64,000 nt of DNA from Solirubrobacteraceae bacterium. Lineage in GTDB: Bacteria > Actinomycetota > Thermoleophilia > Solirubrobacterales > Solirubrobacteraceae. The translations under genes were made by a program, and so were the position numbers. The stretch is from positions 124,001-188,000 of the forward strand of contig JAUJOT010000004.1 of the NCBI GenBank assembly GCA_030447505.1, written 5' to 3'. Of the stretch, positions 1-64,000 are shown piece after piece (positions within the stretch are counted from its first letter, which is position 1; each line of letters starts with the position of its first letter). Below the pieces are notes generated by a model. The model was not told the DNA's origin, did not search any database, and was given only the letters and a program-made list of their open reading frames with translations.

Positions 1-844
1 CGACCTCGAGCGCGCGCGCCTGGTCGCGCAGCGCGCCGGCGAGCGCGCCCCGATCGCCGACGATCACGACCCGTGGCCGGGCCGGCGCCGCGATCGTCGC
101 GACCGCGGCGATGACGTCCTGGTGGCCCTTGAGCGGATGCAGCGCGCCGATCGACAGGACCGTCGGCTCCCGCCGTCCGTCGCCGGGCGTGAACGTGTCG
201 CTGTCGACGCCGAGCGGCACGACGCCTGCATGCACGCCGTAGATCCGCGCGAGGTTCGCGGCCGTGAACCGCGAGTGCGTGACGATCGTGTCGGCGCCCA
301 CGATGTGACGGCGGTCCAGGCGCTTGCGCAGCGCCTCGTAGGGATCGAGGCCGGCGCCGATCAGCCGCGGCCGCAGGCCCCGCGGCGTGCCGAAGGCCGG
401 CATCGGCTCGTGCAGCGCGCGCAACGGCTCGGGTGCGTACGCGAGCGTCGGCGTGCGCAGGTGGGGGAGGACCTCGTGCGCCTGCACGAGCAGCGACGCA
501 TGCGCGAACACGACGTCGTGACCGGCGGCGTCGATCCGCGCCGCCAGCGTGCGGCCGTAATGCGGGAGGCGCGCGAGCTGCCACAGGCGGTGCAGCGCCG
601 AGGCCGGCTCGCGCAGCGGGAGGCGGTGGACCGTGACGTCGTCGGGCAGGCGCACGAGGCGCAGCTCGGGCGGCGCCTGTGCCATCCGCGTGTAGACGGT
701 GAAGCGATGGCGCGGCCGCCGCGCGACGTACTCGGCGAGCACCCGCGGCGCGCCACCGGCCTCGGGCAGGTGGTGCACGATCGCGATGTCGAGGGCCCGC
801 CCGGCGTCCGGGCCCGGCCCGGGCGAGCGGGGCTCTGCGAGCAT
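1..844 (-). CDS. GT4 family glycosyltransferase, C-terminus beyond the window
   Basis: The minus strand is open from an ATG at 844 to the window edge, giving the first 281 residues of a GT-B glycosyltransferase. The N-terminus contains IAIVHHLPEAGGAPRV, the glycine-rich acceptor-side loop of GT4 enzymes. The middle has a THSRFTAANLARIYG helix followed by VVPLGVD, and the second Rossmann domain opens with LSIGALHPLKGHQD and RVVIVGD. The donor-site ExFGxxxxE segment would lie off the window. It probably transfers a sugar from an NDP-sugar to a lipid-linked glycan in the cytoplasm. Its start lies only 6 bp from that of the divergent GT2 gene, so one of the two starts may be further in. Family assignment is firm; the substrate is unknown. 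Confidence 0.85.
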   Translation of the reverse strand, partial: MLAEPRSPGPGPDAGRALDIAIVHHLPEAGGAPRVLAEYVARRPRHRFTVYTRMAQAPPELRLVRLPDDVTVHRLPLREPASALHRLWQLARLPHYGRTLAARIDAAGHDVVFAHASLLVQAHEVLPHLRTPTLAYAPEPLRALHEPMPAFGTPRGLRPRLIGAGLDPYEALRKRLDRRHIVGADTIVTHSRFTAANLARIYGVHAGVVPLGVDSDTFTPGDGRREPTVLSIGALHPLKGHQDVIAAVATIAAPARPRVVIVGDRGALAGALRDQARALEV

Positions 845-850
845 CCGCGC

Positions 851-1783
851 ATGGTCGCAGGCGACATCCCCGACATCTCGGTCGTCGTCGTCAACTACCG
901 CAGCGCCGAGCTCGCCGTGCGGGCGCTCGCGAGCGCATCGGCGAGCGCCGGCGACGCCGTCGTCGAGGAGATCGTCGTCGACAACGCGTCCGATGACGGC
1001 AGCCTCGAGCTGCTGCGCGCGCGCCGGCCGCAGGCGCAGCTGATCGCCAACGCCGACAACCGCGGCTTCGCGGCCGCCGTCAACCAGGGACTGGCGATCG
1101 CGCGCGGGCGCAGCGTGCTGCTGCTCAATCCGGACACCGTCGCGGGCGAGGACGCGCTGGCGCGCATGCTGACCTATCTCGACGAGCACGCGCGCGCCGG
1201 CATCGTCGCGCCGCTGCTGCGTCATTCCGACGGCTCGCTGCAGCTCAGCGTGCACCGGCGCTTTCCCAACCTGCTGACGCTGTTCGTCGAGTTCTGCGCG
1301 CCGCTGCACGTGCTCTCGAAGACGCGCTGGCACCCGCACACGCTGCCGCCCGGCAGCCTGCAGCGCGCGCGGCCGATCTGCCATGCCGCCGGCGCCGCGC
1401 TGCTCGTGCGGGCCGACGCCGCGCGTGCCGCCGGCCCGCTCGACGAGCGCTTCTTCCTCTACCTCGAGGAGACCGATTGGCAGCGCCGCATGACGCGCGC
1501 CGGATGGGAGATCCATCTCGAGCCCGCGGCGCAGATGGTGCACGTCGGTCAGGGCAGCGATCACGAGGTGGAGGTCGTCTCGCGCCACTACGTCGACAGC
1601 GCGCAGCTCTTCTTCGGCTCGCGGGCGCGGCCCGTGATGCGCGCCGGCGCCGCGATCTCCGTCTGGTCGGCGCGCGCCGCAGGCCGCGCGCGACCCGGTG
1701 ATCCGCGCTTCGCCAAGCTCGAGCGCGCCTACGGCCACGTGCGCGAGCAGCTGCGCCGGCGTCCGGCGAGCGCGCGGCGGTAG
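851..1783 (+). CDS. GT2 family glycosyltransferase (rhamnosyltransferase-like)
   Basis: This 310-residue protein has a canonical GT-A fold. ISVVVVNYRS opens the nucleotide-binding domain, VDNASDDGS follows, NADNRGFAAAVNQG is the acceptor/donor loop and LLLNPDTV carries the metal-binding DXD-type position. ERFFLYLEETDWQRR is the GT2 catalytic-base region typical of Wbb/rhamnosyltransferase-like enzymes. No membrane segments are seen, so it is a cytoplasmic or peripheral enzyme. The frame is open well upstream, but homology begins just after the ATG at 851. The 3' end overlaps the convergent GT4 gene by 55 bp. It likely adds one sugar to the surface polysaccharide made by this locus; which sugar cannot be read from sequence. 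Confidence 0.9.
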   Translation: MVAGDIPDISVVVVNYRSAELAVRALASASASAGDAVVEEIVVDNASDDGSLELLRARRPQAQLIANADNRGFAAAVNQGLAIARGRSVLLLNPDTVAGEDALARMLTYLDEHARAGIVAPLLRHSDGSLQLSVHRRFPNLLTLFVEFCAPLHVLSKTRWHPHTLPPGSLQRARPICHAAGAALLVRADAARAAGPLDERFFLYLEETDWQRRMTRAGWEIHLEPAAQMVHVGQGSDHEVEVVSRHYVDSAQLFFGSRARPVMRAGAAISVWSARAAGRARPGDPRFAKLERAYGHVREQLRRRPASARR

Positions 1784-2931
1784 GACGCCAGCGTCGCCGC
1801 AGCGGCCGCGTCCCAGGTGAACGCGCGGCAGCGCTCGCCGCCGCGAGCGACGAGCTCCGCGCGCAGCTGCTCGGACCGAAGCAGCCGCTCGACGCCGCGC
1901 GCGATGTCGTGCGGATCGTGCGGGTCGAACAGGACGGCGGCGTCCCCGGCGACCTCGGGCAGCGAGGAGGCGTTCGAGCACGCGACCGGCACGCCCCGTC
2001 CCATCGCCTCCAGCACCGGCAGGCCGAAGCCCTCGTCGAACGATGGCAGCACGGCGCAGCTCGCGAGCTCGTACAGCCCCTCGAGCTCGGCGTCGGAGAC
2101 CCAGCCCGTGAAGCGGATGCGGTCGGCGAGGCCAAGCTCGGCGGCGAGCGCGCGCAGCTCGGGCTCGAACTCGGATCGCGATCCCGCGAACACGACCTGC
2201 GCCCGTCGATCCGCGAGCAGGGCGAGCGCGCGGATCAGCCCGGCGGGGTTCTTGTGGCGGCGAACCTGGCCGACGCACAGCAGCAGCGGCGCCTCGCCGA
2301 GGTCGAAGCGGCCGCGCAGATGCGCCGCCGCAGCGGGCTTGGCGTGGCGCTCGATCCGAACGCCGTGCGCGACGACGTCGATCTTCGCGGCCGGCAGCCC
2401 GAGCGTCGCCACGATGTCGTCGCGCGCCACGCTCGAGCCCGTGATCACGCGGTCCGCGGCGCGGGCGCTGCGGGGCGCGGCGAGCTTCATCCCGAGCGTG
2501 CCGCGCAGGCCCATCGTCGTCGGATGGCGCAGCCAGATCAGGTCGTGCAGGGTGACGACCGTCGCCAGCCGCGGCGCGATCGGCGCGACGACGTTGGCGA
2601 GGCCGTGGACGACGTCGAGGCGCATCCGCGCCGCGAGCGCCGGTATCGCCGCCCATTGCGCGCTCATCGAGGCGATCGCCGACGCCGGTCCGGGCCGCGA
2701 CGGGCTGAACGGAAGGCGCACCCATCGCACCGCCTCCGACCAGGGCGCGTCCGTCACGGCTTCTGGCAGGTCGCGGCTGACGAACGCCGTCAGCTCGATG
2801 CCGGGCTCGGCCTGCAGCAGCGCGGGAACGAGCTCGCGCGCGTAGCTGCCCATTCCGCCCGACTCGGCGGACAGATACGTGAGCGCGAGCCCGACGCGGA
2901 GGGCGCCGCAAGCGCCCGGTGCGACGATCAT
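1729..2931 (-). CDS. GT4 family glycosyltransferase
   Basis: This 400-residue GT-B enzyme contains VGLALTYLSAESGGMGSYAR at the N-terminus, a VVTLHDL strand, the VGQVRRHKNP donor-domain start and the PSFDEGFGLPVLEAMGRG donor-sugar-binding motif with the conserved Glu pair. These are GT4 hallmarks (mannosyl/rhamnosyl/glucosyltransferases). A GTG at 2940 is also in frame. I prefer the ATG at 2931 because TAGTGT (2942-2937, minus strand) ends 6 nt upstream, consistent with a leaderless transcript. The gene ends inside the tail of the convergent GT2. It closely resembles the GT4 at 5774-6904, including the CSNxSSLPEVAGDAA segment, so the two may be duplicates. Confidence 0.9.
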   Translation of the reverse strand: MIVAPGACGALRVGLALTYLSAESGGMGSYARELVPALLQAEPGIELTAFVSRDLPEAVTDAPWSEAVRWVRLPFSPSRPGPASAIASMSAQWAAIPALAARMRLDVVHGLANVVAPIAPRLATVVTLHDLIWLRHPTTMGLRGTLGMKLAAPRSARAADRVITGSSVARDDIVATLGLPAAKIDVVAHGVRIERHAKPAAAAHLRGRFDLGEAPLLLCVGQVRRHKNPAGLIRALALLADRRAQVVFAGSRSEFEPELRALAAELGLADRIRFTGWVSDAELEGLYELASCAVLPSFDEGFGLPVLEAMGRGVPVACSNASSLPEVAGDAAVLFDPHDPHDIARGVERLLRSEQLRAELVARGGERCRAFTWDAAAAATLASYRRALAGRRRSCSRTWP

Positions 2932-2949
2932 CGGCGACACTATGGCGCG

Positions 2950-3999
2950 ATGCGCGGTCCTCCCACGGCGTCAGACGGCGCAGCCGGAGCGGTCGCCGGC
3001 GTCGCGGTGCCCGCCTGCCCGGTGTGCGGGGAGCGCGGCAGCCGCGAGCTGCACAGCGGCCTGCGCGACCGCGTCTTCGGTGTCGCGCCCGGTCGCTGGA
3101 ACCTGCGCCGCTGCACGAGCTGCGGGACGGCCCGACTGGACCCGCGCCCCGCCGACGCGGCGATCGGCGACCTCTACGCCGCGTACTACACGCATGCGCC
3201 GCCGCAGGCGAACATCGCGCCCGCCGGCATCGGCGGGGCCTTGCGCGCGCTGCGCAACGCGCACATCAACGCGCGGCTGGGCTATGACCTGCGGCCCGCT
3301 TGGCGCGCCGGAAGGATCGCGGGGCGGCTGCTGCCGCCGCTGGCGGCGATCGCCGAGCGCGGCGTGCGCAGCCTGCCGGCGGGTGAGCGGCTGCTCGACG
3401 TCGGCTGCGGCAACGGCGAGTTCGTCGCCGAGGCAGCGGCGGCGGGCTGGCGGGCGAGCGGGATCGATCTCGACGCGGCCGCCGTCGCGGTCGGCCGCGC
3501 AGCCGGCCTCGACCTGGCCGAGCAATCCGTCCAGGAGCGCGCGGCGCGCGAGCCGCAGGCGTACGACGCCGTCACGCTGAGCCACGTCATCGAGCACGTG
3601 CCCGATCCCGTCGCGTTCCTGCGCGCGGTCCACCAGCTGCTGCGACCCGGCGGCCAGGTCTGGATCGCGACTCCCAACCTCGCGTCGCTCACGCACCGCC
3701 GCTTCGGCGCCGACTGGGTGCACCTCGACCCCCCGCGTCACCTCGTGCTGTTCGACCACGACGCGCTCGCGCGTGCCCTGACCGCGGCAGGCTTCGCGTC
3801 GATCCGCCGGCTGCGCCCGACTCCGACGGCAGGCCCGGCGTCCGCGATCAGCGCTGCGGTCGCGCGCGGTGTCTGCCCGGCCAACGGCGCGCGCGCGGTC
3901 GGCGCGGCCGAGCGCCTGCGCGCTGCCGGCGCCGACCTCTTCGCGCAGCTCGATCTGCGCCTCGCCGACGAGCTGCTGGTGCTGGCGTCACGGCCGTAG
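2950..3999 (+). CDS. Zinc-ribbon class I SAM-dependent methyltransferase
   Basis: A protein of 349 residues. The N-terminus carries CPVCG and CTSCG about 35 residues apart, a probable zinc ribbon. A SAM-binding domain follows with LLDVGCGNGEFV (motif I), GIDLD (motif II), SHVIEHVPDP (motif post-II) and LRPGGQVWIATPN. Such zinc-ribbon methyltransferases are common in polysaccharide and natural-product clusters, where they methylate sugars or glycan ends. The frame is open for a long way upstream, but homology starts at the ATG at 2950. The start lies 18 bp from that of the divergent GT4. A role in modifying the exported glycan is inferred from context. Confidence 0.85.
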   Translation: MRGPPTASDGAAGAVAGVAVPACPVCGERGSRELHSGLRDRVFGVAPGRWNLRRCTSCGTARLDPRPADAAIGDLYAAYYTHAPPQANIAPAGIGGALRALRNAHINARLGYDLRPAWRAGRIAGRLLPPLAAIAERGVRSLPAGERLLDVGCGNGEFVAEAAAAGWRASGIDLDAAAVAVGRAAGLDLAEQSVQERAAREPQAYDAVTLSHVIEHVPDPVAFLRAVHQLLRPGGQVWIATPNLASLTHRRFGADWVHLDPPRHLVLFDHDALARALTAAGFASIRRLRPTPTAGPASAISAAVARGVCPANGARAVGAAERLRAAGADLFAQLDLRLADELLVLASRP

Positions 4000-4003
4000 T
4001 TGC

Positions 4004-4600
4004 TCAGCGCGGTCGCCGGCGGGCGACGATCCAGACGTTGCGGCGCACGAGCGGCAGCCACGCCGCGGCAGCGAGCAGCCGCGGGCGGCGCTTGCGGCTC
4101 GTGTAGCGCGAGACGATCCCGGTGCCCGGCATGACCGACTCGTAGCCGAGCCGGCCGACCTCGAAGCCGTGGTCTGAGAACAGCAACCGGAAGCTGCGGC
4201 GGGTGAACGGACGCCGGTGCGTGTAGTCGTCCCATGCCCAGCGCTGCGCGTCCGGTGAGGAGGCGAACACGAGCCCGCCCGGCTTGAGGACACGAAACGC
4301 CTCTCCGACGACCGCCGCCGGGTCGGCGACGTGCTCGAGCAGGTCCTTCAGCACGACCCCGTCGAAGCGCGCGTCGTCGAACGGCAGCCGCTCACCGACC
4401 TCGGCGAGCAGGATCTCGCGGCCCTTGGCGCGCGCGGCGGCAACCGCCTCGGGCGAGCCGTCGATGCCCGTGTAGTCGGCGAAGTGGTCGGCGAGCCAGG
4501 CGGTTCCGCAGCCGACGTCGAGGATCGCCGCGCCGGCTGGGAAGTGACGTGTGACGTCACGGAAATAGCCTGGCTGCTCGTGCCAGTCGAAGTAGGCCAT
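4004..4600 (-). CDS. Class I SAM-dependent methyltransferase
   Basis: This 198-residue Methyltransf_11-type protein has AILDVGCGTAWLADHF as the SAM-binding loop, YTGIDGSPEAV as the ribose-binding acidic strand, LPFDDARFDGVVLKDLLEHV and LKPGGLVFASSPD. The C-terminal HRRPFTRRSFRLLFSDHGF segment matches many cluster methyltransferases. The ATG at 4600 is the only start that respects the family length. A TACGGT hexamer on the minus strand ends 11 nt upstream and shares its TA with the promoter of the divergent GT4. Convergent with the zinc-ribbon methyltransferase, with a 4-bp gap. The substrate is unknown; glycan or lipid-linked sugar is inferred. Confidence 0.85.
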   Translation of the reverse strand: MAYFDWHEQPGYFRDVTRHFPAGAAILDVGCGTAWLADHFADYTGIDGSPEAVAAARAKGREILLAEVGERLPFDDARFDGVVLKDLLEHVADPAAVVGEAFRVLKPGGLVFASSPDAQRWAWDDYTHRRPFTRRSFRLLFSDHGFEVGRLGYESVMPGTGIVSRYTSRKRRPRLLAAAAWLPLVRRNVWIVARRRPR

Positions 4601-4610
4601 GAGCGCGCGC

Positions 4611-4620
4611 ACCGTAGCAT
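4611..4620. promoter_or_regulatory. Putative bidirectional -10 element, A-N3-TA-N3-T
   Basis: The sequence ACCGTAGCAT contains TAGCAT on the plus strand, ending 9 nt before the GTG at 4629. It also contains TACGGT on the minus strand, ending 11 nt before the ATG at 4600. The two hexamers share the central TA. TANNNT is the core of actinobacterial -10 elements, and this spacing fits leaderless transcripts. No -35 match was found. Confidence 0.45.
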
Positions 4621-4628
4621 CGCCCCCC

Positions 4629-5774
4629 GTGCCGATCCGCCGTGTCGCGCTCAACGCGCTGTTCCTCGACCCGTCGGCGTCGGGTGGCCCGGAGACGTAC
4701 CTGCGCGGGCTCGTGCCGGCGCTTGCGGCGGAGTTCGCGAGCGTGCGATTTACCGTCTTCACGACACGCAGGGGCGCCCGCGCGCTGCGCGCCGACGGCT
4801 GGGACGCGACCGTCGGCGTGCGGTCGCTGCCGTGCGACGAGGGCCAGCGCGGGCGGCGCACCTTCGCCGAGCAGGTGCTGCTGCCGGCCTGCGTGCGGCG
4901 CGAGGACTTCGACGTGCTGCACAGCCTGGCGTCGGTCGCACCGATCCGCGCGCGCCTGCCGGCGGCGATCACGCTGCATGACCTCACCTTCATGCGCATG
5001 AGGACCTTCGGCGCGGTCACGACGTTCGGGATGAGCCAGATCATCACGCGAGCGGCGCGCAACGCCGACGCGATCGTCACCGTCAGCGCCGCCGCGCGCG
5101 ACGAGATCTCGAGCCGGCTCGGGATCGCGGCAGCGGACATCGCCGTCGTTCATCACGGCGCCGGCCGGCCGGCGTCCGTGCAGCCGACCGATCCCGGCGA
5201 GCTGAAGGCGCGCTACGGGCTCGGCGGCGGGCCGCTGGTGCTGTGCGTCGCGAGCAAGCGCCCGCACAAGAATCAGGAGCTGCTCGTGCGTGCGCTGCGC
5301 GAGCCGGCGCTCGAGCGCGACGCGACGCTCGTGCTCGCCGGCCATCCGGAGCCCTACGACGCGCAGCTTCGCGCGCTCGCCGCCGCGCTGGGCGTCGCCG
5401 ACCGCGTGCGCTTCGTCGACTACGTGCCCGACGCAGACCTCGAGGGCCTGTGGCGGATGGCGTCGGTCGCGGCGTTTCCGACGCGTGCCGAGGGGTTCGG
5501 CCTGCCGGTCGTCGAGGCGCTCGCGCGAGGGGTGCCCGTCGCCTGCTCGGACCTTCCCGTCCTGCGCGAGGTCGGCGGCGAGCACGTTCGCGTCTTCGAT
5601 CCCGACGATCCCGCCGGCGCTGCCCGCACGCTCGCGGACGCGCTCGCACAGGCCGGCGATCGCGACGCGGCGCGTGCCTGGGCGTCGCGCTACAGCTGGC
5701 AGCAGGCCGCGCGCGAGACGTTTGCCGCCTACGAGCGAGCGGTGGCGGCGTGGAGCGCCCGGCGCCGCAGCTGA
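4629..5774 (+). CDS. GT4 family glycosyltransferase
   Basis: This 381-residue GT-B enzyme has SASGGPETYLRGLVPAL (acceptor-side glycine loop), AITLHDLTF, VASKRPHKNQ at the donor-domain start and PTRAEGFGLPVVEALARG (donor-binding ExFG..E motif). A GTG start at 4629 is chosen over the in-frame ATG at 4599. That ATG overlaps the start codon of the divergent methyltransferase, whereas TAGCAT ends 9 nt before the GTG. The stop overlaps the next GT4 start by one base (TGATG), so the two are translationally coupled and probably act in sequence on the same glycan. Confidence 0.9.
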   Translation: MPIRRVALNALFLDPSASGGPETYLRGLVPALAAEFASVRFTVFTTRRGARALRADGWDATVGVRSLPCDEGQRGRRTFAEQVLLPACVRREDFDVLHSLASVAPIRARLPAAITLHDLTFMRMRTFGAVTTFGMSQIITRAARNADAIVTVSAAARDEISSRLGIAAADIAVVHHGAGRPASVQPTDPGELKARYGLGGGPLVLCVASKRPHKNQELLVRALREPALERDATLVLAGHPEPYDAQLRALAAALGVADRVRFVDYVPDADLEGLWRMASVAAFPTRAEGFGLPVVEALARGVPVACSDLPVLREVGGEHVRVFDPDDPAGAARTLADALAQAGDRDAARAWASRYSWQQAARETFAAYERAVAAWSARRRS

Positions 5775-6904
5775 TGCACGTCGGGCTGAACCTCGTCTTC
5801 CTCGTGCCCGGCGAGCAGGGCGGCATGGAGGTCTATGCGCGCGAGCTGCTGCACGCGCTCGCGATCGAGCGCCCGGAGCTTCGCCTGACGTCGTTCGTCA
5901 GCCGCGAGGCGCGCGCCGCGGGCGGGCCGTGGGACGACGTCGGCGCCGTCGTCGAGGTTCCGGTGAGCGCGCGCAGCCGCGTTCAGTGGGTGCGCGGCGA
6001 GCAGCAGCTGTTGCCGGGTCTGGCGCACCGCGCGGGCGTGCAGCTCGTGCACAGCCTCGCCAACACGGCGCCCGCGCGCGGGCGCTTCAAGCGCGTCGTG
6101 ACGATCCACGACCTGCACTACCGCGTCATCCCCGAAGCCCACTTCGGCGTGCTCGCGCTCGGCCTGCGCGTGCTCGTCCCGCTCGGCGCGCGCCGCTCGC
6201 ACCGCGTCATCGCGGTGTCGCATGACACGGGCGCCGACGTGCGGCGCCACCTGGGCGTGCGGCGCGACCGCGTCGACGTCGTGCCAAACGGGGTCGGTCT
6301 GACGCCGGCCGCTGCGCCGCAGCCCGAGCAGCTCCTGCGCGAGCGTCACGCGCTCGGCTCGCGCCAGGTCGTCCTCTCGGTCTCCGCCAAGCGCCCGCAC
6401 AAGAACCTCAGGCGCCTGCTCGACGCGCTCGCGGCGATCCCCGCCGAGCGGCGCCCGCTGCTCGTCATCCCCGGCTACCGGACGCCGTACGAGCGCGAGC
6501 TGCGCGAGCACGCCCGCAGCCTCGGCGCGCTCGACGACGTGCGCTTCCTGGACTGGGTCTCGGACGCCGAGCTCGAGGGGCTCTATGCACTCTCGACGCT
6601 GTTCGTCTTCCCGTCGCTGCACGAGGGCTTCGGGCTGCCGGTGCTCGAGGCGATGAACCGCGGCCTGCCGGTCGCGTGCTCCAACGTCTCCTCGCTGCCG
6701 GAGGTCGCGGGCGACGCGGCGCTGCTGTTCGATCCGCGCGACACGAGCGCGATCACGGCCGCGATCGAGCACCTGCTGCACGATCGCGCGCAGGCCGAGC
6801 GCCTGTGCGCGGCGGGCCGCGCGCAGGCGGCGCGCTTCACGTGGGCGGCGACGGCGCGCGCGACGGCCGCAAGCTACGAGCGCGCGCTCGGGCGCCCGTC
6901 ATAG
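5774..6904 (+). CDS. GT4 family glycosyltransferase
   Basis: The protein has 376 residues. GEQGGMEVYARELLHAL forms the acceptor-side loop, VVTIHDLHY follows, and VSAKRPHKNLRRLL opens the donor domain. PSLHEGFGLPVLEAMNRG carries the catalytic ExFG..E motif. Start and stop are fused with the upstream GT4 as TGATG, indicating coupled translation. The 3' end overlaps the convergent GT4 gene by 31 bp. It is the closest relative in this window of the GT4 at 1729-2931. A role in surface glycan assembly is inferred from the neighbours; donor and acceptor are not predictable. Confidence 0.9.
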   Translation: MHVGLNLVFLVPGEQGGMEVYARELLHALAIERPELRLTSFVSREARAAGGPWDDVGAVVEVPVSARSRVQWVRGEQQLLPGLAHRAGVQLVHSLANTAPARGRFKRVVTIHDLHYRVIPEAHFGVLALGLRVLVPLGARRSHRVIAVSHDTGADVRRHLGVRRDRVDVVPNGVGLTPAAAPQPEQLLRERHALGSRQVVLSVSAKRPHKNLRRLLDALAAIPAERRPLLVIPGYRTPYERELREHARSLGALDDVRFLDWVSDAELEGLYALSTLFVFPSLHEGFGLPVLEAMNRGLPVACSNVSSLPEVAGDAALLFDPRDTSAITAAIEHLLHDRAQAERLCAAGRAQAARFTWAATARATAASYERALGRPS

Positions 6905-8034
6905 ACGGCGGCGACGCTGTCCAGGGAGCTCGCCAGCGAGAGCCGCTGCGCGTTTCGCGCAAACCACGCCGCGGTCTGCTCGCGCAGCGCGGGGCCGGCG
7001 GCGCGGACGCGCAGGATCGCGTCGGCAAGGTCCTGCGGGCTGGCCGAGCGCGCGACGTAGCCGTTGCGGCCCTCGTCGACGAGCTCGGTCGCAGCGTTGT
7101 CGCGGTCGGCGACGACGACGCTCGGCACGCCTCGCGCCGCGGCCTCGACGACGACGAGCCCGTAGCCCTCGCGACGCGACGGAAGCACCATGCAGAGCGC
7201 GTGCTCGAGGCCGTCCTCGACCTCCTGGGCGCCGACGAACCCCGGCGCGCGGGCGACCTCGCCCAGCCCGTGCGCCTCGATGCGCGCCAGCACGGCCTCG
7301 CGCTCGGGGCCGTCGCCGTAGATCGTCAGCCGCAGCTCGGGGGCGCGCTCGCGCAGCGCCGCGAACGCGTCGACGAGCGCCGGGATGCGCTTCTCGGCGA
7401 TGTGGCGACCGGCGAAGACGACCTCCGGCCGTGCCGGCCGCGGCGCGGGCGTCTCCAGCGAGCCGGCGTACTCGCCGCAGAGCACCGAGACCTCGCCGCG
7501 CACGCCTTCGGCGCGCAGCCTGCAGGCGGTCAGCTGCGCGAAGCAGAACGCGCGCTGGCGCACGCGCAGGCCGAGGCGCTGCACGCCCCAGCCGATCCGG
7601 CCGCCGACGGGGCCGAGGTACTCGCGCCAGTACTCGCGCGACCACAGCTCGTGCCAGTCGACGACGAGCCGGTACCCCTGCGGCCGGCGCAGCAGCCCGG
7701 CGGCGAGCAGCGAGAAGTACGGAAACGATGCGGTGTGGACGACGTCGTAGCCGCGACCGTGGCGCAGCAGGTGCACGAGCACGCCGGCGCCGAAGACGAG
7801 CGGCGGCGCGATCCTGCGGCGGCCGCCCTCGGAGTAGAGCGCCAGCCGCGGGCCGGCCGTGCGGACGGTCACGCCGGCGACGTCGGGCCGCTCGCCGCGC
7901 GCCCATTGGCGCAGCGTCAGGTAGGTCACGTCGTGATCGTCGGCCGCCAGGCGCTCGGCGAGGTTCCGATACCAGCGCTCGGCGCCGCCGATCGTATGCG
8001 GATACAGGCAGTCGTAGACGATCAGGATCCGCAC
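6874..8034 (-). CDS. GT4 family glycosyltransferase
   Basis: This 386-residue GT-B enzyme starts at a GTG at 8034 with a typical ILIVYDCLYPHTIGGAERWY N-terminus. VVFAGRHIAEKRIPALVDAF opens the donor domain, and PSRREGYGLVVVEAAARG is the donor-binding motif, with Tyr replacing the usual Phe. The reading frame is open upstream into the tyrosinase gene, but that extension is low-complexity antisense and is excluded. The gene lies downstream of the tyrosinase operon on the same strand, separated by a hairpin. It is functionally part of the glycan locus rather than that operon. Confidence 0.88.
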   Translation of the reverse strand: MRILIVYDCLYPHTIGGAERWYRNLAERLAADDHDVTYLTLRQWARGERPDVAGVTVRTAGPRLALYSEGGRRRIAPPLVFGAGVLVHLLRHGRGYDVVHTASFPYFSLLAAGLLRRPQGYRLVVDWHELWSREYWREYLGPVGGRIGWGVQRLGLRVRQRAFCFAQLTACRLRAEGVRGEVSVLCGEYAGSLETPAPRPARPEVVFAGRHIAEKRIPALVDAFAALRERAPELRLTIYGDGPEREAVLARIEAHGLGEVARAPGFVGAQEVEDGLEHALCMVLPSRREGYGLVVVEAAARGVPSVVVADRDNAATELVDEGRNGYVARSASPQDLADAILRVRAAGPALREQTAAWFARNAQRLSLASSLDSVAAVYDGRPSARS

Positions 8035-8049
8035 ACGACCGGAGACTGT

Positions 8050-8066
8050 CAGAGCCGACGGCTCTG
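8050..8066 (-). terminator. Hairpin 3' of the tyrosinase operon
   Basis: CAGAGCC and GGCTCTG form a perfect 7-bp stem around a GAC loop, 4 nt beyond the tyrosinase stop codon. No U-tract follows, as is common in GC-rich actinobacteria. It sits 15 bp before the GTG of the downstream GT4. Confidence 0.5.
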
Positions 8067-8069
8067 CCG

Positions 8070-9035
8070 CTACGCGACGTCGAGCGAGTCGTACGTGTAG
8101 AAGTCCTCGACGTCGAGCATCTGGCGCGGTGTGACGGGCCGCGACAGCAGCGCGTACATCCGGTCGTCGATGCGGTGGCCCTGCAGAGCGATGCCGGCGG
8201 AGTTGGTCGGCAGGTATGGAGGCTCCGACCGCTGGGCCTGGAACGCCGCCCATACGCGGTCGCAATTGCAGTGGTTGAGGTAGAAGACCGGGTCGTTCGG
8301 CGAGGAGGACGGCAGCATGTCGCCGCCGACCCAGACGTGCACGCGGTTGTGCAGGCCGGGGGCCTTCTCCTGCGGCCGCCAGCCCTCCAGCCTGTTGCGA
8401 AATTGCTCCGAGGTCGTCGACCACGGCGCGCGGTCGTACTCGTCGAGCTCGAGCGCGGCCGCCAGGTCGGACGTGCGCGGAAGGTCGGCGACGCTCTGGC
8501 CGAGCGCGCGGCGCAGCCCGCGATCGGTGCTGCGCAGGCGTCCCTGCGCGTCGACGTCCAGCCGCACCCGCCAGCTGCCGGCCTGCGCCCCGTCAAAGGC
8601 GAACGGACCGGTCGTGACGGGGTTGCCCTCGCCGCCCATCGTGTCGCTGTTCCACAGCTCCGATCGCCGCTGCTGCGCCGGGCTGCGGTCGCCGTCGGCC
8701 GCCCAGTCCCAGTACGGCAGTCCGAAGCTGTCGTCGTCGAGCACGCGCTGGAACTGAAGCTCGAGCAGGATCAGCATGAAGCGGTGCCACGGCAGGAAGA
8801 CCGGCCCGCGATGCGCGGCGTTGCGATCGGTCTGCGTCGCCGGGGTGAAGCGGTTCATCGCGGTGTGATGCCAGGCGACGAACAGATCCCAGGTGCTGAC
8901 CTGCCGTGCCGGTCCGGGGATGCCGAGCTGCGCCGTCGTGGGACCGAGGTGCTCCGCCTTGAGCGCGCGCGCTCCTTCGATGTACCGGTCTCGCGCAGTC
9001 GCGTCGGTGAGGATGTTGCGCCGTACGCCCGCCAT
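8070..9035 (-). CDS. Tyrosinase (type-3 binuclear copper monooxygenase, MelC2-like)
   Basis: This 321-residue protein oxidises monophenols to o-quinones if typical. The CuA site is visible as AWHHTAMNRF (His56/57), AHRGPVFLPWHR (His75, His84) and the following helix. The CuB site is visible as GLHNRVHVWVGGDM (His229, His233) and SPNDPVFYLNHCNCDRVW (His255). The CuB helix reads NHCNC, where the usual text is HHxxxD; the second His, the copper ligand, is kept. No signal peptide is seen, as in Streptomyces MelC2, which rides out on its partner. The start codon overlaps the stop of the upstream MelC1-like gene (TGATG), which supports a paired function. Confidence 0.9.
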   Translation of the reverse strand: MAGVRRNILTDATARDRYIEGARALKAEHLGPTTAQLGIPGPARQVSTWDLFVAWHHTAMNRFTPATQTDRNAAHRGPVFLPWHRFMLILLELQFQRVLDDDSFGLPYWDWAADGDRSPAQQRRSELWNSDTMGGEGNPVTTGPFAFDGAQAGSWRVRLDVDAQGRLRSTDRGLRRALGQSVADLPRTSDLAAALELDEYDRAPWSTTSEQFRNRLEGWRPQEKAPGLHNRVHVWVGGDMLPSSSPNDPVFYLNHCNCDRVWAAFQAQRSEPPYLPTNSAGIALQGHRIDDRMYALLSRPVTPRQMLDVEDFYTYDSLDVA

Positions 9036-9487
9036 CAGGAGCCGTCCTTGCCGTCGGCGTGGCCATGCGGCTCCCCGTGCTCGTGGCCGGGATCGTCGCC
9101 GGCGCCGCCCGGTCCGGGGTCTGCGCCCTCGTCCGGCCCGGCCTCGCCGCCGCCACCGTACGAGTCGCCGAAGTCCTCGGGGAAGGTGTCGATGACCTTC
9201 TCGACCATTTCGAGCGCCGACGCGAAGCCGAGGTTCGGGATCGCGTGGTAGTGCACCTGCCCGTCGTTGCTGACGCCGAGATGGCCCTCGATCGGCACGT
9301 CGTCGACGCTGATCGAGTAGGTCGTGCGTACGACGATCCGGTGTCCTCGGTACGTCGTCTCGCGGACGGTCTCGATCGCCGGCCCGTGATGGGCCTGGCT
9401 GAGGTCACGCAGCTCGTCCTCGTGCTCGGCCAGGCGCTCGACCAGCGCGGCCGGCTCCGATGACAGGTTGAGCTCGTCCTTGCGCAT
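9035..9487 (-). CDS. MelC1-like tyrosinase copper chaperone with a His-rich tail
   Basis: A protein of 150 residues. The central segment ETTYRGHRIVVRTTYSISVD, followed by a beta-rich stretch and YHAIPNLGFASALEMV, matches my knowledge of the Streptomyces MelC1 fold: RGRRI, then IDG, then a His-containing strand and a terminal helix. MelC1 delivers copper to apo-tyrosinase. It differs in lacking the N-terminal Tat signal and in having a C-terminal linker ending GHEHGEPHGHADGKDG, a plausible copper-binding tail. A GAGGAG ribosome-binding site precedes the ATG at 9487, and the gene is fused by TGATG to the tyrosinase. The assignment rests on the pattern and the neighbour, so confidence is moderate to good. 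Confidence 0.7.
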   Translation of the reverse strand: MRKDELNLSSEPAALVERLAEHEDELRDLSQAHHGPAIETVRETTYRGHRIVVRTTYSISVDDVPIEGHLGVSNDGQVHYHAIPNLGFASALEMVEKVIDTFPEDFGDSYGGGGEAGPDEGADPGPGGAGDDPGHEHGEPHGHADGKDGS

Positions 9488-9511
9488 CAGACAGATCTCC
9501 TCGCCGGCGTT

Positions 9512-9904
9512 TCAGAACAGGACGGACTTCGCCACGCCGTCGAGCGCGATCGCCTCGTACGTCTGCGCCGGCCCGTCGGGCGGGCCGGCGATCGTCGTGT
9601 GGTTCGTCGTGAAGATCGCGAGCGTCTCGAAGTTCGCCTCGTCGTCCTCGCGCAGCGTGAGCGACGGGATCAGCACCGTCAGCGTGAGCGTCTGCAGGTC
9701 GGGCACGGTGTCGAGCGTCACCGTGACCTCGGTGCCGAGCGCGGTGTCGAGCGTGCCGATCTCCTCGCCCGAGAAGCTGTGATCGCCTCGCGGGCCGGAG
9801 TACGAGAACTGCGGCGGACCGGCGAAGCTGCTCGCCGAGTACGTGGCGTGCGTATCGGAGCAGCTGAGCTCGAAGAGGTTCGCGGTCTGCGTCGCCTGCT
9901 CCAT
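9512..9904 (-). CDS. Small beta-rich protein of unknown function, first gene of the tyrosinase cassette
   Basis: The protein has 130 residues, with alternating hydrophobic strands and many Thr/Ser and few charged residues (for example TLTLTVLIPSLTLRED). This suggests a small beta-barrel or sandwich. I do not recognise a family. The ATG at 9904 is preferred over an upstream in-frame ATG because AAGGATGG lies just upstream of it. No signal peptide or membrane segment is seen. It lies 24 bp upstream of the MelC1-like gene on the same strand, so it is probably co-transcribed. A role linked to tyrosinase is inferred from position only. Confidence 0.7.
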   Translation of the reverse strand: MEQATQTANLFELSCSDTHATYSASSFAGPPQFSYSGPRGDHSFSGEEIGTLDTALGTEVTVTLDTVPDLQTLTLTVLIPSLTLREDDEANFETLAIFTTNHTTIAGPPDGPAQTYEAIALDGVAKSVLF

Positions 9905-10184
9905 GATCCATCCTTTCGTCGTCTGGCGCTGGGGCGCTTGGCGCATCATCCGGCGCAGACGCGGACCGATGCGTGAGATCGGTCACGTACTTCCTGCGAG
10001 CGTCGGGGGATCACGGTCAAGCCGCGTCAGGGGAGCCTCGACCGCTACGAGGCCCACGAGCTCGCTGAGGGCGAGCTGAGGGCGAGCGGACCTCTTGTAA
10101 GCGCCCGGACGGTGCCGGACGGCGCAGAGTTTCGTTTCTGCTCCGCTTGTTTGTGGGAGTCGTCGATCTGGAGCGCTTCCACAG

Positions 10185-10703
10185 TCACCCGTGACTGGAG
10201 TGGCCGTCGCTCTTCGTCGCGTCCTTGCCGTGATCGGTGAGCTGTGCGTTGAACCAGTTGCCCACAGCAGTGGCTAGCCCTCGGTCGTTCGTGCGGTAGG
10301 CGATTTCCGCGCCGTCGGGCAGGTCGCGATAGCTCACCGCGATGCGGTTGAAGCCGGCCTTGAGTGCGGCGAGGCCGGGCATGTCGTTGCCGTGTATGGA
10401 TGCGGGGTCTGCGAAGTCGCCGCGTTGGAAGGCGGCGGCTTCCTTGCGCAGGTGTTCCCGGACGAGGCGAATCTGCTCGCTGTCGCTGCGGTCGTCAGCG
10501 ATGACGCGTTGTGTGCCGCCTGTGTCGTCGGCGTCGAAGATGTGCGTGGTGGCATCCAATGAGAACGGCATGACCTTTGCGCCGCGTTCGGCGACGGCGG
10601 CCTCGCGTGTGCGGTCGTCGTTGCCCGTGGTGACGCCGGCGACTGCGCCTCCGACAGCGAGGGTGGCGGCGGCGAGCAGAGCAATGATGCGCCGGTCAGG
10701 CAT
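10185..10703 (-). CDS. Exported conserved protein (family often labelled aspartate carbamoyltransferase)
   Basis: A 172-residue protein. Residues 1-24 form a basic start plus a hydrophobic helix (IIALLAAATLAVGGAVAGV), an uncleaved anchor or signal peptide. The mature part contains VMPFSLDATTHIFDADDTGG, EQIRLVREHLRKEAAAF, DFADPASIHGNDMPGL and a His-containing tail. From memory this resembles a small exported family found in many bacteria that databases sometimes call aspartate carbamoyltransferase. It lacks the size and motifs of that enzyme, so no such activity should be assumed. It overlaps the MarR gene by 8 nt, implying co-expression. Confidence 0.75.
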   Translation of the reverse strand: MPDRRIIALLAAATLAVGGAVAGVTTGNDDRTREAAVAERGAKVMPFSLDATTHIFDADDTGGTQRVIADDRSDSEQIRLVREHLRKEAAAFQRGDFADPASIHGNDMPGLAALKAGFNRIAVSYRDLPDGAEIAYRTNDRGLATAVGNWFNAQLTDHGKDATKSDGHSSHG

Positions 10704-11145
10704 CGGCGGTCTCGTGGGCGGGGTTCTTGGTGAGGCTCTTGGTAAGGACGTCGAGTGCGCGCAGCACGTTGCCGCGCTCGCTGCTGGGGACGGCGTCGAG
10801 CAGAGTGGCCAAGCGTGCGCGGCGCGCGCCGGCGATGCGGTCGGCGGCCGCGCGTCCGTGCTCGGTCAGCACGAGCTGGACGGCGCGTTGGTCTTGCGGG
10901 TGGCGTTGGCGGCGCAGCCAGTCGCGGTCAGCGAGCGCGTCGGCCAGGCGGCTGACAACGCTGCGGTCCAGCCGGAGGCGGCGCGCAAGCTCGGCCTGCG
11001 TCAGCGGTTGCACGGCCAGTTCGGTCAGGGCGTGGGCCTGCGAGGCGCTGATCGCTTCGCCACACGGGGTGCGGTCGGGCTGGTGCAAGCCGAACGCGCG
11101 AACGAACGCGATGAGCTGGTGCTCCAGGTCCTCAACGGACGACAT
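10696..11145 (-). CDS. MarR family transcriptional regulator
   Basis: This 149-residue protein has a winged helix: PLTQAELARRLRLDRSVVSR is the recognition helix region and RQRHPQDQRAVQLVLTEHGR is the wing (DxRxxxLxLTxxG). Flanking helices form the dimer interface. MarR proteins repress neighbouring genes until a ligand binds. Here the natural target was probably the MFS exporter just upstream, now reduced to a remnant, plus the exported protein downstream with which it overlaps. Its start lies inside the last codons of the MFS remnant, so an upstream deletion may have fused them. Confidence 0.88.
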   Translation of the reverse strand: MSSVEDLEHQLIAFVRAFGLHQPDRTPCGEAISASQAHALTELAVQPLTQAELARRLRLDRSVVSRLADALADRDWLRRQRHPQDQRAVQLVLTEHGRAAADRIAGARRARLATLLDAVPSSERGNVLRALDVLTKSLTKNPAHETADA

Positions 11146-11476
11146 CGGTGCAGTCTACACCAATTGATGCAAGCAGCACCAAGTTGGCCAGGCCGGCGAC
11201 GAGTGAGCCGCCGAGCAGTAGCGCGAAGCCGACGCTGAAGAGCCTGCGCGGGCCGTAGACGTCGGACAGCTTGCCGCCGAGCAGGAGCAGACCGCCGAAC
11301 GCGATGACGTAGGCGTTGAGGACCCACGGCAGGTCGGCCTGGCTGAAGCCGAGCGCGCGCTGGATGTCGGGCAGAGCGACAGCGATGATCGAGGTGTCCA
11401 TGATCACGAGGAACTGCGCGACGGCGATGATCCACAGTGCCTTCCAGCGCCTCCGATCAGGGGTGGGGGTGGACAT
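11132..11476 (-). pseudogene. Truncated MFS (DHA2/EmrB-type) exporter, N-terminal remnant
   Basis: Residues 1-90 are the start of a 14-TM drug exporter. They show helix 1 (VAQFLVIMDTSIIAVALPDI), the AYVIAFGGLLLLGGKLSDV helix 2 region and the LSDVYGPRRLF motif A between helices 2 and 3. After about 90 residues the frame ends in CTDVVR and a stop, against roughly 450-500 residues in the family. The remaining sequence leads straight into the MarR gene. A large internal deletion is the simplest explanation. The remnant cannot transport. Confidence 0.8.
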
Positions 11477-11611
11477 CGGTGTAGAGGTCGTTCTCGGCGA
11501 GGCCGCTCAACGCGGCCGACGCCCGCTCCCGCTCGAGCAGCTCCAGCTGCTGGCGAAGCGCTGCGGGCGACGCGCTGCGGGCGACGCGCTGGTCAGCTCG
11601 TCGGTGGTCAT
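11457..11611 (-). pseudogene. Frameshifted small ORF upstream of the MFS remnant, with a 14-bp tandem duplication
   Basis: An ATG at 11611 follows a GGAG site and reads MTTDELTSASPA, but runs to an early stop. Removing one copy of a 14-bp direct repeat restores a 46-residue peptide (later part LRQQLELLERERASAALSGL) whose stop overlaps the MFS start. The repeat, gcgctgcgggcgac, occurs at 11558-11571 and 11572-11585, then partly again. The peptide would have been translationally coupled to the exporter gene. Its function is unknown. Confidence 0.55.
11558..11591. repeat. 14-bp tandem duplication (two copies plus 6 bp)
   Basis: The unit gcgctgcgggcgac at 11558-11571 is repeated exactly at 11572-11585, and gcgctg continues at 11586-11591. 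Its length is not a multiple of three, and it breaks the small reading frame that crosses it. It looks like a recent slippage or duplication event. Confidence 0.9.
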
Positions 11612-11650
11612 CGTCCGCTCCATTCGGCTTATGCCCGGTAGCGATTGCGC

Positions 11651-11667
11651 ATACGGGGCGGGTGTAT
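11651..11667 (+). promoter_or_regulatory. Putative CsoR operator upstream of csoR
   Basis: ATACGGGGCGGGTGTAT is a 17-bp element with perfect ATAC/GTAT arms around a G-rich 9-bp core, ending 30 bp before the csoR ATG. CsoR-family operators are described as G/C-tract dyads with TA-rich flanks. The same architecture occurs twice in front of copZ at 33.5 kb, supporting an autoregulated copper regulon. Confidence 0.65.
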
Positions 11668-11697
11668 CCTCTGTGTCCCGATTCCCAGGAGCGACAG

Positions 11698-11994
11698 ATG
11701 CCTTCCGTCAGCGACACGCGCGGCTACTCGGCCACGAAAGATCAGCTCAAGAAGCGCCTCGCGCGCGTGGAGGGGCAGGTGCGGGGCGTCGCGAAGATGG
11801 TCGAGGAGGACCGCTACTGCATCGACGTCCTCACGCAGATCTCAGCCGTTCAGGCAGCGCTCGACAAGGTCGCGCTCGGCGTACTCGCCGACCACGCCGA
11901 CCACTGCATCGTCCACGGCCACGGGACCAAGACGCCCGAGGAGAACTCCCAGGAGCTGGTCGCCGCCATCGCGCGGCTCATGCGCCGCGGTTGA
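11698..11994 (+). CDS. csoR: CsoR family copper-sensing repressor
   Basis: This 98-residue all-helical DUF156 protein has the Cu(I) ligand set of CsoR: Cys41 in DRYCIDVL and His66/Cys70 in DHADHCIV. The family core LKKRLARVEGQVRGV and DVLTQISAVQAALDKV is intact. Apo-CsoR represses copper-efflux genes, and Cu(I) binding releases it. The ATG at 11698 has AGGAG upstream; an earlier in-frame ATG at 11662 lies inside the proposed operator and is rejected. No copper genes adjoin it, but the copA/copZ operon 20 kb away carries the same operator. RcnR/FrmR alternatives are less likely given the Cys-His-Cys set. Confidence 0.9.
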   Translation: MPSVSDTRGYSATKDQLKKRLARVEGQVRGVAKMVEEDRYCIDVLTQISAVQAALDKVALGVLADHADHCIVHGHGTKTPEENSQELVAAIARLMRRG

Positions 11995-12153
11995 TCGGGC
12001 GGCGGCGCCGTCGGCGATCCTCTCGCCGCGCAGGTTCTGCGCGTGGAACCTGCGGACGTCTGTACTAACCTGGCGCGCCGGAGCGCAACATTTGCCGGCT
12101 CATGCGTTCATGTCTCTGAGGGTCGCCTGACGCCTCAGCGCCGGACATCTCCC

Positions 12154-13335
12154 ATGGCCTCCATCCAAAGCACACGCAAAGGCCTCGACGGGCCCGTGAC
12201 GTCGCCACTCGCGATCGAGGTCTCGGTCGTGATCCCGTGCCTCAACGAGGCCGAGAACATCGAGGAGTGCGTGCGGCGGTCGCGGGCCGCACTCGACGAG
12301 GCGGGCATCGTCGGCGAGGTCGTCGTCGCCGACAACGACTCCGACGACGGCAGCGCCGAGCTCGCGGCGGCCGCCGGCGCCCGCGTCGTACACGAGCGGC
12401 GGCGCGGCTACGGCTCGGCCTACCTCGCGGGCTTCGCTGCCGCGCGAGGCGAGTACATCGTGATGCTCGACGCCGACATGACCTATCCGTTCCAGGACAT
12501 CCCGCGCTTCGTCGAGGAGCTGCGCGCCGGCGCCCAGCTCGTGATGGGCGACCGGATGGACAACATCCAGCCGGGCGCGATGCACTGGATGCACCGCTAC
12601 ATCGGCAATCCGGTGCTCAGCGGGACGCTCAACCTCTTCTTCCGGACGGGCGTGCGCGACGCGCACTGCGGGATGCGCGGCTTTCGGCGCGACGTCCTGC
12701 CGCTGCTGGACCTGCGCGCGACGGGGATGGAGTTCGCGTCGGAGATGGTCATCCGCGCCTCCAAGGAGAAGCTCGACATCCGCGAGTTCCCGATCGCCTA
12801 TGCGCCCCGCGGCGGCGAGTCCAAGCTGTCGCGCTTCCGCGACGGCTGGCGGCACCTGCGCTTCCTGCTCGTCCACAGCCCGACGCACCTGTTCATCGTG
12901 CCGGGCGCGATCGTGCTGCTGGTCGGCCTGCTGATCTCGGCGGTCGCGCTCAGCCAGCTTCCGATCTTCGGCCGCGCGTGGAACCTGCACACGCTGATCG
13001 CGGGTGAGCTGATGAGCGTCGTCGGCGTGCAGATCGTCGCGCTCGGGCTCTGCGCGCACGCGTACGGGACGTACTTCATGGGCGAGAAGGACCCGTGGTT
13101 CGATCGCATGCGCGCGCGCTTCCGGCTCGAGCACGGGCTCATGCTCGGCGGCTCGATCCTGGTCGCCGGGCTCGTCGCGGGGGCGGTCATCGTCGCCATC
13201 TGGATCGACCGCGGCTTCGGCGCGCTGTCGGAGGAGCGGCTGGCCGTGACGGCGGCTGCGCTCGTCATCATCGGCCTGCAGATCTTCTTCTCGTCGTTTC
13301 TGCTGTCGATCCTCGGGCTGCGCCGCCGCGCCTGA
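12154..13335 (+). CDS. GT2 dolichol-phosphate-mannose-synthase-like glycosyltransferase with a membrane tail
   Basis: A protein of 393 residues. Residues 25-230 are a GT-A domain with VSVVIPCLNEAENIEECV, ADNDSDDGS, GYGSAYLAGFAAARGEYIV, the MLDADMTYPF metal site and DAHCGMRGFRR. This is the DPM1/GtrB-like pattern for charging polyprenyl phosphate with a sugar. Roughly residues 245-390 hold about four transmembrane helices, which anchor it at the inner face of the membrane. The ATG at 12154 fits the family N-terminus; an in-frame extension upstream is not supported. The next gene, a large membrane protein, begins 14 nt downstream and is a likely functional partner. Confidence 0.88.
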   Translation: MASIQSTRKGLDGPVTSPLAIEVSVVIPCLNEAENIEECVRRSRAALDEAGIVGEVVVADNDSDDGSAELAAAAGARVVHERRRGYGSAYLAGFAAARGEYIVMLDADMTYPFQDIPRFVEELRAGAQLVMGDRMDNIQPGAMHWMHRYIGNPVLSGTLNLFFRTGVRDAHCGMRGFRRDVLPLLDLRATGMEFASEMVIRASKEKLDIREFPIAYAPRGGESKLSRFRDGWRHLRFLLVHSPTHLFIVPGAIVLLVGLLISAVALSQLPIFGRAWNLHTLIAGELMSVVGVQIVALGLCAHAYGTYFMGEKDPWFDRMRARFRLEHGLMLGGSILVAGLVAGAVIVAIWIDRGFGALSEERLAVTAAALVIIGLQIFFSSFLLSILGLRRRA

Positions 13336-13349
13336 TCGACTGCCGGAAC

Positions 13350-15776
13350 GTGGACCTGCTCGCAGCCTGGCTGCTGTATCCGCTCGCCCTTGCGGGCATC
13401 TGCCTCGGGCTCGCGCTCCTGATCGAGCGGTTGACGGCATGGCGGACGCCCGCGGCGCTGATGCTGCCGGTCGGCTTCGTCGCGCTGCTCGCGCTCGCGC
13501 GGGTCATCACGTCCGACGCGAGCAGCGCGCGCCTGGCGCTGCCGGTGATCGGCGCGCTCGCCCTGCTCGGGCTCGTCCTCGGCCACCCCAGGCTGCGCGC
13601 GCTGCGGCCCGAGCCGTGGCTGCTCGCCGCGTCGGCGGGCGTGTTCGGGCTGCTCGCCGCTCCGGTCGTGCTGTCGGGGTCGCCGTCGTTCGCCGGCTAT
13701 CTGTCGCTGCCCGACACCTCGCACCAGCTGGCGCTGGCGGACCTCTACGCGCAGCGCGGGCCGGACTGGATGGGGCTGCCCGAGAGCGCCAACCATGCGA
13801 CGCTGCGCAAGTACGTCACGACGCTGTATCCCGTCGCCGGCCAGGCGGCGCTGGGCGTGAGCGCTCCGCTCGGGGTCATCGACCTCGCCTGGCTGTACCA
13901 GCCGTTTCTCGCGTTCGCGGTGATCGTCCTCAGCCTCGCGATCTGGTCGCTCAGCGCCCCGCTGCTCGCGCATCGCTGGCAGGCCGCGGTCGTGACGTTC
14001 ACGGCGTCGCAGTCGGCGCTGCTCGTCGGCAACTACCTGACCGGCTCGATCAAGGAGATCACGACGGTCGCGGTCCTCGTGACGCTGATCGCGCTCGTCG
14101 CCGCGGGGATCTCCGACCGCACCCCGGCGCGGTCGCTGCTGCCGGTCGCGCTCGCCGCCGCCGCCGCCCTCGGCGCGCTCGGGCCGGCGGCGCTGCCGTA
14201 TCTCGCGATCCCCGGGCTCGCGGTCGCCGCGGTGTGGGGTCATCGGATCGTGCACGCGCGGCGCTTCGGCGACGTCGCGTGGATCGCGGCGTGGGCGGCG
14301 CTGCTCGCGCTCCTGGCGCTGCCGATCCTGCGCACGCTGCCGACGGCCGTGCAGGTCACGACGACCGTGCTCGTCGATCTCAAGGACGAGCTGGGCCACC
14401 TCGCCGGGCCGCTGGACACGCGCCAGGCGCTGGGCATCTGGCTCTCCGGCGACTTTCGCTATCTGCCCGACGACGCCCTCGACGTCCCGCAGGCGATCCT
14501 GCTGTGGACCGCCGGGATCTCGGCGATCGTCGGCATCGCGTGGGCGATCCGCGGCCGGCGCTCAGGGCCGCTGCTGATGGCGGCGACGTTCGTCCCGGTG
14601 TCGGCGTACCTGCTCGAGCGCGGGACGACGTATGCCGACTCGAAGGTCCTGCTGATCGCCTCGCCCGCCGTGCTGCTGCTCGCCATGCTCGGCGCGGCGA
14701 GCCTGTGGACCGGGCGCTGGCGCGTGCTCAGCGGCGCCCTGACGGTGGCGCTGCTCGGCGGCGTCACGTGGTCCACCGCGCTGGCCTATCACGACGTGTC
14801 GCTGGCGCCGCACGAGCGCTACACGGAGCTGCTCGAGATCAACGAGCGGCTTGCCGGCAAGGGCCCCGCGATCCTCGGCGAATACGACGAGTTCGCGGGC
14901 TACTTCCTGCGCAAGGTCCCGGGCTACAGCTCGCCGGAGTACCCGCACGAGTTCCGCGACGCGCCCTACGACCCCAACGCGCTGCGCGACCCCAAGCGCC
15001 GGCCCAGCGAGAAGACGCCGATCGACATGGACGACCTGACGCTCGGCTATGTCGAGTCCGTGCCGTACATCATCCTGCGACGCGGCCCGCAGACGAGCAG
15101 GCCGCCCGCGAGCTTCCGGCTCGAGAGCCGCGGCACCTACTACGACGTCTGGCGCAGGACAGCCGAGCCGCGCGTGCTCGACCACGTTCCGCTGGGGCCC
15201 GACGTCCTGCACCAGGCGGCGCGCATCAGCGAGCCGGTCGCGCGCAGGCTGGCGCGCCGCGCGCGCAGGCTCGGCGGCCGGATCGCCTTTGCGCCGCGCG
15301 CCCGACCAGTGATCTTTCTCGCGAGTCGCCACCCGCGACCGCTGCGCTGGATCGGCTTCGGCAACTTCCCCGAGACGCTGCTCAGCGACGGGCCGTCCAA
15401 CGTCCGCGCGCCGATCCGCGTGCCGGCCACAGGCCGCTACAAGGTCTGGGTCGAGGGCTCGTTCGCGCGCCGTCTGGTCATCGGACTCGACGGCAAGCCG
15501 CTTCCGCGCACGCCGTCCGGGTTGAACAACCCCGGCGCGTACGCCTCGCTCGGGACCGTCTCGCTGCAGCGCGGCAAGCACCAGATCTCGATCCGCCAGT
15601 TCGGCGGCGACCTGCGGCCCGGCAGCGGCGGCTACCTGTCGAGCCTGCGCCACATGGGTCCGATCTACCTCGATCCGGTGCAGAACGATCGCTACGTCGT
15701 GCGCGAGATCGAACCGCGTCGCTGGCGCGAGCTCGTCGGCGTGCGCGCCGACTGGCTCGAGATCGTCCGCGAGTAG
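13350..15776 (+). CDS. Large multi-pass membrane protein, possible GT-C-like partner of the upstream GT2
   Basis: Of 808 residues, the first ~480 hold about 11-13 hydrophobic helices and the last ~320 form a soluble, probably extracytoplasmic, domain. The helix-rich half has loops with acidic residues and GYLSLPDTSHQ, where GT-C enzymes keep acceptor-site acids. The C-terminal half contains beta-rich stretches (VPATGRYKVWVEGSFAR, SLQRGKHQISIRQFGG). I do not recognise an exact family. A polyprenyl-phosphosugar-dependent transferase is plausible because the GT2 that would charge the carrier precedes it by 14 nt. The GTG at 13350 is the first start after that stop. Confidence 0.75.
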   Translation: MDLLAAWLLYPLALAGICLGLALLIERLTAWRTPAALMLPVGFVALLALARVITSDASSARLALPVIGALALLGLVLGHPRLRALRPEPWLLAASAGVFGLLAAPVVLSGSPSFAGYLSLPDTSHQLALADLYAQRGPDWMGLPESANHATLRKYVTTLYPVAGQAALGVSAPLGVIDLAWLYQPFLAFAVIVLSLAIWSLSAPLLAHRWQAAVVTFTASQSALLVGNYLTGSIKEITTVAVLVTLIALVAAGISDRTPARSLLPVALAAAAALGALGPAALPYLAIPGLAVAAVWGHRIVHARRFGDVAWIAAWAALLALLALPILRTLPTAVQVTTTVLVDLKDELGHLAGPLDTRQALGIWLSGDFRYLPDDALDVPQAILLWTAGISAIVGIAWAIRGRRSGPLLMAATFVPVSAYLLERGTTYADSKVLLIASPAVLLLAMLGAASLWTGRWRVLSGALTVALLGGVTWSTALAYHDVSLAPHERYTELLEINERLAGKGPAILGEYDEFAGYFLRKVPGYSSPEYPHEFRDAPYDPNALRDPKRRPSEKTPIDMDDLTLGYVESVPYIILRRGPQTSRPPASFRLESRGTYYDVWRRTAEPRVLDHVPLGPDVLHQAARISEPVARRLARRARRLGGRIAFAPRARPVIFLASRHPRPLRWIGFGNFPETLLSDGPSNVRAPIRVPATGRYKVWVEGSFARRLVIGLDGKPLPRTPSGLNNPGAYASLGTVSLQRGKHQISIRQFGGDLRPGSGGYLSSLRHMGPIYLDPVQNDRYVVREIEPRRWRELVGVRADWLEIVRE

Positions 15777-15785
15777 CGCTTCGCC

Positions 15786-16589
15786 TCAGGCGGCGGCGAG
15801 CGCGACGTTGCGCATCCGGATCGTGTCGCAGGCCTCGGTCGCCTCGAACCCGGCCGGGACCGGGATCTCGATCCCGACCGCCTCGGCGTAGATCAGCTCG
15901 ATCCGCGCGAGCAGGTCCGGGCGGATCGCGCCCACGACCGTGCCCTCGTGACCCTCGACGTCGATCTTCAGCACCGCGATCGCGTCCGCGACCGCGAGCA
16001 CCTCCTCGAGCACGGAGTTGATGTGCCGGCAGCGCACCGTCGTCGTGTCGGGCAGGCTGACGCCGAGGCCGCCGTAGCGGCCGCTGTCCTCGACGCCGAA
16101 CGTGGCCTCGCCGTCGAAGTCGGCGACCGCGACCTGCTGCACCTCGAAGCGGCCGTCGAACTGCGCGAGGTTCTGGCGCAGGCGCTCGACGTTGCGCGGC
16201 ACCGGCTCGTAGAGATGGCAGGCCACCTGCGCCCCGCGCGTCAGGAAGTACAGCGCCGAGAGGCCGATGTTCGAGCCGATGTCGACGACGGTCGGCGGCG
16301 CCACGCGAACCGCATAGTCCTCGCGGCAGAACATCTCGTTGAGCGTGATCATGTCGTGGTAGGTCCACAGCGTCGGCGCGATCGTGCCGGCAGGCGTGCG
16401 CACGGCGAACCGCACGGGGTAGGTGCCGCGGCCGCGGAAGTAGCGCTGCGCGGCGTCGAGCGGGCGCGGATAGCGGCGCACCATGTTCGCCAGCGCCGCG
16501 TAGTTGCGTGGCTGGGCGATGTTGCGTGCCACGAAGCCGACGGGGCGCCCGCCGAGGATCCGCAGCGGCTGGTCGCGCAGCGCTGTCAC
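15786..16589 (-). CDS. FkbM family methyltransferase
   Basis: This 267-residue protein has a C-terminal FkbM domain: PTVVDIGSNIGLSALYFLTR (SAM loop), VACHLYEPVPRNVERLRQNL, the TTVRCRHINSVLEEVL segment and VLKIDVEGHEGTVV, the family signature. FkbM enzymes O-methylate sugars and other hydroxyls. The GTG start overlaps the stop of the ABC permease gene by four bases (GTGA), so it is translated with the exporter. This makes sugar methylation of the exported glycan the most economical role. The N-terminal ~90 residues are less conserved. Confidence 0.87.
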   Translation of the reverse strand: MTALRDQPLRILGGRPVGFVARNIAQPRNYAALANMVRRYPRPLDAAQRYFRGRGTYPVRFAVRTPAGTIAPTLWTYHDMITLNEMFCREDYAVRVAPPTVVDIGSNIGLSALYFLTRGAQVACHLYEPVPRNVERLRQNLAQFDGRFEVQQVAVADFDGEATFGVEDSGRYGGLGVSLPDTTTVRCRHINSVLEEVLAVADAIAVLKIDVEGHEGTVVGAIRPDLLARIELIYAEAVGIEIPVPAGFEATEACDTIRMRNVALAAA

Positions 16590-17434
16590 AGCTCCTCCGC
16601 CGCGGCCGGCGCCATACGGTCGAAGACGCGCAGCCCGAGCCACGTCACGCCGACGAGGATCACGAGCGGCACCGCGATCAGCGTCGTGGAACCGAGCGCG
16701 TCGCTGAGCGACGTCCCGCCGACGAGCAGGTGGCGCCCCTCCTGGATGATCGCCGCGATCGGGTTGAGCAACGCGATCTTCGCCAGCGTCTCGGAGCGCC
16801 CGATGACCGCCTCGATCGGATACAGGATCGGGGTCGCGTAGAACAGCGCCTGCAGCACGACCTCCCAGATCGGCCGGATGTCGCGATAGCGCACGTAGAG
16901 CGCGCTCAGCAGCATCGCGACGCCGGTCGCGAAGACGAGCATCAGCGCGAGCGGGATCGGCAGCAGCAGCCACGACCAGCGCGGCTGCACGCCGCTCGCG
17001 ACGACGAAGATCGCGACCACGACGAGGTTCAGCGCGAGGTTCATCGCCGCGACGAGCGCAACCGACAGCGGCACGACCGCGCGCGGAAAGCCGACCTTGC
17101 GCAGCAGCGACTCGCGGTCGACCATCGCGGTGACGCCCGCCCCGGTGACCTCGGCGAAGAAGAAGTACAGGATCATCGCGAGCAGCAGGATGACGCCGTA
17201 GTGCTCCACCCCGGCGCCGGCCTCGACGACCTCCGAGAAGACGAAGTAGACGATCCCGAACAGCATCAGCGGGCGCAGCAGCGACCAGACGTAGCCGAGC
17301 GCCGAGCCGTAGAAGCGCACCTTCCAGTCGGTCGCGGCGAGCGTGCGTGTGAGGTTCCAGAAGCGCCCCAGGTCGCCGCCGCCGGTGGCCGAGGGACCAC
17401 GGACGCGATAGGCGCCGGCGGGCGTCGCGCTCAC
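16586..17434 (-). CDS. wzm: ABC-2 polysaccharide export permease (Wzm/TagG-like)
   Basis: This 282-residue permease has an amphipathic start (FWNLTRTLAATDWKVRFYGS) and six hydrophobic helices, with the family text LGYVWSLLRPLMLFGIVYFV and YVRYRDIRPIWEVVLQALFY. It pairs with an ATPase to flip undecaprenyl-linked polysaccharide across the membrane. The GTG at 17434 follows the ATPase stop by 7 bp, and the stop overlaps the FkbM start. The order ATPase, permease, methyltransferase on one strand forms an export operon. Confidence 0.9.
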   Translation of the reverse strand: MSATPAGAYRVRGPSATGGGDLGRFWNLTRTLAATDWKVRFYGSALGYVWSLLRPLMLFGIVYFVFSEVVEAGAGVEHYGVILLLAMILYFFFAEVTGAGVTAMVDRESLLRKVGFPRAVVPLSVALVAAMNLALNLVVVAIFVVASGVQPRWSWLLLPIPLALMLVFATGVAMLLSALYVRYRDIRPIWEVVLQALFYATPILYPIEAVIGRSETLAKIALLNPIAAIIQEGRHLLVGGTSLSDALGSTTLIAVPLVILVGVTWLGLRVFDRMAPAAAEEL

Positions 17435-17441
17435 GGCCCGC

Positions 17442-18701
17442 TCATCCCGCCGCGCCTTCGGGCGCCGGCTCGACGGCCGCGGCCGCGCGGGCGATGGAAT
17501 ACGCGTGCGGGATGTCGACGAGGCCACCTCCCGCACGCGAGCCCGAGACGACGAACGACGTCGCGTGCTCGGCGCGCGCCAGGACCCGTCGGCCCGACCC
17601 GCGCTGCAGCACCTGGCCGGCGAGGCTGTAGCGACCGGGGGCAAGCCAGTTGTCGAAGCTCACGGCGACCGTGATGACCTCGCCCGCTGCGAAATCGCCG
17701 CTCGTCGTCTCGTCCCATTCCGAGCTCGTCGCGAACGTGCGCCGGTGCTGGGCGTCCTCGACCTCGAGTGCGAAGACGGGCTCGCTGAGCGGCCGTAGGA
17801 ACCGCACCCGCATGCACAGCGCGCACGGCGCTCCCTGCTCGACGCTGTCGCACGGGCCGCGCGCGTCCTGAAACCATGCCTCGACGATGTGCACGCCGTC
17901 GTCGCCGTCGCTCGCGGGTAGCTCGCGGCCGGCGGCGACCGGCACGCTGATCCCGAAATTCAGCTCGGTGTAGCGGCGGGCGACGTGCGCGGCGTCGCCG
18001 AGCGTGACGATCCGTCCGCGCTCGAGCAGCATCGCGCTGTCGCAGAAGCGCTGCACCTGGTCCATGTCGTGGGTGACGAGCAGGATCGTCTTGCCCTCGT
18101 CGCGCGACCGGTTGAGCACGTCGTAGCACTTCTGTTGAAAGGCGGCGTCGCCGACGGCGAGGACCTCGTCGATGAGCAGCAGCTCGGCGTCGACGTGGAC
18201 CATGACGCTGAACGCGAGCCGCACCTGCATGCCCGACGAGTAGTTCTTCAGCTTCAGCTCGGCGAACTCGTGCAGCTCGGCGAAGTCGATGATCGAGCCG
18301 TAGCGGGCACGCGCCTCGGCCGGCGTGAGGCCGAGCATGACGCCGTTGATCAGCACGTTGTCGTGCGCCGTGAGGTCGGGGTTGAAGCCGACGCCGAGCT
18401 CGATGAACGGCGCCATCCGGCCGCGCAGCCACATCTCGCCTGCGTCGGCCCGGTAGATCCCCGCGAGGCACTTCATCAGCGTGCTCTTGCCCGAGCCGTT
18501 GCGTCCGACGATCCCGAACACCTGCCCGCTGCGGACCTCGAAGCTCACATCGCTGAGCGCGCGCAGCGTCTCGACGCGTACGCGTCGCGTCGGGTGCAGC
18601 GCGCGCTCCTTGAGCGTGCTGATCTGCTCGGTCGGCAGGCGAAACGTCTTCGAGACGCCGTCGACCTGCACCGCGATCCCGGCTGCGGGCACACCGCTCA
18701 C
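17442..18701 (-). CDS. wzt: Polysaccharide ABC exporter ATPase with C-terminal carbohydrate-binding domain (Wzt-like)
   Basis: A protein of 419 residues. Residues ~10-250 form the ATPase with VGRNGSGKST (Walker A), KNYSSGMQVRLAF (signature), ELLLIDEVLAVGD (Walker B) and LVTHDM (switch His). Residues ~270-410 form a beta-sandwich matching the Wzt C-terminal fold (MRVRFLRPLSEPVFALEVED ... VDIPHAYS). In E. coli O9a this domain recognises the capped end of the glycan before export. A GTG at 18701 is used; an in-frame ATG at 18770 would overlap the divergent gene by 44 bp. TACCCT ends 8 nt upstream. Confidence 0.92.
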   Translation of the reverse strand: MSGVPAAGIAVQVDGVSKTFRLPTEQISTLKERALHPTRRVRVETLRALSDVSFEVRSGQVFGIVGRNGSGKSTLMKCLAGIYRADAGEMWLRGRMAPFIELGVGFNPDLTAHDNVLINGVMLGLTPAEARARYGSIIDFAELHEFAELKLKNYSSGMQVRLAFSVMVHVDAELLLIDEVLAVGDAAFQQKCYDVLNRSRDEGKTILLVTHDMDQVQRFCDSAMLLERGRIVTLGDAAHVARRYTELNFGISVPVAAGRELPASDGDDGVHIVEAWFQDARGPCDSVEQGAPCALCMRVRFLRPLSEPVFALEVEDAQHRRTFATSSEWDETTSGDFAAGEVITVAVSFDNWLAPGRYSLAGQVLQRGSGRRVLARAEHATSFVVSGSRAGGGLVDIPHAYSIARAAAAVEPAPEGAAG

Positions 18702-18708
18702 CGGAGGA

Positions 18709-18718
18709 AGGGTAGCCT
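18709..18718. promoter_or_regulatory. Putative bidirectional -10 element, A-N3-TA-N3-T
   Basis: AGGGTAGCCT lies in the 25-bp gap between the wzt GTG (18701) and the GT4 ATG (18727). TAGCCT on the plus strand ends 9 nt before the GT4, and TACCCT on the minus strand ends 8 nt before wzt. The two share the central TA. Confidence 0.5.
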
Positions 18719-18726
18719 CGACCGCG

Positions 18727-20139
18727 ATGGCAGAACGCCTGCACGGGCCGCGACTCCCGCTCGGCGTCAATCTCGCGGGGTATCTCGACGCGACCCTCGG
18801 CGTCGGCGAGGCGGCCCGTCACGTTCGCAGCGCGCTCGAGGCGGCCGGGGTCATGGTCGCCCCCCTGCCGCTGACCGCTCGCGACAGCGAGCGACCGCTC
18901 AGCGCGGCCGCCGCCGAGCCGATCCACCCGGTCACGATCGTCTGCGTCAACCCCGACGCGATGACCGGCGCGCGCGACGAGCTCGGCCCGGCGGCATTCG
19001 ACGGCCGCCACGTCGTCGGGATGTGGTGGTGGGAGGTGGCGGCGCTCCCGCCGCGCTGGCTGCGCGCGTTCGACCTCGTCGACGAGGTCTGGGTCGGGTC
19101 TCGCTTCGTCGCCGACGTGCTCGCGGCGCTCGCACCGGTGCCGGTCGTGCACGTGCCGCTGCCCCTGCCCGAGCCGGTCGCGTCGGACGCCGGGCGCGCG
19201 CAGCTCGGGCTGCCCGAGGACCGCTTCCTGTTCGGCTTCGTCTTCGACTACGCGAGCGTCGCCGGGCGCAAGAACCCGCTCGGCTTGATCGACGCGTTCG
19301 GGCGTGCGTTTCCTGCCGGTCGCGGCGGCGAGGCGCCCGCCGCCGGGCTCGTCCTGAAGACGCTCGGGGGGGAACGCCATCCGGACGAGCACGGCGCGGT
19401 GCTCGCAGCGGCGGCTGCGCATCCGCACGTCACCGTGATCGATGCGCACCTTTGCGCCGCCGCCAAGAACGCGCTCATCCGCGCGCTGGACTGCTATGTC
19501 TCGTTGCATCGCTCGGAGGGCTTCGGGCTGACGATCGCGGAGGCGATGCTGCTCGGAACGCCGGTCGTCACGACGGACTACGGGGGTTCGCGCGACCTCG
19601 CGACATCGTTCAACGCGCTGCTCGTCGACGCGACGCCAGTCGCGATCGGCGCCGGCAACGACCCCTACCCGGCGGACGGCGAGTGGGCAGAGCCCGACCT
19701 CGACCACGCCGCAGCGCAGCTGCGCGCCGCGTTCGAGGATCCCGCCGCCGGTCGCGCGCGCGCACGGCGCGCTCGCGCCGACGTCCTCGCACGCCACGCG
19801 CCGTCGATCGCCGGACAGGCGATGGCGCAGCGGCTCGCGCGGGTGCTGCAGCTCCCGCTCGACGGCAGCGGCCGCGGCACGACGCTCGACCTCGGCGGCG
19901 TGCGCGAACGGATGGCGACCGGGCCGAAGGCCGCCCCCGGCGCCGGCCGCGGCGCGCGCGGCGCGATCCGCGCGGCGGCGCTGCGGGCGATGCGCCCGTA
20001 CACGGTTCACCAGCGGCTCGTCGACGAGGAGCTGCTGCGTGCGCTGCAGTCGCTCGACGAGCGCGTCCGCGGGCTCGCGGCGGGACAGCAGGCGCTGGCC
20101 GCGGAGCTCGCCCGCCTGCGCGGCGGGGATGATGATTGA
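18727..20139 (+). CDS. GT4 family glycosyltransferase with C-terminal coiled coil
   Basis: The protein has 470 residues. The GT-B part runs from LGVNLAGYLDATLGVGEAAR through GMWWWEVAALPP and AGRKNPLGLIDAF to DCYVSLHRSEGFGLTIAEAM, the donor-binding motif. After residue ~390 comes a basic linker with AALRAMRPYTVHQRLVDEEL, then a short heptad-like helix ending RLRGGDDD. The linker recurs in the GT4-methyltransferase fusion at 20622-22814, where a methyltransferase follows; here that domain is absent. TAGCCT ends 9 nt before the ATG. It is divergent from the exporter and probably builds the same glycan. Confidence 0.88.
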   Translation: MAERLHGPRLPLGVNLAGYLDATLGVGEAARHVRSALEAAGVMVAPLPLTARDSERPLSAAAAEPIHPVTIVCVNPDAMTGARDELGPAAFDGRHVVGMWWWEVAALPPRWLRAFDLVDEVWVGSRFVADVLAALAPVPVVHVPLPLPEPVASDAGRAQLGLPEDRFLFGFVFDYASVAGRKNPLGLIDAFGRAFPAGRGGEAPAAGLVLKTLGGERHPDEHGAVLAAAAAHPHVTVIDAHLCAAAKNALIRALDCYVSLHRSEGFGLTIAEAMLLGTPVVTTDYGGSRDLATSFNALLVDATPVAIGAGNDPYPADGEWAEPDLDHAAAQLRAAFEDPAAGRARARRARADVLARHAPSIAGQAMAQRLARVLQLPLDGSGRGTTLDLGGVRERMATGPKAAPGAGRGARGAIRAAALRAMRPYTVHQRLVDEELLRALQSLDERVRGLAAGQQALAAELARLRGGDDD

Positions 20140-20140
20140 G

Positions 20141-20599
20141 ATGACCTATTCGACAGCCGACGCGCGGCAGGACCTGCTCGCCGCGGTCGCCGACGCGATC
20201 GACGATCTCGCGCGCGCCCTTGCCGCGCTCGGCGCCGCCTACGAGTTGCTCGACGAGCACAAGGCCGACGAGCTCGAGCAGTCGCTCTTCGGCCCCGTGC
20301 AGGCCGCGTACGGTCGCGCGCGGCGCACGCACAGCGAGTTCGCCGGCCGCCACGGGCTGGCGGCGCGCACGTTCACGACGCCGGCGCCGGGCGCGCCCTC
20401 GCGGGGGCTGAAGGGTTACGTCGACGACGCCGTCGCGGCCGTCACGAGCGCCGACGCGACGCTCGCCACCCTGCAGGACTCGATGCTGCCGGTCGAGGTC
20501 GGCGACGCCGAGCTGCGCGCCGGCCTGGCGAACGTCCGCGAGCTCGTCGCCGACGTGCCGCAGCGGGCGCGGGCGCTGTCGCGCACGTTCGGGCGCTAG
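20141..20599 (+). CDS. Small helical protein of unknown function in the glycan locus
   Basis: This 152-residue protein is rich in Ala, Asp, Arg and Leu and is predicted almost all helical (AVADAIDDLARALAALGAAY, FGPVQAAYGRARRTHSEFAG). No signal, membrane span or known motif is seen. It is nested between two GT4 genes on the same strand. ATGs at 20129, 20132 and 20141 are all in frame; the last avoids overlap with the upstream stop, but the first has a nearby purine run. A scaffold or accessory role for the glycosyltransferases is only a guess from position. Confidence 0.65.
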   Translation: MTYSTADARQDLLAAVADAIDDLARALAALGAAYELLDEHKADELEQSLFGPVQAAYGRARRTHSEFAGRHGLAARTFTTPAPGAPSRGLKGYVDDAVAAVTSADATLATLQDSMLPVEVGDAELRAGLANVRELVADVPQRARALSRTFGR

Positions 20600-20621
20600 T
20601 GCTGTGCCACCATCGGCGCCG

Positions 20622-22814
20622 ATGAACCGCAACCCGCAGCTCGCGTCGCTCGGCGTCAACGCCGTCGGCTACCTGCGCGGCGGCCTCGGCCTCGGCCAGG
20701 CCGCGCGGCTGTACGTGCAGGCGCTGCACGAGTCCGGCGTTCCCGTCCGCACGACGACCGTCGACGTCAACCTGCCCGACGTCATCGGTCCGGACGGTCG
20801 CCGCGCGCAGGTCAAGACGACGGACTTCGCCGACCTGCACGTCGAGGGCGAGCTGCCGTTCAACCTCGTCTGCGTCAATGCGCCGGAGCTGCCCGCGCTG
20901 CACGCGACCCTCGGGCCTGAGTTCTTCGAGGATCGCTACACGATCGGCGTATGGGCGTGGGAGGTCGACGTCGTGCCGCCGAGCTGGGACCGCGCCTTCG
21001 GCCTCGTCGACGAGATCTGGGTCTACTCGCGCTACGTGCAGGAGATCGTCAGCAACGTCTCGCCGGTCCCGGTCGTGCGCATCCCGCTGCCGATCGTCGC
21101 GCCGCCGCCGGGCGGCGACGTCGCCGGCCTGCACCTGCCGGAGGGCTTCGCGTTCCTGTTCCTCTTCGACTTCTACTCGACGCTGCAGCGCAAGAACCCG
21201 CTCGGCCTCGTCGAAGCGTTCACGCGCGCCTTCGAGCCCGGCGAGGGGCCGCAGCTCGTGCTCAAGAGCCACAACGGCGACTTCAAGCCCGAGCGCCTGG
21301 CGCGGCTGCGCGAGGTCGCCGGCGAGCGGCCGGACATCCACATCGTCGACCGCTTCCTGGCCGGCTCGGAGATGGCGGCGCTGATGCGGCGCGCCGACTG
21401 CTACGTCTCGCTGCACCGCGCCGAGGGTTTCGGGCTGACGCTCGGCGAGACGATGGCGCTCGGCAAGCCCGTCATCGCGACGGGCTTCAGCGCCAACCTC
21501 GACTTCATGACCGCCGAGAACTCCTACCTCGTGCGTCACACCGAGACGCTCGTCGGCGAGGAGGGCGAGAACTACCCCGCGCACGGGACGTGGGCCGAGC
21601 CCGACCTCGATCACGCCGCGCAGCTCATGCGCGAGGTCTGGCAGAACCCCGACGAGGCGCGCAGGCGCGGCGAGCGCGCCCGGCGCGAGATCGGCGAGCA
21701 CTTCTCGCTGGAGGCCGTCGGGCGCGTCGCGCGCGATCGCCTCAAGCGCCTCGCGGCAGGCCACCGGCGCCGGAACGCGGGGATCACGATGAGCGGCTCG
21801 ACGCCGGACGGCGCCGGCGACGACCTGGCGAACAGCTGGGTCGAGCTGGCCGAGTTGAAGCTCACCTACGACCCGCTGCGCGCCGCGCGCGAGACGGGTG
21901 GCGCGAAGGGCGCGGCGCGGCGCGCCCTGCTCACCGCGATGCGCCCGTATACGCACCACCAGGACGAGCTCAGCCGCTCGACCGTCCATGCCGTACGCGA
22001 CGTCGAGAACCGCCTCGACGACCTGACACTCGACACGCAGGCGCAGATCGCCCGCCTGCAGGCGCTCGTGTATCGCTCCGAGGCCGTCGTCGGGCAGCTC
22101 TCGCTGCTCCTGGAGGGCATCCGCGCGCGCCCGGCGTCGACGCACCCGGCGATCTCGCAGCTCGACGAGCACGGTCGCCGCGTGCTGCGCTTCGAGGGCG
22201 CCTCGAGCGACGCGGCGACCTATCGCGGCTTCGAGGACATCTTTCGCGGCGACGAGCGCGCGGTGCGCGAGCAGCAGCTCGCCTACCTGCCGTACTTCGC
22301 GGGCGCCGACTGGGTGCTCGACCTCGGCTGCGGCCGCGGCGAGTTCCTCGACGCGCTCGTCGCGCGCGGGATCGGCGCGCGCGGCGCCGACACCGACGAG
22401 AGCATGGTCTCGCGCTGCCGCGAGAAGGGCCTGGACGTCAAGCGCGCCGACGCCGCCACGTACCTGCGCGAGCTCGCCGACGGCGCCGTGCCCGCGATCT
22501 TCGCCGCGCAGGTCGTCGAGCACCTCGGCGCCGAGCAGCTGACCGAGCTGCTCGAGCTCATGCAGCGCAAGCTCGCGCCGGGCGCCGTCGCGATCATGGA
22601 GACCGTCAATCCGCACAACCCGGCGGCGATGAAGGCGTTCTGGACGGACACGACGCACCACCATCCGCTCTATCCGGAGGTGCTGCTCGCGCTCTGCCGC
22701 CTGGTCGGCTTCGAGTCCGGCGAGGTACGGTTCCCGGAGGAGACCGACAACTTCGACGACGACGTGTACGCCAACCGCGACTACGCCGTCGTCGTGCGCA
22801 GCGCCTCGCGCTGA
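20622..22814 (+). CDS. Fusion of GT4 glycosyltransferase, coiled coil and SAM methyltransferase
   Basis: A protein of 730 residues. Residues ~1-390 are a GT-B GT4 domain (GYLRGGLGLGQAARLYVQAL, QRKNPLGLVEAF, DCYVSLHRAEGFGLTLGETM). Residues ~410-510 carry LLTAMRPYTHHQDELSRSTV and a long heptad-rich helix (VENRLDDLTLDTQAQIARL). Residues ~530-730 are a methyltransferase: WVLDLGCGRGEFLDALVARG, GADTDESMV, FAAQVVEHL and METVNPHNP. The layout recalls WbdD-type chain terminators, where a coiled coil separates the polymer end from a capping methyltransferase. A GTG at 20604 is a possible earlier start. The role in capping is inferred. Confidence 0.88.
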   Translation: MNRNPQLASLGVNAVGYLRGGLGLGQAARLYVQALHESGVPVRTTTVDVNLPDVIGPDGRRAQVKTTDFADLHVEGELPFNLVCVNAPELPALHATLGPEFFEDRYTIGVWAWEVDVVPPSWDRAFGLVDEIWVYSRYVQEIVSNVSPVPVVRIPLPIVAPPPGGDVAGLHLPEGFAFLFLFDFYSTLQRKNPLGLVEAFTRAFEPGEGPQLVLKSHNGDFKPERLARLREVAGERPDIHIVDRFLAGSEMAALMRRADCYVSLHRAEGFGLTLGETMALGKPVIATGFSANLDFMTAENSYLVRHTETLVGEEGENYPAHGTWAEPDLDHAAQLMREVWQNPDEARRRGERARREIGEHFSLEAVGRVARDRLKRLAAGHRRRNAGITMSGSTPDGAGDDLANSWVELAELKLTYDPLRAARETGGAKGAARRALLTAMRPYTHHQDELSRSTVHAVRDVENRLDDLTLDTQAQIARLQALVYRSEAVVGQLSLLLEGIRARPASTHPAISQLDEHGRRVLRFEGASSDAATYRGFEDIFRGDERAVREQQLAYLPYFAGADWVLDLGCGRGEFLDALVARGIGARGADTDESMVSRCREKGLDVKRADAATYLRELADGAVPAIFAAQVVEHLGAEQLTELLELMQRKLAPGAVAIMETVNPHNPAAMKAFWTDTTHHHPLYPEVLLALCRLVGFESGEVRFPEETDNFDDDVYANRDYAVVVRSASR

Positions 22815-22829
22815 GCGCGCGCCTCACGC

Positions 22830-24233
22830 ATGGCCGCCGGCGCGAGCATCTCCTTCTGCATGACGACGCGCGGGCCGGCCGCCCGCGCCCGCGCGCTGCT
22901 GAGCATCGTGCGCCCGTACGTCGACGAGATCGTGCTCGCGGTCGACGACCGCGCCGGCGCCGATATCCACGAGGCCTGCGCCGATCTCGCCGACCAGCGC
23001 CTGACGTTCGAGTTCGCTCCGCCGCCGTGCCGGCTGATCGGCTGGCTGCAGCACCAGTGCAGCTGCGACTGGCTGCTGCGCTTCGACGACGACGAGATCC
23101 CGAGCAGCGCGCTGCTCGACGCGCTCGGCGAGCTGACCGCCGATCGCCAGGTGACCCACTACGGCCTGACCCGGCGCTGGCTGCACGACGAGCCGCGCAG
23201 ATACCTGCTGAGCCCGCCATGGCAGCCCGACTACCAGGACCGCCTGGTGCGCAACGTGCGCGGGCTGTGGCGCTTCACGGGCGCGATGCACGACGGCGCG
23301 ATCATCCTCGGCGAGCGCGGTCTCGCCGACAAGCCGATCTACCACGCCGACCTGCTCCTGCTCGGCGTCGAGGACCGCCGCCGCAAGGCCGAGCGCTACG
23401 AGCGCCTGCGCCCCGACCACGTGGCCGAGGGCGCGTCGGTGAACGCGATCTACGTGCCGGAGGATCGCGATCAGCTCGCCTGCGCGCCGGTGCCGGACGC
23501 CGATGCGCAACTGATCGCACGCGTGCTGGAGGCGAAGGCCGCCCCGGCGCCCGCGGCGCCCGCGGCGCCCGCGGGGACCTACGCGCCGGTGCGCCACTTC
23601 ACGCTCTTCGACGTCGACCGCTTCAACTCGCTGCGCACCGTGTCCGCCAACGCGTATGCCGCGCGGATCGAGTTCGTGCGCCCGGTGACGCGCGTCGGCA
23701 GCGCGATCACGCGCGAGCAGGAGGTTCTCGTCGAGAACCTCGGCGACGAGCGCTGGCCGCCGGGACACGACGCCGAGCCGCTGATCCGGCTCGGTCACCG
23801 CTGGCGCCGCCCGAGCGCGAGCGGCGTCGCCGGCGATGTGCTCGCGGAGGGGCCGCGCAGCGCCTTTGCGAAGACCGTCTCCCCCGGCGAGCGCACGCTC
23901 GCCAAGCTCGTGCTGACGACGCCCGACGAGCCGGGTCGCTACGTGCTCGAGGTGGCCGTCGTCCACGAGCACGTGCGCTGGTTCGGCTCGCCCGCGTACC
24001 TCGAGGTCGACGTCGAGGACGCGAGCGCCGGCGACGCCAGCGCTGCCGGCAGGCGCGCGTATCCTGCGCAGGCCCGCAGCCAGGGGCTGTCGGCGCCGCA
24101 GGTGCTGCGCGACTTCAAGCGTTGGGCGGCCGGCCTGCCGCAGCGCACGCCGCTGGCCGATCGCGTCTCGGCTCACGTTCGCCGCGCAGCGCGCGCTCGA
24201 CGACGCGCTCGAGCCCGCGATCGCCGTCTGTGA
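22830..24233 (+). CDS. GT2-like glycosyltransferase with C-terminal beta domain
   Basis: This 467-residue protein begins with a divergent GT-A domain: ISFCMTTRGPAARARALLSI, DEIVLAVDDRAG and the acidic cluster LLRFDDDEIPSS at the metal site. A low-complexity linker (APAPAAPAAPAG, from a 9-bp tandem repeat near 23545) leads to a beta-rich domain with REQEVLVENLGDERWPP and PGRYVLEVAVVHEHVRWFG, resembling a carbohydrate-binding or NEW3-like sandwich. The final ~15 residues are Arg-rich and run over the remnant of another gene in a second frame, so the natural C-terminus may be lost. The start is 15 nt after the fusion gene, suggesting one operon. Confidence 0.75.
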   Translation: MAAGASISFCMTTRGPAARARALLSIVRPYVDEIVLAVDDRAGADIHEACADLADQRLTFEFAPPPCRLIGWLQHQCSCDWLLRFDDDEIPSSALLDALGELTADRQVTHYGLTRRWLHDEPRRYLLSPPWQPDYQDRLVRNVRGLWRFTGAMHDGAIILGERGLADKPIYHADLLLLGVEDRRRKAERYERLRPDHVAEGASVNAIYVPEDRDQLACAPVPDADAQLIARVLEAKAAPAPAAPAAPAGTYAPVRHFTLFDVDRFNSLRTVSANAYAARIEFVRPVTRVGSAITREQEVLVENLGDERWPPGHDAEPLIRLGHRWRRPSASGVAGDVLAEGPRSAFAKTVSPGERTLAKLVLTTPDEPGRYVLEVAVVHEHVRWFGSPAYLEVDVEDASAGDASAAGRRAYPAQARSQGLSAPQVLRDFKRWAAGLPQRTPLADRVSAHVRRAARARRRARARDRRL

Positions 24234-24288
24234 GTACGGCTGCGGCGGCTCAACGCTCTTCCTGCTAACGACGGAGCGCCGCTGGCCG
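24172..24288 (+). pseudogene. Remnant of a SAM methyltransferase N-terminal region
   Basis: In the frame starting at 24172 the DNA reads LTFAAQRALDDALEPAIAVC, immediately followed by EYGCGGSTLFLL. EYGxGxST is a methyltransferase SAM-loop signature that I know from sugar and polysaccharide-locus methyltransferases. Homology stops within about 40 codons, with no start or stop of its own. It overlaps the Arg-rich tail of the upstream GT2-like gene in another frame. It looks like the broken junction of a former downstream gene. Confidence 0.4.
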
Positions 24289-24332
24289 CGATCGCGAACG
24301 CGGGCACGTAGCCGCGCTCGCCGACGACGGCG

Positions 24333-24881
24333 TCAGAACGGCAGCTGCCCGACGATCTCGCGCAGCGCCGGCGCGTCGACGTCGCGCTGCGACACGAGCA
24401 GCTGCATCTCCTGCGGCCATTCGATGCCGACCTCCGGGTCGTCGTAGCGAAAGCCGCGCTCGACCGCGGCGTCGTAGTAGGAGGAGCACTTGTAGGTGAC
24501 GTCGGCGACGTCTGACAGCACGCAGAAGCCGTGCGCGAAGCCGACCGGGATGTAGATCTGGCGCGCGGCGATGTCGTCGAGCTCGACGCTCTCCCACTCG
24601 CCGTACGTCGGCGAGCCGCGCCTCAGGTCGACGACGACGTCGAGGATCGCCCCGCGAGCGCAGCGCACGAGCTTCGCCTGGCCGGCGCCGATCGAGAAGT
24701 GCATCCCGCGCAGCACTCCGCGCCCGGAGCGCGAGTGGTTGTCCTGCACGAAGACGTCGTCGACGCCGTGCTCGGCCCACACGTTCGCGCGGTAGCTCTC
24801 GAGGAAGAACCCGCGCCGGTCGGCGCGGACGAGGGGCTCGAGCAGGATCGGTCCGTCGAGCCGTGTGTCGATCTGCCGCAT
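24333..24881 (-). CDS. rfbC: dTDP-4-dehydrorhamnose 3,5-epimerase
   Basis: This 182-residue cupin has the RmlC landmarks: RGFFLESYRANVWAEHGVDD, FVQDNHSRSGRGVLRGMHF (catalytic His region), VDLRRGSPTYGEWESVEL, IPVGFAHGFCVLSDVADVTY and DPEVGIEWP. It performs the third step of dTDP-L-rhamnose synthesis. No rmlA, rmlB or rmlD lies in the window, so they must be elsewhere. The ATG at 24881 gives the family length; the open frame upstream overlaps the divergent MFS gene. TAGATT ends 9 nt upstream. It indicates that the glycan of this locus contains rhamnose. Confidence 0.93.
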   Translation of the reverse strand: MRQIDTRLDGPILLEPLVRADRRGFFLESYRANVWAEHGVDDVFVQDNHSRSGRGVLRGMHFSIGAGQAKLVRCARGAILDVVVDLRRGSPTYGEWESVELDDIAARQIYIPVGFAHGFCVLSDVADVTYKCSSYYDAAVERGFRYDDPEVGIEWPQEMQLLVSQRDVDAPALREIVGQLPF

Positions 24882-24889
24882 CGGCTCGC

Positions 24890-24899
24890 AATCTAGTGT
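24890..24899. promoter_or_regulatory. Putative bidirectional -10 element, A-N3-TA-N3-T
   Basis: AATCTAGTGT lies between the rfbC ATG (24881) and the MFS ATG (24907). TAGTGT on the plus strand ends 8 nt before the MFS start. TAGATT on the minus strand ends 9 nt before rfbC. The two hexamers share the TA at 24894-24895. Confidence 0.5.
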
Positions 24900-24906
24900 C
24901 TGTCCG

Positions 24907-26436
24907 ATGGACGAGGCCCGCGCGAAGCGGCTGACGCTGATCGCCTGCATCCTCGGCTCGGCGATCGTGTTCGTCGACCAGACCGTCGTCAACGTCGCGC
25001 TGCCGGCGCTGCGCGAGGACCTCGGCGGCTCGCTTGCCGACCAGCAGTGGGTCGTCGAGTCCTACCTGCTGCTGCTCGCCGCGCTGATCCTCGTCGGCGG
25101 CGCGCTCGGCGACCTCTACGGGCGCCGGCGGATCTTCGCGGTCGGCGTCGCGGGATTCGGCGGCGCCTCGCTCGCCTGCGCGGCCGCGCCCTCGGTCGAG
25201 ATCCTGATCGCCGCGCGCGCCCTGCAGGGCGCGTTCGGCGCGCTGCTCGTGCCAAGCTCGCTGGCGATCATTACGACGGTCTTCGGCCCGGGCGAGCGGG
25301 CCGCGGCGATCGGCTCGTGGACGGCGGGCACGAGCGCCGCGATCGCGATCGGGCCGCCGCTCGGCGGGCTGCTCGTCGACGCGCTCTCCTGGCGCGCGAT
25401 CTTCGCGATCAACGTGCCGCTGGTCCTCGGCTGCCTGTGGCTCATCGCGCGGGCCGTGCCGGAGTGCCCGGGCGAGCGCGAGCACGCGATCGACATCCCG
25501 GGCGCGGTGCTGGGCGTGCTCGGCCTCGGCGGCCCGACGTACGCGCTGATCCAGCAGCCGCTGCTGGGCTGGTCAGATCCCGCGGTCTGGCTGCCGCTGC
25601 TCGGCGGGATCGGCGCGCTCGGCGCGTTCGTCGCCTACGAGCGCCGCGCGCCCGCCCCGATGCTGCCGCCGTCGATCTTCCGCTCGCGCAACTTCGCCGT
25701 CGGCAACGTCGTGACGCTGACCGCCTACGCCGGGCTCGGCGCCGCGTCGTTCTTCATCGCGATCTTCCTGCAGCAGGTGGCCGGCTACAGCGCGTTCGAG
25801 GCGGGCAGCGCGCTGCTGCCGATCACGCTGCTGCTGATCGCGCTGTCGCGCCGCTTCGGGGCGCTGGCGACGCGCGTCGGGCCGCGCCTGCTGATGACCT
25901 CCGGCCCGGTCGTCGGCGGGATCGGCCTGCTCGCGTTCATCCGCGTCGACGAGCGCGGCGCCTACGTGGCCGACGTGCTGCCCGCGACGCTGCTGTTCGG
26001 CCTCGGCCTCGCGATGACGGTCGCCCCGCTGACCGCGACGGTCCTGCAGTCCGCCGAGCGCCGTCATGCCGGGATCGCCTCGGGCGTCAACAACGCGGTC
26101 GCGCGCGTCGCGGCACTGCTGGCGATCGCCGCGGTCGGCGCCGTCGTGTCGGCGCAGTTCGGTGCGCAGGTCGAGCAGCGGCTCGATCCGCGCGCGGCCG
26201 ATGCGCCGACTCGCGCGTACGTCGAGCAGGCGCGCGAGCGCCCGCTCGCGGTGCCCGAGGGGCAGGCCGATGCGGCCGCGCGCGCGGCCGTGCGCGAGGC
26301 GAACGTCGACGCCTTTCACGCCGGGATGATCGTCGCCGGGCTGCTGATGATCGCCGGCGGGCTGATCGCGCTCGTCGGGATCGAGAACCCACGGCGCACC
26401 GAGCTCGAGGCGCAGGCAGCCGCCGTTGCGTCCTAA
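24907..26436 (+). CDS. MFS transporter, DHA2 (EmrB/QacA-like) family
   Basis: This 509-residue, roughly 14-helix exporter has motif D1 (VFVDQTVVNVALPALREDLG), motif A (GGALGDLYGRRRIFAVG), motif B (ARALQGAFGALLVPSSL) and motif C (WTAGTSAAIAIGPPLGGLLV). These define proton-driven drug or metabolite exporters of the DHA2 group. It is divergent from rfbC and likely transcribed from the shared TA promoter at 24894. ctaA starts 12 nt after its stop but has its own TAAGCT element. The substrate is unknown, and nothing ties it specifically to the glycan. Confidence 0.9.
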   Translation: MDEARAKRLTLIACILGSAIVFVDQTVVNVALPALREDLGGSLADQQWVVESYLLLLAALILVGGALGDLYGRRRIFAVGVAGFGGASLACAAAPSVEILIAARALQGAFGALLVPSSLAIITTVFGPGERAAAIGSWTAGTSAAIAIGPPLGGLLVDALSWRAIFAINVPLVLGCLWLIARAVPECPGEREHAIDIPGAVLGVLGLGGPTYALIQQPLLGWSDPAVWLPLLGGIGALGAFVAYERRAPAPMLPPSIFRSRNFAVGNVVTLTAYAGLGAASFFIAIFLQQVAGYSAFEAGSALLPITLLLIALSRRFGALATRVGPRLLMTSGPVVGGIGLLAFIRVDERGAYVADVLPATLLFGLGLAMTVAPLTATVLQSAERRHAGIASGVNNAVARVAALLAIAAVGAVVSAQFGAQVEQRLDPRAADAPTRAYVEQARERPLAVPEGQADAAARAAVREANVDAFHAGMIVAGLLMIAGGLIALVGIENPRRTELEAQAAAVAS

Positions 26437-26448
26437 GCTTGTGCGCCG

Positions 26449-27417
26449 ATGGAGGATCGCTTCACGCTGACCCCGGAGCGCTACGCCCTGATCGCGCGCG
26501 TCGCGCTCGTCGCGTTCACGCTGATCGTCGTGACGGGCGTCGCCGTCCGCGTGACGGGATCGGGCCTCGGCTGTCCGACCTGGCCGAAGTGCACCGAGAC
26601 CTCGCTCTACACCGAGCTCAACACCCACGGGGTGATCGAGTTCGGCAACCGGATGCTGACCGGCTTCGTCGGCTTCGCCGCGCTTGCGGCCTTCGTCGGC
26701 GCCCTGCGGCGGCGGCCCTTCCGCAGAGATCTGATGCGCCTGAGCGCGCTGCTGCCGCTCGGCGTGGTCGCACAGATCGTGCTCGGCGGCTTCACCGTGC
26801 TCTACGACCTCGCTCCCGGGTTCGTCATGAGCCACTTCATGCTGTCGATGCTGATCCTCGTCGCCTGCGTGGTGCTGGACTGGCGGGCGCATCGCGAGCC
26901 TGAGGAACTGGCCCAGCCCGCCGATGCGGCGGCAGGCGGCCGGCTGCTGGCATGGGGCAACTGGGCGCTCGTCCCGCTCGGTGCCGTCACGATCTTCGCC
27001 GGTACCGCCGCCACCGCGGCCGGCCCGCACACCGGCGGGACCGGCACGCAGGACGTCGTCCCGCGGCTGGACTTCAAGGGCACCGAGACGCTGAACTTCG
27101 TCATCGAGCAGCACGCGCGGATCGCCACGCTGCTCGGGGTCCTCGCCGTCGCGCTGTGGATACTCGCGCGCCGCCGCGGAGTGTCGAGCGAAGGACGCCG
27201 GCCGCTGACGTGGCTCTGCGTGCTGCTCGGCCTGCAAGGGGTGATCGGCGGCGTGCAGTACCAGCTCGAGCTGCCGGCCGAGATCGTCTGGCTGCACGCA
27301 TCGCTCGCCGCGACGACGTGGCTGGCGATCGTCTGGACGGTCGTCGTCGGCGGCCGGCTTCAGGCGCGGCCGTTTCCCGCCACGGGCGGGACGGGCGAGG
27401 CCGCTCCCGCGCGCTAG
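26449..27417 (+). CDS. ctaA: Heme A synthase (COX15/CtaA)
   Basis: This 322-residue protein with about eight transmembrane helices converts heme O to heme A for cytochrome aa3 oxidase. Family text includes VTGSGLGCPTWPKC, NTHGVIEFGNRMLTG (heme-ligand His and Glu-Phe-x-Asn-Arg), VMSHFMLSM and IEQHARIATLLGV in the second half, and VWLHASLAATTW. The Cys pair near residues 42-48 of the first extracytoplasmic loop is present in reduced form (CPTWPKC). TAAGCT ends 10 nt before the ATG, so it may be leaderless. No ctaB or cytochrome oxidase genes are adjacent. Confidence 0.92.
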   Translation: MEDRFTLTPERYALIARVALVAFTLIVVTGVAVRVTGSGLGCPTWPKCTETSLYTELNTHGVIEFGNRMLTGFVGFAALAAFVGALRRRPFRRDLMRLSALLPLGVVAQIVLGGFTVLYDLAPGFVMSHFMLSMLILVACVVLDWRAHREPEELAQPADAAAGGRLLAWGNWALVPLGAVTIFAGTAATAAGPHTGGTGTQDVVPRLDFKGTETLNFVIEQHARIATLLGVLAVALWILARRRGVSSEGRRPLTWLCVLLGLQGVIGGVQYQLELPAEIVWLHASLAATTWLAIVWTVVVGGRLQARPFPATGGTGEAAPAR

Positions 27418-27423
27418 TGCCTG

Positions 27424-27597
27424 CTAGTACAGGGCGGGCGCCAGCGCAGCGATCGCGAGCGCGGCGAGCAGCGTCGCGACGCTCATGAGCGCGACGCCGC
27501 GGGCGCCGCGGCCGCGCCTGCGCGTCCAGCGCCGATCTCGACGCGTGACGGTGCTCGCGTAGATCTGCCGCGGCTGCACGCAACGATCTTCGTACAT
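27424..27597 (-). CDS. Small basic single-span membrane peptide, unknown
   Basis: The frame encodes 57 residues. A strongly basic N-terminal half (TVTRRDRRWTRRRGRGARG) is followed by one hydrophobic helix (LMSVATLLAALAIAALAPAL) ending at the stop. The tail would insert with the positive end inside. No family is recognised. It is convergent with ctaA and ends 6 bp from it. The small size and high Arg content mean a chance frame is possible. Confidence 0.45.
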   Translation of the reverse strand: MYEDRCVQPRQIYASTVTRRDRRWTRRRGRGARGVALMSVATLLAALAIAALAPALY

Positions 27598-27681
27598 CGA
27601 TCGGATGTCACAGGTGCGCGACCGCTCTGACGAGCCCGAGGCGAGCCGCAACCTTCGGCGCCTGGCTAGGTTGGTAGTGAC

Positions 27682-28650
27682 ATGCCCCGACTTGCTCTGT
27701 TCTCCTTCCTCGCCCTGATCCTCCTGATCCCGGCCTCGCCGGCCGGCGCCCGCAGCTCCGTTCGCGTGGGTGTCGCCGACCAGAGCCCGGCGATGTTCGA
27801 CTCTCCCTACTTCAAGCAGCTGAAGATCAAGCGCACGCGCTACTTCGTGCCTTCCGATGTCATGCGCGACGCGAAAGAGCGCGCCAAGGCGCGTGCCTTC
27901 GTCCTCGCCGCGCGCCGCGCGAAGGTCTCCACGCTGCTGCACATCTCGACGACGGACCTGCGCGCCAAGCGCGGCCGCGTCGTTTCGGCGAGCAAGTACC
28001 GCCGCGACGTCCGCCGGATGGTCGCCTACTTCCGCAAGCTCGGCGTGCGCGACTTCGGCGCCTGGAACGAGGTCAACCACAAGACGCAGGAGACCTGGAA
28101 CCGCGTCGGAAACGCGGTCTCGTACTACAAGAGCATGTACTCCGCGGTCAAGCGGCGCTGCCGCACGTGTTCTGTCGTCGGGCTCGACGTGCTCGACCAG
28201 AAGGGCTCTGACCGCTACATCCGCAGCTTCTACGCGCGCCTGAGCCCGACATGGCGCAAGCGCCTGACGGTCGTCGGGATCCACAACTACTCCGACGTCA
28301 ACCGCAGCCGCTCGCGCGGGACCGCGAAGATCATCAACACGGTGCGCCGCTACAACAAGCGCACGAAGTTCTGGTTCACGGAGACCGGCGCGCTTGCCAG
28401 CTTCGGCCGCTCGTTCCCGTACTCCGAGGCCCGTCAGGCGTCGCGGATCAGGAACATGTTCACGTACGCGAGCCGCTACCGGTCGCGCGGCGTGCAGCGC
28501 GTGTACTCCTACAACTTCTTCGGCATCGAGGATGCGAGCTACGGCTGCGGCTCGAGGTGTCGCTTCGACGCGGGGCTCATCGACGCTGACGGTACGCCGC
28601 GGCCGGTGTTCTTCACCTTCAAGTCCAAGCTGGCGCGCTTCTCGCGCTAG
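27682..28650 (+). CDS. Secreted glycoside-hydrolase-like protein (clan GH-A type)
   Basis: This 322-residue protein has a classic signal peptide (LALFSFLALILLIPASPAGA, cleavage near residue 24). The mature part shows a TIM-barrel pattern with DFGAWNEVNH, carrying the Asn-Glu acid/base pair of clan A glycosidases, and KFWFTETGAL, carrying the nucleophile-type Glu. It is very rich in Arg and Lys, suggesting binding to acidic cell-wall polymers. Four Cys (near SAVKRRCRTC and YGCGSRCRF) may form disulfides. TAGGTT ends 10 nt before the ATG. The substrate is unknown; trimming of wall or capsule glycan is a guess. Confidence 0.8.
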   Translation: MPRLALFSFLALILLIPASPAGARSSVRVGVADQSPAMFDSPYFKQLKIKRTRYFVPSDVMRDAKERAKARAFVLAARRAKVSTLLHISTTDLRAKRGRVVSASKYRRDVRRMVAYFRKLGVRDFGAWNEVNHKTQETWNRVGNAVSYYKSMYSAVKRRCRTCSVVGLDVLDQKGSDRYIRSFYARLSPTWRKRLTVVGIHNYSDVNRSRSRGTAKIINTVRRYNKRTKFWFTETGALASFGRSFPYSEARQASRIRNMFTYASRYRSRGVQRVYSYNFFGIEDASYGCGSRCRFDAGLIDADGTPRPVFFTFKSKLARFSR

Positions 28651-28690
28651 TACACCGGCCCGGAGCGGAGTCGAGCGCGCGGCGGGCCTG

Positions 28691-29023
28691 CTACTGCGGC
28701 GGCGCGTCGACGAGCGGCAGCAGCGCGCCGAGGCCGGAGATCTCGAGCACGCGCTCGATCTGGCGCGGCCCGCGGATGATCGACAGGGCGACGCCGGAGT
28801 CGTCGGCGCGCATGTTCGCCTCCGCGAGCGCGCGCAGCCCGGTCGAATCCATGAACGTCAGCTCGCGCAGGTCGAGCACGATCTCCTTGACGTTCTGCGT
28901 GCTCGCGTCGTCGAGGGCCTGCTCGAGCTCGGGCGTCGTGGCGATGTCCAGCTCGCCGCAGGGCGCGATGTGCGTCGAGCGGCCGCTGCGGACGACCCGC
29001 AGATCGAAGGACGGGATGGTCAT
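28691..29023 (-). CDS. STAS-domain anti-sigma factor antagonist
   Basis: This 110-residue single STAS domain has the strand-helix pattern of SpoIIAA/RsbV proteins and the phosphorylation loop LTFMDSTGLRAL, with the Ser preceding Thr-Gly. Such proteins release a sigma factor by binding its anti-sigma kinase. No anti-sigma kinase gene is adjacent, so its partner is elsewhere. A second STAS protein lies at 62.9 kb. Confidence 0.9.
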   Translation of the reverse strand: MTIPSFDLRVVRSGRSTHIAPCGELDIATTPELEQALDDASTQNVKEIVLDLRELTFMDSTGLRALAEANMRADDSGVALSIIRGPRQIERVLEISGLGALLPLVDAPPQ

Positions 29024-29064
29024 CGCTGGCGCCGGAGTCTAGTGGCTTACAGGAGGGCCACCTG

Positions 29065-29781
29065 CTACAGGCCGGGGGGGTGACGAGCGGTGTAGCCCGC
29101 CGTCGGGCGCAGCTGCCCGAGCCAGCGCGAGCCCGTCTGCTTGCGCGCCGTGGTGTCGAATCGCACACCGGCGACGAGCATCCAGACGTGGCCCGGATTC
29201 GTGTAGATCGTGATCCACTTGCCCTTGCCGGGCTTGCCCCAACCCATCAGCCGCCCCGAGTCCAGCGGCCCGCCGAGCAGCCCGGCGGCCGCCAGCGCGT
29301 AGGAGACGGAGCCCGAGCAGTCATAGCCCTTGTCGAGCCACTTGCCGTGGCCGCCGCCCCACAGGTAGGGCGTGCGCGCGATCTGGTTTCCGGCCTCGAT
29401 GATCCGGCGCACCTCGCCGGGGGCCTCGATCGGCGGCAGCGCGATGCCGTTCTTGAGCACTTCGGCATCGGAGATCGCCGCGTCGCGCGTCGGCCCGTTG
29501 CCCGGCTTGCGCCTGCCCAGCGGCGCGGACGCACCGGTCGGCGTCGGCGTGGCATCGGCGTTCGCCGCTTCGGTCGGCAGGCCTGCGTACTCGACGCTCT
29601 CGCCGGCGACGGGCTCGATCGCCCTGGCGCGCGGGTTGCGCGTCGGCAGCGGCTCGATCGCGACGTCGGCGGCGGCGCTTGGCGGCGCTGAGGCGCGCTC
29701 CGAAGCACCGCAGGCCGACAGCGCGGCTGCGGACGCGACGACGGCGAGCAACCCGGAGAGCACGCGGCGGCGGTGGGGCAC
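29065..29781 (-). CDS. NlpC/P60-like lipoprotein
   Basis: A 238-residue protein. A lipobox (ALSACG) after an Arg-rich start and hydrophobic helix predicts lipid attachment at Cys24. Residues ~25-110 are a Pro/Ala-rich linker. The C-terminal domain has RTPYLWGGGHGKWLDKGYDC followed by SGSVSYAL, and later NPGHVWMLVAG. These supply the Cys-His pair of NlpC/P60 peptidoglycan hydrolases. The start is a GTG at 29781. The third catalytic residue is not obvious, so it might be inactive. A wall-remodelling or scaffold role is inferred. Confidence 0.82.
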   Translation of the reverse strand: MPHRRRVLSGLLAVVASAAALSACGASERASAPPSAAADVAIEPLPTRNPRARAIEPVAGESVEYAGLPTEAANADATPTPTGASAPLGRRKPGNGPTRDAAISDAEVLKNGIALPPIEAPGEVRRIIEAGNQIARTPYLWGGGHGKWLDKGYDCSGSVSYALAAAGLLGGPLDSGRLMGWGKPGKGKWITIYTNPGHVWMLVAGVRFDTTARKQTGSRWLGQLRPTAGYTARHPPGL

Positions 29782-30033
29782 GACGCGCAGTATGCCGAGA
29801 TCACGTCACGGTGGCGATCAACGTTTGGCCGAACGGACGACTGAGCAAACCAGCCGATGTGGAATGCGACGACCCTGCTGAGGTTCGCCAGCGCTTGGAA
29901 TTGCTACGCATGGAGCAGGAGCTCGCCGTCGCGATCGGGCTCGACGCCGATCCGGAGTACATGGCCGATCTGCAGCAGCAGCTGCAGATCTGGGAGGCCG
30001 CCTGGATCGGCGCCGCCGTGACGCAGCAGGCCG

Positions 30034-32323
<2,290 letters not shown>

Positions 32324-32328
<5 letters not shown>

Positions 32329-32452
32329 CGCGAGGACCGGCCGTCCGGCTCGACAGCGGCGACGGTCGAGCAATGGCGCGCAGTCATCGCGAGGACCGGC
32401 CTTTCGGCTCGCCAGCGGCGACGGTCGAGCAATGGCGCGCAGTCATCGCGAG
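32324..32452. repeat. 59-bp tandem repeat between copA and the upstream gene (2.2 copies)
   Basis: Units occupy 32324-32382 and 32383-32441, followed by 11 bp of a third. Each unit begins gtcatcgcgagg (minus strand CGCGATGAC), so each carries an ATGA start/stop overlap. The first copy contains the inverted repeat GCTCGAC/GTCGAGC with a 10-nt loop; the second has one mismatch in it. The copies differ at four positions, so the duplication is not brand new. Without it, the upstream stop would overlap the copA start directly. Confidence 0.92.
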
Positions 32453-33258
32453 ACCTCGTGCGTGAAGGCGACCGTGTGGACGCGGTCCTCGTGGCGGAAC
32501 TGCAGGAAGAGGCGGTACCTGCCGGGAGCGGCGCCCGCGCTGTCGAACGCGAGCGCCTGCGTCGCGAGCGGATGGACGTGCTGGTAGGCGAGGTCGCCCG
32601 CGCGCAGCATGACGAGGTGGCCCTGCGCGCCGAGGTAGGGCTGCAGGTCGCCGACCGGCGTGCCGTCGCGGCTGACCGTGAAGCGCAGCCGGCCGGCATC
32701 CTCGCGCAGCGCCACGTCGTAGCCGTCGGCGGACGCGGTTGTGGCCTGTGCGGGCAGCGCCAGCGGCTCGAAGCGCCCGGCGGCGAAGAGGTCGACGGCG
32801 ACCGTGCGGCGGCTTCCCGCGCTCTGGAAGTCCGCGACGGCCTGGTAGACGCCGGCGTCGGGGAGCGTCACGCGGGCCGACCAGGTGCCGCTCGCGTCCT
32901 GCGTCGGATGCAGGTGCTGGAAGCGGCGCAGGTCTCTGCGCACGACGATGAGGTGCATGCGGCGGCCCTGCTCGATCTCGTAGTCGCGCAGCGGGACGCC
33001 GTGCGCGTCTTCGATCCTGAACGTGAAGCGCTCGGACCTGCCGGCTGTCAGCCTGGTATCGGCGGCGACCACGCGCAGCTCGCCCCCGGCCGCGTCGGCG
33101 GCCGCTGCATGGCCGGACGCCTCGTGGGCACGCGCGCCGTGATCGCGCTCGCCGTCGGTGATCGCGACGGGCCCCGCGGCACGCCCCGCGAGTGCGGCGA
33201 GCGCGAAGATCGCCGCGAGCACAGCGACGAAGCTGGCAACGCGCGCGCTCGCTGTCAT
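32443..33258 (-). CDS. Exported His-rich protein of the copper operon
   Basis: A 271-residue protein. An N-terminal hydrophobic segment (FVAVLAAIFALAALAGRAAG) is a signal or anchor, followed by a His-containing linker (HGARAHEASGHAAAADA). Two similar beta domains follow, each with a strand ending in a His cluster: MHLIVVRRDLRRFQHLHPTQ and GHLVMLRAGDLAYQHVHPLA. The repeated HLxxxxxDLxxxQHxHP pattern is typical of exported proteins found beside copper pumps and could bind copper outside the membrane. Its ATGA overlap with copZ shows coupling. It likely accepts or buffers exported copper; that role is inferred. Confidence 0.82.
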   Translation of the reverse strand: MTASARVASFVAVLAAIFALAALAGRAAGPVAITDGERDHGARAHEASGHAAAADAAGGELRVVAADTRLTAGRSERFTFRIEDAHGVPLRDYEIEQGRRMHLIVVRRDLRRFQHLHPTQDASGTWSARVTLPDAGVYQAVADFQSAGSRRTVAVDLFAAGRFEPLALPAQATTASADGYDVALREDAGRLRFTVSRDGTPVGDLQPYLGAQGHLVMLRAGDLAYQHVHPLATQALAFDSAGAAPGRYRLFLQFRHEDRVHTVAFTHEVSR

Positions 33259-33461
33259 GACACGAGCGTGTACCCCGCCTCGTCCACCGCCGCCTGGATC
33301 GCGCTGTCCTCGAAGGACTCGCCCGCGACCGTCAGCTGCTTGCTGTCGAGGTCGACATCTGCGCCCTTGACGCCTTCTACCTGTAGGACCTGCTCGATGA
33401 CGGACTTCCGGCAGTGCCCGCAGGTCATGCCGTCGACGGTGTAGTTACGCGTTGGAAGCAT
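33255..33461 (-). CDS. copZ: Copper chaperone, HMA domain
   Basis: This 68-residue heavy-metal-associated domain contains YTVDGMTCGHCRKSVIEQVL, with the Cu(I)-binding CxxC, and the expected beta-alpha-beta-beta-alpha-beta layout ending VDEAGYTL. It carries Cu(I) to the CopA metal-binding domain. It is the first gene of the operon, with AGAGAGAG just upstream of its ATG. Two CsoR-type dyads lie 21 and 55 bp before the start. Confidence 0.93.
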   Translation of the reverse strand: MLPTRNYTVDGMTCGHCRKSVIEQVLQVEGVKGADVDLDSKQLTVAGESFEDSAIQAAVDEAGYTLVS

Positions 33462-33481
33462 CGCTCTCTCTGGTCGGTTTC

Positions 33482-33498
33482 ATACGAGGAGGGGGTAT
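33482..33498. promoter_or_regulatory. Putative CsoR operator 1 of the copper operon
   Basis: ATACGAGGAGGGGGTAT has the same ATAC-N9-GTAT plan and G-rich core as the site before csoR at 11651. It ends 21 bp upstream of the copZ start. Confidence 0.65.
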
Positions 33499-33515
33499 CA
33501 GCAACAGAGCCTAAC

Positions 33516-33532
33516 ATACCCCTCGGTGGTAC
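33516..33532. promoter_or_regulatory. Putative CsoR operator 2 of the copper operon
   Basis: ATACCCCTCGGTGGTAC is a second ATAC-N9-GTAC element, centred 34 bp (about three helical turns) from operator 1. Pairing of sites would suit cooperative binding. Confidence 0.5.
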
Positions 33533-33549
33533 TGCTACGCCTGATCTTG

Positions 33550-33630
33550 ACTGGACGAGGCTTCAGACGTCCTCACGCAGATCTCGGCCACCCAGGCCGC
33601 GCTCGACAAGGTATCGAGGGCAGTCATCGG
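33550..33630 (+). pseudogene. Remnant of a second csoR
   Basis: In the frame gac-gtc-ctc from 33565 the DNA encodes DVLTQISATQAALDKV followed by SRAVIG. This is almost identical to DVLTQISAVQAALDKV of the intact CsoR at 11698. The nucleotide match is also close. No start, no N-terminal helix and no Cys-His-Cys set remain: the residue before DV is Ser instead of Cys-Ile. The fragment then runs into the 3' end of the PucR gene. It lies divergent from copZ, the usual place for csoR. Confidence 0.75.
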
Positions 33631-34850
33631 CTCGACCGGCGGCGCGCCGCGGCGTCCATCCGCGCAGGCTCGCCACGGACCCGCAGCGCCAGCGCCAGCT
33701 CGAAGCGTGCGTCCGGATCGTCCAGTGCGCCGCCGAAGGCCTCGCGCAGCTGGTTGAGCCGGTAGCGCACGGTCTGCGGGTGGACGTCCAGCGCGCGCGC
33801 GGTCTCGTCGATGCGGCCCTGGCAGTCAAGCCAGGCGCGCAGGCTCTCGGTCAGTCGCGCGCGGGGGCCCGGGCGCAGGTCGTCGAGCGCTGCCAGGCGG
33901 GCCTCGGCGAGCTCGCTCGCGAGCGCCGTGTCGGCGTGCAGCACGAGCGCGGCGGCGTGCTCCTCGGCGACGACGAGCTCGTCGCGCGGAAGCAGGCCGG
34001 CCGCGCGCAGGTCCAGCGCGCGCCGCGCGCGCTCTGCGCTGCGGGGGCAGCCGGCCAGCACGACCGCCGGCCCGAGCGCCGCGGGTAGCCCCTCGACCGC
34101 CGCGGCGAGCTGCGCGCGAAGGCCGGCTGCGTCGGGGTGCGGCACGAACGCGAGCACGCGCGGCGCTCGCCGGTCGGCCAGGAGGCCGTCGGGGCGCTCG
34201 AGCGGCGCCGCAACCGCGCCGGCGCCGAGCCGGCCGGCGAGCCGCTCGGAGTCGATCCCCTCGACGACCAGAGCCGCGACCTGCGCCGGCGGCCGCCAAC
34301 CGGCGCGCACGGCCGCGGCGCGGACGTCCTCGGCGGGGGCGGGCGGATCGGCGGCGAGCAGGAACACGAGCCGCGCGCGCCGGCGCTGGCGCTCGCCCGC
34401 GGCCGCGGACTGCTCGCCGGCGTCGCCCGCGATCGACTCGCCGGAGATCTCGTCGATGTAGGCGAAGATCGCCTCGCCCAACCGGTACAGCGTCGGCGGC
34501 TCGAGGTCGGCGCGGACGCCGGCCTCGACGAACCGCCGCCAGGCGATCTGCGCGCCCACGCGGTAGGCGGCGAGCAGCGCGTTGAGCGTCCGGCCCTCGC
34601 GCATCTCGAGGCGCCCGAGCTCGAAGTAGATGCGCCGGTCGCGCTCGCTGACCGCCGCCGGCGCCTCGATCGAGTCGACGAAGCGCCGCAGCGCGCGCTC
34701 GGTGCCGTAGCGCAGCGTCACGCCCAGCCGGCCCTCCAGCGGCCGCGAGTAGTCGGGCACCTCGCGGCCGATCGCTCGGATCGTCTCCGCGGCGAGATCG
34801 GGCAGAACGGGGCGCAGGACCGCTGCGACCTCGGGCGGGATTCCTTCCAT
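33624..34850 (-). CDS. PucR family transcriptional regulator
   Basis: This 408-residue regulator ends in a PucR-type helix-turn-helix: ESLRAWLDCQGRIDETARAL followed by DVHPQTVRYRLNQLREAFG. The N-terminal half is helical, with ALRRFVDSIEAPAAVSERDR and LEMREGRTLNALLAAYRVGA, an RsbRD/GGDEF-like sensing region common in actinobacterial PucR proteins. An ATG at 34850 is preferred to a GTG at 34874. It is divergent from the desaturase gene with an 84-bp spacer containing two inverted repeats (34851-34867 and 34892-34910). Control of the desaturase is therefore likely. Confidence 0.85.
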   Translation of the reverse strand: MEGIPPEVAAVLRPVLPDLAAETIRAIGREVPDYSRPLEGRLGVTLRYGTERALRRFVDSIEAPAAVSERDRRIYFELGRLEMREGRTLNALLAAYRVGAQIAWRRFVEAGVRADLEPPTLYRLGEAIFAYIDEISGESIAGDAGEQSAAAGERQRRRARLVFLLAADPPAPAEDVRAAAVRAGWRPPAQVAALVVEGIDSERLAGRLGAGAVAAPLERPDGLLADRRAPRVLAFVPHPDAAGLRAQLAAAVEGLPAALGPAVVLAGCPRSAERARRALDLRAAGLLPRDELVVAEEHAAALVLHADTALASELAEARLAALDDLRPGPRARLTESLRAWLDCQGRIDETARALDVHPQTVRYRLNQLREAFGGALDDPDARFELALALRVRGEPARMDAAARRRSSR

Positions 34851-34934
34851 CTGTGCACAAACTACAGATTTCACCGGTACGGGCGGCAGAAATCCGACAA
34901 GAAACCGGATAGGTCAGCGCGTAGCCTCAAAGCC

Positions 34935-35843
34935 ATGCCAAAGTTCCAGCGCTACGCCAACCTCGGCGCCGTCGTCCTTCCGTTCATCGCGTTCCTCGTC
35001 GCGGTCCCACTGCTGTGGAACAAGGCCGTCGGATGGGTCGACCTGACGATCCTCATCGTCATGTACTTCATCACCGGCCTCGGGATCACGGTCGGCTACC
35101 ACCGGCTGCTCACGCACCGCGCGTTTCAGACGAGCAAGCCGGTCGAGTACTTCTTCGCGATCGCCGGTTCGATGGCGGTCCAGGGCCCGCCGATCGCCTG
35201 GGTCGCCGACCACCGCCTGCACCACGCCCACACCGACGTCGAGGGCGACCCGCACAGCCCGCACCTCGGGGAGGGCTCGGGCCTGAAGGGCCTCTGGCAC
35301 GCCCACACCGGCTGGCTCATGAAGACGCAGGGCGGCGCGGAGTTCCGCAAGTACGCGCCCGACCTCTGCGAGGACAAGGGGATGCGCTGGATCAGCCGCA
35401 ACTTCCTGTGGTTCGTCGGCCTCAGCCTGCTGATCCCGTTCGTCGCGGGCTTCGTCCTGCACGGCTTCTCGCTGAGCGCCGCACTCTGGACGCTGCTGTG
35501 GGCCGGCTTCGTGCGGATCTTCTTCATCCATCACGTGACCTGGTCGATCAACTCGGTCTGCCACTTCTTCGGCCGCCGGCGCTTCGACGTCGAGGACAAG
35601 TCGACGAACGTCGCCTGGCTTGCCCTGCCGACGTTCGGCGAGTCGTGGCACCACAACCACCACGCCTTCCCGCGCTCGGCGCGTCAGGGGCTCGGCCGCT
35701 TCGAGGTCGACATCTCGGCGATGGTGATCTGGGCGATGGAGAAGGTCGGCCTGGCGCACAACGTCGTGCGGATCTCGCCCGAGCGCCAGAAGGAGAAGCT
35801 GGTCGGCGCGACGCGGCCCGCGAAGTCGCCCGCCGCCGCCTGA
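34935..35843 (+). CDS. Membrane fatty acid (acyl) desaturase
   Basis: This 302-residue protein has the three His boxes of stearoyl-CoA/acyl-lipid delta-9 desaturases: HRLLTH, HRLHHAHTD and SWHHNHHAF. Between them are hydrophobic spans (LTILIVMYFITGLGITVGYH, LSLLIPFVAGFVLHGF). It introduces a double bond into membrane acyl chains with a di-iron centre. TAGCCT ends 8 nt before the ATG. It is divergent from the PucR regulator, and a cyclopropane synthase lies 1.2 kb away. That pair could first unsaturate and then methylate membrane lipids. Confidence 0.93.
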   Translation: MPKFQRYANLGAVVLPFIAFLVAVPLLWNKAVGWVDLTILIVMYFITGLGITVGYHRLLTHRAFQTSKPVEYFFAIAGSMAVQGPPIAWVADHRLHHAHTDVEGDPHSPHLGEGSGLKGLWHAHTGWLMKTQGGAEFRKYAPDLCEDKGMRWISRNFLWFVGLSLLIPFVAGFVLHGFSLSAALWTLLWAGFVRIFFIHHVTWSINSVCHFFGRRRFDVEDKSTNVAWLALPTFGESWHHNHHAFPRSARQGLGRFEVDISAMVIWAMEKVGLAHNVVRISPERQKEKLVGATRPAKSPAAA

Positions 35844-35932
35844 CAGAGGTCCGGCCGGCTCCGCTGGGCGTGCGGTACGAGGGTGATGCCGCGCGTCGTG
35901 CGCGAACTACGCCTCGACAACGCGGACGGTGC

Positions 35933-36028
35933 TAAGGGAAGGCGCTCGATCTCGCACCCGAAGAGCTCCGAGTAGTAGCTCTGGGTCCTCTCGGCGTCCT
36001 TCCCGACGATCTCGAAGTGCACGACGGG
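35933..36028 (-). pseudogene. Fragment of a VOC/glyoxalase-like protein
   Basis: About 32 codons read PVVHFEIVGKDAERTQSYYS then ELFGCEIERLP. This is the first strand and helix of a vicinal-oxygen-chelate domain, with the metal-ligand His at the usual place. The rest of the 120-residue domain is missing on both sides. Confidence 0.65.
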
Positions 36029-36358
36029 CTGTTGGTGTGGCGGTGCAGGTGCCCCTTGTGCACCCGCCGGCGGATCGCCGGGTCGGCGAGCTCGGACGCA
36101 CGAGCTGATCGAACCGGATCCGCGCCTGCTGGCGCTCCGCGAACCTCCGCGACGCGTCGGTCGGGCGGTGTGTCGAATCGTCGTCGCGCGGCGACGGTCA
36201 TTCGTCACACCCTTCGCCCCCGCGATCTACGGCATGCTCGGCCGCGACCGCACGCGCGGTGCAAACGGCGCGCGGCGTCGCCGAGACCGACCCGGCCGCC
36301 ACGATCGGCCGCAGTCGGTATCGGCTGCACCGCCGAGCGGGCGACGCGACCCTATGAG

Positions 36359-36568
36359 ACGCGTGATGCGGATGTCGGGAGGACCCGGAGAGGCGTCGTT
36401 CTCGATCGCGTCGTCGAAGGCCGCCTTTCCGCTGACGCTGAAGAACGGCGGCATCTCCCACCCGACGTCATCTGTCAGACACCCGAGGATCATCTTGTGG
36501 TCGCCTGCCCTGAACCCGTCGATGTACCTCTCGACGACGCGCTTCTTGACGCTGGGCGCTGTAGTCAC
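36359..36568 (-). pseudogene. N-terminal half of a SnoaL-like (NTF2-fold) protein
   Basis: From a GTG at 36568 the frame reads TAPSVKKRVVERYIDGFRAG, LGCLTDDVGWEMP and FSVSGKAAFDDAIEN, ending at ITRLI. These match the first helices and strand of SnoaL-like domains. After residue ~70 homology ends abruptly in Arg-rich sequence, leaving half of the usual ~130 residues. Confidence 0.65.
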
Positions 36569-36802
36569 CGCGTCAACTGCTTCATCACGCGCGTCGCTCT
36601 GCTCTGCCGCCCCCTCGCGGCGGTTCTCGCCGAAAGAGGCGGGCACAGGACAAGCGCATGCAGCCACGATCGTAGGACCGGCGCGCGAGGGCGCGCCGCG
36701 CGAGGTCTCGCAGCGCGATCTCGTCACGCGACCGCGTGAGCGCGAGTCGCGTCGCGCTTGATCGCTCCAACTTCTGATGACCAGCGGAGCTAGCGTTGCG
36801 GG

Positions 36803-37081
36803 ATGGACGTAGGCAGCGCGGACGGCGAGCAGCTCGAGCTCACGCTCGGCCCGCTGTACCTCGTCGTCGTGGACGACCGGGTGAGCGGGCCGCTCAGCGG
36901 ACGTCCCACGCGCTCGTACCGCTCGCCCGCGCAGCCGCTCGACGACGCGCGCTGCCTGGCGGCGCTGCTGCTCGACCGCGGCGGCGAGCTCGAGGGCGAC
37001 GGGCCGTGGCGGCGACCGCTCGCCGGCGGCCAGCGCCACGTCGCGATCGTCCCCGCACCGGCCGGACCGCTGGGCCGCTGA
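36803..37081 (+). CDS. Small hypothetical protein
   Basis: A 92-residue protein with LELTLGPLYLVVVDDRVSG, then RPTRSYRSPAQPLDDARCLA and GGQRHVAIVPAPAGPLGR. No family, signal or membrane span is recognised. TAGCGT ends 7 nt before the ATG, matching the leaderless pattern of other genes here. It is convergent with the cyclopropane synthase gene and ends 6 bp from it. Confidence 0.5.
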   Translation: MDVGSADGEQLELTLGPLYLVVVDDRVSGPLSGRPTRSYRSPAQPLDDARCLAALLLDRGGELEGDGPWRRPLAGGQRHVAIVPAPAGPLGR

Positions 37082-37087
37082 GCTGAC

Positions 37088-38305
37088 TCAGCGGCGCCGG
37101 CAGCGCACCTGGTAGATGGAGCTGAAGCCCGTCTGGAAGCCGCTGCGCGCTGCGCGCAGGTACAGGCGCCAGACGCGCATCCGCTGCGCGCCCGCGAGCC
37201 GCTCCCCCTCGGCGGCGTTCGCGTCGAGCCGCGCCGTCCAGTGGGACAACGTGCGCGCGTAGTGCTCGGCGAAGCCCTCGGCGTGCTCGCAGACGAAGCC
37301 CGCGCGCTCGAGCGCGAGCAGCACCCGCGAGAGGTGCGCAGGGGCCGCGTCGGGGAAGACGTAGCGCTCCGAGAACGCGCCCGCCTCGGGCTCGCCGTGG
37401 CGCAGGCGCGCGATCCCGTGGTTGAGCAGCCGGCCGCCCGGGGCGAGCAGCGCGGCCAGCGTGGCGGCGTAGCGGTCGAGCTGGGCGGAGCCGACGTGCT
37501 CGACCATGCCGATGCTCGCGATCGCGTCGAAGCGCTCGCCGCGCAGGTCGCGGTAGTCCGCGACGCGGATCTCGACGCGATCCGCGACGCCCGCCGCGGC
37601 GGCGCGCTGGCGCGCGAGCGCCGCCTGCTGCTCGGACAGCGTGATGCCCACCACCGAGACGCCGTGCCGGGTCGCGGCGTGGATCGGGAAGCTGCCCCAG
37701 CCGCAGCCGACGTCGAGCACGCGCTCGCCCGCGCGCAGCGCGAGCTTCGTGCAGACGAGCTCGAGCTTGCGCTCCTGCGCGCGCTCGAGCGGCTCGTCGT
37801 CGCGCGAGGGGTCCTCGAAGACCGCGCACGAGTACGTCATCGAGTCATCGAGGAACAGCGCGAAGAAGTCGTTCGAGACGTCGTAGTGGTGGCGCACCGC
37901 GCGCCGGTCGCGCTCGACGCTGTGGCGCCTGCCGGACGGGCGCAGCTCGACCGCGGGCGGCCGCGGCGGGCGCATCACGCCGGTGGCGCGCGCGGCGCCG
38001 AGCAGCAGCCGGCGCTGCGTGGCGCGGTCGATCGGCGGCGGCTTCCAGCCGCGCAGCAGCGCGAGGACCGCGTCGATGTCGTCGACCTCGAGCTCGCCCG
38101 AGACGTAGGCGCGGCTCAGCCCGAGCTGACCCGGCGCGAGCAGCGCGTGCGCGACCGCGCGCGGCGAGCGCACGCTGAAGACGGGCCCGTCGCCCGACGT
38201 CGAGGGCAGCGCGCTGCCGTCCCAGAAGCGCAGCGTGAAGGGCCGCTCGGGCAGCGCCGCGCCCAACTCGGCACGCAGCGGCTCGGTGGTGGACCCCAAC
38301 CCCAT
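37088..38305 (-). CDS. cfa: Cyclopropane-fatty-acyl-phospholipid synthase
   Basis: A protein of 405 residues. The N-terminal ~120 residues form the lipid-binding domain; the rest is the SAM methyltransferase with VRHHYDVSNDFFALFLDDSM, TYSCAVFEDPSRDDEPLERA, VLDVGCGWGSFPIHAA, VVGITLSEQQAALARQR and ASIGMVEHVG. These are the CFA synthase motifs for transferring a methylene from SAM to an acyl double bond. The ATG at 38305 is chosen: TATCGT ends 7 nt upstream and shares its TA with the promoter of the divergent dehydrogenase. It may act on the product of the nearby desaturase. Confidence 0.92.
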   Translation of the reverse strand: MGLGSTTEPLRAELGAALPERPFTLRFWDGSALPSTSGDGPVFSVRSPRAVAHALLAPGQLGLSRAYVSGELEVDDIDAVLALLRGWKPPPIDRATQRRLLLGAARATGVMRPPRPPAVELRPSGRRHSVERDRRAVRHHYDVSNDFFALFLDDSMTYSCAVFEDPSRDDEPLERAQERKLELVCTKLALRAGERVLDVGCGWGSFPIHAATRHGVSVVGITLSEQQAALARQRAAAAGVADRVEIRVADYRDLRGERFDAIASIGMVEHVGSAQLDRYAATLAALLAPGGRLLNHGIARLRHGEPEAGAFSERYVFPDAAPAHLSRVLLALERAGFVCEHAEGFAEHYARTLSHWTARLDANAAEGERLAGAQRMRVWRLYLRAARSGFQTGFSSIYQVRCRRR

Positions 38306-38311
38306 GACCAC

Positions 38312-38321
38312 ACGATAAGTT
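38312..38321. promoter_or_regulatory. Putative bidirectional -10 element, A-N3-TA-N3-T
   Basis: ACGATAAGTT lies between the cfa ATG (38305) and the dehydrogenase ATG (38329). TAAGTT ends 8 nt before the dehydrogenase, and TATCGT on the minus strand ends 7 nt before cfa. The two share the TA at 38316-38317. Confidence 0.5.
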
Positions 38322-38328
38322 GCCGCGC

Positions 38329-39437
38329 ATGCGGATGCGCGCCGCGGTCCTGGAGCAGTTCGGGCAGCCCCTCGTCGTGCAGGAGCTCGACCTCGCGGAG
38401 CCCAGGGCGGGGAGGCGCTCGTGCGGCTCGTGGCCTGCGGGGTCTGTCACACCGACATGTACACGGCCTCGGGGGTCGACCCCTCCGGCTACGCGCCGAC
38501 GGTTCTCGGTCACGAGGGCGCGGGCGTCGTCGAGGCCGTCGGCGACGGCGTCGACTCGCTCGCGGTCGGCGACCATGTCGTGACGCTCTTCTCGCCGCAG
38601 TGCCGCGAGTGCGTGCACTGCTTGAGCCCGAAGACGAACCTCTGCCTCGCGATCCGCGACCAGCAGGGCAAGGGCCACCTGCCCGACGGCACGACGCGGC
38701 TGTCGCGCGACGGCGAGCCGATCCGCCACTTCATGGGCACGTCGACCTTCGCCGAGTACACGGTCATGCCGGAGATCGCGCTCGCGAAGGTCTCGCGCGA
38801 GGCGCCGCTGGACCGCGCCTGCCTGTTCGCCTGCGGCCTGTCGACCGGCCTCGGCGCCGCGATGTTCACGGCCGCGGTCGAGCAGGGTTCGACGTGCGTG
38901 GTCTTCGGCGCCGGCATGGTCGGCCTCGGCGCGGTCGCAGGCTGCCGGCTGCAGGGCGCCGAGCGGATCGTCTGTGTCGACCTCTCAAGCGAACGTCTGG
39001 AGATGGCGCGCCACCAGGGCGCGACCGACACGCTCGTCGGCGGTCCGCACAGCGTGCAGCAGATCCTCGACATGACCGGCGGCTTCGGCGCCGACCACAC
39101 GATCGAGGCGACCGGGAGCGTCGCGGTCATGCGCCAGGCGGTCGAGTCGGCGCGGATGGGCTGGGGCCTGGCGACGATCTGCGGAGTCGCCGGCAAGGGC
39201 GAGACGTTGGACATCGTCCCGCGCCTGCTGATCACGGGGCGCCGGGTGGCAGGGTCATCGTTCGGCGGCGTCAAGGGCCGCGACCAGGTTCCGCTGCTCG
39301 TGCAGCGCTACCTCGACGGCGACATCGACGTCGACGCCTTCCTCTCGCGGCGGGTCGGGCTCGACGACGTCAACAAGGCCTTTGAGCTGATGGAGGCCCA
39401 GGACGGCATCCGCAGCGTGATCGACTTCGGCTCGTAG
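38329..39437 (+). pseudogene. Class III zinc alcohol dehydrogenase, disrupted by a 1-nt frameshift near 38411
   Basis: The first ~28 codons (MRMRAAVLEQFGQPLVVQEL, then DLAEPRAG) are in one frame. The remainder, from VRLVACGVCHTDMYTASG, is in another. One G missing from the G-run at 38409-38413 explains the shift, and restoring it gives ~369 residues. The long part is otherwise intact: GHEGAGVVEAVGDGV, four structural Cys in CRECVHCLSPKTNLC, HFMGTSTFAEYTV and the VVFGAGMVGLGAV cofactor loop. TSTFAEYTV and QGKGHLPDGTTR point to class III (thiol-dependent formaldehyde dehydrogenase) enzymes. A sequencing error in a homopolymer is as likely as a real mutation. Confidence 0.85.
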
Positions 39438-39480
39438 CGCCGGGCCGGGGCGCAGAGCCGAGAGACCGGAGCAGCCACTA

Positions 39481-40720
39481 GTGGACGTGTCCGTTAGTTC
39501 GTTGGGTTAGGCCGCGAGCTTGAGGTGCGGCTCGCGGTCGGCGAGGCGGGCCAGGAGGTCGTCGAGCTTGGCGCGGGTGAAGGTCCAATCGAAGGGCTTG
39601 GCGATCTGGCGGTAGTGCTCCTCGAAGGCCGTGATGCGCGCGGCAAGCGCGTCGAGGTCTGCGAAGTCGTTGGGTGTCAGCGCCTTGCGTTGCAGGATCG
39701 AGAAGTAGATCTCGATCTGGTTCAGCCACGAGGCATGGACCGGCAGGTGGATCAGGCGTGCGTTGGCGTAGGTGTCCTGCATGCGGGCGATCGAGGTCTT
39801 GCCGGAATGGCTTGAGCCGTTGTCGACGATCCAGAACACGGTCTTGGCCGACTTGTAGGGCTCGCTGCTCATGACCTGCTCGACGAGCCGTCTGAACGGT
39901 TCGATCCCCGTCTTCGCCTCGCAGCGCCCGAAGAGTCTGGCGTGATGGACGTCCCACGCGGCGAGGTAGGCCAGTGTGCCGCCGCGCTTGTACTCGAACT
40001 CAACCAGCGCGGGGTGCTCGGGCGTTGGTGCAACCGTCTCTGTGGCGGCGTGCGAGCGCTTGCAGCTGAGACTTCTCGTCGGCGCAGATGACGTACTCGC
40101 CGGGATGCAGCAGCCGGCCTTCGAAGCGGCGCGCGTACAGATCCAGGACGCGGCCCGCCTTCGGCTGGAAGTTGGGGTCGCGCGGAAAGATCCACGAGCG
40201 CTGCTGCCACGGCTTTAAAGAGCGGTCATGCAGCCAGCGCCAGATCGTCGTCGCCGATGCCTCGGTGACGCCCTGCTCGATGACGAGGCGATGCAGCTCA
40301 GTGCGCGAGAAGCGTCCCAGCGGCCGGTCGTGCTTGACCGGCAGCTCGCACGCGACGGCGACGACGTCGGCGACCTGCTGCGGGGGAAAACGGCGCGGGC
40401 GGCCCGCGCGTGGTTTGTCGGTCAGCCCCTCGATGCCCTGCTCACAGAATCTTCGTCGCCACTTGCTGACGACATCCGGATGACAATCGCAGCGCACCGC
40501 GATCTCCTTGTCGGCCAGACCCTCGGCTGCGTACAAGATCATCCGCGCGCGCTGAACATCGCGATACGCGAGCGTCGGCGTCCCCGCGCGCCGCGCAAGC
40601 TCATCACGATCCGCCTCGCCAAGCTCGATCGGGTAGCGGCTGGTCCGGGCCACGATCTCACGTTCGACACCGGGCCCGCATCCTCCTTTAATAACCCGAC
40701 GAACTTGCGGATGGGTCCAC
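39481..40720. mobile_element. IS630-family insertion sequence, 1240 bp
   Basis: The ends are imperfect inverted repeats matching at 23 of 29 positions; both begin GTGGAC and share TCCG, AGTTCGT and GGGTTA blocks. The element is flanked by TA on both sides (39479-39480 and 40721-40722), the target duplication of the IS630/Tc1 group. It carries one transposase gene on the minus strand, frameshifted. It inserted at the stop codon TAG of the Rieske gene, and the stop is recreated because the element begins with G. Confidence 0.9.
39507..40653 (-). pseudogene. IS630-family transposase, frameshifted near 40035
   Basis: The first part (GTG at 40653 to 40000) has the helix-turn-helix GLADKEIAVRCDCHPDVVSK and RWRRRF, plus the first catalytic Asp in EYVICADEKSQLQALARRH. 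The frame then shifts. In the second frame the protein continues VEFEYKRGGTLAYLAAWDVH, the second Asp is in VFWIVDNGSSHSG, and the Glu is in SWLNQIEIYFSILQRKAL. DDE residues are therefore all encoded, but in two frames. The shift corresponds to one extra or two missing bases. Programmed frameshifting is known in some IS630 elements, but no slippery run is evident here. Confidence 0.85.
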
Positions 40721-41487
40721 TAGCCAGCAGCCGCACGAGGCGACCGGACCTCGACGCGCCCGTCGTTGACGCGCGCCTCGTAGACCGGCTGCGGGTACAC
40801 CGACGGCCCGCGCACGACGGATCCGTCCTCGAGGCGAAAGCGCGTCCCGTGCAAGGGGCAGGCGATGCAGTCGCCCTCGAGCCTGCCCTCGTGCAGCATC
40901 CCGCCGCGGTGCGCGCAGCGGTCCGCGAGGGCGTGGATCGTGGCGTCGCGCTTGACGATCAGCAGCTCGCGCTCGCCCGCCATCGCCTGCGTCGGGCGGT
41001 CGTCGACGAGCATGCCGGCGTCGAGCACCGGGACCCGGTCTTCCGGTTCCCTGTCGAAGAGCGTCTCGTTGACGCCGACGCCGCGCGCGTATGCGAGGTC
41101 GCCGCCGAGAAAGCCGCCGGCGCCGATCGCGCCCGCCCCGGCGAGCCCGAGCAGCGCGCCGGTCGTGTGCGCTCCGCGTCGCCGCGAGGCGAGGGAGGCA
41201 CCGTACACCGCGGTGGCCGTGACGTTCGAGACGGCGTGCACGATTCCCATCCGGCGCACCTGGTCGTCAACCGGCTCGCTGTCGGCCCAGTCCGTCAACC
41301 CGGTCAGCGCCGTCGGCGCCGCTGTCGCCAGCCCGATGCCGATCAGCTTTCGCGCCGCCGGGCGGCTCGCGCTGCCGCCGACGAGGTCCAGCAGCGTGGC
41401 GCTCGTCCACGCCCCGATCGGCACGTCCGTCAGCAGCGGATGCAGCGAATGAAGGGAGTGCCCCGGCCGCCCGTCGTCGCAAAACAC
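40720..41487 (-). CDS. DUF2231 membrane domain fused to a Rieske [2Fe-2S] domain
   Basis: A protein of 255 residues. The first ~140 form a DUF2231-type four-helix membrane part (HPLLTDVPIGAWTSATLLDL, ALTGLTDWADS, IVHAVSNVTATAVYGAS). The C-terminal ~100 residues are a Rieske domain with CAHRGGMLHEG and CPLHGTRFRLEDGSV, giving the Cys-His/Cys-His cluster ligands. It is likely an electron-transfer protein at the membrane. An in-frame stop just upstream forces a GTG start at 41487, giving a shorter N-terminus than I would expect for relatives. The IS630 element sits exactly at its stop codon. Confidence 0.85.
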   Translation of the reverse strand: MFCDDGRPGHSLHSLHPLLTDVPIGAWTSATLLDLVGGSASRPAARKLIGIGLATAAPTALTGLTDWADSEPVDDQVRRMGIVHAVSNVTATAVYGASLASRRRGAHTTGALLGLAGAGAIGAGGFLGGDLAYARGVGVNETLFDREPEDRVPVLDAGMLVDDRPTQAMAGERELLIVKRDATIHALADRCAHRGGMLHEGRLEGDCIACPLHGTRFRLEDGSVVRGPSVYPQPVYEARVNDGRVEVRSPRAAAG

Positions 41488-41531
41488 CGGTTTGCCCTAC
41501 AGGCGCAGCGCGATTCTGCCGATTGTCGAGT

Positions 41532-42944
41532 ATGGGACGCCGTTGGTCAGGGATCTCGCTGCGCGTGAGCCTTCCGGACGACGTATGCGAGGAACGTCAG
41601 CGCTGGCTGCGCGCAAGCCTCTGGGTCCAAGTCGTGGCGCTCGGGCTGTTCGGCGCCGTCAGCGGGCAGCCGATCGGGACGATCGCGGCGTACGTGCTGG
41701 CGGCCGCGGCGTTCGCCACCGCCGCCCACCTCCCCGTCCTCACCCGGCGGCTGCGGAGCGCCGCCGTCGCGCTCGGCCTGCTGGGCGTGTCGGTCGGGCT
41801 CATCGTGCTGTGGGACGGCGCGACGGCAGCGTGGTCGCACCCGTTCGTCGTGCTCGCGCTGCTGATGCTCTACGAGGACGCGTCGCTGCTGCTGCTCGCG
41901 GTCGCGGTCGTCGCCGGAATGCACATCCTGACCGACAGCCCGGGGGAGCCGGGACCCGCACACGTCGTCTTCGTCGCCCTCGTCGGCGCCGCCGCCATCG
42001 TCGCCGCCAGGCTGAACGGCCGCCTGCGCGACGAGCTGCGCGAGGCCACGCAGCGCTTTCGCTCGAGCTTTGACAGCGCCCCGATCGGCAGCGCGATCGT
42101 GGCGCGCGACGGACGCTTCATCGACGTCAACAGCGCGCTCTGTGAGATCGTCGGGCACCGCCGCCAGACGCTGCTCGGGCTGACCCTGCAGGAGCTGACC
42201 TACGAGGAGGATCGCGGCGCCGACGCGCAGCTCGTGCGCGAGGTGGTCGCGGGCAACCGCCGCACCGGCGAGTCCGAGAAGCGGTTCCTGCACGCCGAGG
42301 GCCACCTCGTGTGGGTCAACGTCAGCCTCTCGTTCGTGCCGGCCACGACCGACTCGCCCGAGCAGTTCGTCGCGCAGATCGAAGACGTCACGGAGCGCAA
42401 GCGCACGCTCGACGAGCTTCAGCACCTCGCCGACCACGATGCGCTCACCGGCCTGCTGAACCGCCGCCGGCTGGAGAGCGAGCTCACCCAGCAGATCGCG
42501 CTCACCGAGCGCTACGGGCGCCGCACGTGCCTCGTCCTGCTCGACCTCGACGACTTCAAGTCGACAAACGACTCGCTCGGCCACGCCGTCGGCGACGAGC
42601 TGCTCAAGAACGTCGCCCGCGTGCTGCGCGGCCGCGTGCGCCGCAGCGACCTCGTCGCGCGGCTGGGCGGCGACGAGTTCGCGATCCTGCTGCCGCTGGC
42701 CAGCCGCGCGCAGGCGCGCCGCGTCGCCGAGGGGATCGCGGAGGCGATCCGCGAGCGAATCCACATAACCGACGGCCACGAGGTCCGCACGACCGCGAGC
42801 TTCGGCGTCACGACGATCGAGCCCGGCGACTTTCCAGACAGCGTGCTGCTGCGCGCCGACCAGGCGCTCTACCAGGTCAAGCAACACGGCCGCGACGGGG
42901 TCGCCGTCGCGCCGCCGCCGCCGGGCGCCATGCGCGACGACTAG
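41532..42944 (+). CDS. Membrane-anchored PAS-GGDEF diguanylate cyclase
   Basis: A protein of 470 residues. Residues ~25-165 contain about five hydrophobic helices. A PAS domain follows at ~175-300 (FDSAPIGSAIVARDGRFIDV, then VNSALCEIVGHRR). The GGDEF domain follows at ~310-460 with HDALTGLLNRRRLES, LLDLDDFKSTNDSLGHAVGD and RLGGDEFAILL. The active-site GGDEF is intact, and RRSD five residues before it matches the RxxD inhibitory site. It makes c-di-GMP and should be product-inhibited. A TTG at 41523 is possible, but the ATG at 41532 is preferred. Confidence 0.92.
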   Translation: MGRRWSGISLRVSLPDDVCEERQRWLRASLWVQVVALGLFGAVSGQPIGTIAAYVLAAAAFATAAHLPVLTRRLRSAAVALGLLGVSVGLIVLWDGATAAWSHPFVVLALLMLYEDASLLLLAVAVVAGMHILTDSPGEPGPAHVVFVALVGAAAIVAARLNGRLRDELREATQRFRSSFDSAPIGSAIVARDGRFIDVNSALCEIVGHRRQTLLGLTLQELTYEEDRGADAQLVREVVAGNRRTGESEKRFLHAEGHLVWVNVSLSFVPATTDSPEQFVAQIEDVTERKRTLDELQHLADHDALTGLLNRRRLESELTQQIALTERYGRRTCLVLLDLDDFKSTNDSLGHAVGDELLKNVARVLRGRVRRSDLVARLGGDEFAILLPLASRAQARRVAEGIAEAIRERIHITDGHEVRTTASFGVTTIEPGDFPDSVLLRADQALYQVKQHGRDGVAVAPPPPGAMRDD

Positions 42945-42991
42945 GCGCTGCACGCGGACCGGCGCCCGGCCGCCCCGTACGCTGGCGCTCG

Positions 42992-44191
42992 ATGCGGACG
43001 ATCAGCGACGACGAGCGCCGTGCGCGCCTCGCTCTGCGCCACGGCCTCGCCCCGCAGGCGCGCTTCGGCGACCCGACGACGCTCGCGGGCGCGCTCGCCG
43101 GCCTGCACGCCACCGATCCGGCGACCGTCTTCCTCGCCGCGCGCGCGCGGCTCGCGACGCCGTCGGTCGCCGCGATCGAGGCAGCCCTGTACGAGCAGCG
43201 CACGCTCGTGCGGATCGTCGCGATGCGGCGCACGATGTTCGTCGTGCCGGCCGATCTCGTCGCGGCCGTGCAGGCATCCTCGACGCGCGCGCTCGTGGCG
43301 CGCGAGCGCAAGCGCTTCGCGGCGCTGCTGCAGACAGCCGCGATCACCGACGACGCCGCGCGCTGGATGCGTGAGACGGAGGACGCCGTCGAGCGCGCGC
43401 TGCGCGCGCGCGGCGAGGCGACCGCCCAGGAGCTCGGCCAGGACGTCCCGGCGCTGCGCGCGAAGATCCACGTCGCGCCGCAGAAGTCCTACGGCGGGAT
43501 GCAGGGCGTGGCGACGAAGGTGCTCTTCCTGCTCGCCGCCGACGGGCGGATCGTGCGCGGCCGCCCGCTCGGCTCGTGGACGAGCACGCTGTATCGCTGG
43601 TCGCCGATGGACGCCTGGCTGCCGGCCGGCGTCGGCGACGTCGAGACCGATCTGGCGGCGGCGGAGCTCGTACGGCGCTGGCTGCACGCCTTCGGTCCGG
43701 GGACGCTGGGCGACCTGAAGTGGTGGACGGGCTGGACGACGGCCCTCGTCAAGCGCGCGCTCGCGCAGCTCGACGTCGCCGAGGTCGCGCTCGCCGGCGG
43801 GGCGACGGGCCTCGTGCTCGCACAGGACGCCGAGCCGGTCGGCGCGCCGGCGCAGCCGTGGGTGGCGCTGCTGCCGGCGCTCGATCCCGCGCCGATGGGC
43901 TGGCAGGAACGCTCCTGGTATCTCGGCGAGCACCGGGCTGCGTGCTTCGATCGCAGCGGCAACATCGGGCCGACCGTCTGGTGCGACGGCCGGATCGTCG
44001 GCGGCTGGGCGCAGCGCAGGGACACGGGCGAGATCCTCGTGCGGCTGCTGGAGGACGTCGGCGCCCAGGCCCGCGACGCGGTCGCCGAGGAGGCCGAGCG
44101 CCTGCGCGCGTGGATCGGCGAGGGGGCGCGGGTGACGCCGCGCTTTCGCACGCCGCTGGAGCGCGAACTGTCGCAGGCAGCCACCCGATGA
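42992..44191 (+). CDS. Winged-helix DNA-binding protein, HTH_42 (AlkZ/YcaQ-like) family
   Basis: A protein of 399 residues. The N-terminus (LALRHGLAPQARFGDPTTLA, then GLHATDPATVFLAARAR) and TLVRIVAMRRTMFVVPADLV are characteristic of the HTH_42 superfamily. Further on are HVAPQKSYGGMQGVATKVLF and TLGDLKWWTGWTTALVKRAL. Members AlkZ and YcaQ are DNA glycosylases that unhook interstrand crosslinks, while many relatives are uncharacterised. TACGCT ends 9 nt before the ATG, and the stop overlaps the GNAT gene (ATGA). A DNA-repair role is family knowledge, not shown here. Confidence 0.85.
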   Translation: MRTISDDERRARLALRHGLAPQARFGDPTTLAGALAGLHATDPATVFLAARARLATPSVAAIEAALYEQRTLVRIVAMRRTMFVVPADLVAAVQASSTRALVARERKRFAALLQTAAITDDAARWMRETEDAVERALRARGEATAQELGQDVPALRAKIHVAPQKSYGGMQGVATKVLFLLAADGRIVRGRPLGSWTSTLYRWSPMDAWLPAGVGDVETDLAAAELVRRWLHAFGPGTLGDLKWWTGWTTALVKRALAQLDVAEVALAGGATGLVLAQDAEPVGAPAQPWVALLPALDPAPMGWQERSWYLGEHRAACFDRSGNIGPTVWCDGRIVGGWAQRRDTGEILVRLLEDVGAQARDAVAEEAERLRAWIGEGARVTPRFRTPLERELSQAATR

Positions 44192-45096
44192 GCGGACGCG
44201 CCGTGATCCGCGCCGCCACCGGCGCCGACAGCCGCGCCTGCTTTGCGATCTTCCGCCGCTCGCTGGCGGATCTGCTGACGCGGCTCGGCTACCGGCGGCC
44301 CGACGCGCCGCCGTCGGACCCCGATGCGCTCTGGCCCGCCTACGAGAGCCTCTTCGCCCACCTCGCCGCGACGTACGCGCAGTGGTGGATCGCCGAGGAT
44401 CCGCACGAGGGCACGCCGCTCGGCTATGCGCGCTCGACGCAGCGCGCGGGGCTACTCGAGCTGACCGAGTTCTTCGTGATGCCCGGCGCGCGCATCGCGG
44501 GGCTCGGCCGCGCGCTGCTCGAGCGGTCCTTCGCGCCGGATCTCGGCGAGCACCGCGCGGTCATCGCGACGCTCGACGCGCCCGCCGTGGCGCTGTACCT
44601 GCGCTTCGGCGTCGGCCACCAGACGACCGGCGTCGATGTCACCGGCACGCCGCGCGCGGTCGCGCCGCCCGCCGGCTACGACGTCGCGCCGGCGACGCTC
44701 GAGGAGGTGCTCGCGCTCGAGCAGGAGCTGCTCGGTCACGCGCGCGAAAGCGACGTCCGGTTCATGCTCGCCGACCGGCCCGCAACGCTCCTGCACGAGC
44801 GCGGTCGTCCCGTCGGCTACGTCTTCGAGGCCAACGCGAACGGCTTCGCGGGGCCGGTCGGCGCGCTCGAGCCCGAGCACCTGCCGGCGGCGCTGGCGCA
44901 CCTCGAGGGTGCCGCGCATGCCGCCGGGCTGCGGAGCCTGGACCTCACGCTGCCGCTCAGCGCACAGACCGCCGTGCAGTGGCTCGTCGGCGAGCGCGGA
45001 TTTCGGATCGATCCGTTCTACTGCCTGTTTCTGGCCGACGGGCCGTGGGCGCGGCTGGACCGGTACCTGCCGTTCAATCCGTGTCTCATGTTGTGA
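44188..45096 (+). CDS. GNAT family N-acetyltransferase, two-domain
   Basis: This 302-residue protein has a GNAT fold in the N-terminal half: VIRAATGADSRACFAIFRRS, LTEFFVMPGARIAGLGRALL (acetyl-CoA pyrophosphate loop with R/QxxGxG/A) and ALYLRFGVGHQTTGVDV. A second, degenerate GNAT-like half follows (YVFEANANGFAGPVGALEPE). Its start overlaps the HTH_42 stop as ATGA, so the two are co-translated. The acceptor substrate is unknown. Confidence 0.85.
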   Translation: MSGRAVIRAATGADSRACFAIFRRSLADLLTRLGYRRPDAPPSDPDALWPAYESLFAHLAATYAQWWIAEDPHEGTPLGYARSTQRAGLLELTEFFVMPGARIAGLGRALLERSFAPDLGEHRAVIATLDAPAVALYLRFGVGHQTTGVDVTGTPRAVAPPAGYDVAPATLEEVLALEQELLGHARESDVRFMLADRPATLLHERGRPVGYVFEANANGFAGPVGALEPEHLPAALAHLEGAAHAAGLRSLDLTLPLSAQTAVQWLVGERGFRIDPFYCLFLADGPWARLDRYLPFNPCLML

Positions 45097-45172
45097 CAAG
45101 AGCGGGTTTCACCACAAGGGAGGCCAAGCGCGCGCGCCGCCGCACGATGCCGATGCGCCATCATCCGCGCCG

Positions 45173-46067
45173 ATGGCGCCTGTCGAGATCCGCGGCCTCT
45201 CCAAGAGGTTTCGCAACGTCCTCGCCGTCAACGATCTGAGCTTCGACATCGCAGCCGGCCGCGTGACCGGCTTTCTCGGACCCAACGGCGCCGGCAAGAG
45301 CACGACGCTGCGCGCCCTGCTCGGGCTCGTGCGCCCGACGAGCGGCACCGCGACCTTCGACGGCCGCCTCTACGAGCAGCTCGAGCGCCCGAGCGCGAAG
45401 GTCGGCGCCGTGCTCGAGGACGCGTCGTTTCATCCCGGCCGCAGCGCGCGCAACCACCTGCGCGTGCTCGCGGTCACCGGACGGCACCCTGCCGAGCGCG
45501 TCGAGGTCGTGCTCGCGAGCGTCGGGCTGACGGCCGCCGCAGACCGGCGCGTGAAGGGCTACTCGATGGGCATGCGCCAGCGCCTGGCGATCGCCTCGGC
45601 GCTGCTCGGCGACCCCGAGGTGCTGATCCTCGACGAGCCGACGAACGGCCTCGACCCGCCCGGCATCGCCTGGCTGCGCGGGCTGCTGCGCGAGCAGGCG
45701 CGGCCGCGCCGTGCTCGTCTCGAGTCACCTGCTCGCCGAGGTCGCCCAGTCCGTCGACGACGTCGTCGTCGTCTCGAAGGGCGAGATGCGCGGCCACGGG
45801 ACCCTCGAGCAGGTGCTGGGCGGCGACGAGGGCCCGTCGACCGAGGTGCGCTCGCAGGACGACGAGCGGCTCGCTCGAGCGCTGACGGCGGCCGGCCATC
45901 GCGTCACGGCGCTGCCCGCGGGGGGACTGCTCGTGCCCGGCGTCACGCCGAAGGAGGTCGGCGTCGTCGCACACGACGCGGGCGTGTACCTCGTCGGCCT
46001 GCGCCAGCAGTCGCGCTCGCTCGAGCAGGCGTTCTTCGCGCTGACCGGAGGGGAGTCATCCGCATGA
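45173..46067 (+). pseudogene. ABC transporter ATPase, disrupted by a small frameshift near 45700
   Basis: The first part has IRGLSKRFRNVLAVNDLSFD, FLGPNGAGKSTT (Walker A), KGYSMGMRQRLAIASALLGD (signature) and PEVLILDEPTNGLDPPG (Walker B). At 45698-45710 the frame changes. LVSSHLLAEVAQSVDDVVVV, with the switch His, continues in the second frame to 46067. Loss of one CG from a CGCG run would explain it. With correction the protein is ~298 residues, a normal ABC-2 ATPase. The permease follows with an ATGA overlap and looks intact, so a sequencing error is a real possibility. Confidence 0.85.
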
Positions 46068-46804
46068 GCGCCCTGCTGCAGGCCGAGCTGCTGAAGCTGC
46101 GTACGACGCGCACCTTCGTCGCGCTCGTCGCCGCCTCCCTGGCGCTGTCGCTGCTCGTCGTCGGGCTGGTCTCGATGCTCGCGAGCGACCTCACCGAGCA
46201 GGAGGTGCGCGAGCTCTTCACCGCCGACTTCGCCGCCATCTTCATCATCTTGCTGGGGGTCATCGGCATGGCGGGCGAGTGGCGTCACGGGACGATCACG
46301 AGCACTGTGCTCGCGGCGCCCGATCGGATCAGGCTGCTGGGCGCGAAGATGCTCTCCTATGCGGCGGCCGGAGCGCTGCTCTCGCTGATCGTGACGCTGA
46401 CGATCATGCTCGTCGGCTCCGTGATCCTGTCGATTCGCGACGAGCAGACGGCGGCCTTCTCGGACCTCCTCGACGTGCTGTGGCGCAACCTCCTGGTGGC
46501 CACGCTCGTCGGCGCGCTCGGTGTCGGCATCGGCGCGCTGCTGCGCAACCAGATCGTCGCGATCGTCGGCGTGCTGTTCGTCGCGTTCGTGCTCGAGCCG
46601 ACGCTGATCGCGCTCGCGCCGGAGGTCGGCAGGTACGGGCCGACGCAGGGGGCGCCGGAGGGCATCGTCCAGGTCGCCGCATTCGACGGCGACGACAGCG
46701 ATCTCCTGCTCGCGCCGGGGCTGGCGGTGCTCGTGATGCTCGGTTGGATCGCGCTGTTGTTCGCCGCGGCGGCCGCCCGCCTGCGCGGCGGCGACCTCGT
46801 CTGA
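46064..46804 (+). CDS. ABC-2 type permease
   Basis: This 246-residue membrane protein has six hydrophobic helices, with an N-terminal LQAELLKLRTTRTFVALVAA (the typical start of ABC-2 permeases), MAGEWRHGTITSTVLAAPDR after the second helix and LLRNQIVAIVGVLFVAFV. The start overlaps the stop of the ATPase gene (ATGA). With it this would form a two-component exporter for a drug, lipid or peptide. The substrate is unknown. If the ATPase frameshift is real, this permease has no local partner. Confidence 0.87.
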   Translation: MSALLQAELLKLRTTRTFVALVAASLALSLLVVGLVSMLASDLTEQEVRELFTADFAAIFIILLGVIGMAGEWRHGTITSTVLAAPDRIRLLGAKMLSYAAAGALLSLIVTLTIMLVGSVILSIRDEQTAAFSDLLDVLWRNLLVATLVGALGVGIGALLRNQIVAIVGVLFVAFVLEPTLIALAPEVGRYGPTQGAPEGIVQVAAFDGDDSDLLLAPGLAVLVMLGWIALLFAAAAARLRGGDLV

Positions 46805-46858
46805 GCGCTGCGTCTCGGGCTTGCCGAACCCGGCGTCGGCGCAGTACCCTCGGCGGCC

Positions 46859-47119
46859 ATGCCGATCAAGATGACCGGTCGTTACGACGAGGGCTCCGAC
46901 CAGCAGCGGGCCCACAAGCTCCTGACGGAGCACGACGTCAAGGTCGACCACGTCTACGGCGTCGACCTCCAGGAGTCCGGGCTGGAGGAGATCACCTTCA
47001 CCTGGAACGGCAACGCGCAGACCGCCTTCGCGCGGGACGGACGCCTCGAGCACGTGATGGAGGGCTGGGACGTGCTGCCGCCCAAGCCGGTCGAGGGAAC
47101 CTGGCGGGGCGGGTACTGA
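46859..47119 (+). CDS. Small hypothetical protein
   Basis: This 86-residue soluble protein contains MPIKMTGRYDEGSDQQRAHK and LLTEHDVKVDHVYGVDLQES, then ITFTWNGNAQTAFARDGRLE. The mix of helix and strands without low complexity suggests a folded small domain. I do not recognise the family. TACCCT ends 9 nt before the ATG, giving a likely leaderless, monocistronic transcript. Confidence 0.65.
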   Translation: MPIKMTGRYDEGSDQQRAHKLLTEHDVKVDHVYGVDLQESGLEEITFTWNGNAQTAFARDGRLEHVMEGWDVLPPKPVEGTWRGGY

Positions 47120-47255
47120 GCGAGCAGGACGAATGCTCTAGACTCGATCCTCTACGCCGGGCACACGGCCCGGCGACGTAGTGCCAGCGTTCGTAGTTGT
47201 TGCCTTCAGCATCTCCCGCGTTTCGCAGCACACATACACCCGGGAGGGCATTCAC

Positions 47256-47459
47256 ATGGCAACTGGAACCGTCAAGTGGTTCAACGACGACAAGGGCTTC
47301 GGCTTCATCACGCCGGACGACCAGACCAAGGACCTCTTCGTCCATCACTCCGCGATCGCCGGCTCCGGCTTCAAGTCGCTGGCCGAGGGCGCGAAGGTCT
47401 CCTACGACCCCGAGCAGGGCCCCAAGGGCCCGGCCGCCGCGAACGTGCAGACGATCTAG
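47256..47459 (+). CDS. Cold-shock domain protein (CspA-like)
   Basis: This 67-residue protein has the RNA-binding motifs RNP1 (DKGFGFITP) and RNP2 (LFVHHSAI), starting GTVKWFNDD. It is a nucleic-acid chaperone found in single-domain form in most bacteria. GGGAGG lies 8 nt before the ATG, unlike most genes here, which lack a Shine-Dalgarno. A spacer of about 136 bp upstream leaves room for a long 5' leader, as known for cold-shock genes. A hairpin follows the stop. Confidence 0.95.
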
Positions 47460-47479
47460 TCGGCGTCAGTCCTAGCGCG

Positions 47480-47505
47480 AGCGGTCCGCCTCGGCGGGCC
47501 GTTCT
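47480..47505 (+). terminator. Terminator-like hairpin after the cold-shock gene
   Basis: AGCGGTCCGCC pairs with GGCGGGCCGTT across a 2-nt loop: 11 pairs, two of them G-U, followed by TCT. It starts 20 nt after the cold-shock stop codon. Confidence 0.6.
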
Positions 47506-47658
47506 GCGCGCGAGATCTGCGGCGCCTCGACCTGGCGTCAGAACAGCCCGCTCAGGGTCGCGCTCCGGCGGCCGTCCGCGCGTCCCCTTTGCCCGCGCTC
47601 TGACGGCTTAACGGCGCTGATCCGAACCACGCCGCGAAGCGACATATCCTCAGAGCAC

Positions 47659-47874
47659 ATGGCCAGCGCCGTCGACATCCTCGAGGACGAGCTGCGAGCA
47701 CCGATGCCGGAGGGCCTGGAGGTGCTCTCTGCCGAAGAGCTGCAGATCCTCGCCGAGCTGCTCGCCGATGCGAAGGCGCGCCAGGCAGAGGAGCTCGAGG
47801 AGGCGGTGCGGGAGTCGCTGGAGATCGTCCCGCGGCTGATGCGCGGGCCGATCCGCAAGATCCTGTTCGGGTAG
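47659..47874 (+). CDS. Small helical hypothetical protein
   Basis: This 71-residue acidic, helical protein (LSAEELQILAELLADAKARQ, then AEELEEAVRESLEIVPRLM) ends in a basic patch (RGPIRKILFG). The stop is immediately followed by the start of the helical-repeat protein, so the two are coupled. TATCCT ends 9 nt before the ATG. No family is recognised. Confidence 0.7.
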   Translation: MASAVDILEDELRAPMPEGLEVLSAEELQILAELLADAKARQAEELEEAVRESLEIVPRLMRGPIRKILFG

Positions 47875-49176
47875 ATGACCCTCGCGCTCGCCGACGCCGA
47901 GATCGTCAAGCTCGCCCGCCTGCTGGGAACGAACCCGCGCGAGGTCGACTTCCTGCGCCAGGTCGACTGGCAGGACATCCGCGACCTGCGCGAGCAGGCG
48001 GCGGCGGCGATGTTCGACGCCGATCGCCAGGGGCTGCAGCGCGTCGCGGCGGCGACGAAGCTCGCGCCGGGGAAGGTCACGGCCGCGATCGGCGAGCGCG
48101 CGTTCGGACCGCTGCTGTGCGGGCGCGTCGTGGGCCTGCTCGACCCCTCGCGCGCGGTCGACATCGCCGGTCACCTGCCGACGCCCTTCCTCGCCGACGT
48201 CGCGGCGCAGATCGAGCCGCGCCGCGCCAGCCGCGTGATCGCCGAGATCCCGGCCGAGCAGATCGGGGCGGTCACGCAGGAGCTCGCGCGACGCCGCGAC
48301 CACGTGACGATGGGCCGCTTCGTCGGACATCTCTCCGAGCGCGCGGTGAAGCAGGCGCTCGACGCCGTCGACGACGAGACGCTGCTGCGCACGGCCTACG
48401 TCGTCGAGTCCAAGGGCTCGCTCGACGCGCTCGTCGCGCTCGTTCCCGAGCAGCGGCTGCACGACATCATGCGCACCGCGACCGAGCTCGACCTCTGGCG
48501 CGAGGCGCTCGACGTGCTGCGCCACGTCTCGGAGCGCCGGCGCGGGACGCTCGGCGACATCGCCGCCGCGCAGGACGACGACGTGCTCGCCGGCCTCGTC
48601 AAGGCGGCGCAGCGCGACCGCCTGTGGACGGCCGTGCTGCCGGTCGCGCGAGCGATGGGCGAGAGCAGCCGCGAGCGCTTCGCGACGCTCGGGCCGATCC
48701 AGACGCGGCCCGTGCTGTCGTCGATCGTCGACGCTGCCAAGGAGCGCGGCCTGTGGGCCGAGCTGCTCGTGCTGCTGCCGCTGCTGCCGGCCACCTCGCG
48801 TCGGCGCGTCGCCGCGCTCGGCACCGGCTTCGGCCGCTCGATCCTCGCCCAGATCATCCGCGCCGCCCACGAGGAGGACCTCTGGCCGCCGCTCGTGCGC
48901 TTCGCCGCCGAGCTCGAGGCGCGCACCCAGCGCGACGTCGCAAAGCTCCTCAGCGCGGCCGAGGACGACGTGCTCGACGGGCTGCTGGACGCGATCGAGC
49001 AGGACGGGCTGCAGGACGAGTTCGTGCGGATCGCGGCCCGCCTCGGCGCGAGCGACATGCGGGCATTCGCAGCGCGACTGGCCCCGGCGGCGGGCCAGGA
49101 GCTGGTGGGCGCGCTCGCCGAGGCGGCACAGGAGGCCGAGCTTCCGGCGCTTCACGAGGCGCTCATGGCGACATGA
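47875..49176 (+). CDS. Large helical-repeat protein, MgtE-N/HEAT-like, unknown function
   Basis: This 433-residue protein is built almost wholly from paired helices that recur about every 55 residues. Examples are VLAGLVKAAQRDRLWTAVLP, VLSSIVDAAKERGLWAELLV, ILAQIIRAAHEEDLWPPLVR and VLDGLLDAIEQDGLQDEFVR, each followed by a second helix. The first ~200 residues resemble the MgtE intracellular N-domain pattern (VAAQIEPRRASRVIAEIPAE). No membrane span or signal is seen. It is directly downstream of the small helical gene and upstream of two paralogous hydrolases. A scaffold or protein-binding role is inferred from the repeats only. Confidence 0.8.
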   Translation: MTLALADAEIVKLARLLGTNPREVDFLRQVDWQDIRDLREQAAAAMFDADRQGLQRVAAATKLAPGKVTAAIGERAFGPLLCGRVVGLLDPSRAVDIAGHLPTPFLADVAAQIEPRRASRVIAEIPAEQIGAVTQELARRRDHVTMGRFVGHLSERAVKQALDAVDDETLLRTAYVVESKGSLDALVALVPEQRLHDIMRTATELDLWREALDVLRHVSERRRGTLGDIAAAQDDDVLAGLVKAAQRDRLWTAVLPVARAMGESSRERFATLGPIQTRPVLSSIVDAAKERGLWAELLVLLPLLPATSRRRVAALGTGFGRSILAQIIRAAHEEDLWPPLVRFAAELEARTQRDVAKLLSAAEDDVLDGLLDAIEQDGLQDEFVRIAARLGASDMRAFAARLAPAAGQELVGALAEAAQEAELPALHEALMAT

Positions 49177-49197
49177 GACGCTGGGTATGCTCAGCGC

Positions 49198-50142
49198 GTG
49201 GCACGTCACCGAGCAGAGTCGTACGGCGCGGTCGGCCGGTCGGAGTGGATGGACGTCGACTGGCAGGAGCACCTGCGCTGGGTTCGCGTCCACGATCGCT
49301 GGATGAACATCGTCGATATCGGCCAGGGCCCACCGCTGATCTTCATCCACGGGCTGTCGGGCTGCTGGCAGAACTGGCTCGAGCAGATCCCGCACTTCGC
49401 CCACGATCACCGCGTGATCGCCGTCGACCTGCCCGGCTTCGGCCACTCCGAGATGCCCGTCGAGGAGATCTCGATCAGCGGCTACGCCGACACGATCGAC
49501 GCGCTGATGAACGAGCTCGGGATCCAAACCGCGCAGATCGTCGGCAACTCGATGGGCGGCTTCATCGGCGCCGAGCTCGCGATCCAGCACCCGCCGCGCG
49601 TCGAGCGGCTCGTGCTCGTCGCCGCGGCCGGTCTCAGCATCGAGTCGATCCGCACCGAGCGCACGCACGGGCTTCGCCACCGCGCCGAGAACATCGTGTT
49701 CTTCTCGCTCGGCCACCTCGCCTCGCGCTCACACCAGGTCGCGCTGCGCTCGCGGCTGCGTTACGCGCTGCTGCTGCTCGTCGCCGCGCACCCGGCGCAG
49801 CTGCCGGGGCCGCTCGCGGCCCAGCAGGTGCTGGGCTCGGGCAAGCGCGGCTTCTCACAGGCGCTCGAGGCGATGTGCCGCTACCCGCTACGCGACCGGC
49901 TCGAGAAGATCGCCTGTCCGACGCTGATCGTCTGGGGCGACAAGGACCGGCTGGTGCCACTCAAGGACGCGTCGGTGTTCGAGAGGCTGATCGACGACTC
50001 GCGCAAGATCATCTACAAGGACACCGGTCACGTCTCGATGATGGAGCGCCCGGCGCGCTTCAACGAGGACGTGCGAGCCTTCCTCGAGGAGGCTCCCGGT
50101 GAGCAGGAGCCCGCGCCCCAGGCGGGCACCCTCATCCGCTGA
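49198..50142 (+). CDS. Alpha/beta hydrolase (paralogue 1)
   Basis: This 314-residue protein has LIFIHGLSGCWQNWLEQIPH (oxyanion HG loop), VIAVDLPGFGHSEMP, the nucleophile elbow GNSMGGFIGAE (Ser), the LIVWGDKDRLVPL acid region (Asp) and KDTGHVSMMERP (His). All catalytic residues are present. The GTG at 49198 has TATGCT ending 7 nt upstream; an internal ATG at 49249 is possible. It is a close paralogue of the next gene, one base apart. The substrate is unknown; relatives hydrolyse esters or C-C bonds. Confidence 0.9.
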   Translation: MARHRAESYGAVGRSEWMDVDWQEHLRWVRVHDRWMNIVDIGQGPPLIFIHGLSGCWQNWLEQIPHFAHDHRVIAVDLPGFGHSEMPVEEISISGYADTIDALMNELGIQTAQIVGNSMGGFIGAELAIQHPPRVERLVLVAAAGLSIESIRTERTHGLRHRAENIVFFSLGHLASRSHQVALRSRLRYALLLLVAAHPAQLPGPLAAQQVLGSGKRGFSQALEAMCRYPLRDRLEKIACPTLIVWGDKDRLVPLKDASVFERLIDDSRKIIYKDTGHVSMMERPARFNEDVRAFLEEAPGEQEPAPQAGTLIR

Positions 50143-50143
50143 G

Positions 50144-51043
50144 ATGAGCGCCGCCGGCGCCGCTGCCGAGGCGGAGCGCCCGCAGTGGATGCAGATCGAC
50201 TGGCGCTCGCACCTGCGCTGGGTGCAGGTCCAGGAGCGCCCGCTCAACGTGCTCGACATGAACGGGGACCCCAGCCGCCCGGCGGTCGTGTTCCTGCACG
50301 GGCTGGCGGGCTGCTGGCAGAACTGGCTGGAGAACCTCGCGCCGCTGGCCGCCGACCATCGCGTGATCGCGATCGACCTGCCCGGCTTCGGCGAGTCGCC
50401 GATGCCCGCGCGCGGGATCTCCGTCAGCGGTTACGCGCGCACGGTGGTCGAGCTGCTCAACGAGCTCGGCATCGAGCGGGCGACGATCGTCGGCAACTCG
50501 ATGGGCGGCTTCGTCGGCTGCGAGATGGCGATCCGCTATCCGAAGCGGATCGAGCGGCTCGTGCTCGTCGCGGGCGCCGGGCTGTCGCTGCGCCACATGC
50601 GCCACGAGCGAAAGCGCGGCCTACGCGCGCGGATCGAGAACCTCCTGTTCTTCGGCCTCGGGCGCCTCGCGCGCCACACCGACCTCGTCGTACGCAGCCG
50701 GCGCCTGCGCCGCGCGCTGCTGCTGCTGATCGTCGCGCACCCCGACCGGCTGTCGGGCCCGCTCATCGCCGAGCAGGCGCACGGCGCGGGCAAGCCCGGC
50801 TTCGACGACGCGCTGGATGCGATGATCGCCTATCCGATTCGCGACCGGCTCGGCGAGATCGCCTGCCCGACGCTGATCGTCTGGGGCGAGGAGGACCGCC
50901 TCGTGCCGATCCGCGACGCGTCGGAGTTCGAGTGGCTGATCCTCGACGCGCGCAAGATCGTCTATCGCGACACGGGGCACATGGTCATGCTCGAGCGCCC
51001 CGACCGGTTCAACGCCGATCTGCGCGCGTTTCTCGAGGAGTGA
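50144..51043 (+). CDS. Alpha/beta hydrolase (paralogue 2)
   Basis: This 299-residue tandem duplicate of the preceding gene contains VVFLHGLAGCWQNWLENLAP, GNSMGGFVGCEMA (Ser), LIVWGEEDRLVPI (Asp) and RDTGHMVMLERP (His). The two share the odd DW..HLRWV start and the ARRNP-like lid region but differ throughout, so the duplication is old. Its 3' end overlaps the convergent MOSC gene by 35 bp. Confidence 0.9.
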   Translation: MSAAGAAAEAERPQWMQIDWRSHLRWVQVQERPLNVLDMNGDPSRPAVVFLHGLAGCWQNWLENLAPLAADHRVIAIDLPGFGESPMPARGISVSGYARTVVELLNELGIERATIVGNSMGGFVGCEMAIRYPKRIERLVLVAGAGLSLRHMRHERKRGLRARIENLLFFGLGRLARHTDLVVRSRRLRRALLLLIVAHPDRLSGPLIAEQAHGAGKPGFDDALDAMIAYPIRDRLGEIACPTLIVWGEEDRLVPIRDASEFEWLILDARKIVYRDTGHMVMLERPDRFNADLRAFLEE

Positions 51044-51809
51044 CGGGATCGCCGAGGGCCACGTGCCCGGGCTCGAGCACCTCGCCGTAGACGCCGAACG
51101 CCAGCGGCTCAGTCGTGTCGAGGCCGGCGCGGTATTGGCGCAGGAGGTCGAGCGTCTGCAGGTCCGCGTCGCCGGTCTCGGGATGGCGGTGCGTGATGTT
51201 GCAGCGTCCGACGTGGCCGCGCACGCGCACGACGGCCTCGCCGACGCACAGCTGCTCGCCGACCCAGGTGTCCTCCTCGTGCGGCTCGGCGAGGCCGTCG
51301 ACCACGACGAGCATCCGAAAGCGCCGCGCGTCGACCTCGTCGGCGCCGGCGAGGCGGGCGAGCGCGGCGAGCGAGGCCTGCGAGACGAGGCTGACGGCGC
51401 CGCCGCGGCCGCGGTCGATGCCGCTGCGATCGATCCCCTCGACGATCCGCAGCGGCCGCCCGAGGTGGTCGGAGAGGGCGGCCGAGAACGCCCCGCGCAG
51501 CTCGTGCGCCTGCGCGGGACGGGAGTAGAACCTCGTCATGACCTGCGCGCCGAGCTCGACGGCGCCGGCGACCGTGCTGGCGTCCGGAAAGGTCAACGCG
51601 AGCGTGCGCTCGTCGTGGTCGTAGGCGGCGACGATCTCGTTGAGGACGCCGAGCTGCTTGCCGTTCACCATCCGGCCGCGCTCGTCGACGAGGTAGAAGC
51701 GGCGGTCCTCCTCGACCCCGGCCGGGCCCAGCTGCAGCTGCTCGCGCGCGACGAGGCGCAGGCCCTTGACGGGCGTCGTCCCCAGCGCCTGGACGGTCGC
51801 GGCGGCCAT
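51009..51809 (-). CDS. MOSC domain protein
   Basis: This 266-residue protein has a MOSC N-terminal beta-barrel (TPVKGLRLVAREQLQLGPAG, then VEEDRRFYLVDERGRMVNGK) and a MOSC domain with DARRFRMLVVVDGLAEPHEE and VRGHVGRCNITHRHPETGD, which contains the conserved Cys that binds molybdenum-linked sulfur. MOSC proteins bind molybdenum cofactor and often act as reductases of N-hydroxylated substrates or as sulfur carriers. It is divergent from the RTX gene. Confidence 0.88.
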   Translation of the reverse strand: MAAATVQALGTTPVKGLRLVAREQLQLGPAGVEEDRRFYLVDERGRMVNGKQLGVLNEIVAAYDHDERTLALTFPDASTVAGAVELGAQVMTRFYSRPAQAHELRGAFSAALSDHLGRPLRIVEGIDRSGIDRGRGGAVSLVSQASLAALARLAGADEVDARRFRMLVVVDGLAEPHEEDTWVGEQLCVGEAVVRVRGHVGRCNITHRHPETGDADLQTLDLLRQYRAGLDTTEPLAFGVYGEVLEPGHVALGDPVTPRETRADRR

Positions 51810-51874
51810 CGCATGAGGATGTCAAAGACGCCAACCGGCGTTGCAATCGGCGATTGCGGTAATGCTGTGGCCTG

Positions 51875-54190
51875 ATGGGGGGTCGTGACGGCAGGAGGAG
51901 GATGGGGCGCGGGTTCCTGGCGGGGGCTGCGATGCTGCTCGCGCTCGCCCTGCTCGGCGCGCCGCCTGCGGCCGCTCGCGTGACGCTCGTCGCGACCGGT
52001 ACGCCGGAGCTCGTCTTCCTCGGCATCCCGGCCAACGAGATCGTCGCGCGGCTCGCGCTGCCGGGGCCGTCGCGCGCCGTCGCCGTCGCGCGCGACGGCC
52101 GAACAGCGTGGGTCACGGCCGGCGGCGCAATCGTCGCCGTGGACGTCAACAACCGCCAGGAGCTGCGCCGCGGCACGGACGGGCCGGGGTCGCCGCAGAT
52201 CGTCGATCTCGATCTCTCGCCGGGTGGCGAAACGCTCTACGCCGTGCGCGGCCGCCAGTTGCTCGTGCTCGACGCCCACACGCTCGTGCAGCGCAGCGCG
52301 ACCGAGCTGCGCGGCGAGGGGGCGGCGCTGGCGGTCTCCCACGACGGCACGCGCGCCGCCGTCGTGTTGCGCAGCGGGCGCGTCGCGATGCTCGCGCTCG
52401 GTAGAAATCGGTTGCTGCGCCACATCCGGCTGGCGGGCGCGAACGGCGTCGCCGTCGCCGACAACGGCACGACGTACGTGACGGCGCGCGGGCGGCTGCG
52501 CCTGATCGCCCCTGCCCGGCGGCGCGCCAGCAAGCGCGCGATCAAGCTGCCCGCCGGCGCCGGCGGCGGGTTGACGCTGTCGCCTCGCCGTACGCAGCTT
52601 GCCGTCGGTGCGGCAGCCGGCGGCCGCTCGGGCGCGATCGTCGAGCTGCGCACGGCGAAGGTCCAGCGCCTCGCGACGGGCCGCGGGCCGAGCCGCGGCT
52701 CGTGGTATCCGCAGGCCAGCCGGATCGTCTTCGCCGACGGCGGCGCCGCCGGCCTGTCGTTCGTCAGCCCGTTCTCGCGCCGGCGGATCGGGGTGCTCGC
52801 GCTGGGCGGCACGCGCCCCAGCGACGTCGTCGTGCAGCCCGGCCTCGCCGTCATCGTCGGTACCGAGGGATCCGACGAGATCACGGGCACGCGCGGGGCC
52901 GACAGGATCAGGGCGCTCGGCGGCGATGACGTCGTGCGCGGCCGCCGCGGACGCGACGTGCTGACCGGCGGGGCCGGCAGCGATCGCCTGGCCGGCGGCT
53001 CGTTCAGCGATCAGATCCGAGGCGAGGAGGGCGACGACTACATGCGCGGCGACACCGGCGACGACGACCTGCGCGGCGGGCCCGGCAGCGACGGCGCGGA
53101 CGGCGGCACCGGCAACGACACGATCCACGGCGAGGACGGCGACGACGTGCTCGACGGAGGCGACGGCGACGACTTGATCTTCGGCGGCCCCGGTGACGAC
53201 ACGATCGTCGAGAAGGGCTTCGGAGACGACAAGGAGCTCAACGGCGGTCCCGGCAACGACATCATCCGCGGCGGGCGCGGCAACGACCAGCAGATCCTCG
53301 GGGAGGACGGCGATGACCAGCTCTTCGGCGAGAACGGCCACGAGAAGATCCTCGGCGGCAACGGCAACGACCTCATCGACGGCGGGCGTGCTGCCGACCG
53401 GCTGGAGGGCGGTCACGGCGACGACACGATCTTCGGTCGCGCTGCCAGAGACGCGATGAAGGGCGAGGAGGGATCCGATCGCCTCGACGGCGGTTCCGCG
53501 AGCGATCGGCTCGAGGGCGGTGACGGCAACGACGAGCTGGTCGGCGGCTCGAGCCCCGACGTGCTCGACGGTGGTGATGGCGATGACTCGATCCGGGCGG
53601 CCGACGACAGCGCGGACACGGTGCTGTGCGGAGCGGGCAACGACACCGTCTACGTCGAGAGTGACATTCCGCAGCGCGATCTGCTGTCGGATTGCGAGCT
53701 CGTCGTGGCGGTTGCGCCCGAAGCCGACAACGACGGTGAAGCGGTGCTTGTCATCCGCGGAACGCCTGCTGACGATGTGCTCTACGGCACGGACGCCGCC
53801 GAGTCGATGTTCGGGCGTGCCGGCGCCGACAGGCTGTTCGGCAAGGCCGGCGACGACTACGTCGACGGCGACAGCGGCGACGACCAGCTGCACGGCGGCC
53901 CAGGCAACGACATCATTCCCGGTCGTGGCGGCAACGACAGGATCCACGGCAACGAGGGCGACGACCGGATCACCGGCGACCGCGGCAACGACCGCATCTT
54001 CGGCGGCGCCGGCAACGACACGATCTTCGGCAACATCGGCCGTGACCGGGTCGACGGCGGGGCCGGCAACGACCGCATCAACGTGGTCGACAGCACCGTC
54101 GACCGCGTCAGCTGCGGAGCGGGCAGGGACACCGTGTTCGCCGATCCGCGCGACAGGGTCGGCAAGGACTGCGAGATCGTCCGCCGCTGA
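51875..54190 (+). CDS. Secreted protein with N-terminal beta-propeller-like domain and RTX calcium-binding repeats
   Basis: A protein of 771 residues. A twin-Arg-like basic start and hydrophobic core (FLAGAAMLLALALLGAPPAA) form the signal peptide. Residues ~40-320 are beta-rich repeats (AVAVARDGRTAWVTAGGAI, LDLSPGGETLYAVRGRQLLV) typical of YVTN-like propellers. Residues ~325-760 hold about 30 RTX nonapeptides (GGxGxDxLx), interrupted near 580-630 by a Cys-containing spacer. Calcium-dependent folding outside the cell is expected. No T1SS or hydrolase domain is seen, so it is more likely a surface or matrix protein than a toxin. An ATG at 51902 with AGGAGG is an alternative start. Confidence 0.9.
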   Translation: MGGRDGRRRMGRGFLAGAAMLLALALLGAPPAAARVTLVATGTPELVFLGIPANEIVARLALPGPSRAVAVARDGRTAWVTAGGAIVAVDVNNRQELRRGTDGPGSPQIVDLDLSPGGETLYAVRGRQLLVLDAHTLVQRSATELRGEGAALAVSHDGTRAAVVLRSGRVAMLALGRNRLLRHIRLAGANGVAVADNGTTYVTARGRLRLIAPARRRASKRAIKLPAGAGGGLTLSPRRTQLAVGAAAGGRSGAIVELRTAKVQRLATGRGPSRGSWYPQASRIVFADGGAAGLSFVSPFSRRRIGVLALGGTRPSDVVVQPGLAVIVGTEGSDEITGTRGADRIRALGGDDVVRGRRGRDVLTGGAGSDRLAGGSFSDQIRGEEGDDYMRGDTGDDDLRGGPGSDGADGGTGNDTIHGEDGDDVLDGGDGDDLIFGGPGDDTIVEKGFGDDKELNGGPGNDIIRGGRGNDQQILGEDGDDQLFGENGHEKILGGNGNDLIDGGRAADRLEGGHGDDTIFGRAARDAMKGEEGSDRLDGGSASDRLEGGDGNDELVGGSSPDVLDGGDGDDSIRAADDSADTVLCGAGNDTVYVESDIPQRDLLSDCELVVAVAPEADNDGEAVLVIRGTPADDVLYGTDAAESMFGRAGADRLFGKAGDDYVDGDSGDDQLHGGPGNDIIPGRGGNDRIHGNEGDDRITGDRGNDRIFGGAGNDTIFGNIGRDRVDGGAGNDRINVVDSTVDRVSCGAGRDTVFADPRDRVGKDCEIVRR

Positions 54191-54222
54191 CCGCGCTGAC
54201 GTCAGGGCCGCCGATCAGGCGT

Positions 54223-55644
54223 TCAGGGCGGCGATGCAGCAGGCGCCCGCGGCCTGACGGTTGCGCCGGCTTGGCGGCGCAGCGCCGCGAACGCCGCCTC
54301 GGCGGTCGCGGCGTCGAGGTGACGCGCGCGTCCGTTGCCGCCCGAGCCGACCGTGACGCGCAGGTCAGCGAGTGCCGCGCGCGCCTGCAGCGGCGTGCGC
54401 TCGAGCGCGTGCTGCTGCAGGCGGTGGCGGCGCGCGAGCAGCGTGCGGCGTGCGATCCGCACCTCGCGCACGACGACGACGTTGCCCGCCAGCCGCACGC
54501 CCGCGCCGCGGAAGTCGCGCAGGCCGATCAGCGCGCCGGCCAGCGCGAGCGCGGGCAGCGCCGGCCAAGCCGCGCTGGTCAACGCCAGCACGGGCGCGGC
54601 GCCGACGATCGCGCCGAGCGTCGCCCGCGGCAGGACGAAGCGCCGCAGCGCGCGGCGCGGCGGGCGCTCGAGCTCGCCCGGCTCGATCGCCAGCCCCGGC
54701 ACGAGGCGCGCGATGACCGCCTCCGCCTCGGCGCGGCGCACGAGCGGCAGCAGCGTGCTTGTCACGGCCTTGTCGTTGCCGTGCGCGGCCGTCTCCAGCC
54801 GCAGCGCGGCGAGGCCGAGCGGCCCGCGCGTGAGCCCTTCGACGATCACGACGCCGTCGACGCGCTCGAGCGGGATGCTCTGCGCGCGCCGCTCGAGCAG
54901 GCCGCGGCGGATGCGCAGCACCTGCGCGTCGCGCTCGACCTCGAAGCCGGCGAACACGACGATCGCCGCGACGAACGACAGGACGTAGGCCGCGCCGAGC
55001 ACGATCGCGACGGCAATCAGGATCGTCGTCGGCGAGTTGAGCCGGGCGAGCAGCCCCTCGCCGTCGCGCTCGACGTCGATCACGTTCTGAAACAGCGCGT
55101 AGACGCCGGCCACGGCCGATACGGCGACGCTGATCTGCGGTGAGGTGAGCGCCGTCAGCAGCAGCCGCCGCCTGCCGAGCCGGACGCGCGCGTCGGGCGA
55201 CGCCGGCTCGGGCTGGCCGAGCGCCCGGCGCAGCCGCGCCGCCTCCGCGTGCGTGACGGCCGACAGAACGATCTCGTCGGCGTCCGACGCCCCCGGCACC
55301 TGCACGCGCAGCTCGACCACGCCGAACAGCCGCTGGATCGGGCCGGTCACGGTGTCGACGCCCTGCACCCGCGCGCGTGGGACGACCTTCTCGTCGGGCG
55401 TGAAGACGCCGGAGCGGTAGTGCAAGGCGATGTCGTCGAGCCAGTAGGTCTTGCTGCGCCAGGTGATCCAGCTGATCAGGCTTCCGACGGCGATTGCGCC
55501 GACCGCCATCGCGGCGGCGAGACCCGGCGTCCCGCCACGCACGATCGCGATCACCAGCGCGCCGAGGACGAGCTGCAGCGCCGCGCGCACCGCGTCGACG
55601 GCGATCGCGGCGTAGTGCAGGCGGCGCGGCGGCTCAGAGGTCAT
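54223..55644 (-). CDS. Multi-pass membrane protein with bacterial PH (DUF304/YdbT-like) domains
   Basis: This 473-residue protein contains three bPH domains (one begins VFTPDEKVVPRARVQGVDTV, another IRRGLLERRAQSIPLERVDG, the last VREVRIARRTLLARRHRLQQ), each preceded by a pair of hydrophobic helices. This is the YdbT architecture. It overlaps the upstream YdbS-like gene by 11 nt, the usual pairing. In Bacillus the YdbS/YdbT pair is linked to resistance against certain antimicrobial compounds; here the role is inferred. Confidence 0.88.
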   Translation of the reverse strand: MTSEPPRRLHYAAIAVDAVRAALQLVLGALVIAIVRGGTPGLAAAMAVGAIAVGSLISWITWRSKTYWLDDIALHYRSGVFTPDEKVVPRARVQGVDTVTGPIQRLFGVVELRVQVPGASDADEIVLSAVTHAEAARLRRALGQPEPASPDARVRLGRRRLLLTALTSPQISVAVSAVAGVYALFQNVIDVERDGEGLLARLNSPTTILIAVAIVLGAAYVLSFVAAIVVFAGFEVERDAQVLRIRRGLLERRAQSIPLERVDGVVIVEGLTRGPLGLAALRLETAAHGNDKAVTSTLLPLVRRAEAEAVIARLVPGLAIEPGELERPPRRALRRFVLPRATLGAIVGAAPVLALTSAAWPALPALALAGALIGLRDFRGAGVRLAGNVVVVREVRIARRTLLARRHRLQQHALERTPLQARAALADLRVTVGSGGNGRARHLDAATAEAAFAALRRQAGATVRPRAPAASPP

Positions 55645-56104
55645 CGGGGGTCCGCAGCCGCGCGAGGATCCTGTCGCGCACGTCGTCCGCCCGCGCCGGC
55701 GCGAGACCGGGGATCGTCGTCTGGCCCGCGGCCGTGTGCACGTTCAGGCGCACGAGGCCGAAGATGCGCGTCCAGCCCGTGCGCTCGACGGACACGTGCT
55801 GGATGCGCGTGATCGGCACGATCGTCCGCGTCACGCGCAGGACGCCCGCGAGCAGGTCGAGCTCCTCCTCGTGCAGCTCCCAGCGGTAGCGGCGGTGGCG
55901 CTCGCGCGGGACCAGGACGATGTGCGCGAGGCCGGCGACGGCGCTGACGAGCGGCAGCCAGGGCATCAGCGCGTCGGCGGCCGCCGCGATCCCGAACGCG
56001 ATCGCGACGACGATCAGCACGGAGACGACGTCTTCGCAGAGCCACATCGCGCGAACGCCGTCGGGCAGCGTCTCGGTGGGCTGGGGGCGCACCGCCGCAA
56101 TCAC
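55634..56104 (-). CDS. Membrane protein with one bacterial PH domain (YdbS-like)
   Basis: This 156-residue protein has two hydrophobic helices (VVSVLIVVAIAFGIAAAADA, LVSAVAGLAHIVLV), followed by a bPH domain (ELHEEELDLLAGVLRVTRTI, VPITRIQHVSVERTGWTRIF, GLVRLNVHTAAG). It starts at a GTG that overlaps the stop of the upstream gene (GTGA) and overlaps the YdbT-like gene at its end. The three genes form a coupled operon. Confidence 0.88.
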   Translation of the reverse strand: MIAAVRPQPTETLPDGVRAMWLCEDVVSVLIVVAIAFGIAAAADALMPWLPLVSAVAGLAHIVLVPRERHRRYRWELHEEELDLLAGVLRVTRTIVPITRIQHVSVERTGWTRIFGLVRLNVHTAAGQTTIPGLAPARADDVRDRILARLRTPDDL

Positions 56105-56799
56105 TTCAGAACGCGCGGCGAGTCGGTCGCGCCGAGCGCGGCGGGATCGATCTCGACGATCTGCGCGACGCGCTCGCGCGCGGCGTCGGCGTCGACGGCG
56201 GGCAGGTTCTTGACGAGCAGCGGCGGCGCCTCGCCATAGGTCTCCTTCGTGCCGGGCTCGACGATCACGCCGTCGATCGCCTCGAGCTGCGCGCGCGTCG
56301 GGGCCTCGACCTGATGGCCGTGCGGGATCCCGACGACGAAGAGCTGGCGGTAGCGCCGCCCGGCGTCGAGTGCCCCGTGGACGCGCTCGACGCCGATCCC
56401 GAAGCGGGTCGCGATCGCGAGGGCGTCGTTGCGATCGAACGCGCCTTCGTTCTCGCCGATATGGCGCGCGGCATCGGACTTCGCGCGGTCGCAGAGGTCC
56501 ATCAGGAACTGCTCGAGCTCATCTTCGCCGCCGACGGGGATGTCGAAGCCGAACTGCAGCACGGAGCGTCCGCACTGCCCGCCGCTCCAGGCGAAGCGAC
56601 CGTCGACGACGTGGTGCTCGAGCAGGTAGCGCATCTGAAACGCGTTTCGCTCGGCGGCCGCGTCGGCGTAGTCGGCGAGCGCCTCGAGCGCCTCGGCGCT
56701 GTGCACGTAGCGCGGGTCGTCGGGCCGGTCGGCGGCCCGCGCCCGGTGCGCTGCGGCCTGCTCGCGGAAGTGTTCGGAGATCGGGTTCACGCGGCGCAT
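56101..56799 (-). CDS. Conserved-looking protein of unknown function, coupled to the PH-domain pair
   Basis: This 232-residue soluble protein has a helical first half (ISEHFREQAAAHRARAADRP, then ALEALADYADAAAERNAFQM) and a mixed second half (RFGIGVERVHGALDAGRRYR, QLFVVGIPHGHQVEAPTRAQ, VVDGRFAWSGGQCGRSVLQF). Cys, His and Asp are present, but I cannot assign a family. The ATG at 56799 has AGGTGGGG just upstream. The stop overlaps the next GTG by four bases, so it is translated with the YdbS/YdbT-like genes. Confidence 0.75.
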   Translation of the reverse strand: MRRVNPISEHFREQAAAHRARAADRPDDPRYVHSAEALEALADYADAAAERNAFQMRYLLEHHVVDGRFAWSGGQCGRSVLQFGFDIPVGGEDELEQFLMDLCDRAKSDAARHIGENEGAFDRNDALAIATRFGIGVERVHGALDAGRRYRQLFVVGIPHGHQVEAPTRAQLEAIDGVIVEPGTKETYGEAPPLLVKNLPAVDADAARERVAQIVEIDPAALGATDSPRVLK

Positions 56800-56934
56800 G
56801 ATGCCCCACCTGCGGTCGCCGCCATCCGCCGCCGCCGAGCACGATGGCGTAATCGGCGTGCTAACCGGGCGCGTCGCCGCGCGCCGGCCCGATAGACCTT
56901 CGGGCGCAATCACAAACGGATCGGGGGATGGACG

Positions 56935-57123
56935 ATGACCGAGGCCCAGCAGCAGGTCGCCGCAGACTACGCCAGTGGCGAGCTCTCGAGACGCGACGCG
57001 GTCGCGATCCTCAGCCAGCTCGGCGTGAACGGCATCGCTGCCGGCAAGATGCTCGCGGACGCGATGGCCGAGGCAGGCGGCGACAGCGGCAGCGCTGCCG
57101 GACCGCCGTCGGCGACCGCGTAA
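56935..57123 (+). CDS. Small hypothetical protein
   Basis: This 62-residue protein is acidic and helical at its start: EAQQQVAADYASGELSRRDA, then VAILSQLGVNGIAAGKMLAD, ending in a Gly/Ala-rich tail. The pattern resembles small regulatory domains that bind a helix, but no family is recognised. It is divergent from the gene ending at 56101-56799, with a 135-bp spacer. A palindrome follows its stop. Confidence 0.65.
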   Translation: MTEAQQQVAADYASGELSRRDAVAILSQLGVNGIAAGKMLADAMAEAGGDSGSAAGPPSATA

Positions 57124-57146
57124 CGCGCCGGCGGCGGCGTGGTGTG

Positions 57147-57162
57147 AGCGCCCGCGGGCGCT
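57147..57162. terminator. Perfect 16-bp palindrome between convergent genes
   Basis: AGCGCCCGCGGGCGCT reads the same on both strands and sits between the stop at 57123 and the GH65 stop at 57184. It can form a hairpin in either transcript and is a plausible bidirectional terminator, although it has no U-tract. Confidence 0.45.
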
Positions 57163-57183
57163 GCCGCGCTCGCGAACGTCCAC

Positions 57184-59529
57184 CTACGCGCCCAGCGGCG
57201 GGGCCCGCCCCGGCGGCTGGGCCGGTCGCTCGCGCTGCGGGGCGGCCGGGACGGCGCGGACCTCCGGCGTTCCGGGCTGCAGCCTGAGGTCCTCGTCGTG
57301 ATGGCGTAGCTCGAGCGCCGCGCCGTCGAGCAGCTCGTAGCGCGCGTCGGCGCGCCCGACGGTGACGCGCAGGCGCCGGCCGCGGTAGAGCAGCCTGAAG
57401 CTCAGCCGCGTCAGTCGCGCGGGCAGCCGCGGGGAGAAGTGCAGCGTGTCGCCGTGGTCGCGCATCCCGCCGAAGCCCGCGACGGCGACGAGCCAGGAGC
57501 CCGCGAGCGCCGCGAGGTGGACGCCGTCGCGCGTGTTGGACGCGAGGTCGCGCAGATCGATGAACGCCGTCTCAGCTAGGTAGTCGTAGGCGAGCTCGGT
57601 GTGGCCGACCTCGGCCGCCACGATCGCCTGGATGCACGCCGACAGCGACGAGTCGCGGACGGTGATCGCCTCGTAGTACTCGAAGTCGCGCGCGCGCTGC
57701 TCGCAGCTGAAGCACTCGGCGCAGACGTAGAGCGCGAAGATCAGGTCGGCCTGCTTGACGACCTGACTGGCGTACAGCAGGTAGTAGGGGTAGTGCAGCA
57801 GCAGCGGATAGCGCTCCGGCGGCGTGTTGTCGAAGTCCCATCGGCGGTAGCGCGTGAAGCCCTCGGACTGCGGCGTCACGCCCAGCTCCTCGTCGTAGGG
57901 GATGACGATCGCCTCGGCGGCGTCGCGCCACGCGCGGATCTCCTCGTCGTCGACGCCGAGCTTCGCCGCGCTCGTGGGGTGGCGCGCGGCAAGCGTCGCG
58001 GCCGAGCGCAGGTTGCGCGCCGCCATGAAGTTCGTGTAGACGTTGTTGTCGGCCAGCGACGAGTACTCGTCGGGGCCGGTGACGCCGTCGATCCGGAAGC
58101 CGCCCTCGGCGTCGTGGTGGCCGATCGAGTGCCACAGCCGCGCGGTCTCGACGAGCAGCTCGAGGGCGATCTCGCGCTCGAACTGCTCGTCCTCGGTTGC
58201 CGCGAGGTAGCGCCTCGCCGCGTCGGCGATGTCGGCGTTGATGTGCATCGCGGCCGTGCCCGCCGGCCAGTAGCCGGAGCACTCCTGACCGGAGATCGTG
58301 CGCCACGGGAACGTCGCGCCGCCGATACTCAGCATCCGCGCGCGACCCCGCGCGAGTGCGAGCGTCGAGTGGCGCCACCACAGCGCGTCACGCGCCGCCG
58401 TCGGCGCGACGTACGTCAGCACGGGCAGCGTGTAGGTCTCCATGTCCCAGAACGAGTGGCCGTCGTAGCCGCTGCCGGTCAGCCCCTTTGCCGGGATCGC
58501 GCGGCCCTCGGCGCGCGCCGCCGCCTGCAGGACGTGAAAGAGCGCGAAGCGGGTCGCCTGCTGCAGTGCCGGATCGCCGTCGATCTCGACGTCGGCGCGC
58601 GCCCAGAAGTCGTCGAGGTACGCGCGCTGGGACCTGTACAGCGCCTCCCAGCCCGTCCGCATCACCGCGGCGAGCGCGGCGTCGACCTGATCGCGCATCG
58701 CCGGAAGCGAGCGCCGACTGGACCATCCGTAGGCGACGAACTTGACGATCCGCAGCCGCTCGCCGGGCTCCAGCGAGGTGGAGACCGTGACGCGGGCGAG
58801 GTCGCGCTCGCTCTCGGCGGCGGTGACGATGTCGTTGGGCCCCTCGATGACGTGATCCATCCCGGCGGCGACGCGCAGCTTCGACATGCGCGTGACGTGC
58901 ACGAGGCCGGCGCGCAGGCCGTTGTGGCCGTGCGCCTCGCCGCGCAGCGGCCGCCGCAGCGCCGCGGCCGCGCGCGGGTCGTCGCCTGCCTCCTCGACGG
59001 GCTCGTTGGCGACGAGCTCGGACTGCACGACGATCCGCGCCGGGCCGTCGTACGCCTCGACCTCGTACTCGATCGCCGCCACGGCGCGCTGCACGAAGGA
59101 GACCAGGCGCGTCGTGCGCAGGATCAGCCCCTGCCCGGCCGGTGAGCGCCAGTGCACCTCGCGGCGCAGCACGCCGTCGCGCAGGTCGAGCACGCGCTCG
59201 TGGCGCTCGACGGTCCCGTAGCGCAGGTCAAACGGCTCGTCGTCGACGAGCAGCCGCAGGACCTTGCCGTTCGTGACGTTGATCATCGTCTCGCCGGACT
59301 CCGGATAGCCGTAGCCGGCCTCGGCGTAGGGCAGCGGGCGCGTCTCGTAGAACCCGTTGAGGTATGTGCCCGAGCGGCCGCATGGCTCGCCCTCGTCGAG
59401 GTTGCCGCGCAGGCCGATGTGGCCGTTGGACAGTGCGAAGACCGACTCCGTCTGCGCGAGGACGTCGAGGTCGACCGTGCGCTCCGCGACCGACCAGGGG
59501 TCGACCTCGAAGGTGCTCCGGTCGATCAT
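57184..59529 (-). CDS. Glycoside hydrolase family 65 (maltose/kojibiose/trehalose-type phosphorylase)
   Basis: This 781-residue protein has the GH65 layout. The N-terminal beta domain has [20 protein letters not shown]-type text (here [15 protein letters not shown]). The (alpha/alpha)6 barrel has [33 protein letters not shown] and [19 protein letters not shown] with the general-acid Glu. The terminal beta domain ends near residue 750. Members phosphorolyse or hydrolyse alpha-glucosides, many yielding beta-glucose 1-phosphate. Its start overlaps the stop of a beta-phosphoglucomutase-like gene (ATGA), the usual partner. The phosphate-site Ser/His pair was not checked, so hydrolase versus phosphorylase is open. 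Confidence 0.92.
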
Positions 59530-60079
59530 CGGGCGCGGTCCAGCAGATCCGCGAGGTCGGTCACGACAACGTCGGCGCCGCGCTGCGTGAGGGCTTGCGC
59601 CTGGCCGCTGCGGTCGACGCCGACGACGTAGCCGAAGCTGCCGTTGCGGCCCGCTTCGACGCCGGCCAGCGCGTCCTCGAAGACGACCGCGTTGGGCGCC
59701 GGCGTGTCGAGACGGCGCGCCGCAGCCCCGCAGCGCGCGCCGCCTCGACGTAGCGGACCGAGCCCTCGTAGGCGTCGACGCCGTCCTTCGCCATCATCGC
59801 GAGCACGAGCTCGTTCTTGCGATCGGCGAGCGTGCGGACGAGCTTCTCGTCGGCCTCGATCCCGCGCGCCTGCAGGAACGACCGAACGCCGTCCAGCCGT
59901 GGCTTGCCGTCGACGTGCTCGTCGTACTCGCGCGGCAGCTCGAAGGGCGGCTCGCCGAGCTCGCGCAGGAAGCCGTCGAACTCCTCCTTCCAGGCGCGCG
60001 CGTGCACGACGGCGGTCTTCGTCAGCACGCCGTCGAGGTCGAACAGGCAGGCGCTGATCGTGTCCGGCAGCCCGAGCAT
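59526..60079 (-). pseudogene. Beta-phosphoglucomutase-like HAD gene with internal deletion and frameshift
   Basis: The first ~120 residues are typical of beta-[23 protein letters not shown] (motif I nucleophile Asp), the cap helices and [20 protein letters not shown], then [11 protein letters not shown]. There the frame changes. In the second frame [20 protein letters not shown] (motif IV acids) continues, then [15 protein letters not shown] to a stop overlapping the GH65 ATG. About 55-60 residues between them, including the motif II Ser/Thr and motif III Lys, are missing. The protein cannot be active. Confidence 0.8.
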
Positions 60080-60148
60080 CGCGACGAGTCTCCCCGGTAC
60101 GGGGGATGCTTCAAGCGCGGACGTCGGGTGTCGACGCCCCTGAACAGC

Positions 60149-60180
60149 ACCGAGGCCGGGGCGTTCGCCCCGGCCTCGGT
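60149..60180 (-). terminator. Strong hairpin terminator
   Basis: A perfect 15-bp stem (ACCGAGGCCGGGGCG with CGCCCCGGCCTCGGT) and a 2-nt TT loop, lying 23 nt after the stop of the small minus-strand gene at 60204. There is no clear U-tract on either side, so it may work for both directions. Confidence 0.7.
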
Positions 60181-60203
60181 ACGTCAGGACAGCGTCTGCT
60201 CTT

Positions 60204-60413
60204 CTAGTCCTCCTTTGTGATGCCCATCCGCTTGAGGGCAGCCTGCGCGTGCGGCGACAGCTGACCCGTCACGGGCGTGGCCACCGCGAACCCCGACGGC
60301 CACGCGATCGGCGCGTTCTGCCCGAGACTCGCGTACTCGCCCACAGGCGCGCCCGGGGGCGGAACGCGCTCGTCCGGCGCGAGGTAGAGCTTGACGTCAC
60401 CTCCGAAAGACAT
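60204..60413 (-). CDS. Small hypothetical protein
   Basis: This 69-residue protein reads MSFGGDVKLYLAPDERVPPP, then GAPVGEYASLGQNAPIAWPS and LSPHAQAALKRMGITKED. It is Pro-rich at the start and helical at the end. The ATG at 60413 has AAGGTG at a normal distance. It is followed by a strong terminator and preceded by a 275-bp spacer with pairing potential. I do not recognise it. Confidence 0.65.
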   Translation of the reverse strand: MSFGGDVKLYLAPDERVPPPGAPVGEYASLGQNAPIAWPSGFAVATPVTGQLSPHAQAALKRMGITKED

Positions 60414-60688
60414 TGCCAGCACCTTGGATTCCCTCCGTCGTGATAGCGGCGCAAGCCGCATTGATACCTATCTTCGGACTTCGCCCTCCGCCTGGAAGGC
60501 GAACCCTGTAGACGCCCTCCCGCTATGCCTTGGCGACGAGCGGAAGGACCGCGGGAACCCTGCACCCCGCATGTGCGACACGATACAAAAAAACGGCCGT
60601 CCGGACAACGCTTTCCGGGGGTTATCCGAACCAAGACGTTCGTGCAGGCTCGATTGGCCGGCGCGCGCCGGTCCGGCAGACTTGCCCG
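60414..60688. other. Intergenic spacer between divergent small genes, structured-looking
   Basis: The 275-bp spacer holds several short inverted repeats, including TTCGCC/GGCGAA and CGCCT/AGGCG nested at 60479-60505. It also has a run of seven A at 60586-60592. It does not match any riboswitch consensus I could recall. A structured leader of the 60413 gene is possible but unproven. Confidence 0.3.
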
Positions 60689-60892
60689 ATGGACGCCACC
60701 GATGCAAGAGCCCGTCTGATCCGCCTCCAGGCAGAGCGATTCCAGGCGCTCGAGCTCGGCGTCGAGAAGTCGTCGCCGTATCTGACGCGGGTCGAGGCCG
60801 CGATCGAAGAGGCGCGCGCGGACTTCGTCGCGAGCGCCGTGCTCGAGATCGCGCTGCTGCGCGGGTCGCTCGCCGGCGCGACCCGCGGCTGA
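60689..60892 (+). CDS. Small helical hypothetical protein
   Basis: A 67-residue protein: MDATDARARLIRLQAERFQA, LELGVEKSSPYLTRVEAAIE and EARADFVASAVLEIALLRGS. It is two amphipathic helices with balanced charge, typical of a small coiled-coil or regulatory protein. No family is recognised. It lies 72 bp upstream of the hydrolase gene on the same strand. Confidence 0.65.
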   Translation: MDATDARARLIRLQAERFQALELGVEKSSPYLTRVEAAIEEARADFVASAVLEIALLRGSLAGATRG

Positions 60893-60964
60893 TCGCGGAT
60901 CGCCGCCCATCGCGCGCTGCGCGTGGTCGCCGCAGCGCGTCGATCACGGGAAGATGGCTGTGCG

Positions 60965-61714
60965 ATGCGGCCGCTGCTCAACGCGTTGCTGTTCCTTCCG
61001 TCGCGGGCGATCGAGCAGACGCCCGCAGACGCCGGCCTCGCCTACCGTGACGTCTGGTTGCAGACTGACGATGGCGAGCGGCTGCACGGTTGGTGGGTTC
61101 AGCGGCGCGCGGCTGCGCTCGGGCACGTCCTGCTCTGCCACGGCAACGCCGGCAACGTCGGCGATCGCGTTCTGCACGCCGCCGTTCTGACGGCCGCCGG
61201 CTTCGATGTGCTGCTGTTCGACTACCGCGGCTACGGGCACAGCAGCGGCACGCCCAGCGAGCAGGGAACCTACCGCGACGCGCGCGCCGCGCTGTCGTGC
61301 CTGCTGGGTCAGCCCGACGTGGACTGCGCCCGCGTGCTGTACCTCGGCGAGTCGCTCGGCGGCGCGGTCGCGCTCGAGCTCGCGCTCGCGCACCCGCCGG
61401 CGGGGCTCGTCCTGCTGTCGGCGTTCACCAGCGTTCGCGAGATGGGGCGCCTGCACTACGGGATGATCCCGACCGCCCTGGTGCCTGACGCGTACCCGAG
61501 CCTGCGCCTGATCGCCGACCTGCGTGCTCCGCTGCTCGTGCTGCACGGCGAAGACGACATGATCGTGCCGGTCGAGCAGGGTCGGGCGCTGTTCGACGCG
61601 GCGCCCGATCCAAAGCGGCTGCGCATCCTGCCCGGCGTCGGACACAACGACATCGTCTCGAGCGCAGGCGGAGCTGTCGGCGAGGAGATCAGGTCGTGGG
61701 CGCGGCGCGATTGA
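60965..61714 (+). CDS. Alpha/beta hydrolase (BEM46/ABHD13-like)
   Basis: This 249-residue protein begins with a short hydrophobic segment (LLNALLFLPSRAIEQTP), followed by ALGHVLLCHGNAGNVGDRVL (oxyanion loop), LLFDYRGYGHSSGTPSEQG, YLGESLGGAVALELA (Ser elbow), LHGEDDMIVPVEQG (Asp) and PGVGHNDIVSS (His). The triad is complete, and the HGNAGN text is characteristic of the BEM46/ABHD13 group. It is probably membrane-associated. The substrate is unknown. Confidence 0.9.
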   Translation: MRPLLNALLFLPSRAIEQTPADAGLAYRDVWLQTDDGERLHGWWVQRRAAALGHVLLCHGNAGNVGDRVLHAAVLTAAGFDVLLFDYRGYGHSSGTPSEQGTYRDARAALSCLLGQPDVDCARVLYLGESLGGAVALELALAHPPAGLVLLSAFTSVREMGRLHYGMIPTALVPDAYPSLRLIADLRAPLLVLHGEDDMIVPVEQGRALFDAAPDPKRLRILPGVGHNDIVSSAGGAVGEEIRSWARRD

Positions 61715-61822
61715 GCCGTGGCCCATCGCTCCGCGCGAGCGCGGGACGCGTTCGAGCTCGAGCACGTCGACGTGGGTGCGCGCCGATGTTTTCGCGTTCG
61801 TTCGGGCGGGAATCGTTCTGTC

Positions 61823-62851
61823 ATGTCCGATTCGCTGCGACGGACGGCGGCTGCGCTTGTCGGCGAGGGCAAGGGAATCCTCGCGGCGGACGAGAGCAAC
61901 GGCACGATGGACAAGCGCCTGCGGGCGGCGGGCGTGGAGCCCGGCGTGGAGACGCGTCGCGCGCTGCGCGAGCTGTTGTTCACGACCGAGGGTGCGGCGC
62001 AGTACATCAGCGGCGTGATCCTCTATGACGAGACGTTTCGCCAGAGCACGACGGACGGCGTCGCGTTTCCCCGGCTGCTCGAAGACCAGGGGGTCGTGGC
62101 GGGCATCAAGGTCGATACCGGTGCCAAGCCACTGGCGCAAGCCGACGACGAGACGATCACCGAGGGGCTGGACGGCCTTCGCGAGCGCTTGGCCGAGTAC
62201 TACGCCGGCGGGGCGCGCTTTGCCAAGTGGCGCGCGGTGATCGCCGTCGACGAGCAGCGCCCCAGCCGCTATTGCGTCCACGTCAACGCGCACGCGCTCG
62301 CGCGGTACGCCGCGCTGTGTCAGGAGGCGCAGATCGTGCCGATCGTGGAGCCCGAGGTGCTGATGGACGGCGCGCACACGATCGATCGCTCCGAGCAGGT
62401 GACGGGGGCCGTTCTCGCGACCGTCTTTGAGGAGCTGCGAGAGCAGCGCGTGCTGCTCGAGGGAATGCTGCTGAAGCCCAACATGGTGCTGGCCGGCTAT
62501 GAGTGCCCCGAGCAGCCCGATGACGAGGTCGTGGCCGAGCGTACCCTGCGCTGCCTGCGCCGCAACGTTCCCGCGGCGGTGCCGGGGATCGTCTTTCTCT
62601 CGGGTGGTCAGAGCGACGAGGATGCCACGGCGCGACTGAACCTCATGAACCAGATGGGGTCCCAGCCGTGGGAGATCAGCTTCTCCTATGGTCGCGGGCT
62701 GCAGGCGGCCGCACTGACGACGTGGCACGGCGACAGCGACAACGTCGCGGCCGCTCAGGCGCAGTATCGCCACCGCGCTCGCTGCACCGCCGCCGCGCGA
62801 CGCGGCGAGTACTCGCCGGAGATCGAGCGCGAGCTGCTCGCGTCGCGCTGA
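61823..62851 (+). CDS. Class I fructose-bisphosphate aldolase
   Basis: This 342-residue TIM-barrel enzyme resembles the animal/plant type: GKGILAADESNGTMDKRLRA, GVILYDETFRQSTTDGVAFP, GIKVDTGAKPLA, AKWRAVIAVDE, VPIVEPEVLMDGAHTIDRSE, GMLLKPNMVLAGYE with the Schiff-base Lys and VFLSGGQSDEDATARLNLMN. It cleaves fructose 1,6-bisphosphate in glycolysis or condenses the trioses in gluconeogenesis. It stands alone, with no other glycolytic genes nearby. Confidence 0.95.
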   Translation: MSDSLRRTAAALVGEGKGILAADESNGTMDKRLRAAGVEPGVETRRALRELLFTTEGAAQYISGVILYDETFRQSTTDGVAFPRLLEDQGVVAGIKVDTGAKPLAQADDETITEGLDGLRERLAEYYAGGARFAKWRAVIAVDEQRPSRYCVHVNAHALARYAALCQEAQIVPIVEPEVLMDGAHTIDRSEQVTGAVLATVFEELREQRVLLEGMLLKPNMVLAGYECPEQPDDEVVAERTLRCLRRNVPAAVPGIVFLSGGQSDEDATARLNLMNQMGSQPWEISFSYGRGLQAAALTTWHGDSDNVAAAQAQYRHRARCTAAARRGEYSPEIERELLASR

Positions 62852-62935
62852 CCGGTTGATGGGCATCCATCGCTGATCGCGCGGCGGGCTGCAGCAACGA
62901 CGCAGACCACGCGCGGCGCCGCACGCGCCGGCGAC

Positions 62936-63385
62936 CTACGGAAGCGGCACGTCTGCCCTGCGATCGACGAACGGCAGCTGTGACACCAGTTCGCTCAGCT
63001 CGAACGAGCGATGCACGTGCTCTGGGCCGCTGAGGATCATCAGCCGCTTGCTGTGATAACGCGATCGCGCGCTGGCGTCGATCACGACCTGCATTCCGGC
63101 CGAGTCGATGAACTCGAGCCCGCCGAGGTCGACGAGGATCTCTTGGGAGTCGCTGGCCTCGGCGCGCCGCAGTTCCTGCTCGAACTGCCACGCGCTGCCG
63201 AGGTCGAGCTCGCCGCTGGCCGCGAGGATCTGCCTGTCACCGTCGCGAACGCAGTGGACCGCAAATGCATCGCCCGCCGCAGGGAAGCGGCCGCTGCGCG
63301 CGGAATGCCTCGCCGAGTGACGCCCGAACAGGCGCCGGACCCGGCTGACACGCCGCGACCGGCACTGCTCCAGTTGCTTCGCCAT
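62936..63385 (-). CDS. STAS-domain protein (anti-sigma factor antagonist-like)
   Basis: A 149-residue protein. Residues ~40-149 form a STAS domain with DRQILAASGELDLGSAWQFE and VDLGGLEFIDSAGMQVVIDA, where DSAG carries the phosphorylatable Ser. The N-terminal ~35 residues are Arg-rich (RSRRVSRVRRLFGRHSARHS) and may be non-native if the true start is later, but no good alternative start is seen. It likely takes part in partner-switching control of a sigma factor. A second STAS protein is at 28.7 kb. Confidence 0.82.
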   Translation of the reverse strand: MAKQLEQCRSRRVSRVRRLFGRHSARHSARSGRFPAAGDAFAVHCVRDGDRQILAASGELDLGSAWQFEQELRRAEASDSQEILVDLGGLEFIDSAGMQVVIDASARSRYHSKRLMILSGPEHVHRSFELSELVSQLPFVDRRADVPLP

Positions 63386-63509
63386 GCGGGTTGGAACATC
63401 GGGCGGGGCGACGGGTTGGCCGGTTCGTCGTGCGACGGACGGATGTTCGGCAGGCGCCCGTTGGCGTGACGACTGCGCGCCGGGTCCTCGGTTCCGATCG
63501 CGATAGACC

Positions 63510-63768
63510 TCAGCGCGCCGGTGCGACGTTGTGGTTGCACCGGAACACGTTGTCGGGGTCGTACTGCGCCTTGACCTCGGCGAGCCTGCGGAGGTTGCGT
63601 CCGAAGGCCCGACTGCACGGCGCTGAACGGTGTCGGACTGGAGATGTCCAGCAGTGGCGTGCCGAGCTCGCGCAGCGGCGCCATCACGCGCATCCCCTCC
63701 TCGACGTCGCCGGCGTAGACGCCTCCGACGATCGCGACCGGGCGGTCGTGAACCTCGGGCGTCAACTG
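63510..63768 (-). pseudogene. Remnant of a BBE-type FAD-linked oxidase
   Basis: The upstream piece reads VAIVGGVYAGDVEEGMRVMA then PLRELGTPLLDISSPTPFSA and VQSG, the substrate-domain text of berberine-bridge-type oxidases. Near 63608 the frame changes, and the C-terminal piece FGRNLRRLAEVKAQYDPDNV followed by FRCNHNVAP, the BBE domain end, follows at once. About 100 residues between them and all of the FAD-binding N-terminus are missing from this stretch. Confidence 0.75.
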
Positions 63769-64000
63769 GCCGTCGGCGATCGGCGATCGGCGAGTGCGCC
63801 GAAGCCTGCATCCTGCTCGGGGACGCACGCTTCGCCGCGTCGCTGTACGAGCTCATCGTCCCTACGACGGTCGCCCGCTGACGGCCGGCCGCGAGCTCTC
63901 CGTCCGACCACGCGTACATCCCCTCAGCCTCCTCCACGGCATAGCCGACGACATACGGCCCAGGCGCTGCTCGCCGCCGTCCTCGGCGACCTTCTGTTTC
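63769..64000. other. Right-edge sequence with no assignable gene
   Basis: A minus-strand frame reads in from the edge (VVGYAVEEAEGMYAWSDGEL) but I could not match it to a family. It may be upstream debris of the broken oxidase or an unrelated gene cut by the window. A short GGCGATC tandem lies near 63776-63790. Confidence 0.3.

What the first reader, a model, noticed from the sequence alone, without database searches (positions are those of the whole stretch)
4611..38321. Four divergent gene pairs share one TA-centred, two-way -10 element (A-N3-TA-N3-T)
Seen directly: ACCGTAGCAT (4611), AGGGTAGCCT (18709), AATCTAGTGT (24890) and ACGATAAGTT (38312) each lie between two divergent start codons 23-28 bp apart. 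In each, the plus-strand TANNNT ends 8-9 nt before one start and the minus-strand TANNNT ends 7-11 nt before the other, with the same TA used by both. A weaker case is ACACTATGGC at 2937 (2931/2950 pair). Bacterial promoters with overlapping opposed -10 elements are known. Their repeated use as the only promoter between leaderless divergent genes looks like a systematic design in this genome.
Basis: partly seen in the sequence, partly recalled or inferred. Interest (0 to 1): 0.7.

Follow-up and report, generated by a model that had tools for sequence, protein, structure and literature searches.

The report
Shared two-way promoters between leaderless genes
In a high-GC actinobacterium, some back-to-back genes seem to share one tiny promoter of four fixed bases that can be read in either direction; this is a compact, partly conserved version of the already known two-way bacterial promoter, used in a few dozen places at most and not throughout the genome.

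Summary
All five quoted 10-mers are present. Four are A-N3-TA-N3-T elements between divergent starts 24-29 bp apart; the fifth (2937) fails. The window lies in a 3.84 Mb draft genome, by its nearest named relatives Solirubrobacteraceae. TANNNT ends 6-11 nt before 177 of 733 non-operon starts in a 1.2 Mb sample, with almost no -35 signal: the known leaderless -10. A-N3-TA-N3-T is thus a two-way promoter with 23-bp start-site spacing, a published class (Warman et al. 2021, known to me through two later papers). Genome-wide, 18 matches (17 elements) have ATG/GTG triplets 6-9 nt away on both sides, 0 at 14-17 nt. Divergent gaps of 20-29 bp are over-represented; 10 of 18 have a central TA (1.45 expected). 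Three pairs outside the window keep the element across the genus. At site 3 the plus-strand T is present in 3 of 3 genomes with the MFS start 26 bp away and absent in 4 of 4 others. Against a 'systematic design': roughly 2-5% of divergent pairs, a local excess in the window, sites 1 and 4 without counterpart in relatives, and no significant two-sided association outside the window (4 of 50, p=0.42). No transcription start was measured.

The parts
4611..4620 (.). A-N3-TA-N3-T element 1 (ACCGTAGCAT): proposed shared -10
   Evidence: no match to the partner methyltransferase at E <= 1e-20 in the other 6 genomes of the genus, so no conservation test
4004..4600 (-). SAM-dependent methyltransferase (Methyltransf_11), start ATG 4600
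4629..5774 (+). glycosyltransferase family 4 (Glycos_transf_1), start GTG 4629 preferred by me over ATG 4599
   Evidence: start ambiguous
18709..18718 (.). element 2 (AGGGTAGCCT)
   Evidence: plus -10 TAGCCT in own and the four relatives that have the gene; the A for the minus side present in own, G003 (where a different, unidentified minus-strand ATG lies there) and G001 (no such start seen), absent in G002 (separate promoters) and G005
17442..18701 (-). Wzt-like ABC transporter ATPase, start GTG 18701
   Evidence: same start in G002 at distance 48
18727..20139 (+). glycosyltransferase (Glyco_trans_1_4), start ATG 18727
24890..24899 (.). element 3 (AATCTAGTGT)
   Evidence: AATCTA in 6 of 7 genus genomes; plus T only where the MFS start is 26 bp away (3 of 3 vs 0 of 4)
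24333..24881 (-). dTDP-4-dehydrorhamnose 3,5-epimerase (rfbC), start ATG 24881
24907..26436 (+). MFS transporter (MFS_1), start ATG 24907
38312..38321 (.). element 4 (ACGATAAGTT)
   Evidence: no such element upstream of the orthologous minus gene in G001, G002 or G006
37088..38305 (-). cyclopropane-fatty-acyl-phospholipid synthase-like (CMAS), start ATG 38305
38329..39437 (+). zinc-dependent alcohol dehydrogenase; N-terminal part (from 38329) and body (38421-39437) in different frames
2937..2946 (.). weak fifth case ACACTATGGC: rejected as a shared element (no plus -7 T, minus spacing only 5 nt)

Best explanation
A-N3-TA-N3-T between two leaderless divergent genes is a minimal bidirectional promoter of the 23-bp start-site class. 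TANNNT read on one strand and TANNNT read on the other share the same TA, so each strand supplies -12T, -11A and -7T for its own direction. Because this lineage uses a bare TANNNT -10 and seems to start many messages at or near the start codon, four fixed bases serve both genes, and the geometry sets the start codons about 23-29 bp apart. Polymerase can engage in only one orientation at a time, so the genes share one entry site, co-regulated or mutually exclusive depending on occupancy. Shown here: geometry, enrichment, conservation, and gain or loss of the -7T with the partner's position. Inferred: two-way transcription, leaderless messages and mutual exclusion.
For: TANNNT 6-11 nt before 177 of 733 non-operon starts, against 0-5 at each other single distance from 0 to 31; nearly no -35 information in 200 such promoters; 18 matches with start triplets 6-9 nt away on both sides vs 0 at 14-17 nt in this genome, 386 vs 70 in 25 family genomes, 151 vs 44 in 16 other genomes of the order; in the 1.2 Mb sample without the window, 3 of 23 divergent pairs with both signals share the same TA while no other offset occurs more than once; the gap class 20-29 bp holds 18 pairs vs 5, 6 and 9 in the classes 10-19, 30-39 and 40-49 (Poisson P 2e-4); central TA in 10 of 18 vs 1.45 +/- 1.14; A, TA and T kept in three pairs, 7 of 7, 7 of 7 and 6 of 6 loci examined, own included; in 5 of 5 relatives both genes of pair L016 begin right beside the element; at site 3 the plus T tracks the partner start (3 of 3 vs 0 of 4, Fisher p=0.029), with at least two changes on the tree; published symmetric -10 class with 10-, 18- and 23-bp spacing (passages).
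Against: No transcription starts were measured. Outside the window, among 50 elements 4 have starts on both sides, 5 plus only and 11 minus only (p=0.42), so many may be one-way promoters with a chance A. TANNNT with that A is not more often followed by a start (0.240 of 100 vs 0.332 of 934). The offset test takes the smallest offset among allowed starts, which favours zero. G014, G024 and G025 samples show no clear gap peak (4, 1 and 1 pairs at 20-29 bp) and 1, 0 and 0 shared pairs. Sites 1 and 4 lack conservation, and L027 is found in one relative only, without the element. In the own genome the minus gene of pair L016 is cut off from the element by extra DNA: the adjacent ATG opens only 33 codons. 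In L049 of G005 the element stays although the plus start is 71 bp from the minus start. The tool's reversed pattern gives 9 in this genome and 308 in all 41, a weaker contrast than the displaced control; in the 16 genomes of other families it gives 160, more than the 151 shared.
Confidence: 0.7

Rival explanations
1. Two independent one-way leaderless promoters happen to overlap because short divergent gaps leave no other room; the sharing carries no function and the window is a chance cluster.
For: The class is rare; 11 of 50 elements outside the window have a start only on the minus and 5 only on the plus side; sites 1 and 4 have no counterpart in relatives; window density is a local outlier.
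Against: Gap class 20-29 bp is itself in excess, central TA 10 of 18 vs 1.45, and A/TA/T are kept in three pairs across the genus.
Confidence: 0.2
2. The symmetric site is a transcription-factor operator, or an operator over a promoter, and symmetry reflects a dimeric regulator.
For: Pair L012 has a GCGCAA-N7-TTGCGC inverted repeat around the element in the own genome; the inner N bases are also conserved in L012 (6 of 6) and L049 (5 of 6).
Against: The inner sequences differ between pairs, and only A, TA and T are common; spacing to start codons matches the general -10 profile.
Confidence: 0.05
3. Only one direction is a true promoter; the other is antisense noise and the second gene is led by a promoter inside its neighbour.
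For: [quoted passage not shown]
Against: Both -7T positions are conserved in L012, L016 and L049; at site 3 the T disappears when the partner lies further away, and in those three genomes the MFS gene has its own TANNNT.
Confidence: 0.1

Closest known systems
Bidirectional promoters with symmetric -10 elements (Warman et al. 2021, Nat Microbiol: not held, not read; known through passages of PMC12825309, and PMC10268837)
   Same: One pseudo-symmetric -10 drives both strands; 23 bp is one of the three common start-site spacings (18 most common, 10 and 23 also common); 24% of those in E. coli lie between divergent genes.
   Different: [quoted passage not shown] Here the 23-bp form gives 18 matches vs 7 for the 18-bp form at the same -10-to-start distance, and both genes appear leaderless, so the promoter fills the whole 22-28 bp gap.
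TANNNT-led leaderless genes of Actinobacteria (PMC3160421, passages) and M. tuberculosis (PMC3898074, passages)
   Same: TANNNT about 10-12 bp before the start codon; no conserved -35 found in M. tuberculosis; more than 20% of genes leaderless in Actinobacteria by the abstract of PMC3160421.
   Different: The passages seen do not describe one element shared by two divergent leaderless genes. PMC3898074 does say that closely juxtaposed divergent promoters are common; its leaderless prpD/Rv1129c pair has start sites 120 bp apart by its Table 2.

Membership tests
Bidirectional (symmetric -10) promoter, 23-bp class | -12T, -11A and -7T present for both strands with a shared TA | tested here: met
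   (four of the five sites; the fifth not met)
Bidirectional (symmetric -10) promoter, 23-bp class | two transcription start sites about 23 bp apart on opposite strands | not testable with these tools
   only start codons 24-29 bp apart (window) are seen
Bidirectional (symmetric -10) promoter, 23-bp class | both directions depend on the same bases | tested here: inconclusive
   comparative only: conservation and co-variation of T with partner position
TANNNT leaderless genes | TANNNT at a fixed short distance before the start codon | tested here: met
TANNNT leaderless genes | no 5' untranslated region on the mRNA | not testable with these tools
   no RNA data

The most novel reading that the evidence does not exclude
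Four bases (A-N3-TA-N3-T) form a complete two-way leaderless promoter that sets the distance between divergent start codons across Solirubrobacteraceae, and gene pairs move in and out of this fused state by gaining or losing the -7T as neighbours are inserted or swapped, so polymerase orientation couples the two genes.
Probability: 0.35. Interest if true: 0.55.

Novelty: new variant of a known kind. Interest (0 to 1): 0.4.

Why it matters
If true, it is the smallest divergent gene architecture of this kind that I know of: one -10 with both start codons at the transcript ends. It would make a clean test of whether polymerase competition couples two genes, because leader, Shine-Dalgarno site and -35 seem not to be in play. 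It also shows promoter fusion and splitting between related species, which can be followed base by base.

Tried and rejected
Rejected: the fifth site (2937), which has no plus -7T and a 5-nt spacing seen for 0 of 733 starts. Rejected as general: the claim that the element is the genome's standard solution. The 18-bp form (TANNNTA) was tested as an alternative: 7 matches in this genome against 2 for its reversed pattern, and 167 in the 25 family genomes against 170, so no clear excess. Replication in three other genomes of the order (400 kb each) was too small to decide. A search for -35 words gave a slight bump only (8 of 200). The repeat finder on L225 gave nothing that I used. Early gene callers had errors: one search missed the methyltransferase at 4004-4600, and one search is invalid through a script bug (fixed); its figures are not used. 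In one search the minus-gene query for pair L016 began upstream of the true protein start, so the distances printed for it are not used; one search replaces them (its printed gap of 8 is one too many; the gap is 7, as). Rows left out: of the 8 matches for the L049 protein the eighth, L224 at 26% identity, was not examined; for rfbC second matches in G004, G005 and G006 (64, 42 and 43% identity) were not examined.
Full report
What was checked. The five quoted 10-mers are all present. Four have the form A-N3-TA-N3-T, and only six such strings occur in the 64 kb window. Each of the four lies between two divergent start codons with 6-10 nt on the minus side and 7-8 nt on the plus side. The fifth does not fit: the plus -7 T is missing and the minus start is 5 nt away.

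Where it is. The window is G000:C11:124001-188000 of a 3.84 Mb, 13-contig genome. The closest named records by the MFS protein are Solirubrobacteraceae metagenome-assembled genomes; the family of the window itself is inferred from that. The genes beside sites 1-3 include glycosyltransferases, a methyltransferase, a Wzt-like ABC ATPase, dTDP-4-dehydrorhamnose 3,5-epimerase and an MFS transporter; site 4 has a CMAS-type cyclopropane synthase and a zinc dehydrogenase.

The promoter type. I wrote a gene caller that uses coding score only, not promoter motifs, and ran it on 60 stretches of 20 kb (1.2 Mb, 31% of the genome), every second stretch of parts of 7 of the 13 contigs, chosen without regard to the element and leaving out the window. 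Among 733 genes with at least 20 nt free upstream, TANNNT ends 6, 7, 8, 9, 10 and 11 nt before the start in 43, 38, 39, 27, 22 and 8 cases (177 in all), against 0-5 at each other distance from 0 to 31. In 200 genes with that signal (operon-like ones included), no position outside TA, T and the start region carries more than 0.11 bit, and -35-like words peak at 8 of 200. This matches the TANNNT leaderless genes described for Actinobacteria (PMC3160421, passages) and M. tuberculosis, where no conserved -35 was found (PMC3898074, passages). Shine-Dalgarno-like words are also common in this genome (147 at 4-11 nt against 35 at 20-27 nt for the 733 genes), so leaderless starts are one of two modes.

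Is the shared geometry more than chance? (a) In 1.264 Mb (sample plus window) there are 58 elements: 18 called in divergent gaps (30.7 kb), 14 in tandem gaps (81.1 kb), 4 in convergent gaps (28.2 kb), 17 in coding sequence (1,115 kb) and 5 at stretch ends. (b) Genome-wide, 18 matches (17 distinct elements) have ATG or GTG triplets 6-9 nt away on both sides, and none has them 14-17 nt away on both sides; I did not check that all are gene starts, and one of them (L016) is not one on its minus side in this genome. Over 41 genomes the figures are 537 and 114; 38 genomes show more shared than displaced, 2 equal, 1 fewer. The tool's reversed pattern gives 9 and 308, a weaker contrast, and in the 16 genomes outside the family 160 against 151. 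(c) In the sample without the window, 23 of 164 divergent pairs have TANNNT on both sides; 3 share the same TA and the other 20 each have a different offset. I took the smallest offset among allowed starts, which favours zero. (d) Gaps of 20-29 bp number 18, against 5, 6 and 9 in the classes 10-19, 30-39 and 40-49 (Poisson P 2e-4). Of these 18, 10 have a central TA where random pieces of longer divergent gaps give 1.45 +/- 1.14 (reported P 0.0000 in 5000 draws). Some of these keep only one complete TANNNT.

What speaks against a genome-wide design. Outside the window, of 50 elements away from stretch ends, 4 have a start on both sides, 5 plus only, 11 minus only and 30 neither; the association is not significant (p=0.42; 8, 6, 11 and 31 with the window, p=0.051). 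TANNNT preceded by the critical A is not more often followed by a start (0.240 of 100 against 0.332 of 934). With 27 matches at the looser 6-12 nt spacing, the window's 4 compare with about 0.4 expected from the rest. Samples of three other genomes of the order (400 kb each) gave 1, 0 and 0 shared pairs among 5, 6 and 3 with both signals, and no clear gap peak.

Comparative evidence. I examined eight pairs in the seven genomes of the genus held (own included): four of the window and four outside. Three outside pairs keep A, TA and T in every locus examined: L012 (a CBS-domain-like gene by my reading, not searched), 7 of 7; L049 (flippase-like, likewise), 7 of 7 loci in 6 genomes, with an eighth, 26%-identical match left out; L016 (metallo-beta-lactamase-fold-like, likewise), 6 of 6. 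For L016, in 5 of 5 relatives the minus-strand protein (126-127 codons) begins at the ATG 7 nt from the element; in the own genome extra DNA follows that ATG, which opens only 33 codons. In L049 of G005 the element remains although the plus start lies 71 bp from the minus start. In L012 of G002 the tblastn match of the minus partner points to a start 80 bp away, although the CAC triplet is in place. At site 3, AATCTA upstream of rfbC is present in 6 of 7 genomes (best rfbC match of each). The MFS start is 26 bp from the rfbC start in own, G002 and G003, and all three have the plus-strand T. In G001, G005 and G006 the distance is 60, 235 and 73 bp, the T is gone, and the MFS gene has its own TANNNT (TAGTCT, TAGGGT, TAGTCT). 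In G004 no MFS partner was found in the locus and the T is absent. That is 3 of 3 against 0 of 4 (Fisher p=0.029). A five-protein tree groups own with G003 and G001 with G002, so the state changed at least twice. At site 2 the plus -10 TAGCCT is present in all five genomes in which the gene was matched. The A for the minus side is present in own, in G003 (next to a different minus-strand ATG, whose gene I did not identify) and in G001 (no such start seen), and absent in G002 and G005. The site 1 methyltransferase has no match in the six relatives. The site 4 element is absent upstream of the orthologous gene in G001, G002 and G006. L027 is found in one relative only, which lacks the element.

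Mechanism. The best reading is a bidirectional promoter of the 23-bp class. Passages of PMC12825309 state that inherent -10 symmetry allows divergent transcription, that 18 bp is the most common distance with 10 and 23 also common, and that opposing polymerases cannot bind at once. Its abstract also reports that basal transcription at the five tested E. coli promoters was too low for competition, while strong activation in one direction can repress the other. Sharing TA at -12/-11 gives start sites 23 bp apart by arithmetic; with leaderless messages the start codons fall at about that distance plus 0-6. Two-way transcription and mutual exclusion here are inferred.

Novelty. The promoter class is known. 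Searches for a description of such a shared -10 between two leaderless divergent genes (listings only, except the passages cited) did not show one, but the founding paper (Nat Microbiol 2021) is not held, and most subscription papers are outside the library. I file it as a variant of the known kind in a leaderless, -35-poor lineage.

Noticed in passing
window 38329-38421: The zinc-dependent alcohol dehydrogenase changes reading frame between its N-terminal part and its body: a pseudogene or a draft-assembly error.
   Followed up: partly
L016 about 15337-15427 (own genome; L225): The minus gene of this conserved pair (glyoxalase-like by eye) has extra DNA with a G/C hairpin between the promoter-proximal ATG and the conserved start of the protein; the ATG opens only 33 codons, while five relatives read straight through. 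It looks like a small insertion with a duplicated start region.
   Followed up: partly
L012 535-556 and orthologues L231-L237: The shared element sits inside an inverted repeat GCGCAA-N7-TTGCGC in the own genome, partly conserved in the genus; a possible operator or paired discriminators.
   Followed up: no
window 33440-33530: Upstream of a small minus-strand gene (33255-33461) lie TACCCCCTC-like boxes on both strands, recalled as resembling copper-regulator (CsoR) operators; one of the six A-N3-TA-N3-T strings of the window falls there.
   Followed up: no
own genome sample, L001-L060 and window: A-N3-TA-N3-T is strongly under-represented (58 vs 316-421 for symmetric spacings 2, 4 and 5), which I put down to codon phase in a genome rich in G/C at third positions.
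   Followed up: partly

What the first reader, a model, noticed from the sequence alone, without database searches (positions are those of the whole stretch)
15786..22814. Possible methyl-capped glycan system: GT4-coiled coil-methyltransferase plus Wzt with a sugar-binding tail
The 730-residue protein at 20622 joins a GT4 domain, a long coiled coil and a methyltransferase. Next to it, Wzt carries a C-terminal carbohydrate-binding domain, and an FkbM methyltransferase is translationally fused to Wzm (GTGA). In E. coli O9a, WbdD uses a coiled coil as a ruler, caps the chain with a methyl group, and Wzt's tail recognises the cap for export. Here the polymerase-like GT and the capping enzyme appear in one chain, which would be a single-protein version of that control.
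Basis: inference. Interest (0 to 1): 0.6.

Follow-up and report, generated by a model that had tools for sequence, protein, structure and literature searches.

The report
Sugar-chain builder fused to capping enzyme
A soil-type actinobacterium carries, next to a sugar-chain exporter with a cap-reading domain, one protein that joins a sugar-adding enzyme to a methyl-adding enzyme through a helical spacer; it is probably a local version of a known scheme for stopping sugar chains at a set length, with the parts in reverse order and with a capping part that relatives swap for other enzymes.

Summary
The genes are real and as described, except that the coiled coil is short. The 730-aa protein at 20622-22814 is a GT4 (GT-B) domain, a roughly 75-residue predicted helix with a 52-residue heptad run, and an intact class I SAM methyltransferase. 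Wzt carries a true Wzt_C domain related to the three structurally solved cap-reading domains. The FkbM gene overlaps wzm by GTGA. The host is a Solirubrobacteraceae bacterium without LpxC, so the glycan is not LPS. The same GT4-coil scaffold occurs in 55 of 399 Thermoleophilia genomes. The module behind the coil is exchanged among relatives: this methyltransferase, a DUF268-like methyltransferase, an FkbM-like one, a GT8-fold glycosyltransferase, or nothing. In five loci the coil-methyltransferase is instead a separate neighbouring gene. Wzm/Wzt lies within about 10 kb in 28 of 49 loci. Relatives of the methyltransferase sit directly behind wzm-wzt in proteobacteria. I therefore favour a polymerase-spacer-terminator protein whose methyl cap licenses export. 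Single-chain versions are already known (WbbB, K. pneumoniae O7 ORF6, WsaE), so 'one-protein control' is not new. The GT-first order and the swappable terminator are variants. The methyl cap itself is unproven, and the methyl pocket of Aquifex Wzt is not conserved here.

The parts
20622..22814 (+). GT4 - helical spacer - class I methyltransferase fusion, 730 aa
20652..21767 (+). GT4 (GT-B fold) domain, residues 11-382; invariant E268/E276 (EX7E), R190-K191
   Evidence: Z 33 to 3oy2; many GT4 structures at Z 25-30
21942..22130 (+). 'MRPYTHHQ' motif followed by a heptad run (residues about 441-503), inside predicted helix 427-501
22221..22802 (+). Class I SAM methyltransferase domain, residues 534-727, motif DLGCGRGE intact; closest structure 3dli
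18727..20139 (+). GT4a, paralogue of the GT4 domain, with the RPYTVHQ motif and a short coil but no methyltransferase
   Evidence: (42% identity)
20132..20599 (+). Small predicted protein of unknown function between the two GT4 genes, found only in the same genus
17442..18701 (-). Wzt, ABC ATPase with C-terminal Wzt_C domain
17511..17909 (-). Wzt_C (carbohydrate-binding) domain
16586..17434 (-). Wzm, ABC-2 permease
15786..16589 (-). FkbM-family methyltransferase, GTGA overlap with wzm
   Evidence: not found in related loci
22830..24233 (+). GT2-like glycosyltransferase with a C-terminal Ig-like domain
   Evidence: weak Pfam N_BRCA1_IG; relatives in other loci
12154..13335 (+). Polyprenyl-phosphate-sugar synthase-like GT2 (AglJ/DPM-like)
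13323..15776 (+). Large polytopic membrane protein (possible GT-C) recurring near these clusters
   Evidence: no Pfam family

Best explanation
The 20622 product is a polymerase-spacer-terminator protein of an ABC-transporter-dependent glycan pathway. The GT4 domain, probably together with GT4a and the GT2-like enzyme, extends a lipid-linked chain at the inner face of the membrane. The RPYT motif and helix oligomerise and hold the methyltransferase at a distance. When the growing non-reducing end reaches the methyltransferase it is O-methylated, which stops growth. The capped end is bound by Wzt_C and the chain is exported by Wzm/Wzt to become a wall or S-layer type glycan. Shown: domain make-up, intact catalytic motifs, predicted helix, Wzt_C family, genetic linkage, exchange of the terminal module and existence of split forms. 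Inferred: polymerase role, terminal position of the methyl group, ruler action, recognition by Wzt_C.
For: GT4 EX7E and methyltransferase motifs are invariant in 19 relatives. Model: two confident catalytic domains joined by one helix. The Wzt_C profile finds the A. aeolicus CBD (6o14, 8dky; E 4e-6), E. coli O9a 2r5o (0.0025) and 5hno (0.008). A Wzm or Wzt gene is in 28 of 49 loci of 12 kb or more, 24 with a C-terminal extension of 140 aa or more; Wzt_C is in 47 of 55 carrier genomes against 199 of 344 others, p 8e-5. The module behind the coil is exchanged. Five loci have a separate coil-methyltransferase gene beside the GT. Proteobacterial relatives of the methyltransferase lie directly behind wzm-wzt or wzt. 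In characterised systems the terminator sits at the far end of a coiled coil from the polymerase (PMC11231755).
Against: No product structure is known. The coil is short and of low model confidence. The methyl-contacting residues of A. aeolicus Wzt (Thr346, Ala348, Trp362) are Ala, Gln and Arg here. Methyltransferase and Wzt_C distances correlate hardly more than expected once the Wzt ATPase is controlled for (partial r 0.26, p 0.05). 21 of 49 loci have no transporter in the fetched stretch. Some loci hold a second methyltransferase gene (L048, L052, L090).
Confidence: 0.58

Rival explanations
1. The methyltransferase domain decorates internal or every repeat-unit sugars, or the reducing-end adaptor. 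The helix is only a dimerising linker, and chain length and export are set by something else.
For: The spacer is short (52-residue heptad run) and some relatives show almost none (L068, L078). No conserved Wzt pocket for methyl. Several GT4 paralogues end after the coil with no enzyme.
Against: A Wzt_C exporter is commonly linked, which in studied systems means a capped substrate (PMC9445017). The terminal module is always at the far end of the coil from the GT.
Confidence: 0.2
2. The FkbM enzyme overlapping wzm makes the cap read by Wzt; the fusion methyltransferase does something else.
For: Translational overlap with wzm in the transporter operon; FkbM domain over cut-off. FkbM-like modules occupy the terminator position in two relatives.
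Against: No FkbM relative was found near the transporter in related loci; in L046 a nucleotide-sugar dehydrogenase-like gene takes its place. The fusion methyltransferase is the recurrent one.
Confidence: 0.12
3. The methyltransferase acts on a non-glycan acceptor (lipid carrier, protein) or its domain is a structural relic.
For: The closest solved relative, 3dli, has no known substrate. One relative (L053) has lost the SAM motif.
Against: Catalytic motifs are intact in nearly all relatives; the enzyme is always beside glycosyltransferases.
Confidence: 0.07

Closest known systems
K. pneumoniae O7 ORF6 and O12 WbbB (PMC11231755)
   Same: Polymerase GT modules, coiled coil and terminator in one chain, served by Wzm/Wzt.
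   Different: There the terminator is N-terminal and the GTs C-terminal; the cap is methyl-phosphate or Kdo. Here the order is GT-coil-methyltransferase and no kinase or Kdo transferase was found.
Geobacillus stearothermophilus WsaE with Wzm/Wzt (PMC2943079, PMC3898925)
   Same: Methyltransferase and glycosyltransferases in one chain; a 2-O-methyl cap; Gram-positive, non-LPS glycan; ABC transporter.
   Different: WsaE has an N-terminal methyltransferase and two rhamnosyltransferase domains; no coiled coil is described in the papers read.
E. coli O9a WbdD/WbdA/Wzt (PMC3482155)
   Same: Methyl cap, helical spacer, Wzt C-terminal domain.
   Different: WbdD is separate from the polymerase, has a kinase, and trimerises through a much longer C-terminal region.
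Aquifex aeolicus Wzm/Wzt (PMC9445017)
   Same: Its Wzt ATPase and CBD are among the nearest solved relatives; that CBD binds 3-O-methyl mannose.
   Different: The residues that hold the methyl group are not conserved in the window's Wzt.
wzm-wzt-methyltransferase loci on Campylobacter, Shinella, Pseudomonas and Sulfitobacter plasmids
   Same: Same methyltransferase family (32-38% identity), beside Wzt or an ABC ATPase; fused to GTs in Campylobacter and Sulfitobacter.
   Different: In the fused forms the methyltransferase comes first. Wzt of Campylobacter, Pseudomonas asturiensis and Shinella keeps the methyl-stacking Trp.

Membership tests
Cap-dependent (Wzt_C) ABC glycan exporter | Wzt ATPase with C-terminal Wzt_C domain plus Wzm permease | tested here: met
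   PF14524 62 bits over a 30.4 cut-off; ABC2_membrane; profile hits to 6o14, 8dky, 2r5o, 5hno
Cap-dependent (Wzt_C) ABC glycan exporter | CBD binds the chemically modified chain end | not testable with these tools
   Needs a binding assay; the A. aeolicus methyl pocket residues are not conserved, and the O9a domain also lacks that Trp
Coiled-coil polymerase/terminator systems (WbdD, WbbB, O7 ORF6) | Terminator enzyme separated from polymerase GT by a coiled coil | tested here: inconclusive
   One predicted helix of 75 residues with a 52-residue heptad run, low pLDDT, monomer model only
Coiled-coil polymerase/terminator systems (WbdD, WbbB, O7 ORF6) | Catalytically intact terminator domain | tested here: met
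   DLGCGRGE and downstream motifs present, key residues invariant in 19 relatives; activity itself not tested
Coiled-coil polymerase/terminator systems (WbdD, WbbB, O7 ORF6) | Terminal modification controls chain length | not testable with these tools
   No glycan data
WbdD (kinase-methyltransferase) | Kinase domain between methyltransferase and coil | tested here: not met
   No kinase domain by Pfam or NCBIfam and no room for one in the model
LPS O-antigen system | Lipid A biosynthesis in the host | tested here: not met
   No LpxC in the 97.65% complete genome; two LCP ligase-family genes present

The most novel reading that the evidence does not exclude
Thermoleophilia use a common GT4-RPYT-coil scaffold onto which different cap-making enzymes (two or three methyltransferase families, or a GT8 glycosyltransferase) have been plugged at the far end, each matched to a Wzt_C exporter: a natural combinatorial series of single-chain chain-length rulers, in reversed domain order, making non-LPS glycans.
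Probability: 0.4. Interest if true: 0.55.

Novelty: new variant of a known kind. Interest (0 to 1): 0.42.

Why it matters
If true, it extends cap-dependent chain-length control to an actinobacterial class without LPS. It shows that the spacer principle works in either domain order. It also supplies a set of natural variants (spacers from about 30 to 167 residues, several kinds of terminator, fused and split forms) with which the ruler idea and cap recognition could be tested directly.

Tried and rejected
Long coiled coil as stated: not upheld for this protein. FkbM as the conserved cap enzyme: not found near the transporter in relatives. Co-evolution of methyltransferase and Wzt_C as a test of cap recognition: inconclusive, n = 12. 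Wzt_C methyl pocket: not conserved. A literature search for this system in Solirubrobacter gave nothing, and a search for Wzt/Wzm in Actinobacteria with coiled coil and methyltransferase gave no paper on such a system. Direct comparison with WsaE and WbdD sequences was not possible. WbdD was not among the listed structural rows, which says nothing either way.

Full report
WHAT IS THERE. The window lies in contig C11 of a 3.84 Mb, 97.65% complete genome. Its nearest named relatives are Solirubrobacteraceae MAGs. Two divergent gene groups start about 25 bases apart. On the minus strand are wzt (18701-17442), wzm (17434-16586) and fkbM (16589-15786); the last two share GTGA. On the plus strand are GT4a (18727-20139), a small gene (20132-20599), the GT4-coil-methyltransferase gene (20622-22814) and a GT2-like gene with an Ig-like tail (22830-24233). 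A GT2 and a large membrane protein lie at 12154-15776 and an rmlC-type gene at 24992-24333(-).

THE FUSION. Pfam finds GT4 and Methyltransf_23 over cut-off. In an alignment of 19 relatives the GT4 EX7E glutamates (E268, E276) and the key residues of the methyltransferase motif DLGCGRGE are invariant, as are E633-H634 and FWxDxTH. AlphaFold gives a confident GT-B domain (11-382), a disordered stretch (383-404), one helix 427-501 of low confidence and a confident methyltransferase (534-727). Against solved structures the first half matches GT4 enzymes (Z up to 33) and the second half matches 3dli, an Archaeoglobus methyltransferase of unknown substrate (Z 27, rmsd 1.6, 36% identity; E 9.7e-49 by sequence). 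My simple heptad score finds 52 residues over a threshold set on GT4 domains. The spacer is therefore about 50-75 residues, not long. Relatives range from no detectable run (L068, L078) to 167 residues (L045, Thermoanaerobaculia).

RELATIVES. A search of 399 Thermoleophilia genomes found the GT4-linker protein in 55, and 74 GT4-family proteins were extracted. Many begin with a further domain; a C-terminal copy of it in L056 has the GT8 fold (Z 16). Behind the coil the enzyme differs: the window's methyltransferase family in about 20 proteins; a DUF268-like methyltransferase in L055, L060, L073, L076 and L082; an FkbM-like one in L057 and L084 (these and a standalone relative match PF05050 weakly); a GT8 domain in L056; nothing in GT4a and others. 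Two proteins (L097, L100) carry another methyltransferase without a coil. In L050, L066, L067, L069 and L071 a separate coil-methyltransferase gene lies beside a GT8-GT4 gene, mostly with a similar motif and coil in front. A partner encoded either fused or next door usually means the two work together (inference).

THE EXPORTER. The Wzt_C alignment finds the CBD of A. aeolicus, E. coli O9a Wzt-C and 5hno, and no other convincing hit. In 49 loci of at least 12 kb, 28 hold Wzm or Wzt and 24 a Wzt with a long C-terminal extension; with one or two Wzt_C genes per genome, chance linkage would be about 1% (my estimate). Genome-wide, Wzt_C occurs in 47 of 55 carriers and 199 of 344 others, p 8e-5; this test does not correct for relatedness. 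The residues that hold the methyl group in A. aeolicus (PMC9445017) are not conserved here. In three proteobacterial plasmid loci, where a relative of the methyltransferase directly follows wzt, the Trp is conserved. This ties the methyltransferase family to methyl-cap recognition elsewhere, but it also warns that the cap read here may differ.

WHAT GLYCAN. No LpxC was found, so lipid A is unlikely; two LCP-family genes are present. A wall, capsule or S-layer glycan is the likely product (inference).

HOW IT MOST LIKELY WORKS. Studied systems place the terminator at the far end of a coiled coil from the polymerase, and the cap both stops growth and licenses export (PMC11231755; PMC9445017). 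The present protein has the same layout read in the opposite direction. Export dependence on the methyl group, ruler action and the terminal position of the methyl are inferences. Methyltransferase and Wzt_C distances agree, but hardly more than the Wzt ATPase explains.

NOVELTY. Single-chain polymerase-terminators are known (WbbB, O7 ORF6, WsaE). What I did not find described is the GT-coil-methyltransferase order, its spread in Thermoleophilia, and the exchange of terminators on one scaffold. It is a new variant of a known kind.

Noticed in passing
window 20132-20599 (+): Helical-looking 155-aa protein without any Pfam or NCBIfam match, kept between GT4a and the fusion gene in the same genus (L040-L043) but absent from L046.
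   Followed up: partly
window 12154-15776 (+): A dolichol/polyprenyl-phosphate-sugar-synthase-like GT2 followed by a large membrane protein; similar membrane proteins recur near these clusters (L046, L050, L051, L052). May be an extracytoplasmic glycosylation pair.
   Followed up: partly
window 11132-11476 (-): An MFS transporter reading frame that stops after 114 aa beside a MarR-like regulator; looks truncated.
   Followed up: no
G000:C7:421248-421595: A second Wzt_C domain gene elsewhere in the same genome, in a 665-codon open frame.
   Followed up: no
L053 8773-12081 (-): A relative whose methyltransferase domain has lost the glycine-rich SAM motif although the rest is recognisable.
   Followed up: no
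L106-L108, L110: DUF4214-domain genes flank the methyltransferase loci on Campylobacter, Pseudomonas and Rhizobium plasmids, which hints at a glycosylated surface-layer or secreted protein.
   Followed up: no
window 22830-24233 (+): GT2-like enzyme with an Ig-like C-terminal domain; three tandem relatives in L069 (13079, 14947, 16149).
   Followed up: no
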